A stretch of DNA of 29,628 nucleotides from a virus. The stretch lies in IMG/VR virus record IMGVR_UViG_3300044630_005899, positions 1 through 29,628 of that record; one strand, written 5' to 3'. The translations under genes were made by a program, and so were the position numbers. Position 1 is the stretch's first letter, and each line of letters begins with the position of its first letter. A model generated the notes under the pieces. It saw nothing but the letters and a program-made list of their open reading frames with translations, had not been told where the DNA came from and ran no database searches. Below are positions 1 through 29,628 of the stretch, one piece after another.

Positions 1-235
1 TTGCGCCAGAGCAGACCACAGAGCGTAAACCATGCGGGTGTCAAGATGCCAAATAACGGGCTGATTTTCGAGACGGCAGCCATCGAGTGGAAGCTGGAGT
101 CGACAGCGACAGTCACAGGTTCAGGGTCAGGAACACTGGCAAAATCCCACACTGCGAATGCGTCGACGCAGTATGTGCCGAATGCGATAAACGTCAATAC
201 GGGCATCTACCTGGAGGTGTCATCGAGCGATGATG
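1..235. repeat. Left copy of the 235-bp terminal redundancy
   Basis: Bases 1-235 match 29394-29628 at every position except 113 (T here, C at 29506). Such an overlap is expected when a circular or circularly permuted genome is written as a line. The repeat lies inside coding sequence: bases 1-56 are the 3' end of the small gene that starts at 29249, and the rest is the start of the large tail gene. A true fixed-end phage repeat would more often lie near the terminase genes. Confidence 0.95.
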
Positions 236-3200
236 GTGCAGGGACAGTCGCATGGCAAGCGAAATACGATGGTCCTGGTGCGCCATTTGGCGGCTATATT
301 GTCGGTGCTGCAGCGTACCTGTCTACGGTCAGCATCACGGTCAGAGCGACTGGTGTCAAAATCTACTGCAAGCTGACAGGGTCGCTATTCAGGACAGTCT
401 GGAACAGCCTGATGGTTTTCGTGAACGGCACACTCCAGACGACACTGACAGGTGTCGATGTCACATCAAATGGTGTCGGTCCGAACTATATCGACTACAT
501 CGGAACACCATTGTATGCCACAGGCAGCTGCAGCGCAGCCAAGGTTTACACACCATCGGTGTACGATCCATGCGATCCAGCAGCTATGGAGTATGTGACA
601 GAGGCGGAGGCAAATCAGACCATCACAGCTGGCTGGCGATTTCAAGACGAAACGAACGCATGGACCACACTGCCGTGTGCAGTGTGGACGGCAAGCATTC
701 CGACATCAGGAAGCTGCCCCTATAATCTAAGTTTCGGCAGCGAGGTCCAGGTCGCTGACACTAACAGCATCATCATTTCGACTAGGTCCTACCAGAAAAC
801 AGAGCGAACCTATGACGGCCGCCGCGCACTCATGCAGCGAGTCGTCGGTGAGTGTGTCGGTGAGGACGGCAGCACCATCGTCTATGACGAAATCGTGCAG
901 GGCTACTGCGTTGATCCATGCACGGACGAGTACGACGACGGATACATCGATGCCTACTATGTCGAAAGCTGGAGCGAAAGTCATGGCGGCGCAGCAAGAG
1001 CGATTCCAAACCTAGAGCGGGCCATCGTCAGGCTTAACAGCGATTACAAGGCATTGTGGCGGAGGTTCGATTTCCCAGAGGTCAGAGGGTCTGCGACCAG
1101 GACCTGCACAAATGGCGCAGTGTCGGTCAATACAGGCGGCGCGACGACTGTCTACACCGACCTGGGAACCGATTTTCTGGAGGTCGTGACAAATTCGACG
1201 AGCAACGTCGAGCAGGCATTTCCGAACACTATCTATACACAGGCGAACTGGTCGAAGGGCAAAACCTACAATAAGTCATGGTTTTATGAGGGCAGCAGCG
1301 TCTGCCTATGTCCGCCGCCATCCGTACCGATTCCATCGTGTCCAGAGGGTGAGGTGCTGGCATGGACCTGTACGAACATCGCGCCGACAGATACAGGTGT
1401 CAATCAGGCTGAGTCGATCGCCATCACATTTCCATCATTCGTAGACACGCTGGCTGGCTATCAGGGACATGCCGACATGCTGATGCGCTATACAGGCAGC
1501 TGGGTAAATCCACACTGGGGTCTGGCATACCATCGCGACGACTGGGATGTCGACGGCGCGAGTCAGCCATGGGAGGATTACTGGGGACCGATTAAGGAGC
1601 AGTGGCTATACAATGCCGCGCTGCCATCAAATCCAAGGACCAGGAACAGTCAGATTTCATCGCCGCTGGAAATTGACAATGGAAATCAGCCATTTCTGGA
1701 TGCGTTTTTCGGCGGGTTTCGGTGGATAGGCATCAGTAGATTCAAGCTGCTAACCATGACGCAACCCAGCAGCATCACACTTTCGACGAGCAGACCAGGT
1801 GTCTGGGCGACCAACAACTGCAGCATCAGCCTGAGCGCATCGAACATTACGGTGTCGGCATTCAGCGGGTCAGACACTTGGGTCGAGGTCGATTTGGCAC
1901 AGTGGACAGCGGATCCGTTTATGCTGCTGACGAAAGCATCGAGGGTCCAGGTCGGCTGGAATGTGTCGAACGTCAAAAACATCGATGTGGCATTTATCGG
2001 CGCAGACAATGCCAGCAACTACATCGCGAATGCTGCAGGGACCTATGACCTGCCGACGGGCATCCAGCTGAAATATGCAGGCACTTGGGCGATCGATAAC
2101 GGCTACTCCATCATCAGTGGCATATCTGACACAGGCACAGACGAGCGCACAGACGGTGTGTCTGCGACGTACATGGCGGATCCCGAGAAGGTCGTCGGAT
2201 TTCAGCTAGGGAAAGGCAGGCAATTCGGCAAGCTGCGGTTTCGTATCACACCGACAAACCCAGCAAATTCAGTCACAATCAACTGGCCGATATTCACGCT
2301 AGAGGCGACACATCCGCTGGTCTATCATGAGAACAGTCGAGCTGCCAGCATGCTTTGGGCGGACGGTCCAAACCATCGCTATGGAAATCTGACATGGTAC
2401 AGTCCGATTCTGGGTTTTCAGGATCCTCCGCTAGTCACAGGCATGGGAACACCAAACACGGTCATCGATGCACTCGCATTCAAGTACAGGATTGTGAACG
2501 GAAACGGCGGCGCGAGTCTGGCATCGACCATCACGACGGATCTGTCGAGTCTATACGATTCGTATGAGGGTCAGAGCATCGCAGTCGTCGATAAATTCTC
2601 GACCAGCTATGTCCTGCCGAAGGGAACGAACGAGGACCTGCGGCTGGCACTCATCAATTCATTCTCAGAGATTCCGCCGCTGGCATGTTTTCCATTCAGA
2701 AAGCGCAGCCTGGTCGATTGGACAGCATCAGGCAGCTACTGCCAGGTGGTATACGATCATGTACAGGACGGCAGGTATCTGATTTCAAATGCTGCTGCAG
2801 CTGCGAAACTCCAGACTCCAGCAGCTGCGGATTCAGGGTCTGCGGTCGCTGTGCCGCCAGCTGGCTGGTACATTTGGCGATTCAATCCAGTCCTAGATAA
2901 CCAGGAGGTCGACTGGCGCATCGTGTCGAATTCTGAGCTGTACGCGAAGGTACGGCCATGGCATGGATGGTTTTCACTGCTCAGGTCGGCAGCATGCAAA
3001 ACGTCGCTGGACATCGATTTCGCATCGAATGTGCATGGCGCAGCATTCGTCGATTCAGGCGGAAATGTGCTGGTCAGGAAAGCCGACAATCAGCTGGCAT
3101 TTGCAACGGTGGACACACTGGCACTGGCAGCCACATCCGCAGTGATGCGCATCGATCGCCAGTCGACAGACCAGAAAATCTATCTGGTGGCGGAAATCAA

Positions 3201-3537
3201 CAAGTCCATCAAGTTATACAAATCAAATCAGCTAGGAGAGGGATTCACACTTATGAGAACAATCGCAAATGGAGTCAAACCATGTTTCGTCATTGGTCGC
3301 GATGGGAATCGCTACATCTATTGGATAGATGGCACAGCCATCAAGGGACAGATAACTGATCGAGCAGACACTGTGCTGCAGGCATCGGTGACAGCAGTCG
3401 CATCAGGTGTCGACGACGAATGCATCGCAGTCGATGAGGACGTGACAAACGGCGGCAATCGGCGGCTGGTCCTGATTGATGTCGAGAGCGGGAGCCTGAC
3501 GCAGCGCACGTCGGACGACGGTATCACATTCAGCTAG
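46..3537 (+). CDS. Large distal tail protein, 1163 aa (putative host-recognition/tail-tip protein)
   Basis: I do not recognise a named family across this protein. It is long, rich in Ser, Thr, Gly and aromatic residues, has no membrane segment, and carries scattered Cys-containing clusters, for example around residues 170-185 and 415-435. This composition suggests a beta-rich extracellular structural protein. The C-terminal 130 residues resemble beta-propeller blades and end in an Asp-box-like motif (TSDDGITF) just before the stop. The ATG at 46 is chosen because the frame enters from the upstream gene and this is the first ATG; it overlaps that gene's 3' end by 11 bp. A TTG at base 1 is also in frame. 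It follows the tape measure and tail-hub genes on the circle and precedes fibre-like genes, so a tail-tip or receptor-contacting role is inferred from position. The stop is TAG, and the frame stays open for 20 codons beyond it. Confidence 0.75.
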   Translation: MPNNGLIFETAAIEWKLESTATVTGSGSGTLAKSHTANASTQYVPNAINVNTGIYLEVSSSDDGAGTVAWQAKYDGPGAPFGGYIVGAAAYLSTVSITVRATGVKIYCKLTGSLFRTVWNSLMVFVNGTLQTTLTGVDVTSNGVGPNYIDYIGTPLYATGSCSAAKVYTPSVYDPCDPAAMEYVTEAEANQTITAGWRFQDETNAWTTLPCAVWTASIPTSGSCPYNLSFGSEVQVADTNSIIISTRSYQKTERTYDGRRALMQRVVGECVGEDGSTIVYDEIVQGYCVDPCTDEYDDGYIDAYYVESWSESHGGAARAIPNLERAIVRLNSDYKALWRRFDFPEVRGSATRTCTNGAVSVNTGGATTVYTDLGTDFLEVVTNSTSNVEQAFPNTIYTQANWSKGKTYNKSWFYEGSSVCLCPPPSVPIPSCPEGEVLAWTCTNIAPTDTGVNQAESIAITFPSFVDTLAGYQGHADMLMRYTGSWVNPHWGLAYHRDDWDVDGASQPWEDYWGPIKEQWLYNAALPSNPRTRNSQISSPLEIDNGNQPFLDAFFGGFRWIGISRFKLLTMTQPSSITLSTSRPGVWATNNCSISLSASNITVSAFSGSDTWVEVDLAQWTADPFMLLTKASRVQVGWNVSNVKNIDVAFIGADNASNYIANAAGTYDLPTGIQLKYAGTWAIDNGYSIISGISDTGTDERTDGVSATYMADPEKVVGFQLGKGRQFGKLRFRITPTNPANSVTINWPIFTLEATHPLVYHENSRAASMLWADGPNHRYGNLTWYSPILGFQDPPLVTGMGTPNTVIDALAFKYRIVNGNGGASLASTITTDLSSLYDSYEGQSIAVVDKFSTSYVLPKGTNEDLRLALINSFSEIPPLACFPFRKRSLVDWTASGSYCQVVYDHVQDGRYLISNAAAAAKLQTPAAADSGSAVAVPPAGWYIWRFNPVLDNQEVDWRIVSNSELYAKVRPWHGWFSLLRSAACKTSLDIDFASNVHGAAFVDSGGNVLVRKADNQLAFATVDTLALAATSAVMRIDRQSTDQKIYLVAEINKSIKLYKSNQLGEGFTLMRTIANGVKPCFVIGRDGNRYIYWIDGTAIKGQITDRADTVLQASVTAVASGVDDECIAVDEDVTNGGNRRLVLIDVESGSLTQRTSDDGITFS

Positions 3538-3546
3538 TGGCAGGTA

Positions 3547-3561
3547 TTCGGAAATTCCGAA
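3547..3561. promoter_or_regulatory. 15-bp perfect palindrome after the large tail gene
   Basis: The arms TTCGGAA and TTCCGAA are perfect reverse complements around one A. The site starts nine bases after the TAG stop at 3535-3537, in the 91-bp gap before the fibre-like gene. There is no T-run after it, so a simple intrinsic terminator is unlikely. It could be a protein-binding site, an RNA hairpin protecting an mRNA end, or a readthrough stimulator. The rest of the gap holds no convincing promoter or small gene. Confidence 0.5.
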
Positions 3562-3628
3562 CAACTAAGAACCATAACGGTGACGTCAACAAAATGGTCA
3601 TGAACTAGCAGGTGTAAACTAAACCCAA

Positions 3629-4093
3629 ATGGCGACAGTGAACAAGACGATTGATGGCGGTTTCTCGCAGCTGATTCAGACAGTGACACCAGTGTCTGTG
3701 AGTGAGGGTGTCTGGACACCGATTTTGTCATCGTCTGGCGGCGACCTAAATTTCACGGTTGAATCGAAGCAAGGTTACTATCAGAAAATTCAAAATGTCG
3801 TTCACATCAATTTTGTCATGAGCTGCCAGGGTCACATCAGCAATGGCGAGAGTGGAAACCTGCTGGTCCGAGGTCTGCCATTCCAAGTGGTTTCCGATTT
3901 TGTAAACAATGTACCATGTGCAATCGGTTCAGCCTATTCGGTGACAGACAGTGTGCAAAGCATTGTCGCATGGTCGCCAGGGTTATCACTGCGGCTGATT
4001 CACAACAACAGTTTCGTGCAGGTCGGTGTCGTCGGAAGCGGCAGCAATTTCGACCTGATTGGCAGCCTGACGTATTTTACGGCAGAGTTTTAA
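3629..4093 (+). CDS. Fibre-like tail protein with EGxWTP domain, 154 aa
   Basis: Residues 26-60 carry EGVWTP, a following beta segment and GYYQKIQNVVHI. This is the typical start of a small beta-sandwich domain found at the ends of many phage fibres and spikes, where it usually takes the form EGxWTP...GxYxkiGnxV. The N-terminal 25 residues (MATVNKTIDGG...) are too short to form a shaft, so the protein probably attaches to another tail component. A second copy of the same domain lies at 4445-4966 in this window. Receptor binding is inferred from family and position. The ATG is the only good start, about 90 bp after the previous gene, and no strong ribosome site is visible. Confidence 0.7.
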   Translation: MATVNKTIDGGFSQLIQTVTPVSVSEGVWTPILSSSGGDLNFTVESKQGYYQKIQNVVHINFVMSCQGHISNGESGNLLVRGLPFQVVSDFVNNVPCAIGSAYSVTDSVQSIVAWSPGLSLRLIHNNSFVQVGVVGSGSNFDLIGSLTYFTAEF

Positions 4094-4121
4094 CGATTCA
4101 TAATTAACACAGAGAAAAGCC

Positions 4122-4445
4122 ATGGCATACAACAACGTCGCAATCAGAAACTCAGTCACAGTGGATTCCACGACTCCAGTGAAACTATTTGACAGCAACA
4201 CTGCGACACGCATCGGCTGGCGAGTTATCATTCCCACAACTGTCACAGCTGGTGTCGGTGTCCGATTCCAGTGTCAGACAGCAGGCGCAACTGCACCGAC
4301 GAAGGCGAACATGCTGCTGGGCTGCAGCGCGAGAGCAGAGGCAGGCGCACTGGTCGTCGATGGCGCAGCTGCATCACTTGACATCTACGCGGTCCTGGAA
4401 AGCGGGTCATCAATCACACTAAAGGGTGAGGAAATCTTAAGCTGA
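4122..4445 (+). CDS. Hypothetical small structural protein, 107 aa
   Basis: Not recognised. The sequence is Ala/Thr/Val-rich with alternating hydrophobic residues (for example TRIGWRVIIPTTVTAGVGVRFQC), which suggests a beta-rich fold, and it has no signal peptide or membrane segment. It lies between the two paralogous EGxWTP fibre genes and its stop overlaps the next start by one base (TGATG). A purine-rich AGAGAAAAG precedes the ATG. A tail-fibre accessory, an adaptor or a decoration protein are all possible; only the genomic context supports a structural role. Confidence 0.6.
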   Translation: MAYNNVAIRNSVTVDSTTPVKLFDSNTATRIGWRVIIPTTVTAGVGVRFQCQTAGATAPTKANMLLGCSARAEAGALVVDGAAASLDIYAVLESGSSITLKGEEILS

Positions 4446-4966
4446 TGTTTCAGCCTGATTTGACACAAGTCGAGTACACATGGCAGCCTGCTGGCATTAA
4501 CCAGGCGAATACATTTCCGTCGCTGCAGACATTTTCAGCAGGTGTGAAATTCGGCGGTGGAACATCGACACTGAACTACTTTGAGGAAGGTCCATGGACA
4601 CCAGCATTCACAGGGTCAGGTGTGACGGTAACGTACACGTCGAGGACAGGCAGCTATCAGCGCATCGGAAACTATGTGTTTTTGAATGCGACCATAGTCA
4701 TCGCGACATCGACCACAACTGGTGCGAAAGTGACGGTGACAGGGCTGCCGTTCACACCAGCAGCTGGCGAGGTATTTAGTGGCAGCGGGTTTCTAGGCGG
4801 CACTGGTAACACCAGAGGGACACTGACAACTGGCTACAACAACGCATTCAGGGTTTCGCTGATTGCGAACACTACATCGGACGGTGAGTTTACAGACACG
4901 ATTTTGAACACCATCGCATCCAACGTTTACACAATCAGCATAAATCTGAGCTATAAGGTGGCATGA
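4445..4966 (+). CDS. Second EGxWTP fibre-like tail protein, 173 aa
   Basis: Residues 48-80 read EGPWTPAFTGSG, then a YTSRTG segment, then SYQRIGNYVFLNATI. This is the same domain signature as the protein at 3629-4093, but with a longer N-terminal part (about 47 residues, with QTFSAGVKFGGG), which may be the attachment segment. The C-terminal part is beta-rich with a GLPFTPAAGE turn that aligns with RGLPFQVVSD in the paralogue. Start and stop are coupled to both neighbours (TGATG before, ATGA after). The likely role is receptor binding or fibre tip. Identity between the two copies is limited to motif positions, so they are old or fast-diverging duplicates. Confidence 0.7.
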   Translation: MFQPDLTQVEYTWQPAGINQANTFPSLQTFSAGVKFGGGTSTLNYFEEGPWTPAFTGSGVTVTYTSRTGSYQRIGNYVFLNATIVIATSTTTGAKVTVTGLPFTPAAGEVFSGSGFLGGTGNTRGTLTTGYNNAFRVSLIANTTSDGEFTDTILNTIASNVYTISINLSYKVA

Positions 4967-5370
4967 TGGAACTGAAAAACAAAGTACTCGAAATCATTTT
5001 CAATCTGCTAACCGAGCAGGTTATCAAAAGGACCAAGGACATCATTTTGCAGGACGGTCAGGAAATCGGCACATCGACTGACGGCGAGCAAATCGACGTG
5101 CATGGCATTGAGGACATCGAGCGCGATCTGATTTCCAAAATCGTAAAGCTGGAGAAAAACGAGGTCCTGGTCGCGTTGAATTTCGCAGAGGACAACAACA
5201 ACATCGGAGTGTCTGCGCTAACCTACAAGAACATCATGGACGGCAGCAAGCAAATCGGCATCACACCGACGCATCGATGTATGCTGCAGCTGACTGCGAC
5301 GAATCAAAAGCTGGTCAACAGCTACTGCGATTTCGTGCCAGCGAAACTGCCGCCAGCGAAAGATTTGTAA
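4963..5370 (+). CDS. Hypothetical protein at the end of the late operon, 135 aa
   Basis: Not recognised. The N-terminal half is charged and helical (LKNKVLEIIFNLLTEQVIKRTKDIILQDG), without membrane segments, and the C-terminal half is mixed. It begins with ATGATG overlapping the upstream TGA, so 4963 or 4966 could be the start. It is the last gene before the bidirectional terminator at 5394-5411 and thus ends the rightward transcript. Its position after fibre genes would fit a tail-fibre assembly chaperone, but nothing in the sequence proves that. Confidence 0.6.
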   Translation: MMELKNKVLEIIFNLLTEQVIKRTKDIILQDGQEIGTSTDGEQIDVHGIEDIERDLISKIVKLEKNEVLVALNFAEDNNNIGVSALTYKNIMDGSKQIGITPTHRCMLQLTATNQKLVNSYCDFVPAKLPPAKDL

Positions 5371-5390
5371 CGGGCATCCTAAAAACCACA

Positions 5391-5416
5391 AAAGCCCCCA
5401 TTATAGGGGGCTATTT
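5391..5416. terminator. Bidirectional intrinsic terminator between convergent operons
   Basis: The stem GCCCCC (5394-5399) pairs with GGGGGC (5406-5411) around the loop ATTATA. It is flanked by A-rich sequence on the left and CTATTTTAT on the right, so both strands give a GC stem followed by U-rich RNA. It sits 20 bp after the last rightward gene and 27 bp beyond the end of the leftward operon, exactly where one shared terminator is expected. Confidence 0.9.
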
Positions 5417-5437
5417 TATGTCGGTCAGGTATCGATG

Positions 5438-5674
5438 TCAGCGCAGCAGATAGGCGGCTAGAAAGACCAGGACAGCCAGCAGGACCATCGAGCAGGCGCC
5501 GAGCCAGTCCATGTCGTGCGACTTAATAGTTGACAGGGATTTCGAGCGAGCGAGCAGCTGCAGCATGTCATTGTTCATTTGCTGTCGCTGGGTTTCGGTG
5601 AGGTTTTCGATGCGATCGATTTCGTCTTGTGACAGAACGACGTCGCTGAGTTTGTGTGAGTAGTCTGATTTCAT
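5438..5674 (-). CDS. Small protein with C-terminal membrane anchor, 78 aa
   Basis: Last gene of the leftward operon. Residues 1-55 are hydrophilic and probably helical (LSQDEIDRIENLTETQRQQMNNDML). Residues 58-77 form one membrane segment (LGACSMVLLAVLVFLAAYLL) followed by a single Arg, as in a tail-anchored protein. The start at 5674 is supported by GGAG nine bases upstream; an earlier in-frame TTG at 5698 lies before that site. The operon seems early and is transcribed away from the lysis genes, so a holin role is less likely than a membrane-directed host-takeover or exclusion role. Function is unknown. Confidence 0.7.
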   Translation of the reverse strand: MKSDYSHKLSDVVLSQDEIDRIENLTETQRQQMNNDMLQLLARSKSLSTIKSHDMDWLGACSMVLLAVLVFLAAYLLR

Positions 5675-5675
5675 T

Positions 5676-6059
5676 TTAGTTAACTCCAGAGGTTTCAAGG
5701 GCAGGTGCGATGTGTGGCAGCAATTCGGTCAGTGTGTCATTGGTCCAGTTATAGACAAACTGCACGACATCCGAAATCGGTCGCAGATTGTTTTTGCCGT
5801 GCGATTCGTAAATCTCGACGCAGTGGACGATTGAGTCATATGCTGCCGCATAGTCAACGCAGCGCGACAGATAGAAATGCGCGAGGTCTGGAATGTCGTG
5901 CGTCCGAAGAAACAGCGCGACGTAGTGTGCAGCCAGGATGGTCGTGTTGCTGCCAGTGATCGGCACGACCTGGGCAGTCGAGCTGGTGCTGAATGTCGAG
6001 GCAGTAACGGTGGTCGAGTTTTCGGTGCGCACGATATGCGCGAATAGTTGTGGTTTCAT
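5676..6059 (-). CDS. Hypothetical leftward-operon protein, 127 aa
   Basis: Not recognised. The N-terminal third is Ser/Thr-rich (NSTTVTASTFSTSSTAQVV) and the remainder looks helical with aromatic residues (HYVALFLRTHDIPDLAHFYLSRCVDYAAAYDSIVHCVEIYES). There is no signal peptide or clear membrane segment. The start ATG overlaps the stop of the upstream gene (ATGA) and one base separates its stop from the next ATG, so translation is coupled along the operon. Its length is identical to that of the gene before it (127 aa), but I see no convincing sequence relation. Confidence 0.65.
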   Translation of the reverse strand: MKPQLFAHIVRTENSTTVTASTFSTSSTAQVVPITGSNTTILAAHYVALFLRTHDIPDLAHFYLSRCVDYAAAYDSIVHCVEIYESHGKNNLRPISDVVQFVYNWTNDTLTELLPHIAPALETSGVN

Positions 6060-6439
6060 TTGATGTAGTCCGAGAGGATAGGCAAGATGTCATAGACGAA
6101 CAGCACGGTCCGCTGGGTTTCGTCGAGCTGGTGTGCAGCCATGTCGCTAAAGTGGAGCTGGTGTGCAACCAGGTCGCTGGAATGGGTGCTGAACCATTCA
6201 GGAATGAAATGCGATTCGACGACAGCCATGCAGCTGTCGAGGTCACATGCGTCCAGGTCGTGCGAGGCATCCGTGTACCAGCTGGTGATTTGTTTGAGTT
6301 CAGTTTTTGACCAGCAGGCATCGCAGGTTTCTGGCGCATTTTGAAAGTCGCCATCATAGCAGGCGCAGCCATTGAGGTCAGCATCATTCAGCAGGTCTGA
6401 CATGGTCTGTCTGATGGAAGCAATCAGCAGGTCTGTCAT
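6056..6439 (-). CDS. Cys-rich hypothetical leftward-operon protein, 127 aa
   Basis: Not recognised. Cysteines cluster in residues 25-45 (GCACYDGDFQNAPETCDACW), with two more near residues 65-70, a pattern that could bind metal or form disulfides. It is strongly acidic and rich in Asp and His. Near the C-terminus a ten-residue unit is repeated (SDLVAHQLHF, then SDMAAHQLDE), encoded by a DNA repeat 30 bp apart. It overlaps both neighbours by four bases. A small acidic early phage protein that binds a host target is one possibility, but this is only inference. Confidence 0.65.
   Translation of the reverse strand: MTDLLIASIRQTMSDLLNDADLNGCACYDGDFQNAPETCDACWSKTELKQITSWYTDASHDLDACDLDSCMAVVESHFIPEWFSTHSSDLVAHQLHFSDMAAHQLDETQRTVLFVYDILPILSDYIK
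6125..6178. repeat. Two 24-bp tandem repeat units 30 bp apart inside a leftward gene
   Basis: Units at 6125-6148 and 6155-6178 agree at 22 of 24 bases and start with GAGCTGGTGTGCA. They keep the reading frame of the leftward gene and give a duplicated AHQL peptide. The likely origin is a short slippage duplication. Confidence 0.8.
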
Positions 6440-6915
6440 TTGACCACCATCGCCGCGGCGCCGAGCGCGAGCTGCGCATGTCTGTCAAAGTCGGCATAGT
6501 TTCCAGTCGTGCCGATGGTCCATCCGCTAGCACGCATGTGATCGAGCCAGACGTCCTGCATTTGGTCGGCATCATGGTCGCTGCCGAAATAACCAGCAGC
6601 AGCCATTCGGACCAGTTCCTCAAGCGTGAATGTGAACTCATAGTTCCCAAGGTCAAGCATTTCCTGCCAAAACTTTTTACTTGATTGAGCCAAGCAGCTG
6701 TCTCGCAGTTCAACGATTTGATCTCCAGTGAAATTCAATTCAACGACTTTCATGCCGCCGATTTTCTGTGCCATGGCGCATGCGTCATCAAAGCTGAAAA
6801 ACTTTTGCGCCTGCATGATTGAGCTGGTCAGCTGATGTCTATTACCATGCATCAGGTATCGAGTGACTCCCTGGCTGGCAGAGTGTCGAGATTCCAAAGC
6901 GTAGATTTTGTTCAT
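6436..6915 (-). CDS. First gene of the leftward operon, hypothetical, 159 aa
   Basis: Not recognised. The N-terminal 50 residues (MNKIYALESRHS...GVTRYL) resemble small phage early proteins that begin with a strand followed by a TRYL segment, but I cannot name a family. The middle is helical and the C-terminus is basic to neutral. The start at 6915 is preceded by CGGAAACAC. An upstream in-frame ATG at 6936 and a TTG at 6945 are also possible, but the predicted leftward transcription start is near 6944, which leaves little or no leader for them. It is promoter-proximal and so probably among the first genes expressed. Confidence 0.65.
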   Translation of the reverse strand: MNKIYALESRHSASQGVTRYLMHGNRHQLTSSIMQAQKFFSFDDACAMAQKIGGMKVVELNFTGDQIVELRDSCLAQSSKKFWQEMLDLGNYEFTFTLEELVRMAAAGYFGSDHDADQMQDVWLDHMRASGWTIGTTGNYADFDRHAQLALGAAAMVVK

Positions 6916-6950
6916 GTGTTTCCGTGTCGACTCCATCGCCGACAAACTCT

Positions 6951-6981
6951 ATTATACATAAAGAGAAAATTATTTTGTCAA
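6951..6981 (-). promoter_or_regulatory. Leftward sigma-70 promoter
   Basis: On the minus strand TTGACA (6981-6976) is followed after 19 bases by a perfect TATAAT (6956-6951). The spacer is two bases longer than the ideal 17. The expected start of transcription is near 6944, a few bases from the first leftward gene. Confidence 0.7.
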
Positions 6982-7070
6982 TCGGAGAAAACAATTTATA
7001 TATACATATTCAATCTGGGTCTAAAGTCCCAGAGCATTGACAAATTATTATTTTGTCATTATGAGAAAAT
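6969..7070. repeat. Direct repeat TTATTTTGTCA-N4-GAGAAAA in the divergent control region
   Basis: The two copies begin at 6970 and 7048. They share TTATTTTGTCA, then four unrelated bases, then GAGAAAA, at a distance of 78 bp. Each overlaps a -35-like TTGTCA. They are candidates for operators bound by one regulator, possibly the small HTH protein encoded just downstream. Confidence 0.6.
6975..7002 (+). promoter_or_regulatory. Upstream rightward promoter candidate
   Basis: TTGTCA (6975-6980), 16 bases, then TATATA (6997-7002). Its -35 region overlaps the leftward promoter's -35 element, so the two would compete or be controlled together. It shares the block TTATTTTGTCA-N4-GAGAAAA with the second candidate downstream. 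Confidence 0.5.
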
Positions 7071-7079
7071 GTGTATACT
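7037..7079 (+). promoter_or_regulatory. Proximal rightward promoter region
   Basis: Two arrangements are possible: TTGACA (7037-7042), 17 bases, TATGAG (7060-7065); or TTGTCA (7053-7058), 15 bases, TATACT (7074-7079). The second places the start of transcription at about the ATG at 7086, giving a leaderless message for the first rightward gene, which has no ribosome site. Confidence 0.5.
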
Positions 7080-7085
7080 ATGGTG

Positions 7086-7268
7086 ATGGCACATAAAACC
7101 ATGAACGAACTGATCGAGGAGGCGGCGCAGTGGCTGATTATTCAGCGAAACCTGCGACCATTTTCTCGCATCGCGAAAGAGGCGGGGCTAAGTCCCCAGG
7201 GTCTGCGATACCGAGCAGAACAATACATGCGCACTGGCAAGCTGCCAGGACAGAAAGGACAGAAATAA
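7086..7268 (+). CDS. Small helix-turn-helix protein, putative regulator, 60 aa
   Basis: First gene of the rightward operon. Residues 27-50 (RPFSRIAKEAGLSPQGLRYRAEQY) have the spacing of a helix-turn-helix: a first helix with A, a Gly turn, then SxxxLRYRAEQ as recognition helix. The C-terminus is basic (GKLPGQKGQK). Three ATGs are possible (7080, 7086, 7101) and none has a clear ribosome site. I place the start at 7086 because the TATACT at 7074-7079 would make that ATG the 5' end of the message. It lies next to a divergent control region with a repeated sequence, so autoregulation or a left/right switch is a reasonable inference. Confidence 0.6.
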   Translation: MAHKTMNELIEEAAQWLIIQRNLRPFSRIAKEAGLSPQGLRYRAEQYMRTGKLPGQKGQK

Positions 7269-7270
7269 AC

Positions 7271-7822
7271 ATGAGCGAACGAACATACACCATCATTGAC
7301 AACAACGTCGTCGAGACAGCGACAGGAGAAATCCTGTGCGAGGCAATTACGCACGACGGCATCACATCACAGACAGCACTGGAAGCGGCGCTAGAGCGCA
7401 TCGGCAGGACCGAGCATGTGCTGGCAGCCATGCAGCAGCACCACGCATTTATTCTCGACAACTGTCGGCGGCAGGAAAAGCGGCTGCAGTCGCACGTCGA
7501 CTACCTGCGCGATCTATACGGCGCACACATCGAGGCATTCGCACACGGTCGTCTGACAGGTCAGAAATCCAAAACTCTCGAAACTCCATTCGGCAAGGTC
7601 AAATTCCGAACGGTACGCGGCGGCCTCAAAGTAGTCGACAAAAACATGGCACTGGCACTGGCACATCAACACGGCTGGGTCGAGGCCATTAAGACCACAG
7701 AGGAGTTTCAGATTTCACGTCTGACAGAGCAGCAGCGCAGCATGTTGATCGAGCAGAAACCAGAGGGTTTCGAGGTCACATCCGACGTCGAAAAGTGTGA
7801 CATTGTGGTGGTGGACAAATGA
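7271..7822 (+). CDS. gam: Host-nuclease inhibitor Gam-like protein, 183 aa
   Basis: It resembles the Mu Gam-like family, whose members bind linear double-stranded DNA ends and protect them from RecBCD-type exonucleases. The central part is a long helix pair (QEKRLQSHVDYLRDLYGAHIEAFAHGRL) followed by the family's beta-hairpin signature TGQKSKTLETPFGKVKFRTVRGGLKV, and then a C-terminal LxxQHGWVEAIKTTEE segment. The length is close to that of Mu Gam. It overlaps the ERF gene by four bases (ATGA), in keeping with joint action in end protection and annealing. AAAGGA lies upstream of the ATG at 7271 with a rather long spacing. Confidence 0.8.
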   Translation: MSERTYTIIDNNVVETATGEILCEAITHDGITSQTALEAALERIGRTEHVLAAMQQHHAFILDNCRRQEKRLQSHVDYLRDLYGAHIEAFAHGRLTGQKSKTLETPFGKVKFRTVRGGLKVVDKNMALALAHQHGWVEAIKTTEEFQISRLTEQQRSMLIEQKPEGFEVTSDVEKCDIVVVDK

Positions 7823-8472
7823 CCAAGCCGCTGACACTCGCAGCGAAAGTTTTGGCAGTGAGCAGGTCCATCGGTGCAGTCGAGAAAAACGGATTAAACC
7901 AGCATTTCAAGTTTAAGTTTCAAGCCTGGGACGACGTCCTGCCAGCTGTCCGAAACGCATGCGTCGAGCATGGTGTGCAGATTACACCGACGGTCAGGAA
8001 CGTGCGGCACGATGGACAGCATGTGCTGGTCGAAATGGCATTCACGGTGCGCGACACGGAATCCGATCAGCGCGACGAATTCGTGTGGTTTGGCGAGTCG
8101 AAAGGGAACGACGACAAAGGCATCCAAAAGGCCATCACCAGCTGTACCAAATACGCGCTGCTGAAATATCTGATGATTCCTATCGTCGACGACACCGACA
8201 CCGATGCTGATGGTCCTGCGAATCCAGCAGCGAAGCCACCAGCGCCGACGAAAGTCACGGTCGAGGATGCGAGGACAGTCATGAGAAATTCGGTCAAAAA
8301 TCACTGGCAGGGAATGGGCGGCACGAACGGTCAATTTACGCAGCTGCGCGAGCTGGCTGTCGCTAAAGGTTTGGACATTTTTGAAATTTTGCACTATGCA
8401 TTTTTGCACTTGTCTCATGGAACGATTGAGGACATTGAGCAATTCGTTAAGGAGTCATTGGCAGACAAATGA
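7819..8472 (+). CDS. erf: ERF-family single-strand annealing protein, 217 aa
   Basis: The N-terminal 140 residues match the ERF family of phage annealing recombinases. Visible signatures are GLNQHFKFKFQAWDDVLPAVRNACVEHG, the strand V-M-A-F-TVRD, and DKGIQKAITSCTKYALLKYLMIP. These proteins pair complementary single strands and help circularise or recombine phage DNA. An acidic hinge (DDTDTDADG) and a Pro/Ala linker lead into a C-terminal domain, residues 160-217, that ends in LADK. The order Gam, ERF, SWIM protein, SSB forms a compact recombination cassette with coupled starts. Confidence 0.88.
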   Translation: MTKPLTLAAKVLAVSRSIGAVEKNGLNQHFKFKFQAWDDVLPAVRNACVEHGVQITPTVRNVRHDGQHVLVEMAFTVRDTESDQRDEFVWFGESKGNDDKGIQKAITSCTKYALLKYLMIPIVDDTDTDADGPANPAAKPPAPTKVTVEDARTVMRNSVKNHWQGMGGTNGQFTQLRELAVAKGLDIFEILHYAFLHLSHGTIEDIEQFVKESLADK

Positions 8473-8741
8473 CTAAACGATTCCAGCGGATGCCAGTCTA
8501 TCTGGTGGATGTGGTCGACGGTGAGTGTCTGTTCATCGTCGGCAGCGAAAGTCGCTGGAATCATTTCTACGAGGTCCATGTGAATGCACACGGACACACT
8601 ACCTGCGACTGCCAGGATGCTGGATTCAGACGAAAACAGCCGCAGTTTCTCGACATCATCACAGACAAAAACGCGCTGGCATGCAAGCATATGAGGCGCA
8701 TCGGCCAGCAATACAGGAAACTACAGAACAATGGTAAATAG
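8469..8741 (+). CDS. SWIM-type zinc-binding protein, 90 aa
   Basis: Residues C46, C48, C72 and H74 form CxC...CxH, the ligand pattern of SWIM zinc domains, framed by a small beta-sheet (YEVHVNAHGHTTCDCQ) and a helix (CKHMRRIGQQYRKL). SWIM proteins bind DNA or protein partners, and some cellular members assist recombinases. Here the gene sits between ERF and SSB with overlaps on both sides, so a helper role in annealing or SSB loading is a plausible inference. The protein is only one domain long. Confidence 0.75.
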   Translation: MTKRFQRMPVYLVDVVDGECLFIVGSESRWNHFYEVHVNAHGHTTCDCQDAGFRRKQPQFLDIITDKNALACKHMRRIGQQYRKLQNNGK

Positions 8742-9132
8742 AACAATTCTCATCGGACGACTCACTCGCGATCCAGAGCTGCGCACGACATCCACAGGAA
8801 AGGACGTCGTCGAATTCAGCATCGCGGTCAACAAGCGGATTAAGCCACAGGAAGGACCAGACGCGGATTTCTTTCGCGTGAGAGCATGGGGTCAGGTGGC
8901 ACGGTACGTCAGCGAGTACATCGGTCGAGGTCGTCTGGTCGCAGTCGATGGTCGGCTGGAGCAGCGCACATGGCAGGACCAGAACGGCAACAAGCGCGAG
9001 AGCATCGAGGTAGTCGCAGATAACGTCAACGCACTGGACAGACCAAGGGACGAATCAGGCGCGAACACATCAACGAATCGACAGCCTGAGCCAGCTGCGC
9101 ACGGCGAATATGATCCATTTGCTGATGAGTGA
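8731..9132 (+). CDS. ssb: Single-stranded DNA-binding protein, 133 aa
   Basis: A standard OB-fold SSB: MVNRTILIGRLTRDPELRTTSTGKDVVEFSIAVN, then FFRVRAWGQVARYVSEYIGRGRLVAVDGRLEQRTWQDQNGNKRESIEVVADNV, all hallmark segments of bacterial and phage SSB. A hydrophilic linker ends in an acidic tip, EYDPFADE, resembling the DDDIPF tip that recruits partner proteins but with extra residues after the Phe. It overlaps the previous gene by 11 bp. Its role is to coat single strands in phage replication and recombination. Confidence 0.95.
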   Translation: MVNRTILIGRLTRDPELRTTSTGKDVVEFSIAVNKRIKPQEGPDADFFRVRAWGQVARYVSEYIGRGRLVAVDGRLEQRTWQDQNGNKRESIEVVADNVNALDRPRDESGANTSTNRQPEPAAHGEYDPFADE

Positions 9133-9136
9133 TGCC

Positions 9137-9271
9137 ATGATGAATAATACAAGCATGTGGCAAGTCGGTCTGGCAGTCATCGTCATTTTGGGGATTATGG
9201 TCGCGTATGCGGCCATAGTCGTCAGCGACTTGGAGATTGATGATATAGACGAGGAGGAGTTTCCGAAATGA
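9137..9271 (+). CDS. Small single-span membrane protein, 44 aa
   Basis: Starts with ATGATG five bases after the SSB stop. Residues 7-28 (MWQVGLAVIVILGIMVAYAAIV) form one membrane segment, and the tail is strongly acidic (DLEIDDIDEEEF). The stop overlaps the next start (ATGA). No family is recognised. In an early operon such a protein could act on the host membrane. It is real on the grounds of coding context and coupling, but is too short for certainty. Confidence 0.55.
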   Translation: MMNNTSMWQVGLAVIVILGIMVAYAAIVVSDLEIDDIDEEEFPK

Positions 9272-9432
9272 CAGTCGGACGAGCTGCTGACATCATCGCG
9301 AGCTGTGACCACATGACACTAGATGTCGTGCGACCAGGCATCTGGCAGCTGACGTGCGGCGACGAAATCGACATCATCGGTGAGCAGCAGTTGATTGACC
9401 TGGCGAGAAAAATCGAGGACGACGGCGCATAG
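9268..9432 (+). CDS. Hypothetical small protein, 54 aa
   Basis: Begins inside the stop of the 44-aa gene (ATGA), and GAGGAGG just upstream gives an excellent ribosome site. The sequence MTVGRAADIIASCDHMTLDVVRPGIWQLTCGDEIDIIGEQQLIDLARKIEDDGA has an N-terminal and a C-terminal helix around a short beta unit. Two Cys residues are not arranged as a metal site. Function unknown; the position among replication genes suggests an accessory protein. Confidence 0.6.
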   Translation: MTVGRAADIIASCDHMTLDVVRPGIWQLTCGDEIDIIGEQQLIDLARKIEDDGA

Positions 9433-9452
9433 AAATCAGGACAGGGACCATC

Positions 9453-9824
9453 ATGAGAAAAACCTACACGACCACCATCACCATGTCGCCGACGGTCAAC
9501 AACCTGTACGCAAACGTGCCTGGCAAGGGTCGGCGCATGACAGGTCATTACAAGGTCTGGCGGCAGGGTGTGGTCCAGTACATGGCACTCACGCTGAAAC
9601 GGATTGATGGTCCTGTCCGCATCGACTACATGTTTAATTTAGGCAGCACGTTTCGAGGTGACCTGTCGAATCGGATCAAGGCGATCGAGGACGCGCTAGT
9701 CGAGGCAGGCATCATCAAGGGCGACACATTCAGTGTAGTCGTCGCGGCTGCCTATGAGCATCGTCGCGTCGAGGACAAGGAGTCGTCGGTCACTATCACA
9801 TTGACACCGATTGTGATAGAATAA
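9453..9824 (+). CDS. rusA: RusA-like Holliday junction endonuclease, 123 aa
   Basis: Length and layout match RusA, a dimeric nuclease that cuts Holliday junctions. The core motif at residues 69-91 reads GDLSNRIKAIEDALVEAGIIKGD. D70, K76 and D91 sit at the same numbers as the catalytic residues of E. coli RusA, but the position of D72 is Ser. The IKGDTF end is also looser than the usual DD. Activity may therefore be changed, or another acidic residue (D80) may compensate. It lies 20 bp after the small gene and before a structured leader. Role inferred: resolving branched DNA before packaging. Confidence 0.8.
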   Translation: MRKTYTTTITMSPTVNNLYANVPGKGRRMTGHYKVWRQGVVQYMALTLKRIDGPVRIDYMFNLGSTFRGDLSNRIKAIEDALVEAGIIKGDTFSVVVAAAYEHRRVEDKESSVTITLTPIVIE

Positions 9825-9833
9825 CAGTGGAGA

Positions 9834-9896
9834 CATTCAACAGGTGAGTATGGTTCCTCTACTCCATAGATACCTCGCCAGAAAGCCTGTTGAATG
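9834..9896 (+). ncRNA. Structured leader: 11-bp stem with inner hairpin before the replication gene
   Basis: CATTCAACAGG (9834-9844) and CCTGTTGAATG (9886-9896) are perfect reverse complements. The 41-nt loop contains a second stem, GAGTA (9846-9850) with TACTC (9860-9864), and an alternative one, TATGG with CCATA. No T-run follows, so this is not a classical terminator. It lies in the 93-bp gap between the RusA-like gene and the DUF1376 gene, before a strong GAGGGAAGAGG ribosome site. A cis-regulatory RNA or a DNA-level site is possible. Confidence 0.55.
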
Positions 9897-9917
9897 AAAT
9901 AGAGGGAAGAGGCAAAA

Positions 9918-10745
9918 ATGAAAATAATAGACGAGCCTGGTGAGTCCAGGCATTCAACATCGGCAACGCCGCTAGGCTGGTACAAATGGTATCCCAGGGA
10001 TTTCCTGGCGAGCAGCACAGTGAGGCGCATGTCATTCACTGCACAGGGTGTATATCGCGCACTGCTCGACCTGCAATGGGAAGACGGATTTCTGATTTCT
10101 TATGATGATGCAGCTGCGATTTTGCGACTGACACCAGAGGAAAAATCCGCGTTTCAGCCATTCTATGACCTGTGTTTTCCTGATGGAATCAATCCGAAAA
10201 TAGACGAGCAGCGGCAGGCATCTTTAACCTACATCGAGCGTCAAAGACAGGTCGCGAAAAACAAGCCTAAGGCTAGGTCAAGGGTAGCTAACAGCAAGCC
10301 TAAGGCTAGATCCAGGGTAGCTAACAGCGAGCCTACAGCTAGTGTCAGCCCAACAGAAACAGAAACAGAAACAACAACAGAAACAGAAACAATGTTAACA
10401 CTAGATAAATCTAGTGTAGAGACGACGCATGTTTGGTCGATTCCTGATGGTCTGCAGACAGAGAAATTCATGCACTCATGGTCGGCATTTGTGCAGCACA
10501 GGAAGCAGATGCGGAAACCGATTTCGGCTGTCGGTGGCAAGGCACTGCTGCGGAAACTAGAGCAGCATTCTGTCGAGGTCGCGACAGCTGCACTCGACGA
10601 ATCACTGTCGAACGGATGGCAGGGAGTGTTTCCAGAAAAAGTCGACATCGAACGACCTGGGCGCGCCAGGTCAGTACAATTTGATAACGGAAAGCAATCC
10701 ACACTGGCACGTCTAGGCGGCCTGGGAGATTACGAACATGAATGA
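9918..10745 (+). CDS. DUF1376-type replication protein, putative initiator, 275 aa
   Basis: Residues 19-110 match the DUF1376 domain of phage replication proteins (GWYKWYPRDFLASSTVRRMSF, then VYRALLDLQWEDGFL, then the LTPEEKSAFQPFYDLCFP region), expected to be a winged-helix-like DNA-binding part. Residues 112-170 are a low-complexity linker with KPKARSRVANS twice in tandem and then a Thr/Glu run. A helical C-terminal part (residues 172-275) follows. The linker DNA contains direct repeats and a palindrome, as in lambda O, whose gene holds the lambda origin. A helicase-loader candidate follows directly. GAGGGAAGAGG lies at the right distance from the ATG. Initiator function is inferred. Confidence 0.8.
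   Translation: MKIIDEPGESRHSTSATPLGWYKWYPRDFLASSTVRRMSFTAQGVYRALLDLQWEDGFLISYDDAAAILRLTPEEKSAFQPFYDLCFPDGINPKIDEQRQASLTYIERQRQVAKNKPKARSRVANSKPKARSRVANSEPTASVSPTETETETTTETETMLTLDKSSVETTHVWSIPDGLQTEKFMHSWSAFVQHRKQMRKPISAVGGKALLRKLEQHSVEVATAALDESLSNGWQGVFPEKVDIERPGRARSVQFDNGKQSTLARLGGLGDYEHE
9935..9951 (+). promoter_or_regulatory. Hairpin within the first codons of the replication gene
   Basis: GCCTGG and CCAGGC pair perfectly around TGAGT. The hairpin begins 18 bases after the start codon. CATTCAACA follows at 9951-9959 and repeats one arm of the leader stem at 9834, and GGTGAGT recurs from 9843. It could modulate translation by competing with the leader structure. Confidence 0.4.
10262..10417. 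other. Candidate replication origin inside the DUF1376 gene
   Basis: Two 33-bp direct repeats (10262-10294 and 10295-10327) agree at 31 of 33 bases. Each contains the dyad AGCCT-A-AGGCT and GGTAGCTAAC. A partial third unit starts at 10328. Next comes an A-rich CAGAAA-type run (10357-10391), then a 20-bp inverted repeat with arms ACACTAGAT and ATCTAGTGT (10398-10417). Iterons, an AT-leaning run and a palindrome inside an initiator-like gene copy the plan of the lambdoid origin in gene O. Confidence 0.55.
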
Positions 10746-11259
10746 ACCAACACTTACAAAAACACTACTGAAGTCATTCGCCATTCTCATCGATGGCGGC
10801 TATCGGACATACGGCGACTGGTCAGCCGAGCTGCTGCAGACGAAGGCGCGACTGTACGCGATGCTGCTGGACGATCCAAAAATCACACGCGATGTCGTGC
10901 AGGCGACGACCATGCGCTACATGCGGCGCGAGGTCTGGGTCTGGAAGGGCTGCGAGCAGCAGCAGGCATCGCTGGATTTCCCATCAGCGCCAGAGTTTCG
11001 GGAGGCATGTCTGCAGACACACCATGCCATGTACCAGACACTGGCCATAGGCTACAGCACAAACGAGCGCGGCTATCAAATCATGCACACGGTCGAGGTC
11101 AGGCGAAACATTCCAGAGCGGGAAAAGGAGCAGCTGATTCAGCGAGCGCGTGAGCAGCTAGGTCTGCCGACACCAGACAGCGAGGACAGGCAGCTGACGG
11201 CGGACGAGCTGGCACATGCAAAAATGCTGATTGAGCGAACACTGGGAGGTATGGAATGA
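10738..11259 (+). CDS. Hypothetical replication-associated protein, possible helicase loader, 173 aa
   Basis: All-helical and charged, without a nucleotide-binding loop. The N-terminal segment TLTKTLLKSFAILIDGGYRTYGDWSAELLQTKARLYAMLLDDPKITRDVVQATTMRYMRREVWVWKG resembles in layout the small phage proteins that sit after an initiator and load or control the replicative helicase. I cannot show homology to lambda P or G39P. It overlaps the initiator gene by 8 bp and has GGGAG before its ATG. A role in replication is inferred from position. The C-terminal 50 residues are more variable and Glu/Arg-rich. Confidence 0.6.
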   Translation: MNEPTLTKTLLKSFAILIDGGYRTYGDWSAELLQTKARLYAMLLDDPKITRDVVQATTMRYMRREVWVWKGCEQQQASLDFPSAPEFREACLQTHHAMYQTLAIGYSTNERGYQIMHTVEVRRNIPEREKEQLIQRAREQLGLPTPDSEDRQLTADELAHAKMLIERTLGGME

Positions 11260-11555
11260 GCGTAGATGAGTCGCAATTTTTACTCATGCTGATGAAACTA
11301 AAAATCATTTTTGCTGACTGCGAAATTAAACTTGTTGAACGGCAAGAGTTGGAATCTGATGATGGAGTCGGACATTTTGTTCCGCCGTTTTATGTCCTAG
11401 CACCGAAGGATTTACCTGAGTGTAAATGGAAATTTGATTACGATCAGGCAGTTTTTGTCACTACACATTTGACAAGCATTGACCAAACGAGAAAACTCTT
11501 GATAGAAAAATGCGGTTTTCATTTGGAATTTACATGGTGGTTCAATAGGCTATGA
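11256..11555 (+). CDS. Hypothetical protein in AT-rich island, 99 aa
   Basis: Not recognised. The sequence mixes strands and helices (LLMLMKLKIIFADCEIKLVERQELESDD, then FVPPFYVLAPKDLPECKWKFDYDQAVFVTTHLT) and ends in aromatic-rich EFTWWFNRL. Codon use differs from its neighbours: more TTT, ATT, AAA and TTG where the rest of the genome prefers CTG, GTC and TCG. GGGAGG precedes the ATG at a good distance and the start overlaps the previous stop. Base composition suggests recent transfer together with the next gene. Confidence 0.65.
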   Translation: MSVDESQFLLMLMKLKIIFADCEIKLVERQELESDDGVGHFVPPFYVLAPKDLPECKWKFDYDQAVFVTTHLTSIDQTRKLLIEKCGFHLEFTWWFNRL

Positions 11556-11842
11556 GCGAAATCATCAAGTTCATACCAAAAATCATCAAGATTTATAAGT
11601 GTGATGTATGCAAAAAGTCGTTTCAATGGGACGGTGACTCTCATCTTTGGGGGTCGATAGGGCATCAAGACGTTGGAGCAAGGCAATTCAAAGTTTGCTC
11701 AAACGAGTGTCGCAGAAAAGCCCCTAACATCGCAGACTTAAATTACATAACTGGAGACTACAAATGCTCGGATGGTGGCAAAGTGGTCAACGCTCATTGG
11801 GACGAATGGGATAACAAAACGGGGAGGTTTTTGAATGCATGA
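11552..11842 (+). CDS. Zinc-finger-like hypothetical protein, 96 aa
   Basis: C17, C20, C49 and C53 give CxxC...CxxxC, with a short hairpin around the first pair (YKCDVCKKSFQW) and a helix after the second (VCSNECRRKAPN). This is compatible with a treble-clef zinc site. The second half (residues 60-96) is hydrophilic with Trp residues. Codon use is AT-rich like its upstream partner and it overlaps that gene by four bases, so they likely arrived together. Binding target unknown. Confidence 0.65.
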   Translation: MSEIIKFIPKIIKIYKCDVCKKSFQWDGDSHLWGSIGHQDVGARQFKVCSNECRRKAPNIADLNYITGDYKCSDGGKVVNAHWDEWDNKTGRFLNA

Positions 11843-12140
11843 ACACACTGATGCCGTCGACATGTCCAATATACATACCTATAAAACCGAAGATGTTCAG
11901 CAAATCAAGGTTTACAGGTATCAGGGAATGAGGGCAGCCGAAATCAGGACAGGTGATGTCATCAGCACATCGAAGGAAACCAGATTCACGGTCAAGTCGG
12001 TCGACATCATCGATGGGCAAATTCGGATCGCATTCGACAGCTGGGTGCTGATTCCGTACGCTGGCACGATTCCGCCAGGCTGGACCATTGAGAGAGACGG
12101 CGAGGTCATCTACGCGCCAGGGCATCCACATGAGTTTTAA
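11835..12140 (+). CDS. Hypothetical protein, 101 aa
   Basis: Not recognised. Residues 20-101 look like a small beta-barrel: IKVYRYQGMRAAEIRTGDVISTSKETRFTVKSVDIIDGQIRIAFDSWVLIPYAGTIPPGWTIERDGEVIYAP. A strong ribosome site, GGGGAGG, lies seven bases before the ATG, inside the upstream gene. It overlaps that gene by 8 bp and the next by 11 bp. Codon use returns to the phage norm after the AT-rich pair. Confidence 0.6.
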   Translation: MHEHTDAVDMSNIHTYKTEDVQQIKVYRYQGMRAAEIRTGDVISTSKETRFTVKSVDIIDGQIRIAFDSWVLIPYAGTIPPGWTIERDGEVIYAPGHPHEF

Positions 12141-12627
12141 GGACCAAAACTGGGAACAGCGCGAGCGCACACTGGGTGACATCGCAGAGCGTGAATTTGA
12201 GAAATGGGCTGGCAGTAAGGACATTCGGTATGACAGGTTTGGAATCTGTAGACCGAACGTCGATGCCAGGCTGCTGGCGGACACTATCAGCCACATGCCA
12301 GATTATCTGGCACAGCTGGGTCCACACGTCTACCTGATTGAGGTGCAGGGCTGCGGCGCCGACAGGACGGTGAAATTCAAGCATCGGAAACTGCGAGCTG
12401 CTGGTCGATGGCAACGGCTGCACACTGTCCTATGGTTTTTCTATAACCAGTCAGCTGGCGAGTCGGTGCTGATGCGACATGCTGCTGTCGAGCGCATGTG
12501 TGCATTCGGCATGGGATTCAGGACCGATGGCTATTTCGATGGGACCAAACCGATCGCACAGGTCAGCTGGTCGGAGCTAAAACGTACAGCAGCAAAGGAC
12601 CATGCAGAGGAAATCGATGGCATATAA
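12130..12627 (+). CDS. PD-(D/E)XK-type nuclease candidate, 165 aa
   Basis: The pattern of a restriction-like nuclease core is visible: a helix with E20 (LGDIAEREFEKWA), the PD at residues 57-58 (MPDYL), then LIEVQG with E71 and Q73, followed by VKFKHRKL with basic residues, and a hydrophobic strand LHTVLWFFYN. Q in place of the usual K in ExK occurs in some active members. It starts inside the 3' end of the previous gene and could be a structure-specific or recombination nuclease. Family assignment rests on motifs only, so substrate is unknown. Confidence 0.6.
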   Translation: MSFKDQNWEQRERTLGDIAEREFEKWAGSKDIRYDRFGICRPNVDARLLADTISHMPDYLAQLGPHVYLIEVQGCGADRTVKFKHRKLRAAGRWQRLHTVLWFFYNQSAGESVLMRHAAVERMCAFGMGFRTDGYFDGTKPIAQVSWSELKRTAAKDHAEEIDGI

Positions 12628-12793
12628 ACCAGACAACGGCAAGCAGATATGGTCCAATAACGTCGAGCAGCACGACAAGTGGTGGAGAAATGATGAGCGG
12701 TATCTGCGACCAGAAACGCTGGCACGACTCGAAAACATCGAGGACGAAATTGAGCGTCGAGCCGATGCTGATGAATCTGATAATGTAGAATAG
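12617..12793 (+). CDS. Small hypothetical protein, 58 aa
   Basis: Hydrophilic, with a Trp-rich middle (QIWSNNVEQHDKWWRNDERYLRPETLARLENIEDEIERR) and an acidic tail. The start at 12617 is favoured over the in-frame ATG at 12602 because AGAGGAAA lies just upstream at normal spacing. It overlaps the nuclease candidate by 11 bp and ends the block before an 89-bp gap. No family recognised. Confidence 0.55.
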   Translation: MAYKPDNGKQIWSNNVEQHDKWWRNDERYLRPETLARLENIEDEIERRADADESDNVE

Positions 12794-12817
12794 TTTCGGT
12801 GTAGTTAAGTTCATGTA

Positions 12818-12854
12818 GCTGGTGCTGCGAAAGCAGACGACAGACCAGACCAGC
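12818..12854 (+). promoter_or_regulatory. Nested hairpin in the gap before the endolysin gene
   Basis: GCTGGT (12818-12823) pairs with ACCAGC (12849-12854). Inside it, CTGC-GAAA-GCAG (12825-12836) is a short stem with a GNRA-type loop. It lies in the only noncoding gap between the accessory and lysis genes. No clear -35/-10 pair is seen around it. A mild terminator or an mRNA-processing site is possible. Confidence 0.35.
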
Positions 12855-12882
12855 ATCTGTAAACGACTACCGAGGTCATCAA

Positions 12883-13428
12883 ATGAAACTGGCTATCGAT
12901 CCTGGACACGGCATGTCAAATAAACGCGACGATGTTTTTGATCCAGGGGCAGTGGCAGCTGGTGTCAGAGAAGCAGACGTCGTGCTGGAATGGGCGCTGA
13001 CGGGGAAATACGTCCTGCCGCAGTACGGCATCAAGCATTTCCTGACCAGGGACGACAACAACGACGAGATGCCAGTGGGCAGACGTGATGATGTCGCCGC
13101 GGCAAATGGCTGCACGCATTTCCTGTCGCTGCACTGCAACGCAGCCGATGGAAAAGCGACTGGTGTCGAGGTCTACTATCGGGACAGCCAGGACAAGATT
13201 TTCGCACTCGAGGTCCTGGAGGCACTGGTGCTGGCGACAGGTCTGAAATCTAGAGGAGTAAAACGTGAGTCGGACAGCCAGCACAGTCGTCTGGCCGTGC
13301 TGGATTTTGGACCACCAGCATGTCTCGCTGAAATCGGATTTCTGGATAATCCACACGACAGGTCCGTGATTCGCGATCGGAACGTCAGGCTGAAATTCTG
13401 GGCTGAATTCTGTCGGAGGATGCGCTGA
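12883..13428 (+). CDS. N-acetylmuramoyl-L-alanine amidase endolysin (Amidase_3), 181 aa
   Basis: A zinc amidase that cuts the bond between N-acetylmuramic acid and L-alanine in peptidoglycan. Signatures: LAIDPGHG with H9, a second ligand E30 in READVV, SLHCNA with H84, and the catalytic E150 in CLAEIGFLDNP. The domain fills the protein, with no signal peptide and no wall-binding module, so it probably needs a holin to reach the wall, and the single-domain form is more typical of phages of Gram-negative hosts. GAGG lies seven bases before the ATG. The next gene overlaps by one base. Confidence 0.92.
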   Translation: MKLAIDPGHGMSNKRDDVFDPGAVAAGVREADVVLEWALTGKYVLPQYGIKHFLTRDDNNDEMPVGRRDDVAAANGCTHFLSLHCNAADGKATGVEVYYRDSQDKIFALEVLEALVLATGLKSRGVKRESDSQHSRLAVLDFGPPACLAEIGFLDNPHDRSVIRDRNVRLKFWAEFCRRMR

Positions 13429-13679
13429 TGCCAGCAGACCAGCAGCAGCAAGGTGTCGAAACGATTTCGGCACTCAGCAGCGCACTGTCATCATTCTGGG
13501 CATGGTTGCTGCCGATGGTTGCGGGAATTTTGCACATCGGAAAACTGCAGCAGAAAATCACGCAGATTGAAACGGACCACGTCGACATGAAACAACTGGT
13601 CCATCGCACCGAAACTCATCTGGCGAAGCTGTCCGCACATGTCGAGACACTCATGAACGACCGAAACCATAATCGCTAA
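13428..13679 (+). CDS. Membrane-anchored coiled-coil protein, spanin- or holin-like, 83 aa
   Basis: Residues 19-38 are one membrane segment (ALSSFWAWLLPMVAGILHIG). Residues 39-77 are a predicted coiled coil with heptad hydrophobics (LQQKITQIETDHVDMKQLVHRTETHLAKLSAHVETLM). This is the topology of inner-membrane spanins and of some small Mu-like lysis-region proteins. It is directly coupled to the amidase gene (TGATG), with GGAGGA at ideal spacing inside that gene, so a lysis role is likely. An outer-membrane partner with a lipobox is not visible nearby. Confidence 0.65.
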   Translation: MPADQQQQGVETISALSSALSSFWAWLLPMVAGILHIGKLQQKITQIETDHVDMKQLVHRTETHLAKLSAHVETLMNDRNHNR

Positions 13680-13715
13680 GTTTCCCACATAGTTTTCCAC
13701 ATTCAAAATGAACCT

Positions 13716-14579
13716 ATGCGAAATCACATCACGCAGGTTCACACATCGTCGGTCCATGACATTGTTCGACTGGGATTGATTTCTGACCTGCATTTCGGGT
13801 CGAGCAGTTTATACAAGCCAGCGCTCAGGCACGATTTTGAAATGATGTGCAATCTGGATGCTAAGATTTTCCTAAATGGCGACGTCTGGGACGCAATCCT
13901 GCCATCGGACATTAAGCGATTTGATTTGAAGGCGCTGGATCCTGAGCTGCTGCAGCTGGGGTCGACACCATTGGATGCCGCGCTGGAGATGGCATACGAA
14001 TTCCTGAAGCCATACGCAGCCAACATCGAGGGCATAGGCATTGGAAACCATGAGGCACATGTCGAGAAGCGGCATCACATTTGCCTGACCAGCATTCTGA
14101 TTGACAGGTTGAACCAGCTGCCGAACGTGAACATCATCGCTGGCGGCTGGTGTGGATTTTGGAACATCCAAATGTTTCGGAAGGGCAAAAGGACCAGCTG
14201 GACATTGTATAGACACCACGGTGCTGGAGGTGCTGCGCCAGTGACCAAAGGTGTCACAGATTTTCAGCGAATGATGGCATGGCATACGAACATCGATGCA
14301 CTGTGGCTAGGTCATAAGCACAATCGCTACGCAATCATGGACATGAAAATGCATTACGACTCGCAGCATCATCGCGTTACTGAGCGACCTGTGACGTGCG
14401 TTATGACAGGCAGCTATCTGTCGACATACGGCATTCACCACAAAACAAAGGCGAGTTATGCTGCGGGCTGGAATCTGTCGCCGCAGCCGATGGGCGGCGC
14501 AGTGATCGAGCTGCGACAAATCGAGAAAACGGAGAACAAGAAAACCAGTTTGACCTGCCAGAGCAGGGTCATTCTGTGA
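13716..14579 (+). CDS. Calcineurin-like metallophosphoesterase, 287 aa
   Basis: All five metal-binding blocks of the superfamily are present: DLH (D24, H26), GDVWD (D56), GNHE (N111, H112), RHHG (H167/H168) and GHKH (H200, H202). Such enzymes hydrolyse phosphomono- or diesters; nucleic acids, nucleotides and cyclic nucleotides are all known substrates. No signal peptide is seen, so it should act in the cytoplasm or on DNA. It sits between lysis genes and small pre-terminase genes, an unusual place. The start has no ribosome site and is preceded by a 36-bp gap with TTTCCCACA and TTTTCCACA. Substrate cannot be read from the sequence. Confidence 0.85.
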   Translation: MRNHITQVHTSSVHDIVRLGLISDLHFGSSSLYKPALRHDFEMMCNLDAKIFLNGDVWDAILPSDIKRFDLKALDPELLQLGSTPLDAALEMAYEFLKPYAANIEGIGIGNHEAHVEKRHHICLTSILIDRLNQLPNVNIIAGGWCGFWNIQMFRKGKRTSWTLYRHHGAGGAAPVTKGVTDFQRMMAWHTNIDALWLGHKHNRYAIMDMKMHYDSQHHRVTERPVTCVMTGSYLSTYGIHHKTKASYAAGWNLSPQPMGGAVIELRQIEKTENKKTSLTCQSRVIL

Positions 14580-14597
14580 GGTCATAATGAAAACGTC

Positions 14598-14792
14598 ATG
14601 AACATCATCGTGAAAAACATCATCGTCGGCGCATTTTCTGGGCTACTGTCCGCCATCATGGTCGACCTGGACAAGTGGAAAACCAGCATTGATGCGCAGT
14701 TCGATTTCAAACTCGCAGCCAAACGGTGGTTAGCTGGTGCAGTGTCTGGTGCTGCAGCTGCGCTAGGATTTGGGGCGGCAGTCAATCCATGA
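14598..14792 (+). CDS. Putative holin with two membrane segments, 64 aa
   Basis: Residues 3-21 (IIVKNIIVGAFSGLLSAIM) and 45-62 (LAGAVSGAAAALGFGAAV) are hydrophobic, separated by a charged loop (DLDKWKTSIDAQFDFKLAAKRW). Two-span proteins of this size next to an amidase are often class II holins. The phosphoesterase gene lies between, so the link is weaker. An alternative is a minor membrane protein without a pore function. The next gene starts within its stop codon (ATGA). Confidence 0.6.
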   Translation: MNIIVKNIIVGAFSGLLSAIMVDLDKWKTSIDAQFDFKLAAKRWLAGAVSGAAAALGFGAAVNP

Positions 14793-14992
14793 CCACGCAC
14801 TACCTGAAGGTATGGCATCCGATGCTGAATCCAGTCGAGAAGCTGGTACGGCTGCTGGGTGTTAAATTGCGCCAGGTGCTGACATTTGAAGGCGACCTGA
14901 GCGATGTGAAACCTGGCGAAATTATCATCGGAAAGTGTCTGCTGGGTCGTTTCGGTGTGACTGCCGAAATCGTCGAGAAACCAAAGTCATGA
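14789..14992 (+). CDS. Hypothetical small protein, 67 aa
   Basis: Starts with ATG overlapping the holin candidate's stop. Composition: MTTHYLKVWHPMLNPVEKLVRLLGVKLRQVLTFEGDLSDVKPGEIIIGKCLLGRFGVTAEIVEKPKS. It appears to be a compact alpha/beta protein with no metal or catalytic motif. It overlaps the next gene by four bases. No family recognised; the position just before the terminase could mean a packaging accessory. Confidence 0.55.
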   Translation: MTTHYLKVWHPMLNPVEKLVRLLGVKLRQVLTFEGDLSDVKPGEIIIGKCLLGRFGVTAEIVEKPKS

Positions 14993-15132
14993 CCAGGCGC
15001 GAGAGCAGGAAAATCAAATTGCGGAAACAGCGCGAGGCGATGCAGGCGAAGGGATACAAGCAGATTCAGGGTCGCTGGGTGCGAGAAAATTCCCAGCTAC
15101 ACCATGAACTGACGCATCGACGCTGGTCCTGA
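14989..15132 (+). CDS. Very basic small protein, 47 aa
   Basis: Twenty of 47 residues are Arg, Lys or His (MTRRESRKIKLRKQREAMQAKGYKQIQGRWVREN...). It is likely helical over residues 3-21 and may bind nucleic acid. It overlaps the preceding stop (ATGA) and ends 22 bp before the small terminase gene. Function unknown. Confidence 0.5.
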   Translation: MTRRESRKIKLRKQREAMQAKGYKQIQGRWVRENSQLHHELTHRRWS

Positions 15133-15154
15133 ATGCCGATGGTACAGTGTATAC

Positions 15155-15637
15155 ATGCCAACGAAAAAGGAATCAAAGCCGAAACCAGCGGCAGCCAAAC
15201 GAGCAGCTAAACCAAAGCCGCAGCCAAAACCAAAGGCGCAGCCAGAGCGCGGACGAGGTCGACCATCAAAGTATACGCAGGAAATCGTCGATCGCATTTG
15301 CTATTCATTGTCGCTAGGCAATACGAGGACCACGGCAGCCACAAACGCTGGTGTGTCGATGTCCACATTCCATGAATGGATGAATGATTTTTCGGATTTT
15401 TCGGATGCTATAAAAAGGGCGGAGGAGCAGGCAGTCGAGCATTATGTCAATGTGATTCATGCAGCCAGTGGTCAGACATGGCAAGCTGCCGCATGGTATC
15501 TGGAGCGCAGACGGCCAGCAGATTTCAGCAAGCAAGACAAGGTCGACATCACGACGAACGGCAAGGACATAAACGGAATGAGCGTCGAGGAGATGCTGGC
15601 GGAACTTGAACGAATTAAACAAATTAAGTCGTCGTGA
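15155..15637 (+). CDS. terS: Terminase small subunit, 160 aa
   Basis: A basic Pro/Lys N-terminal tail (residues 1-38) leads into GRPSKYTQEIVDRICYSLSLGNTRTTAATNAGVSMSTFHEWMNDFSDFSDAIKRAEEQA, a helix-turn-helix typical of small terminases that recognise phage DNA. It continues with a helix carrying WQAAAWYLERRRPADFSK, a common ending of this family. It overlaps terL by 32 bp. No ribosome site precedes the ATG; instead the palindrome TGTATACA lies directly before it. Role: recognises the packaging start and regulates the large subunit. Confidence 0.9.
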   Translation: MPTKKESKPKPAAAKRAAKPKPQPKPKAQPERGRGRPSKYTQEIVDRICYSLSLGNTRTTAATNAGVSMSTFHEWMNDFSDFSDAIKRAEEQAVEHYVNVIHAASGQTWQAAAWYLERRRPADFSKQDKVDITTNGKDINGMSVEEMLAELERIKQIKSS

Positions 15638-16979
15638 GCTGGCACTGCGGCTGGCGATTGAGCAGCATAATCTGACGTTTTCCCAGTGGTATCAGCTGCG
15701 GAAACCGACAGACTACGGATTTCCACGTCACATCAAATACCTATGCGACGTAGTCGACAAGGTGATCAAGGGCGAGCTGCAGAACGTCGCCATATCGATG
15801 CCGCCAGGACATGGCAAATCGCAGACCATCACGACCAGGCTGCCAGTCTACTGGGGTCAGAGGCATCCTAAGGACGCAATCGTTTTCACAGGCTACAGTC
15901 AGGATTTCGCGGACAGAAACCTGTCCAGACCAGCGCGTGAACTGGCTGATGAGCTGGGTGTGCTGGACGCATCGTCGAATGCCATGAGCGAATGGCGGCT
16001 GACAAATGGCGCACGTCTGGTCGCCAGAGGAGTCGGCAGCGCACCGACAGGCATAAACCCGATTTCGCTGCTGATATGCGATGATCCGATCAAAGATAGA
16101 GCGCAGGCGGAGTCGCAGATTGAGCGCAGTAACATTTGGGATTGGTGGACAGGCAGTGTGGTCCAGCGATTCTATCCAAGGACAAAAGCATTTGTCATCG
16201 CTACACGCTGGCATCACGACGACCTGATAGGTCGGCTGCAGCAGCAGTCGGACCAGAACTGGACGTTTATAAACCTGCCAGCGATTGCAGAGGAAAATGA
16301 TGCACTAGGCAGGCACCCTGGCGAGGCATTGTGGCCAGAGGTGAAGCCGCTGGAATTCCTGGAGAACGTCAGGCAGCAAATGGGTGAGTACAATTTCCAG
16401 GCACTATTCCAGGGACATCCAAGTGTCAGGGAAGGTGCGATTTTCAAGGTGGACCGATTTGTGTACATCGATGCAGCAGACGTGCCACCGATGGTCGAGC
16501 TGGTGCGCAAATGGGACGTCGCAGCGAGCAGTGGCAAGGGCGACTGGACAGCTGGTGTGCTGCTAGGAAAGGATGCCCAGGGTCGCATCTACATTCTGGA
16601 TGTGCAGCGATTTCAGCTAAGTACAGACGAGAGAAACGCACGCATGCTGTCGACAGCCAGAGCAGACGGTGAGCAGGTCAGGATAGTCGTGCCTGAGGAT
16701 CCTGGGTCGGCAGGTAAGGATGCCGCACTGAATTTCATCAGGTTATTCAACGGATACAATATAAAAGCCGTTCGGGAAACGGGGTCAAAGGAACTCAGAG
16801 CTGATGGTCTGGCAGCACAGGTGAACGCAGGGAATGTGGCACTGGTGCGCGGACCATGGAACACGACGTTCATCGAGGAACTCAGGCAGTTTCCCACAGG
16901 CAAAAACGACGACCAGGTCGATGCTGGGTCAGGTGCATATAATGAGCTGTTCAAAACGAAAAACGTCTGGGATTGGTAA
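15606..16979 (+). CDS. terL: Terminase large subunit, 457 aa
   Basis: The packaging motor and nuclease. The ATPase part carries Walker A MPPGHGKS (residues 65-72), Walker B LLICDDP (155-161), and a coupling segment VIATRWHHDD (197-206). The nuclease part has KWDVAAS (D304), YILDVQ (D332) and DDQVDA near residues 435-440, the three-acid arrangement of RNase H-like terminases. Length is normal. The start is a TTG at 15606, preceded by GGCGGAAC, inside terS. It is followed four bases later by the portal gene. The lack of a visible cos site and the terminal overlap inside a tail gene favour headful packaging. Confidence 0.93.
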   Translation: MNELNKLSRRELALRLAIEQHNLTFSQWYQLRKPTDYGFPRHIKYLCDVVDKVIKGELQNVAISMPPGHGKSQTITTRLPVYWGQRHPKDAIVFTGYSQDFADRNLSRPARELADELGVLDASSNAMSEWRLTNGARLVARGVGSAPTGINPISLLICDDPIKDRAQAESQIERSNIWDWWTGSVVQRFYPRTKAFVIATRWHHDDLIGRLQQQSDQNWTFINLPAIAEENDALGRHPGEALWPEVKPLEFLENVRQQMGEYNFQALFQGHPSVREGAIFKVDRFVYIDAADVPPMVELVRKWDVAASSGKGDWTAGVLLGKDAQGRIYILDVQRFQLSTDERNARMLSTARADGEQVRIVVPEDPGSAGKDAALNFIRLFNGYNIKAVRETGSKELRADGLAAQVNAGNVALVRGPWNTTFIEELRQFPTGKNDDQVDAGSGAYNELFKTKNVWDW

Positions 16980-16982
16980 CAA

Positions 16983-18341
16983 ATGAAACTATTTGGTTTA
17001 GAGATTCGAGCAGCACGGCCGCGACCACAGAACAGAAATCTGGAGACGGTCGGCAATTCGTATGTCGGCGGGACAGCGATGCTGGGCGGTTATCTGCGGT
17101 ACGGTGCATCCGATCGAGACTGGCGGAGCGAGGCAGGACAGCTGGAGAGCAACAGCACAGTCGCCATCGCCATCGCTAAGATTGCAGCCAAGGTCGCACA
17201 GGCAAAACTAGAATTAAAAACAATTCAGCCAGACGGCGCGGTGACTTACAAGCCTGATGCCAGGATTTTCGCATGGACAAACCCGATGCCAGGGCTGGAC
17301 CAACAGACACTGTTAAAGGCAATCAGCTGCAGCCTGAAGGTTTACGGAAACGCATACCTGCTAAAGCGCAGAAACAAGACAGGGCTGATGATTGGTCTAG
17401 CGCCATTGATGCCATTTCAGGTCTATCCAAAATCCGATGTGCATGTCGACGGGTCGCCGAACAACGGAAACGAACTGATTACCAGGTATCAGATTTTTCC
17501 TTATGGTGGAGGTCAGACATTCTACGTCGCGCCATCAGAAATTATCCATTTCCGCGACGGCATGGTCGATGCCAACAATCCTGCGCTGGGCATGTCTGCG
17601 CTCATGGCATGTCTGCGCCAGGTCGTGACAGATAACGAGGCAGCGAACTATGCCGCCACGCTGATGTCAAACATGGGCATTCCTGGTGTGATTTTCAGTC
17701 CCAAAGATTCCAACGCACTGGAGCCAAGCACCGAGCAGCGAAAGAGCATGCGGGACCGATGGCAGTCATTCACGCGTGACAGACGAGGACAGGCGATGGA
17801 CCTGCCAGGCGCATTTGAAATTACACGGGTCGCCATGTCGCCGACAGACATCAAGGCGATTGAGCAAAAGGTTCACGGTATGACGGAAATTCTGGCTGCG
17901 CTGGGTGTGGATCCGATGATTCTTGGTCTGCCGTCTGATAGCAAGACGTACAACAACATGGCGGAGGCGCGTGAGGCATTTATCGAGGACACCATCCTGC
18001 CGCTACTATCGGTCATAGCTATGACCATGGACAAGGCATTTTTCGAAGAGGGTCTGCAGCTGACCACCGAGCAGTACCTGGCATTCAACAACAGCTGCTA
18101 TAGAGAGCTGGACGAGGACATCACAGCGAAATACGATCGAGCTGAAAAGGCATTCAGGTCAGGCGCATCGACTCGCGGCGAGTTTAGGAAGGCACTAGGA
18201 TTCATCGACAATCTCGACGATGGCAGGACATGGTTCGACATGAACGCACTAGCAGCGCCAGGCATGGTCACAAGGGCTGCCAGGTACAGTCTGCAGCAGC
18301 AGCGAGCGCTAGAGGAGATCCAGCTGCGGGACGATGTGTAG
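16983..18341 (+). CDS. Portal protein, HK97 type, 452 aa
   Basis: Forms the 12-fold ring at the capsid vertex through which DNA passes. Family signatures include SNSTVAIAIAKIAAKVAQAKLEL, LLKAISCSLKVYGNAYLLKRRNKTG, SEIIHFRDGMVDANNPALGMSAL, VHGMTEILAALGVDPMILGLPSDSKTYNNMAEAREAFIEDTILPLL and FNNSCYRELDEDITAKYDRAEKAFRSGASTRGEFRKALGF. The length is within the normal range. It stands between terL and the head morphogenesis gene, overlapping the latter by 8 bp, as in most HK97-like gene orders. Confidence 0.93.
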   Translation: MKLFGLEIRAARPRPQNRNLETVGNSYVGGTAMLGGYLRYGASDRDWRSEAGQLESNSTVAIAIAKIAAKVAQAKLELKTIQPDGAVTYKPDARIFAWTNPMPGLDQQTLLKAISCSLKVYGNAYLLKRRNKTGLMIGLAPLMPFQVYPKSDVHVDGSPNNGNELITRYQIFPYGGGQTFYVAPSEIIHFRDGMVDANNPALGMSALMACLRQVVTDNEAANYAATLMSNMGIPGVIFSPKDSNALEPSTEQRKSMRDRWQSFTRDRRGQAMDLPGAFEITRVAMSPTDIKAIEQKVHGMTEILAALGVDPMILGLPSDSKTYNNMAEAREAFIEDTILPLLSVIAMTMDKAFFEEGLQLTTEQYLAFNNSCYRELDEDITAKYDRAEKAFRSGASTRGEFRKALGFIDNLDDGRTWFDMNALAAPGMVTRAARYSLQQQRALEEIQLRDDV

Positions 18342-19083
18342 AAATTGTCGGCACACTGTCAGCCATCTAGGGTCACACTACGACCAGCTGGCGACTCGCG
18401 TGCTGACTTTTACACCGAAACAGGTAGAGATCAGGGCAGTCCCGTCGGCATTCCAGCAGGCAGCAAATCGCAGCCATCAGGCATGGTTTGAGGACATGCT
18501 GAATTTTAACTGGCGCCAGGCGAAACGCGGCACGGCGCAGCTGGTCGGTGGTGACATCGATGAGCTGACCTGGGCGGATAGGTTTTATGAAACAATCCTG
18601 CAGGCAAACGCAAACGCGCACTGGATTGGCAGGGACCAAGTGTCAGACGCATTGTTCACGGAATTCGCAGAGCAGGACATATTGGCTGCCAGAGCAATCG
18701 CAGACGTAGATGGTGAGTATCTGCAGAATTTCCTGGATGACATTCTCGACGGTCGCTATGACGACGAGGACGGTCTGCTGGATAATGACAAGATTCTGCA
18801 GCGGCAGCGACTGTACATGAGTAAGAGTCGAGGTCTGGCGGCAGCTGGTGCTGTGGACAATTTGGGTCTGGATGTGGAAATCACATGGCATCTGGGAGCA
18901 GTGGAGAAACACTGCGTCGAGTGTCCGCAGCTGGCAGGCATGTCGCCATTTTTCCGCGATGATTTGTTCACTACTCCAGGCAGCTGTGACACTCCATGTC
19001 TGGGCAACTGTAAGTGTCATCTCTCATTCATTCATAATGGAGAAAGGGTCGAGACGATTAAGCCAGTCACACTTGAGGTCTAA
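18334..19083 (+). CDS. Head morphogenesis protein (SPP1 gp7/Mu F type), 249 aa
   Basis: The C-terminal part has the family's Cys/His cluster: VEKHCVECPQL, then GSCDTPCLGNCKCHLSF, preceded by the helical region with WADRFYETILQANANAHWIGRDQ. Proteins of this kind bind the portal and enter the head in a few copies. The N-terminus contains an extra CRNC pair and a loosely conserved stretch. The start at 18334 overlaps the portal stop and lacks a good ribosome site, so the true start might lie a little downstream. Confidence 0.8.
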   Translation: MCRNCRHTVSHLGSHYDQLATRVLTFTPKQVEIRAVPSAFQQAANRSHQAWFEDMLNFNWRQAKRGTAQLVGGDIDELTWADRFYETILQANANAHWIGRDQVSDALFTEFAEQDILAARAIADVDGEYLQNFLDDILDGRYDDEDGLLDNDKILQRQRLYMSKSRGLAAAGAVDNLGLDVEITWHLGAVEKHCVECPQLAGMSPFFRDDLFTTPGSCDTPCLGNCKCHLSFIHNGERVETIKPVTLEV

Positions 19084-19085
19084 AC

Positions 19086-20225
19086 ATGCCAGAAATTTTC
19101 TATCCGCCAAAAGCCGTACAAAACGCATGCAAACGAGGTCTGCAGCTATTTGAGGAGGGTCTGGGCGGTGACGGTCTGGAACCAGCGACCATCAAGGAAG
19201 CCAGGTCGATGGCAGCTGGTGAAATCCAGACAGAAAACAAAATCCGCAAAGGTTATCGGTGGTGGGCGCGAAATAAACGGTTTCTCGACGAGCCAGAGGA
19301 CAGTCCAGCGTATGTGGCTGCGCTGCTATGGGGAGGAAGGTCTGCGATTCCATGGTTTACATCTGCCTATAATTACATTATTGAAAACGAAGGTAGACAA
19401 ATGAACATCGCAAAAATTCAGCATCGACAATTCGACCTGCGCATGGATGATGCCGTCGAATCAAAAGGCGGCCTCAAAGGTACGGCATTGGCATACGGCA
19501 AATTGGATTCGTACAATACAGTTTTCGCGCCAGGGTCCGCCACAGCTGCGCTGCCTGATTTCGTCGCGAACGGTTCATTTTTGGCTGCACACGACGCGGA
19601 TGATTTGGCGATTGGCTACATCAGGTCGGCTGTCGACACAGGCACAGGTGTCGAGGTCGAGGTCGACTATCACACAACAGGTGATGCCCAGGACGCACGC
19701 ACGGTCGCCATGGAACGTCTAGCTGCTGGGAAAAAGGTCGGTCTGTCCATCGGGTTCACGATCGGCGACTATGTCGAATGTCAGAACGGGGACGCACTGC
19801 TGGAAATGGCGGCGAGCATGGGCATGGACCTAAACCAGTTCGATGTGGAGAACATCCGCAAATGCCAGCGTGAATGTTATCTGCTGGTGCGACTGGCGAA
19901 AATTTTCGAGGTGTCGCAGGTCAATTTTCCTGCCGTACCTGATTCGGAGGCATCTGCTGTCCGACAAGATTTTGGAGCTGCTCATGCTGGCAGGTCCATG
20001 GCTGATGAAATCGATTTTGCTCGTGATGCAGTCGATGCAGCAACTAAGCGAGCGACCGAGGTTTTCGAGCTGCGGTCGAGCGACAACAAAACATTGGGCA
20101 AAGTTTCCATCGAGAAACTCTATGCGCTGCGGGAGGCACTGGACCAGCTGATTGAAGCTGCCAGCGCGCCGACAGCCATGGAGCGACAGGCGGAAAAATT
20201 TGCCAGATTGAGGAACATCAAATGA
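19086..20225 (+). CDS. Prohead protease with N-terminal helical domain, 379 aa
   Basis: Residues 120-280 carry the HK97-type (S78) maturation protease core, with the catalytic His in AAHDADD (H169) and Ser in VGLSIGF (S221). It trims the capsid protein during assembly. The first 100 residues (AVQNACKRGLQLFEEGLGGDGLEPATIKEARSMAAGEI...YVAALLWGG) form a separate helical domain seen before proteases in other phages. An internal ATG at 19401 with AAGG seven bases upstream would give the protease alone. The C-terminal 90 residues are helical and may act as a scaffold. Confidence 0.87.
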   Translation: MPEIFYPPKAVQNACKRGLQLFEEGLGGDGLEPATIKEARSMAAGEIQTENKIRKGYRWWARNKRFLDEPEDSPAYVAALLWGGRSAIPWFTSAYNYIIENEGRQMNIAKIQHRQFDLRMDDAVESKGGLKGTALAYGKLDSYNTVFAPGSATAALPDFVANGSFLAAHDADDLAIGYIRSAVDTGTGVEVEVDYHTTGDAQDARTVAMERLAAGKKVGLSIGFTIGDYVECQNGDALLEMAASMGMDLNQFDVENIRKCQRECYLLVRLAKIFEVSQVNFPAVPDSEASAVRQDFGAAHAGRSMADEIDFARDAVDAATKRATEVFELRSSDNKTLGKVSIEKLYALREALDQLIEAASAPTAMERQAEKFARLRNIK

Positions 20226-21433
20226 AATCAGTAAACGAGCTAAATCAACAACTAGCTGCTGCTGTATCGTTCGTCGATGAAACTCGCGCAACCTACGAAG
20301 GCAAGGCAACCATGCCAGCTGATGTAGAGGCGAGATTCGACAAAGCGGTCGCAGACATGCTAGACGCGAAAAAGGAACTTGAGGTCCGAGCAGAACTTGA
20401 GTCGGCACGATCATTCATGATGCAGCCAGCAAATGGTCCAGCGGTCATGGGTGCTAACAACAGCCAACAAGTCGAGGACGCAGCTGTACGCAGCTGGCGA
20501 CAGTACCTGCGAGGCGACAGCAGCCAGGTATCGAACATCCGCGCAAATCAGCAAGTGAATCCAAACACTGCTGGTGGATTTTTGGTCCCGACGGTGATTT
20601 TGAACGAAATCATCAAGCCAGTCAACGATCCGATTTTCATGCGACAAATCAGCCGCGTGCAAACCATCAGAGGCAACGTTTCTGTCCCACGGCAAACCAA
20701 CCGAGCCACATCATACTGGCAAGGTGAAACCGAAACAGCCATCGCAACCAGTGTCACAACTGGCCAGCGAGATTTCAAACCACACCGAGTGACTGTGAAA
20801 ACATCAAACTCCAGACTGCTCATCGAGCAGTCGGTCATCGATGTCGAGCAGTGGCTGGCTGAGGAACTCGACTACAGCGTGCGACTGAAGGAAGAAGCAG
20901 CTGCAATGCAAGGAAATGGCACTGGTCAATGGCTAGGAATTTTCACTGCATCGGCAGACGGCATCAGCACTGCGCGAGACGTTGAAACTGCTGGTTCAGG
21001 AACCATCGCCGCAGACGACATCATGTCCGTCATGATGAATTGTAAGATGACCATTCGAAACCGAGCAAGCTGGGTCGGCAGCCGACAATTTGTGACTGCG
21101 GTCATGAAATTGAAGGACAGCGCGAATCAGTACATTTTCAGTGAGTCCGCTGGAATTGGAAACGTGCTTGCGGTCGGTACACCAATGACTCTCAAGGGTC
21201 GTCCATTGTACGAGTCCGAGTCCGCACCGACAGCATTGACTGCTGGCAACTACCCAGTAGTATTTGGAGATTTCCAATACTATCACATCTATGATTTTCT
21301 TAACCTGGCTATCCAAGTCCTGGTGGAAGATCCTTACGCATCCGCTGGTGAGTATGGCTACGTCATGCACAAATTCAGCGACGGTGCGCCAGTCCTAGAA
21401 GAGGCATTCAGCCGATTGAAGGTGAAAAGCTAA
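20222..21433 (+). CDS. Major capsid protein, HK97 fold, 403 aa
   Basis: Residues 1-105 are charged and helical (ELNQQLAAAVSFVDETRATYEGK...), the delta-domain that acts as internal scaffold and is removed by the upstream protease. The mature part starts near residues 110-123 (VNPNTAGGFLVP) and contains typical segments TNRATSYWQGETETAI, SRLLIEQSVIDVEQWLAEEL, GTGQWLGI and YHIYDFLNLAIQVLVEDP. The start codon overlaps the protease stop. It makes the icosahedral shell. Confidence 0.94.
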   Translation: MKSVNELNQQLAAAVSFVDETRATYEGKATMPADVEARFDKAVADMLDAKKELEVRAELESARSFMMQPANGPAVMGANNSQQVEDAAVRSWRQYLRGDSSQVSNIRANQQVNPNTAGGFLVPTVILNEIIKPVNDPIFMRQISRVQTIRGNVSVPRQTNRATSYWQGETETAIATSVTTGQRDFKPHRVTVKTSNSRLLIEQSVIDVEQWLAEELDYSVRLKEEAAAMQGNGTGQWLGIFTASADGISTARDVETAGSGTIAADDIMSVMMNCKMTIRNRASWVGSRQFVTAVMKLKDSANQYIFSESAGIGNVLAVGTPMTLKGRPLYESESAPTALTAGNYPVVFGDFQYYHIYDFLNLAIQVLVEDPYASAGEYGYVMHKFSDGAPVLEEAFSRLKVKS

Positions 21434-21891
21434 TGGCAACATTTAATGAGTACCAAATCGTCACTATGTTTCCCGATGCGACTGCTGCGACGACCAAAAA
21501 CCTGGCTGCTGGCACTACCGATGTAAACTCATCCGTGCTTGATTTGCTGGGCGATTTCGATGTCAACATCGTCATCGACATGGGCGCAGTGACGTCGACT
21601 GGAACAGGCACATTCCAGCTGCAGCGCAGCGACGACGGCAGCACTGGATGGACAGCCATCACTGGTGCTACCTACGCTTGGACCGATGCCGACACTAACA
21701 AGACTGTCACCATTTGTGTGTCAGAGGTAGTGAACCGATACGTCCGAGTCGCCATCGACCGAAACACAGCGAACACGGTTATCAGCGGCATCAAAGCCTA
21801 CTGTGCGCCACGAGCTGTGCCTGTGACTCAAATCACAACTGCAAACCAAAACGCAGCACAACCAGTGGTCGTGTCGCGAACTAGCATCTAA
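21433..21891 (+). CDS. Putative head decoration protein, 152 aa
   Basis: Directly after the capsid gene (TAATG overlap). The sequence is beta-rich without membrane segments: FDVNIVIDMGAVTSTGTGTFQLQRSDDGSTGWTAITGATYAWTDADTNKTVTICVSEVVNRYVRVAIDR, similar in style to proteins that decorate or cement the shell. I do not recognise the exact family; the role is inferred from gene order and composition. Confidence 0.65.
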   Translation: MATFNEYQIVTMFPDATAATTKNLAAGTTDVNSSVLDLLGDFDVNIVIDMGAVTSTGTGTFQLQRSDDGSTGWTAITGATYAWTDADTNKTVTICVSEVVNRYVRVAIDRNTANTVISGIKAYCAPRAVPVTQITTANQNAAQPVVVSRTSI

Positions 21892-21900
21892 CATCTGACT

Positions 21901-22503
21901 ATGGCCTACATCACATCGACCGAGCTGGGAACGTATCTCTATAATAAGGGATTTGTCACAGAGGAACTATCAGCAGCTGACGAAACTCGGCTGCTAAATT
22001 CCGCCATCGGTGAGTGGGAAGGGCTGGTCGGATGTCGACCATTTCTCGCGGTTTCATCGACCAAGGTTTATGATCCGCGAGACATACAAGCGGATAGACG
22101 CGGCTGGATTTTAGATCTGGCCGTGCCTATTTCAGCAGCGCCGACACTGGTCAAATCTGGTGTCAGCACAGGTGTCGCTGGAGCCACATTGGCACAGTAT
22201 GACGACTGGCTGCTGCCAGATTACACTGCGCCATATACGCAGCTGATTTTCAGGACCAAACCATATTTCAGGCTGGAAATCACGGCAGCCTATGGGTACA
22301 CAGACGCGAACGGCATCGACGACCAGGTGAACGATGCACTGTATTGCCTAGCATCCGCCAGAGCTATCGAGGAGGGTCGAGGTCGTGACGGCATCGTGAG
22401 TCGTGTGAAGACAGGTCTGGTCGAGATTTCCACACCAGATAATCCAGTCAAGGAGCTGCGCAAACGAGCAGCTGAAATTGCGCGAGGTTATTGGCTGTCG
22501 TGA
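21901..22503 (+). CDS. Head-tail connector/adaptor (gp6-like), 200 aa
   Basis: An N-terminal helical segment with the motif LLNSAIGEWEGLVGCRPF, then a beta region and a C-terminal helix (VNDALYCLASARAIEEGRGRDGIVSRVKTGLVEI...KELRKRAAEIARGYWLS). This is the layout of HK97 gp6/SPP1 gp15-type adaptors that dock onto the portal. It is the first of the connector genes and is coupled to the next by GTGA. Confidence 0.72.
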   Translation: MAYITSTELGTYLYNKGFVTEELSAADETRLLNSAIGEWEGLVGCRPFLAVSSTKVYDPRDIQADRRGWILDLAVPISAAPTLVKSGVSTGVAGATLAQYDDWLLPDYTAPYTQLIFRTKPYFRLEITAAYGYTDANGIDDQVNDALYCLASARAIEEGRGRDGIVSRVKTGLVEISTPDNPVKELRKRAAEIARGYWLS

Positions 22504-22844
22504 GCGTGCCATACAAGCCGCATTCATTCAGAGTTTTCAGCACATCGGCACGCATCGGTGCGAACAACGTCGTCGAGGGATTCGCGCCCGACACTCCAGG
22601 TATCTACATCAGAGGGAACGCGCAGCAGATGTCGCCAGGCGCTGCCTATGACATTTTCGGTCGGGACGTGACAAACGGGTTTTCGTTTTTCGTCGACGTG
22701 AATGATTTGAACAGGTCGACATTTGAGGTCGGCGGGACCATAGAGTGGATTGGCGACCTGTATGCCATCGAGAAGGTCCAGATAAACGAACACGGCATCG
22801 GCAGCGACCACATCGCGGTCTACGCAGTCCTAAACAAACACTGA
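22500..22844 (+). CDS. Head-closure/stopper protein candidate, 114 aa
   Basis: A small beta-rich protein: FRVFSTSARIGANNVVEGFAPDTPGIYIRGNAQQMSPGAAYDIFGRDVTNGFSFFVDVNDL, then TIEWIGDLYAIEKVQ. The pattern resembles SPP1 gp16-type stoppers that close the connector. The GTG at 22500 overlaps the upstream TGA and is chosen over the in-frame TTG at 22491. Position between adaptor and tail terminator supports the call. Confidence 0.65.
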   Translation: MSVPYKPHSFRVFSTSARIGANNVVEGFAPDTPGIYIRGNAQQMSPGAAYDIFGRDVTNGFSFFVDVNDLNRSTFEVGGTIEWIGDLYAIEKVQINEHGIGSDHIAVYAVLNKH

Positions 22845-22845
22845 C

Positions 22846-23283
22846 ATGCACTACACAGACATTTTCAATCAGATAGCAGCGCACATCAAAACGGCCTGGG
22901 ACGTCGAGACCACATCGGCGGGACGTGCAGCCAAAAACCTGCCACAGTTGCCGCGTGCCGTCATCACGCTGGAATCGTGCGACAGAACAGCCGCAGGTCG
23001 CAGCATTGAGCAGCAGTGGACATGGACAGTGGCTGGTGAATTTGCACTGCCAGTGGGCAGCACAGACGCACAGAAACTGATGGCGGAAAAAGCCGAAGCG
23101 TTGATTGACCTGCTGACACCATTTTCTGAATCGTCGGGCAGTGTGCCAGCAGCAGCCGCCGCATTCGGTGGGATAGGTTATCAGCCAATGGTCCCGAACT
23201 GGTCGCCGATTCCGCTGGATGATGCCGACAACAGCTGCGGTGTGACTATGACGTTTACGGTCAATACAACTGTATGGCAGTAA
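22846..23283 (+). CDS. Tail terminator/completion protein candidate, 145 aa
   Basis: An N-terminal helix (TDIFNQIAAHIKTAWDVE), a beta-hairpin with IEQQWTWTVAGEFALPVG, a helix AEKAEALIDLLTPF, and a final strand TMTFTVNTTVW. This alpha/beta layout is common to small tail terminators such as lambda gpU/SPP1 gp17. Assignment is by size, order and layout, not clear identity. It overlaps the next gene by 10 bp. Confidence 0.6.
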   Translation: MHYTDIFNQIAAHIKTAWDVETTSAGRAAKNLPQLPRAVITLESCDRTAAGRSIEQQWTWTVAGEFALPVGSTDAQKLMAEKAEALIDLLTPFSESSGSVPAAAAAFGGIGYQPMVPNWSPIPLDDADNSCGVTMTFTVNTTVWQ

Positions 23284-23837
23284 GACGCACACACTTGCAG
23301 CACTACAATGCGCTGGTCGAGAAATTCAATCGATACGAAATAGGCAAGCAGGCAGCCATCGAGGAGATCAGGAAGCAGCTGCAAGCCGACGCGGTCGAGC
23401 TAGTGTCTGGTGCGACTCCACAGGGCGAGGCACGGGTCAAATGGCTGGCTAGGCTAGGGCATCCGTATGGTCGAGGGAATACGGCTGCTGAATCGACACC
23501 GACATCAAGACCACGGGGACCAGGCAAATACAAGCGAGGACCAAAGAAAGGCAAAAGCAAGGGTCGCGCACCATACCTACCGATTGGAACTATCAGCGGC
23601 AACCTGAAGCAGTCAGCATTCGCCAGGAAGGACCGACAAGGCGGACGCAACCTGATAACCTACGGCTACGGCAAACGTGCGAAGGGCGCACTATTTGCGG
23701 TCCTGCCAGCAGGGACAAAGAAAATGCACGGCAGAGGTGTCTGGGCGCCAGGTCGGCGAGGTGAGCTGAACAAGCGATCGATGGCATATAGAAAAGCATA
23801 TCGTGACCAGTTCATTCGCGATGTGCGGAAACCATGA
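23274..23837 (+). CDS. Basic neck/tail-joining protein candidate (gp10-like), 187 aa
   Basis: Very basic, with an internal Pro/Lys/Arg-rich stretch (SRPRGPGKYKRGPKKGKSKGRAPYLPIGTISGNLKQSAFAR). The GTISGNLKQSAF segment resembles the TGxLxxS part of HK97 gp10-type neck proteins. An N-terminal helix (VEKFNRYEIGKQAAIEEIRKQLQADA) precedes it. It lies just before the tube protein. Other roles are possible, and the charge suggests contact with DNA or an acidic partner. Confidence 0.6.
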   Translation: MAVRRTHLQHYNALVEKFNRYEIGKQAAIEEIRKQLQADAVELVSGATPQGEARVKWLARLGHPYGRGNTAAESTPTSRPRGPGKYKRGPKKGKSKGRAPYLPIGTISGNLKQSAFARKDRQGGRNLITYGYGKRAKGALFAVLPAGTKKMHGRGVWAPGRRGELNKRSMAYRKAYRDQFIRDVRKP

Positions 23838-23878
23838 AATCCACATGTCAAAATGAAATTCAACACAGGTAACAAGTT

Positions 23879-24640
23879 ATGAGATATTCAGGTGATTTGA
23901 CAGCATTTTCTCTCGCAGGGTCGAGCGTCCTGGACACGTTCACTAACGCGACCTTTAAGACTCCTGTGCAGGTCGAGGAGGGCAAAGGCGGAGCTGCGCG
24001 GCACTCGCTGGCAGTACCTGTTAAACGAAGTTTCGAGGCATCGGCTGAACTGATGCGCGACGTCACAGGCACACGGCAAACGACACTTACACTCACTGTC
24101 GCAAACCTAGTCTCCGATGTCATCGCCAAGGTCCGAACCTGCACCATCAACGTCAGCAACATTAACCAGGAATGCAGTGGTCGAGCTGATGGATTCATGA
24201 CCTACCAGGCAACTGGGACCAAGTTCACAGGCAGCGCCACACTTCAGATTTTGGACGCAGACACGACCACGCTCATGGAAACGGTCAACAACGCGACACT
24301 GTCGAGCGTCAACACTACACTCTCGATTTCGGTCGGCGGTGTCGTGCTGGTCCTGCCAGTCACACTGACATCTGCAGAGTATCGAATCGAGCGCGACGCC
24401 CTCATTTTGGTGAATGTGGAATTCGAGCAGCGAGGCACTCCAACAACTGTGACAGGTTCGACATTGTTCACCAGCATCATGACAGGTGCGACCACATGCG
24501 CCATCGTCGCGACCATCACGACACTAGGAACTTACACTGGCAGCAGCATCATCGAGTCGGCGACATTTACACTGCCAGAGACAGGCATTGTGACAGAGTC
24601 GTACACATTCAAGGGTCTAGGGCAGCTGGTTAAGAGTTAA
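23879..24640 (+). CDS. Major tail tube protein candidate, 253 aa
   Basis: Beta-rich with repeated Thr/Val strands (TTLTLTVANLV, TTLSISVGGVVLVLPVTL) and the late RDALILVNVEFEQRGTP strand-turn. The order connector, then this gene, then small chaperones, then tape measure is the standard place of the tube subunit. AGG lies upstream of the ATG at 23879. Identification is by position and composition. Confidence 0.72.
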   Translation: MRYSGDLTAFSLAGSSVLDTFTNATFKTPVQVEEGKGGAARHSLAVPVKRSFEASAELMRDVTGTRQTTLTLTVANLVSDVIAKVRTCTINVSNINQECSGRADGFMTYQATGTKFTGSATLQILDADTTTLMETVNNATLSSVNTTLSISVGGVVLVLPVTLTSAEYRIERDALILVNVEFEQRGTPTTVTGSTLFTSIMTGATTCAIVATITTLGTYTGSSIIESATFTLPETGIVTESYTFKGLGQLVKS

Positions 24641-24664
24641 GATTTTAAGGGATAGGAAACTAAC

Positions 24665-24787
24665 ATGGCAAAAGAAAAGGACACCAAAATCGACGGCGGA
24701 TTTCGCGACCATCAATGCGGCGAGGCAGCAGCCGAAAAACCTGCCGAGAAACCAGCAGACAAACCTGCTGAGGACGTGACTGAATAA
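24665..24787 (+). CDS. Small charged protein, 40 aa
   Basis: MAKEKDTKIDGG... followed by Glu/Lys/Pro/Ala repeats (AEKPAEKPADKPAED). The start has a good AGGAAACTAAC site. Its stop overlaps the next start (TAATG). It is disordered and may be a short accessory of the tail chaperone or a decapitated remnant. Similar short charged genes are seen next to tail tube genes. Confidence 0.5.
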   Translation: MAKEKDTKIDGGFRDHQCGEAAAEKPAEKPADKPAEDVTE

Positions 24788-25239
24788 TGGTCGGCGACCT
24801 ACTGAACAAGATCCTGGACCAGTCGGCGCCAGTGTCTGATGTCGTCGAAATCACCATCATCGATGGAGTGAAACTGAAATTCAAGGTTTTATGCGACATG
24901 GAGGAGAGGCTGCGAGTCGAGGCGGAGGCACTCAGATTTGCCAAGCAAATGTCAAAACAGATCGCAGACGGCGCTATGCTGCCAGCATGGAAAGACGTCG
25001 CCACCGACAATGCAGGAATTCTGGCGCAGGCGAAAATGCTCGCGCTGTTATCGCTAGACGAGGAGATGCAAAACGAGCTGGCATGGCTGACTATCGCCAA
25101 AAAGGCTGCACCAGTTTTCGCTGGCACGGTCGCGGCGCTGGACCAGGCAGCAGCAAATCGCACGGGTGACTACGCGGTTTTTGTCGAGGAAAAAAAAAGC
25201 TGCAGCGAAGCGGAGATTACGCAGCCAAATGTCGAATAG
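24787..25239 (+). CDS. Tail assembly chaperone, short form (gpG-like), 150 aa
   Basis: Mainly helical, with LNKILDQSAPVSDVVEITIIDGVKLKFKVLCDMEERLRVEAEALRFAKQM and a C-terminal helix IAKKAAPVFAGTVAALDQAAANRTG. It precedes the tape measure gene, as lambda gpG does. Near its end a run of nine A residues (25190-25198) allows a -1 shift. The unshifted frame ends at 25239 with a TAG. Role: binds and folds the tape measure and recruits tube subunits. Confidence 0.82.
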   Translation: MVGDLLNKILDQSAPVSDVVEITIIDGVKLKFKVLCDMEERLRVEAEALRFAKQMSKQIADGAMLPAWKDVATDNAGILAQAKMLALLSLDEEMQNELAWLTIAKKAAPVFAGTVAALDQAAANRTGDYAVFVEEKKSCSEAEITQPNVE

Positions 25240-25364
25240 CAGTGGACGTCTACCATCGATGGTATGACGACCTGGAGGCGCATGAACAGTTTCGCGTACT
25301 GCAGATTCTCGCGCTGAATGAGGTTCATCCACCAGCGCCACGGCAAGTCATAATAGTAGGATAA
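24787..25364 (+). CDS. Tail assembly chaperone, frameshifted long form (gpGT-like), about 192 aa
   Basis: If the ribosome slips back one base on the nine-A run, translation continues in the -1 frame as KLQRSGDYAAKCRIAVDVYH, then RWYDDLEAHEQFRVLQILALNE, then HPPAPRQVIIVG, to the TAA at 25362-25364, two bases before the tape measure ATG. The extension is 55 residues, looks like a folded helical domain and fills what would otherwise be a 126-bp gap. This is the conserved gpG/gpGT device of siphophage tails. Confidence 0.78.
25190..25225 (+). promoter_or_regulatory. -1 ribosomal frameshift site (A9 run) with possible downstream stem
   Basis: The zero-frame codons are GAA AAA AAA AGC, so a slide back by one base keeps AAA-anticodon pairing at both positions. 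GCTGC (25199-25203) can pair with GCAGC (25221-25225), starting at the slip site. The stem is weak, and the slippery run alone may suffice. Confidence 0.7.
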
Positions 25365-25365
25365 C

Positions 25366-26916
25366 ATGGGTGCAGTCGTCGTCGAACAGGTAGTTGCTCA
25401 GTTCATTCTGGACGACAAGGGCTATAAGAAAGGCGCGGATGCTGTCGTCAAAGAGTCGCAGAAAGTCGCGAAGGCTGTCGATAATGCGACTGATTCAACC
25501 AAGCGAAAGGGCGGCGCACTCAAGAACATCGGCGAGGGATTCGGCGCGATTACTGGTGCATTCGGAGCTGTGGCTGCGACCATCGGTGCTGTGGCGATTC
25601 CGCTGGCGCTAGGCGGAAAAGCTGCTGTGCAGACGGCGATTGAATTTGACACACTGCAGCGATCTCTCACAGCTATCACTGGCAGCGGCGAGCGAACTGC
25701 ACAGATTCTAGGGTTCATTGATAAGCTGGCGATTCCATCTGTTTTCGACACTGCGACACTAGGCGAGTCGGCAAAGCTGCTGGAGGCATTTGGTCTGAAC
25801 ACTGAACGATTCCTGCCGATTGCGGAAAAGCTAGGCACGGTTTTCGGTGGAAACGCGGAGTCGCTGAATTCATTTGTGGCTGCGCTAGGCTACCTGAAAT
25901 CGGGTCGATTCGGTGAGGCATTTGAGTCGCTGGCCAGAGGCGGTGTCAGTCGGGAGCTGCTGACACAAAAGGGTCTGGAATTCGACAAGGGCGGTAGTTT
26001 CAAAGGCACGGTCGAGCAGGCGCTGACTGCGGTCGAGCTGGTGGTCAATGAGAAATTCGGCAAGCTGTCCGAGGAAATGGCATCGGGTCCGATGGCGAAA
26101 CTGGCGAGCCTGGGCGATGCGTTCAATCGGGTCATGCGCCAAATCGGTCTGGCGCTGGTCGGTCCTGTTGTCACAGTTTTCGAGACACTGTCTGGTGCGA
26201 TGGAAAATCTGACGAAGGTGAACGTTTTCGGTGATGCAATCAAATCGTTCATAGGGTCGATTCAAAGCATCGGCGGTGTCAGCATGGATGCCGAGGAGTC
26301 GCTGCTGAATCTGTCTGGCACATTCGTCGCACTGGGTGTGTTTCTCAAAAATTTGGCGGAAGGTTTCATGATTTTCAAGGACCAGGTCATCGCACTGGCT
26401 GAAATGTTTCCTGGCATAAAATTGTATCGAGCGCATCTAGGCAATTTGGCAAACGCGACTGGTCTGACGGCAAATCTTAGCGAGGCATACGGCGGCGGCG
26501 AAGCAGAGCGATTCATCGGTGTAAAACGATTTGATTTGGAGCAGCGCAGAAAACGAATGGCGGAGGCAGCAGCTGGGGAAGGTCTGGCAAAAGCTGGGGA
26601 TAAACCAGCAGCCGAACCAACGGTGAGTCCTGGCGAGTCGGTCAAGGACCTGCTGAAAAACATTTCCGACAGCAGCGCAACAACTGCGAGCAACACAGAG
26701 AAGCTGGCGAACATCAACGACAGAGTCCTGGGCGGCGGTGGTCTGGCATCGAGAGGTTTGAGTCGGCAGGAAATGACGGACCTGCAAACCAGACGTAGCA
26801 GCGGGACAAAGGAAATCAAGGGTCTGCTGGTCGAGCTAGGCTATGCCATCGAGCGAAACGTGAATCAGACATCAGCACGGAACATCGGCTATAACGTGAG
26901 CAGGCGGGAGGTTTAA
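25366..26916 (+). CDS. Tape measure protein, 516 aa
   Basis: Sets tail length. The N-terminal part is helical and polar (LDDKGYKKGADAVVKESQKVAKAVDN), residues 58-84 form a Gly/Ala-rich hydrophobic stretch (FGAITGAFGAVAATIGAVAIPLALGG), and long Ala/Leu helices follow. At the usual 0.15 nm per residue it predicts a tail of about 75-80 nm. AGGA at ideal spacing precedes the ATG. It starts two bases after the end of the shifted chaperone frame. Confidence 0.88.
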   Translation: MGAVVVEQVVAQFILDDKGYKKGADAVVKESQKVAKAVDNATDSTKRKGGALKNIGEGFGAITGAFGAVAATIGAVAIPLALGGKAAVQTAIEFDTLQRSLTAITGSGERTAQILGFIDKLAIPSVFDTATLGESAKLLEAFGLNTERFLPIAEKLGTVFGGNAESLNSFVAALGYLKSGRFGEAFESLARGGVSRELLTQKGLEFDKGGSFKGTVEQALTAVELVVNEKFGKLSEEMASGPMAKLASLGDAFNRVMRQIGLALVGPVVTVFETLSGAMENLTKVNVFGDAIKSFIGSIQSIGGVSMDAEESLLNLSGTFVALGVFLKNLAEGFMIFKDQVIALAEMFPGIKLYRAHLGNLANATGLTANLSEAYGGGEAERFIGVKRFDLEQRRKRMAEAAAGEGLAKAGDKPAAEPTVSPGESVKDLLKNISDSSATTASNTEKLANINDRVLGGGGLASRGLSRQEMTDLQTRRSSGTKEIKGLLVELGYAIERNVNQTSARNIGYNVSRREV

Positions 26917-29252
26917 TGCCACGACCACAGTTTTATTTTGATGTAGATGTCGAGCAGTGGCGACAGTCGCAGGATAGAATCGGGTTCAGCGCTGCTGGGG
27001 ACGATTTTAACACAGGTCAATTTTTCGCAGACACGTTCATCGATCCGCTGACAAACACTTTAATGCTGCGACCACGGCCGTTCTACCCAGCATGGTATAC
27101 CAGCAATACTGCGCCGTATGACAAGCTAGGTCTGGCTGATTTTGGTCTAGGCGCGACCTGGTCAGTGACAGACATCACTGGTGTCGGTGGCAGCAAGTTT
27201 CTGGAGGGTCCGACATCGGCGAAGGGAACATCGGTCATTACGACTGCGACCTACGCGAAAAACACGGGATTCTATGTCGCGTTTTTCGGCTACTCAGAGG
27301 GGAGTCGATATACGCTGGCTGAGTTTGGCTGGGATGCTGGAGGCAGTGTCAGCAGCAATACAGCATGCAGACTCTATTCCGATGGTCTGGTCGAGGTCTG
27401 GCGGAACGGTGTCAAGGTGGTCGAGGGTCAGGTGTCTGGTGCGAAAGGCGGCGCGACGATTCAGAACACGCTGATTGAGCTGGTGCTAATTCCATGTCGA
27501 CGTCGCGAGCTGCTGGTCCTGTCGACTGCAGGAAACGGTGTGCGCGCGATTTTCCCAGACATTCTGGATTCAGACACAAATCCGACGATTACACCAGCTA
27601 CGCAGTTTTGGATAAAAATGAACGGGACGGTGAAATTTCAAGCTGCGCCGCTGAAATTCGCGACGTCAGGCTATGCCAGCAGCCAGCTATATGATTTGGC
27701 GGAAGCGCCAGCAGTCGCAGCTGTGCTGGAAACTTACACGAATGCGAGCTGGGGATCAGGGACAGCGATGATATACGGCGACCAGAGCTATCGCACAGGG
27801 AACAGCGATGCAGTCGTCGCGAGCATAACCGAGACAGACGGCACGACGACATTTGTGCCAGACGGTGTCAAAACTCAAATCAGAGTCAGAGCAGCCATGA
27901 CAGGAAACGGTCTATCGACACCAGTCGTCTACGGCATTTCTGGCGGATACAAGGCACTGTCTGCGAACACTGACGGTAGTGAGTCGGCGAACCTGTCTAC
28001 CTACTGGCAAGGCATGAGTTTCAGCGTGCCAGAGACAGGCGGCGCGACATTACGTTGGGACCTATTTGATCCGCTGGGCATTGGTCTTTATGGTCTGGAA
28101 TCGCACGCGAACAAGCCGACAAAAACGACACTGGGGACAACTGTTTTCCACAATGGGATTACCGAACCGATTGAATGGATTGAGGGCACGACACCATCAC
28201 TAGGTCGAGCGACACTGACATCAAATTCGCACATTACGCAGCTGCTGAAAACGTACATGTTTCGCGAGCGCATGGTTTTCGATGGCATGCTGATAAGCCA
28301 CGCGAGCAGCGACTGCGTCATTAAACGGCTAGTCGAGCTGGTCGGCGGCAGCAGCGCGGACCTGGCGCTCGAAACAGCCGCAGTAAGAGCAGGCGACATC
28401 GCACCAGCGCAGTGTGGAGATTTCAGCGAGATTGCGGATATCGGGGAAAACGCATGGTCATTCCTGTCCAGGATGATGCAGGATTATCTGGGCGGCTGGT
28501 GGTATGGCGAGTACCCACATGCGACCACACCGAAATTCACGACGAAATCGCCAGCGACCATGAATGCCGCGGCGAGCAAGTTTACGTTTTATGACACCAT
28601 CGCGAATGCCATCGCAGCAGGCAAGTCATCATCCGAGGCATGGCGCTACGTCTACAGGCAGCAGCGCTACCATTATATAAACCCAGAGGCGAATGAAATC
28701 ATTGTGACTGGATTTGATCCACGGCTGCAGCAGACGGTCCAAGCAGTCAAGCGTGACACAGCGAGCATCGATCCAACAGTTGCACCATCCGCCAGACCGA
28801 CCAACTGGATCGGCGGCACATCGAGGCTGGGTTTAATCAACAAGGGTCTGGCATCGCAGGACCTGGTCGATTCGGCTGCTGGGCTGCTGTATGACAGGTG
28901 CAGTCCTGCCAGACAGATAAACGAGATCGAGGTCGAGCTGCCAGTGATTTCTGACGTCACAGGATTCCCAGTCTGGGTGTCTGATAAAGTCACACTTAAC
29001 GGCATCGATTTCCTAGTCACATCGATTCAAGGTGGAGTCGAAAAGGATCCTGACGCATCGAGCAGCGACGACTTCATGTGGAGGCCGTGTACCTACGTTT
29101 TGTCGAATATTGTCGGCTACAGCAACGCAGCGAATTTCGACAACATCGTCGCGTTTGGCACGGTGAACGGTCTGCGAACGGCACTGGCGCGTCGAGGGTT
29201 CATGGATGGCAGTATGACGCGGCTGCAGATTGCGTCGCGGAACATTCTATGA
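26916..29252 (+). CDS. Large tail-tip/baseplate hub protein candidate, 778 aa
   Basis: First gene after the tape measure (TAATG), where distal tail and hub proteins are expected. Residues 110-230 resemble a lectin-like beta sandwich (NTGFYVAFFGYSEGSRYTLAEFGWDAGG, then YSDGLVEVWRNGVKVVEG). The C-terminal third (SFLSRMMQDYLGGWW, then VTLNGIDFLVTSIQGGVEKDPD) has the flavour of phage hub proteins. There is no signal peptide. It may combine the roles that other siphophages divide between distal tail and tail-associated proteins. Assignment is by order and style. Confidence 0.65.
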   Translation: MPRPQFYFDVDVEQWRQSQDRIGFSAAGDDFNTGQFFADTFIDPLTNTLMLRPRPFYPAWYTSNTAPYDKLGLADFGLGATWSVTDITGVGGSKFLEGPTSAKGTSVITTATYAKNTGFYVAFFGYSEGSRYTLAEFGWDAGGSVSSNTACRLYSDGLVEVWRNGVKVVEGQVSGAKGGATIQNTLIELVLIPCRRRELLVLSTAGNGVRAIFPDILDSDTNPTITPATQFWIKMNGTVKFQAAPLKFATSGYASSQLYDLAEAPAVAAVLETYTNASWGSGTAMIYGDQSYRTGNSDAVVASITETDGTTTFVPDGVKTQIRVRAAMTGNGLSTPVVYGISGGYKALSANTDGSESANLSTYWQGMSFSVPETGGATLRWDLFDPLGIGLYGLESHANKPTKTTLGTTVFHNGITEPIEWIEGTTPSLGRATLTSNSHITQLLKTYMFRERMVFDGMLISHASSDCVIKRLVELVGGSSADLALETAAVRAGDIAPAQCGDFSEIADIGENAWSFLSRMMQDYLGGWWYGEYPHATTPKFTTKSPATMNAAASKFTFYDTIANAIAAGKSSSEAWRYVYRQQRYHYINPEANEIIVTGFDPRLQQTVQAVKRDTASIDPTVAPSARPTNWIGGTSRLGLINKGLASQDLVDSAAGLLYDRCSPARQINEIEVELPVISDVTGFPVWVSDKVTLNGIDFLVTSIQGGVEKDPDASSSDDFMWRPCTYVLSNIVGYSNAANFDNIVAFGTVNGLRTALARRGFMDGSMTRLQIASRNIL

Positions 29253-29449
29253 GAGACATCGTCGTGAACATCGGTGGAGAGGGCGACCAGACGAGCATTC
29301 CGCTGGTCATTCAGGGCTGCGAATGTCGGTCAGAGGATTTCGTCATGGCGCTGATTCAGTTCACAAATTCATGGCGAGCTGCGGCTGATCGAGTTGCGCC
29401 AGAGCAGACCACAGAGCGTAAACCATGCGGGTGTCAAGATGCCAAATAA
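29249..29449 (+). CDS. Small hypothetical tail-region protein, 66 aa
   Basis: ATGA overlap with the hub gene. MRDIVVNIGGEGDQTSIPLVIQGCECRSEDFVMALIQFTNSWRAAADRV ends in a Cys-containing tail (TERKPCGCQDAK). It may be an adaptor between the hub and the 1163-aa protein, whose start lies within its 3' end. Its last 56 bases also appear at 1-56 because of the terminal overlap. Confidence 0.6.
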   Translation: MRDIVVNIGGEGDQTSIPLVIQGCECRSEDFVMALIQFTNSWRAAADRVAPEQTTERKPCGCQDAK

Positions 29450-29628
29450 CGGGCTGATTTTCGAGACGGCAGCCATCGAGTGGAAGCTGGAGTCGACAGC
29501 GACAGCCACAGGTTCAGGGTCAGGAACACTGGCAAAATCCCACACTGCGAATGCGTCGACGCAGTATGTGCCGAATGCGATAAACGTCAATACGGGCATC
29601 TACCTGGAGGTGTCATCGAGCGATGATG
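29394..29628. repeat. Right copy of the 235-bp terminal redundancy
   Basis: Identical to 1-235 except C29506 in place of T113. In the large tail gene this changes codon 38 of the frame counted from base 1 (Val in the left copy, Ala in the right). Confidence 0.95.
29439..29628 (+). CDS. Partial second copy of the large tail gene 5' end
   Basis: Starts at the ATG equivalent to base 46 and runs off the window. It is not a second gene but the same gene read again because the sequence overlaps itself. The one difference is Ala in place of Val (C29506 against T113). Confidence 0.9.
   Translation, partial: MPNNGLIFETAAIEWKLESTATATGSGSGTLAKSHTANASTQYVPNAINVNTGIYLEVSSSDD

Follow-up and report, generated by a model that had tools for sequence, protein, structure and literature searches.

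Why does a complete phage genome contain not a single CCGG? The window, by which we mean the whole stretch of DNA that was analysed (29,628 bases), carries a direct terminal repeat of 235 bp, the left copy of which (positions 1–235, plus strand) is identical to the right copy (positions 29,394–29,628, plus strand). The window is therefore a complete phage genome with 29,393 unique bp (29.4 kb). A sequence-only reading had reported that CCGG is completely absent from it, and our count confirmed this observation: there is no CCGG between positions 1 and 29,628 or across the circular junction, where 53–142 copies would be expected.

A complete phage genome without CCGG

The genes assigned by PHROGs and Pfam, all on the plus strand, include (i) a group of recombination genes encoding a Mu Gam-like protein, an Erf-like annealing protein, a single-stranded DNA-binding protein and a RusA-like resolvase (positions 7265–9824); (ii) an O-like replication initiation protein (9918–10745, PHROGs); (iii) an endolysin of the N-acetylmuramoyl-L-alanine amidase type (Amidase_3, 12883–13428); (iv) a phosphoesterase-like gene located 5' of the terminase genes (13716–14579), which matched PHROG 7339, “DNA repair exonuclease”; and (v) the terminase small subunit (15155–15637). 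Two relatives (G410 and G409) carry DNA-hypermodification-type genes upstream of their own terminase. The structural region, also on the plus strand, encodes the terminase large subunit (TerL, 15606–16979), the portal protein (16983–18341), an HK97-type major capsid protein (20222–21433), the tape measure protein (25366–26916) and a tail protein (26916–29252); Pfam was among the bases for assigning the capsid and tape measure proteins. TerL had its best matches in Microcystis phages (48%). The best relative of the portal protein among the matches listed was that of Synechococcus phage Sc-Yong805-2 (29.5% identity), and the same phage provided the sole match to the tail protein in 50,697 phage records (32.5% over 93%). 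The capsid protein pointed in a direction different from cyanophage, namely to Streptomyces phage Chymera (31%). No DNA-level match to cultured phages was found for positions 15606–18341, and PADLOC returned no match for 10 proteins.

The number of CCGG copies expected on the 29,393 unique bases depends on the null model, being 141.6 from base composition (zero-order), 73.1 under a first-order model and 52.9 under a second-order model. Synonymous codon shuffling within each of the 42 genes (28,080 coding bases), which kept the proteins and the codon counts, gave 79.6 copies (SD 6.7) with a minimum of 58 in 1,000 shuffles, versus 0 observed. The earlier estimate of more than 100 expected copies thus holds for base composition only and falls to 53 to 80 under better nulls. 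The tetranucleotide count placed CCGG lowest in observed/expected ratio among all tetranucleotides of the window, whereas the neighbouring words are plentiful, both those said earlier to be common (CCGA 139, CCGC 69, CCGT 27) and ACGG (163), GCGG (160) and TCGG (164). The codon rules proposed from the sequence hold exactly: proline is encoded by CCG at 0 of 135 codons before G versus 102 of 219 elsewhere, arginine by CGG at 0 of 132 codons following a C-ending codon versus 82 of 388 elsewhere, and alanine by GCC at 0 of 60 codons before GG versus 128 of 851 elsewhere. There are 464 one-base synonymous changes in the window each of which would open a CCGG, and random synonymous change at 10% of the codons created 15.9 new copies (minimum 9, 60 runs).

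CCGG has a count of zero, as claimed, but is not the sole avoided word, since GGSCC, RGGCCY, RAGCTY, GRGCYC and YACGTR each occur at no more than 5% of expectation. The avoided-motif lists contain overlapping words, so that the number of words does not equal the number of enzymes. RAGCTY is not known to correspond to any restriction specificity, which we count against a reading in terms of site avoidance. GGCC (23 versus 91 expected, the residual sites being scattered, not clustered, between positions 817 and 29086) and GATC (65 versus 156 expected) are also short in the window, a shortage absent from the sequence-only reading.

Close relatives and sister lineages

TerL served to find and place relatives. 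Comparison with related phages upheld the absence: the window and the 15 close relatives found (clade A; DNA identity to the window 77–91%) contain 0 CCGG versus 478 expected, in 16 of 16 contigs totalling 256,859 bp. These clade counts exclude the mosaic contig L012 as well as L034, L036, L042–L044 and L083–L088; L041 and L028 share one contig, which was counted once. The absence is maintained across the clade at individual positions as well: none of 84 aligned CCGG sites from four relatives is kept in clade A, compared with 58 of 205 TCGA sites and 36 of 105 CATG sites.

The sister lineages, whose TerL proteins are 70–80% identical, lack other words. Clade B retains CCGG and is nearly devoid of GCGC, CGCG, CCWGG, GGWCC, RCATGY and RCCGGY. 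The avoidance is motif-exact when sibling words are compared (observed/expected in three clade-B genomes): CCWGG is at 0/42, 0/39 and 0/36, whereas CCSGG is at 29/40, 33/38 and 32/35; RCATGY is at 0/12, 0/13 and 0/11, whereas RCATGR is at 30/26, 26/26 and 29/23; and RCCGGY is at 2/30, 0/34 and 3/27, whereas RCCGGR is at 24/30, 25/31 and 23/25. Likewise, G410 has RGATCY at 0/32, with YGATCR at 56/41 and RGATCR at 54/47. Two sibling controls in clade B are unclean and count against avoidance, as GGSCC (7/29, 7/29, 6/24) and YCCGGR (7/18, 8/18, 10/17) are also low. Overall, this precision at degenerate bases resembles the specificity of Type II restriction enzymes and not a general mutational bias.

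The change of forbidden words between lineages is illustrated by the mosaic contig L012, in which the A-like part (bases 1 to ~2,700) carries all 20 GCGC and zero CCGG, and the B-like part past ~2,700 carries both CCGG copies, with zero GCGC. Support for the deeper nodes is low in the TerL tree (0.35–0.43), so the tree does not give the order of the site losses.

Candidate host, candidate enzyme and alternative explanations

We consider it very probable that avoidance of host Type II restriction sites, with one enzyme specific for CCGG, explains the loss. A Type II enzyme of the hosts with HpaII/MspI specificity (CCGG being the HpaII recognition site) would cut incoming DNA wherever it has an unmodified CCGG, and every CCGG would have been lost and then kept out through mostly synonymous change. 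As the sequence-only reading had stated, no methyltransferase is recognisable in the phage: none of the 42 ORFs matched a methyltransferase family in Pfam. Judging from that search, the phage appears not to methylate CCGG itself, and, together with the 16 CCGG-free contigs and the retained sibling words of the sister lineages, this gives good support to the earlier proposal that the strategy seems to be avoidance, not modification. Site avoidance is strongest in non-temperate phages; an integrase or repressor was found neither among the PHROG matches (20 proteins) nor among the Pfam matches (42 ORFs, 13 families), and many ORFs are without a match.

The host is probably a freshwater (lake) cyanobacterium. 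Among 388 cyanobacterial genomes, one has a tail homologue (43%), located on a 4.3-kb contig. Counting against the explanation, TerL gave one weak match (30%) among genome contigs, in a Cyanobium MAG, and a search with the initial 20 kb of the window gave short noise-like matches (E ≤ 0.01) in 25 of the 388 genomes, many of these matches piling up on one repetitive stretch near position 10352. By a simple repeat test, neither the 12 loci listed nor five more hold a CRISPR-like array. The RE_HpaII family (PF09561) is rare in these genomes, a further point against, with matches in 8 of 388, of which two are partial and one has an internal stop; the 3 HpaII-type proteins examined are all fused to a C5 cytosine methyltransferase. 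The MspI family was found in 0 of 388 genomes, as was its control, so this result is uninformative. Bloom-forming cyanobacteria are rich in restriction-modification systems, with ~16 per genome in Microcystis according to a passage of a modelling paper (PMC8262939).

The alternative that survives best, although we regard it as unlikely, is another CCGG-reading host factor, such as a nuclease outside Type II (a modification-dependent one, for example) or a DNA-binding silencer. The evidence consists of sequence avoidance, and, according to Rusinov et al. (2018, PMC6286503), the Type IV word YCGR overlaps CCGG. However, the words erased in the sister lineages are all short palindromes, several with degenerate positions, like orthodox Type II sites, and it is mostly orthodox Type II sites that bacterial viruses avoid according to the same study.

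Still less probable is mutational decay, in which the CCGG cytosine, methylated by host or past phage enzymes, would have been lost by deamination, cutting playing no selective part. The methyltransferase part of the examined cyanobacterial HpaII proteins is consistent with it, and at aligned CCGG sites 23 of the 59 differences that take a single step belong to the inner-C to T class; however, 32 of the 59 are transversions, which is indicative only because the compared pairs have sequences in common and do not give the ancestral state. The CCGG positions of the relatives correspond to many different words in clade A, so deamination alone is insufficient. Nor could decay hold an exact zero in all 16 contigs during ongoing synonymous change, and it leaves the loss of CCWGG in clade B, with CCSGG retained, unexplained.

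General composition or host-like codon choice is scarcely credible as the cause: CC/GG is at 0.74 of expectation in the window and codon usage differs strongly among lineages, but the second-order and codon-preserving expectations and the dependence of proline CCG on the next base refute it. An artefact of sequencing, library or assembly that strips CCGG is just as improbable, for although every clade member is metagenome-derived, five pairs (L005/L027, L007/L088, L010/L085, L040/L017 and L037/L033) share a record-name prefix, presumably the metagenome number, and so place clade-A contigs and CCGG-bearing relatives in the same metagenome. Avoidance of a CRISPR PAM was rejected by reasoning only, the words being palindromic and degenerate at the centre.

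Probable restriction-site avoidance in related phages and comparison with known systems

Avoidance of restriction sites is a known strategy, seen in cultured cyanophages too, and this phage adds one more case; the notable part is that related, partly co-occurring phages each lack their own set of sites. According to a passage of the modelling paper (PMC8262939), cut-site diversity among wild viruses is still to be accounted for, and such diversity is found here. Should the lists of erased sites reflect the enzymes of the hosts, the genome of an uncultured phage would both record the defences of its hosts and point to those hosts. We suggest tentatively that the codon and dinucleotide signature in this group may owe more to host restriction repertoires than to tRNA pools; that each lineage may have recoded its genome to keep clear of its own list of forbidden words, from which the restriction set of the hosts could be deduced; and that exchange between lineages may reintroduce sites and so help to keep the lineages apart.

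The word absent from the window is the exact recognition sequence of the HpaII restriction-modification system. The earlier interpretation is supported in part. A CCGG-cutting host enzyme, proposed there as the likely selector, is the natural one, and HpaII-type enzymes exist in some cyanobacteria; the difference is that here no cognate enzyme is tied to the phage or its host.

Among cultured cyanophages, Nostoc phage N-1 shows a purge of this kind in its first 50 kb (GGCC 0/24, RCATGY 0/14, TTCGAA 0/11, GGWCC 0/10, CYCGRG 0/7), and the zero words of N-1, Phormidium phage Pf-WMP3 and Microcystis phage Mic1 overlap with those of the sister lineages (GGWCC, CCWGG, GCWGC, RCATGY, CYCGRG). Unlike the window, these phages contain CCGG (N-1 69/56, Mic1 35/43, Pf-WMP3 16/55, observed/expected; the counts for N-1 and Mic1 cover the first 50 kb of each). 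The best cultured matches by TerL and tail, Mae-JY24 and Sc-Yong805-2, do not avoid CCGG, which counts against avoidance.

Compared with the systems described by Rusinov et al. (PMC6286503), the present case differs in concerning one phage group with several lineages that lack different word sets; it is similar in the complete or near-complete loss of Type II-like palindromes from a dsDNA phage, here one with no recognised lysogeny gene. For cyanobacteria, Elhai (2015, PMC4390886) describes both a shortage of GATC and the methylation of rCCGGy, in host genomes and not in phages; the likeness is that GATC is low in the phage group too, as in the window, and that RCCGGY is avoided by clade B.

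CCGG in the window and its close relatives

The absence of CCGG from the window is real and extreme. The sequence-only reading claimed that the word is wholly absent and that codon choice obeys matching rules; its count was indeed 0, against 141.6, 73.1, and 52.9 copies expected under zero-, first-, and second-order models, respectively, and shuffling of synonymous codons within genes yielded 79.6 copies (sd 6.7, minimum 58 in 1000 shuffles). The codon rules proved exact: (i) proline CCG occurred in 0/135 cases before G and in 102/219 elsewhere; (ii) arginine CGG occurred in 0/132 cases after C and in 82/388 elsewhere; and (iii) alanine GCC occurred in 0/60 cases before GG and in 128/851 elsewhere. 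In the coding part, GGCC (22 vs 97 shuffled) and GATC (64 vs 137 shuffled) were also depleted.

The 29,628 bases of the window are most likely a complete genome, because identical copies of a 235-bp direct terminal repeat lie at its two ends (positions 1–235 and 29394–29628; unique part, 29,393 bases). The window encodes a small tailed phage with Gam-like, Erf-like, SSB, RusA-like, and O-like proteins, an endolysin, both terminase subunits, portal, protease, capsid, and tape measure. It contains no tRNA gene, and none of its 42 ORFs, many of which had no match at all, matched integrase, repressor, or methyltransferase families. Four overlapping minus-strand ORFs at 5438–6945 had no Pfam match (0/4), nor did the three tested with PADLOC have any (0/3).

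Relatives were sought in IMG/VR by a terminase scan (44 loci) and an alignment scan (80 loci). By the terminase large subunit (TerL), 15 contigs with 77–91% DNA identity to the window group with it (support 0.90; clade A), and all 16 contigs (256,859 bp) lack CCGG, compared with 478 expected copies. Simulated random synonymous change at 10% of codons created 15.9 new CCGG; we therefore infer that newly arising sites must be removed in this clade. GGCC is nearly gone in a subclade of clade A, G001 and G003 (observed/expected, 2/95 and 1/94), and CYCGRG is low only in the window (2/17) among four clade A genomes compared (G004, 22/20; G001, 29/26; G003, 24/22).

Probable restriction-site avoidance and the putative host

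The absence of CCGG is best explained by restriction-site avoidance. Words that are identical except at a degenerate position show opposite trends in these phages, which goes beyond any dinucleotide or codon bias. Among aligned sites of four relatives, 0/84 CCGG were kept in clade A, compared with 58/205 TCGA and 36/105 CATG, in comparisons that share sequences (the window was used three times). Single-step differences at aligned CCGG sites comprised 23/59 of the inner-C deamination class and 32/59 transversions, in overlapping, unpolarized comparisons. Going by record names, clade A contigs and CCGG-bearing relatives came from the same metagenome in five cases; thus, an artefact is less likely.

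Other words also deviate in the window: RAGCTY is absent (0/18), whereas YAGCTR is enriched (83/42), and ACGCC/GGCGT has 2 copies vs 31.6 expected. We know of no specificity that fits either. TCGA is high (287 vs 112 by base composition), and other palindromes are favoured elsewhere, TGCA in L085, a fragment of the relative G407 (139/48), and AGCT in L087, a fragment of G409 (185/43). These favoured palindromes are perhaps the words left safe.

The putative host is likely a freshwater cyanobacterium. Of 50,697 phage records, the tail protein matched a single one, that of Synechococcus phage Sc-Yong805-2, and this phage was also the first of the matches listed for the portal; the best TerL matches were Microcystis phages (48%), and a tail homologue (43%) occurred in 1/388 cyanobacterial genomes, on a 4.3-kb contig. 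The best capsid match, a Streptomyces phage (31%), was of no help toward the host. HpaII-type enzymes scored above the cut-off in 8/388 cyanobacterial genomes (two matches partial, one with an internal stop) and 1/14 control genomes. In 3/3 cyanobacterial examples examined (L144:1498–3558, L145:1498–3501, and L147:592–2550), a single chain of 652–686 aa carries a C5 cytosine methyltransferase domain followed by the HpaII-type domain.

Words avoided by sister lineages

Clade B, a sister lineage of clade A, was sampled by 22 contigs (248,858 bp), with 505 CCGG vs 1233 expected, 13 GCGC vs 672, and 15 CGCG vs 628. Full-length members lack CCWGG (0/42, 0/39, 0/36) but keep the sibling CCSGG (29/40, 33/38, 32/35), and lack RCATGY (0/12, 0/13, 0/11) but keep RCATGR (30/26, 26/26, 29/23). 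RCCGGY is nearly gone (2/30, 0/34, 3/27) and RCCGGR is kept (24/30, 25/31, 23/25), and much of the CCGG deficit of clade B is therefore RCCGGY; YCCGGR is likewise under expectation (7/18, 8/18, 10/17). GGWCC is also avoided (0/32, 2/29, 0/27), with an unclean sibling control because GGSCC is low as well (7/29, 7/29, 6/24).

Further relatives differ again. G410 lacks RGATCY (0/32; YGATCR, 56/41; RGATCR, 54/47) and CCWGG (0/49; CCSGG, 28/23), and G409 lacks GCWGC (0/41; GCSGC, 22/12). The fragment G405 lacks GATC (0/39), GCGC (0/35), and CGCG (0/32) and has a single CCGG (1/25), and contig L034 has lost GGCC (0/30) and nearly all CGCG (1/31) with GCGC (32/30) and CCGG (29/25) retained. In the mosaic contig L012:1–4003, either a natural recombinant or an assembly chimera, site content changes at ~2,700, where similarity passes from clade A to clade B.

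G407 and G409 share a mean protein identity of about 56–59% with the window, yet their codon usage and dinucleotides are strongly different: GAA accounts for 93% of Glu codons in G407 (CTC/GAG at 0.18 of expectation in L085), and GTG for 2% of Val codons in G409 (CG at 0.26 of expectation in L087). Upstream of the terminase, G410 (L142:12453–15702) encodes ParB_N, a Tet/JBP oxygenase, an amino acid:DNA transferase (ADDT), and a weak PALP-like protein, and G409 (L141:13333–14202) a TET-associated glycosyltransferase; these genes are of DNA hypermodification type.

Comparison with known phages

Restriction-site avoidance is already known as a phenomenon. Published work reports that about one viral genome in ten has wholly or nearly lost sites, mainly in the case of orthodox Type II sites and of non-temperate phages (Rusinov et al. 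2018, PMC6286503); that a Microcystis genome carries about 16 restriction-modification systems and that virus-to-virus variation in cut sites needs to be taken into account (PMC8262939); that GATC is generally underrepresented in two large cyanobacterial groups (PMC4390886); and that there are Nostoc phages with methyltransferase genes (PMC4916379). G410 has 16 avoided words despite its hypermodification-type genes and differs in this from the hydroxymethylase coliphages of PMC6286503. Among the open-access papers listed for cyanophage site avoidance or related-phage differences, none dealt with a switch of avoided sites from one lineage to the next, which leaves novelty unproven. Interest is raised by the natural series of related lineages, each with a different erased set.

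Words at ≤5% of expectation were counted by the same test in the study group and in cultured cyanophages (first 50 kb for N-1 and Mic1, first 41.7 kb for MaMV-DC). The study group has 3 to 16 such words (window, 6; G001, 3; G005, 10; G007, 9; G407, 14; G409, 11; G410, 16), and the cultured phages have 5 (Nostoc phage N-1), 8 (Mic1), 18 (Pf-WMP3), 1 (Sc-Yong805-2), 1 (Mae-JY24; GGWCC, 3/90), and 0 (MaMV-DC). The N-1 list comprises GGCC, RCATGY, GGYRCC, TTCGAA, and AGATCT, with GGWCC (0/10) and CYCGRG (0/7) in addition, and includes sites of the Anabaena and Nostoc enzymes AvaI, AvaII, NspI, and AsuII. Some cultured cyanophages also purge several words, and multi-word purging is therefore not peculiar to the study group.

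Follow-up and report, generated by a model that had tools for sequence, protein, structure and literature searches.

A probable replication origin within the phage initiator gene

Positions 10262–10417 of the viral DNA analyzed here (IMG/VR record IMGVR_UViG_3300044630_005899, 29,628 nucleotides in full, hereafter "the window") most probably represent a phage replication origin embedded in its own initiator gene, a reading to which we assign a probability of about 0.87. This had been proposed from the bare letters of the genome (the "sequence-only reading") and is now supported by a DNA periodicity that stands out with the protein held fixed, by covariation between the arms of an inverted repeat, and by the co-segregation of iterons with initiator N-domains.

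The gene in question (9918–10745, + strand) encodes an O-like replication initiator of 275 aa (phrog_678) and contains the proposed origin. The phrog_678 "replication initiation O-like" profile matched the window protein with an E-value of 1.6e-11, over residues 117–252 only, and was matched by 16 of 16 aligned relatives. The N-terminal domain (residues 21–81, 9978–10160, + strand), which we propose to be the iteron-binding domain, corresponds to DUF1376 (Pfam PF07120). The earlier description of a DUF1376-type protein stands for the relatives, 15 of 16 of which matched PF07120 at E ≤ 0.01 (best 1.6e-22), but the window protein itself is sub-threshold (E 1.1e-4; 22.9 bits against a gathering cut-off of 30.1). 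A protein model predicts a helical domain at approximately residues 22–124 and, overall, two ordered domains with a linker between them that is modeled at very low confidence and predicted to be disordered. The C-terminal domain (residues 178–235, 10449–10622, + strand), with three predicted helices, is common to many O-like phage proteins and is proposed to contact the helicase or its loader. The linker had been read as KPKARSRVANS twice, then Thr/Glu, and it is indeed of this low-complexity composition. The origin elements sit within it, between the proposed DNA-binding domain and the C-terminal domain, and its disorder is as expected of a segment free to encode DNA sites. A structure search with the initiator model, which is good only in its two domains, returned no significant match, and no similarity was detectable between the window N-domain and the lambda O N-domain or solved structures. 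A scan of genome contigs gave only two distant matches, and a literature search found no paper on the function of DUF1376 or YdaU.

An 11-bp iteron array under selection at the DNA level

The iteron array occupies 10262–10349 (+ strand) and comprises eight 11-bp units with the consensus C[TA]AGCCTAAGG. In this register, the first four units read CAAGCCTAAGG CTAGGTCAAGG GTAGCTAACAG CAAGCCTAAGG and the last four CTAGATCCAGG GTAGCTAACAG CGAGCCTACAG CTAGTGTCAGC. The sequence-only reading had described two 33-bp direct repeats, each with the dyad AGCCTAAGGCT. Both are found, at 10262–10294 and 10295–10327, with mismatches at 2 of 33 positions and one dyad each, this dyad being absent from the rest of the window, and a third, degenerate copy begins at 10328. 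These repeats are real and mark the top short-period self-similarity in the window (lag 33, 54/66 matches; 40/66 at the runner-up place), but the unit is refined here to three times 11 bp, the two copies resolving into units 1–3 and units 4–6 of the array. Since three does not divide 11, the period of the protein repeat is 33 bp, the first multiple of 11 that is in frame. The same array is present in a close relative, L003, in a clearer form (CTAGCCTAAGG + CAAGCCTAAGG), and in relatives whose N-domain is different, units of the TGTTCAACAGG type are found, likewise at 11-bp spacing and at the same place in the gene.

Repeats and palindrome could conceivably be by-products of a repetitive flexible linker, i.e., reflect protein-level low complexity only, and the low complexity and disorder of the linker would fit with this, as would the in-frame 33-bp repeat (KPKARSRVANS, two copies). 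Periodicity was therefore evaluated against a null in which codons were shuffled among synonymous positions within each gene, leaving the protein unchanged. Lag 11 exceeded this null in the window initiator gene (p 0.006) and, across 24 divergent DUF1376 genes, displayed the highest mean z (3.1), followed by lag 22 (2.3). A lag-11 excess at p ≤ 0.05 was detected in 17 of these 24 genes, including 9 of the 12 from named phages, which were picked by protein similarity to YdaU and not by repeats; as the genes are related and not independent, a pooled p-value over them overstates the evidence. Among 41 other ORFs from the same loci used as controls, the mean z at lag 11 was −0.13 and none passed. 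Selection acts on the DNA of DUF1376 genes beyond the protein. With 11- and 22-bp periods that are out of frame, above protein-preserving codon shuffles, and missing from control ORFs, a by-product of the linker is a highly improbable explanation of the array.

O-like genes sharing the C-domain but encoding other N-domains often contain repeats of another period, and 8 of 26 passed the lag-11 test. Six genes of this type (L039, L045, L048, L053, L056, and L060) contain in-gene repeats beyond the fixed-protein null, with strongest lags of 14, 16, 20, 22, and 23, and the periodicity peaks of lambda O in the same analysis fall at lags 23, 24, and 20. The differing lags of the six genes suggest that the class of N-domain determines how long the iterons are.

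An A-rich tract followed by a covarying inverted repeat

The A-rich run and 9+2+9 inverted repeat that had been noted after the iterons were both recovered. The A-rich tract (10350–10397, + strand; 48 bp, 60% A, 6% T) is a proposed DNA-unwinding element, and the perfect inverted repeat ACACTAGAT-AA-ATCTAGTGT (10398–10417, unstranded) would close the proposed origin. Only one other perfect inverted repeat with 9-bp arms and a loop of up to 12 is present in the 29.6 kb, and this one surpasses what synonymous-codon shuffling of its gene yields (p 0.005, the floor). The window clade contains four distinct versions, each with an AA loop, and their arm pairs are ACACTAGAT/ATCTAGTGT, ACAGTAGAT/ATCTACTGT, ACACTAGCT/AGCTAGTGT, and AGACATAGAT/ATCTATGTCT. 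All 9 pairs are Watson-Crick in every clade sequence, with two-sided changes in 5 of the 9 (four relatives), and one to five pairs are lost when arms of different versions are combined. That the arms stay paired through two-sided changes also argues against a mere by-product of the linker. Dyads are found at the same place in other DUF1376 phages, such as CCCCCGC-AA-GCGGGGG in Bordetella and CCTTAGAGGCT-GA-AGCCTCTAAGG in Azospirillum. The inverted repeat is less general than the iterons, since it is individually significant in only 6 of 24 DUF1376 genes; in L092, the best inverted repeat lies inside the iterons, away from the closing position. A DNA-pattern search for the inverted repeat matched only contigs already in the comparison set.

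Covariation is blind to whether the pairing takes place in RNA or in DNA, and the hairpin at 10398–10417 folds (DNA parameters), so that the inverted repeat might act as RNA, by pausing or attenuation within the O-like mRNA. We regard this as unlikely, however, because it lacks a following T-run, lies within an open reading frame and adjoins the A-rich tract, and has a counterpart at the same place in lambda.

Reassortment of N-domain and C-domain modules

Two N-domain types and two C-domain types are seen in all four combinations, in the window, L003, L004, and L005. The window and L003 have the N-domain in common (95%) but not the C-part (64%), and the window and L004 the C-part (94%) but not the N-domain (47%); in the same way, L003 and L005 have the C-part in common (92%; N-domain 46%), and L004 and L005 the N-domain (81%; C-part 62%). 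Iteron class tracks N-domain type in 4/4 combinations, as would be expected from cognate recognition; physical linkage would by itself give the same result, since the iterons adjoin the N-domain coding region. Exchange is also evident in E. coli phages: in Rac-SA53, the N-domain and repeats of YdaU are retained and the C-part is new, and in vB_EcoS-673R7, the C-part is retained while the N-domain is new and the repeats are different. The sequence-only reading had named conservation of the repeats in relatives as a check, and this was observed in a stronger form, in which the layout is kept while the sequence changes, through compensatory changes in the inverted repeat and through other 11-bp iterons accompanying other N-domains.

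Operators and centromeres, too, typically have tandem sites in helical phase, and the array could on this ground serve a different DNA-binding protein (a repressor, or a ParB-like protein) as an operator or partition-type site, with no origin involved. This appears improbable, as in all these phages the site lies within the linker of the initiator itself, its sequence tracks the initiator N-domain type, and the A-rich tract and inverted repeat come next, in the lambda order.

The near-identity between the window and L004 starts at the inverted repeat, and the lambda record lists recombination points at 39157 and 39165, at its own origin-closing inverted repeat (L019:558-567), which is the place where relatives of the window show module exchange. 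Both observations would be accounted for if the inverted repeat were a recombination joint exchanging N-domain/iteron and C-domain modules, and no part of an origin. A mere homology joint, however, needs no compensatory changes keeping the arms paired, which makes this exclusive role doubtful; the inverted repeat may be both a recombination joint and a part of the origin.

A structured leader upstream of the initiator gene

Upstream of the coordinates covered by the sequence-only reading, the initiator gene is preceded by a 5' leader hairpin at 9834–9908 (+ strand). Its outer stem pairs CATTCAACAGG (9834–9844) with CCTGTTGAATG (9886–9896), its internal loop opposes GAGTA (9846–9850) and GAAA (9881–9884), i.e., GAGUA/GAAA in RNA, and its apical loop TTCCTCTA (9854–9861) can pair with TAGAGG(g)AA (9900–9908), beside the Shine-Dalgarno region. 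Across six relatives, 91.6% of cells pair and two-sided changes occur in 8 of 16 pairs, a count matched by 0 of 500 shuffles, and sliding the partners abolishes the signal. A model built from these six relatives detected a further copy exactly before the initiator gene of the 43%-identical L006 (E 0.005 over 458 kb). When hairpins whose loop pairs with the Shine-Dalgarno region were sought irrespective of sequence (score threshold 17), scores of 17 or more were obtained before the initiator gene in seven phages and at 0 of 170 other gene starts from the same loci. The seven include the circular genome MW202520 (L094) and L031, with unrelated sequences; the leaders of L003 and L025 have the same form by eye, with one outer-stem mismatch, and score under the threshold. 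The covarying leader hairpin, with its GAGUA/GAAA internal loop and loop-to-Shine-Dalgarno pairing, can also be seen in L001–L006. The search found none before most other named-phage DUF1376 genes, and Rfam gave no match at gathering score and none plausible under it. Pattern matches outside the clade, including L111 (E 0.03 with the leader model), were taken as chance given their unconvincing outer-stem pairing. Judging by this arrangement, the leader would most simply serve in translational control of initiator synthesis.

Genome context and the downstream gene

A 235-bp direct terminal repeat (1–235 and 29394–29628; 234/235 identical) indicates that the record is probably a complete genome of ~29.4 kb, either circularly permuted or assembled with an overlap. 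It encodes Gam-like, Erf, SSB, and RusA proteins, the initiator and a 173-aa protein, and then lysis and packaging genes. The gene for the 173-aa protein (10738–11259, + strand) follows the initiator gene, is conserved in the clade, and occupies the helicase-loader position. The suggestion that it may load the helicase agrees with this position. The fold of the protein is predicted with confidence (mean pLDDT 83.8), but no match to known loaders was obtained in sequence, family, and structure searches, a short resemblance to the protein annotated as P in L094 being too weak for use. In more distant relatives, the same place is taken by recognizable P-loop or DnaC-like proteins, and the downstream neighbors in other DUF1376 phages are DnaC-like loaders or a replicative helicase.

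Cumulative GC skew had also been put forward as a check, with a minimum anticipated around 10.3 kb. No such minimum was found: the raw skew is monotonic, and the detrended minimum falls at 24.6 kb and is comparable in amplitude to a random walk. Skew thus neither supports nor refutes the origin and was dropped as evidence. The detrended minimum of lambda lies near its own origin, which does not transfer to the window.

Proposed mechanism and implications

We infer replication at this locus and, by analogy with lambda, iteron binding, melting, and helicase loading. The DUF1376 domain would bind one 11-bp iteron at each helical turn, with the bound initiator copies assembling into a nucleoprotein complex. 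The adjoining A-rich tract would then melt, and the C-terminal domain would recruit the host helicase, directly or via the product of the next gene. The inverted repeat would close the origin, either by forming a hairpin in single-stranded DNA or by offering a binding site with dyad symmetry in the duplex.

A broader proposal, to which we give roughly even odds, is that DUF1376 is the DNA-binding domain of a widespread, uncharacterized class of phage initiators reading in-gene 11-bp iterons, Rac YdaU included (its gene being oriJ), and that in the window clade a new RNA hairpin, with a pseudoknot between its loop and the Shine-Dalgarno region, also meters the initiator. DUF1376, a domain of unknown function, would thereby gain a specific, testable role, origins could be spotted by eye in many phages whose annotation lacks one, and the leader would add a further layer of control on initiator synthesis. 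The four natural N-domain/C-domain combinations offer ready-made swap experiments on initiator-origin matching.

Comparison with known origins

The lambda origin lies in the middle of gene O and consists of iterons and an AT-rich region, and in the O protein a flexible linker connects the DNA-binding domain at the N-terminus to the P-binding region at the C-terminus (PMC7466680, PMC6022878, PMC3349717). As the sequence-only reading had stated, the lambda origin (NC_001416, 39034–39181) sits in its gene as the proposed one does in the window. Both lie within the linker of the initiator and have dyad-containing iterons, and the two agree in the order of N-domain, linker iterons, asymmetric A-rich tract, and inverted repeat. 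The last of the four iterons annotated in the lambda record ends at 39118 and is followed by a 39-bp tract (64% A, 13% T), and directly after this by an inverted repeat at 39158–39181 with 10-bp arms and a mismatch in 1 of 10 pairs. The two differ in that lambda has four 18-bp iterons spaced 20–24 bp, a different N-domain of lambda-O type, and the loader gene P directly downstream, whereas the window has eight 11-bp units, DUF1376, and an unrecognized 173-aa protein. Since the layout is shared while the 11-bp units and DUF1376 depart from the 18–19 bp iterons and lambda-O-type N-domain of that class, we consider the window to hold a lambda-like variant and not a lambda O origin proper. In Shiga-toxin phages P27 and 933W, whose O gene has six iterons, the number of iterons in the O linker varies and residues are thereby added to the protein (PMC7466680); they resemble the window in having iterons inside the O linker and differ from it in their lambda-type iterons and N-domain.

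A close parallel in layout within E. coli K-12 is ydaU-ydaV of the Rac prophage, which likewise combines a DUF1376 N-domain, linker repeats, an A-rich tract, and a GC-rich dyad. The ydaU locus (L089:6171-6977, MG1655 1421170–1421976) carries TGTTSAA-type repeats about every 11–13 bp in its linker and is followed by ydaV, the gene for a DnaC-like, ATP-binding protein. It differs from the window in iteron sequence and in C-domain, and its lag-11 signal is borderline (p 0.06). An active origin, oriJ, has been reported for Rac (PMC3945230); our literature search found no paper placing oriJ in ydaU. On the strength of the shared layout, ydaU is a candidate site of oriJ, and the Rac prophage thus provides a concrete place to look for this origin. 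The order of parts seen in the window and in lambda recurs in E. coli Rac and in further phages, among them those of Pseudomonas, Bordetella, and Azospirillum.
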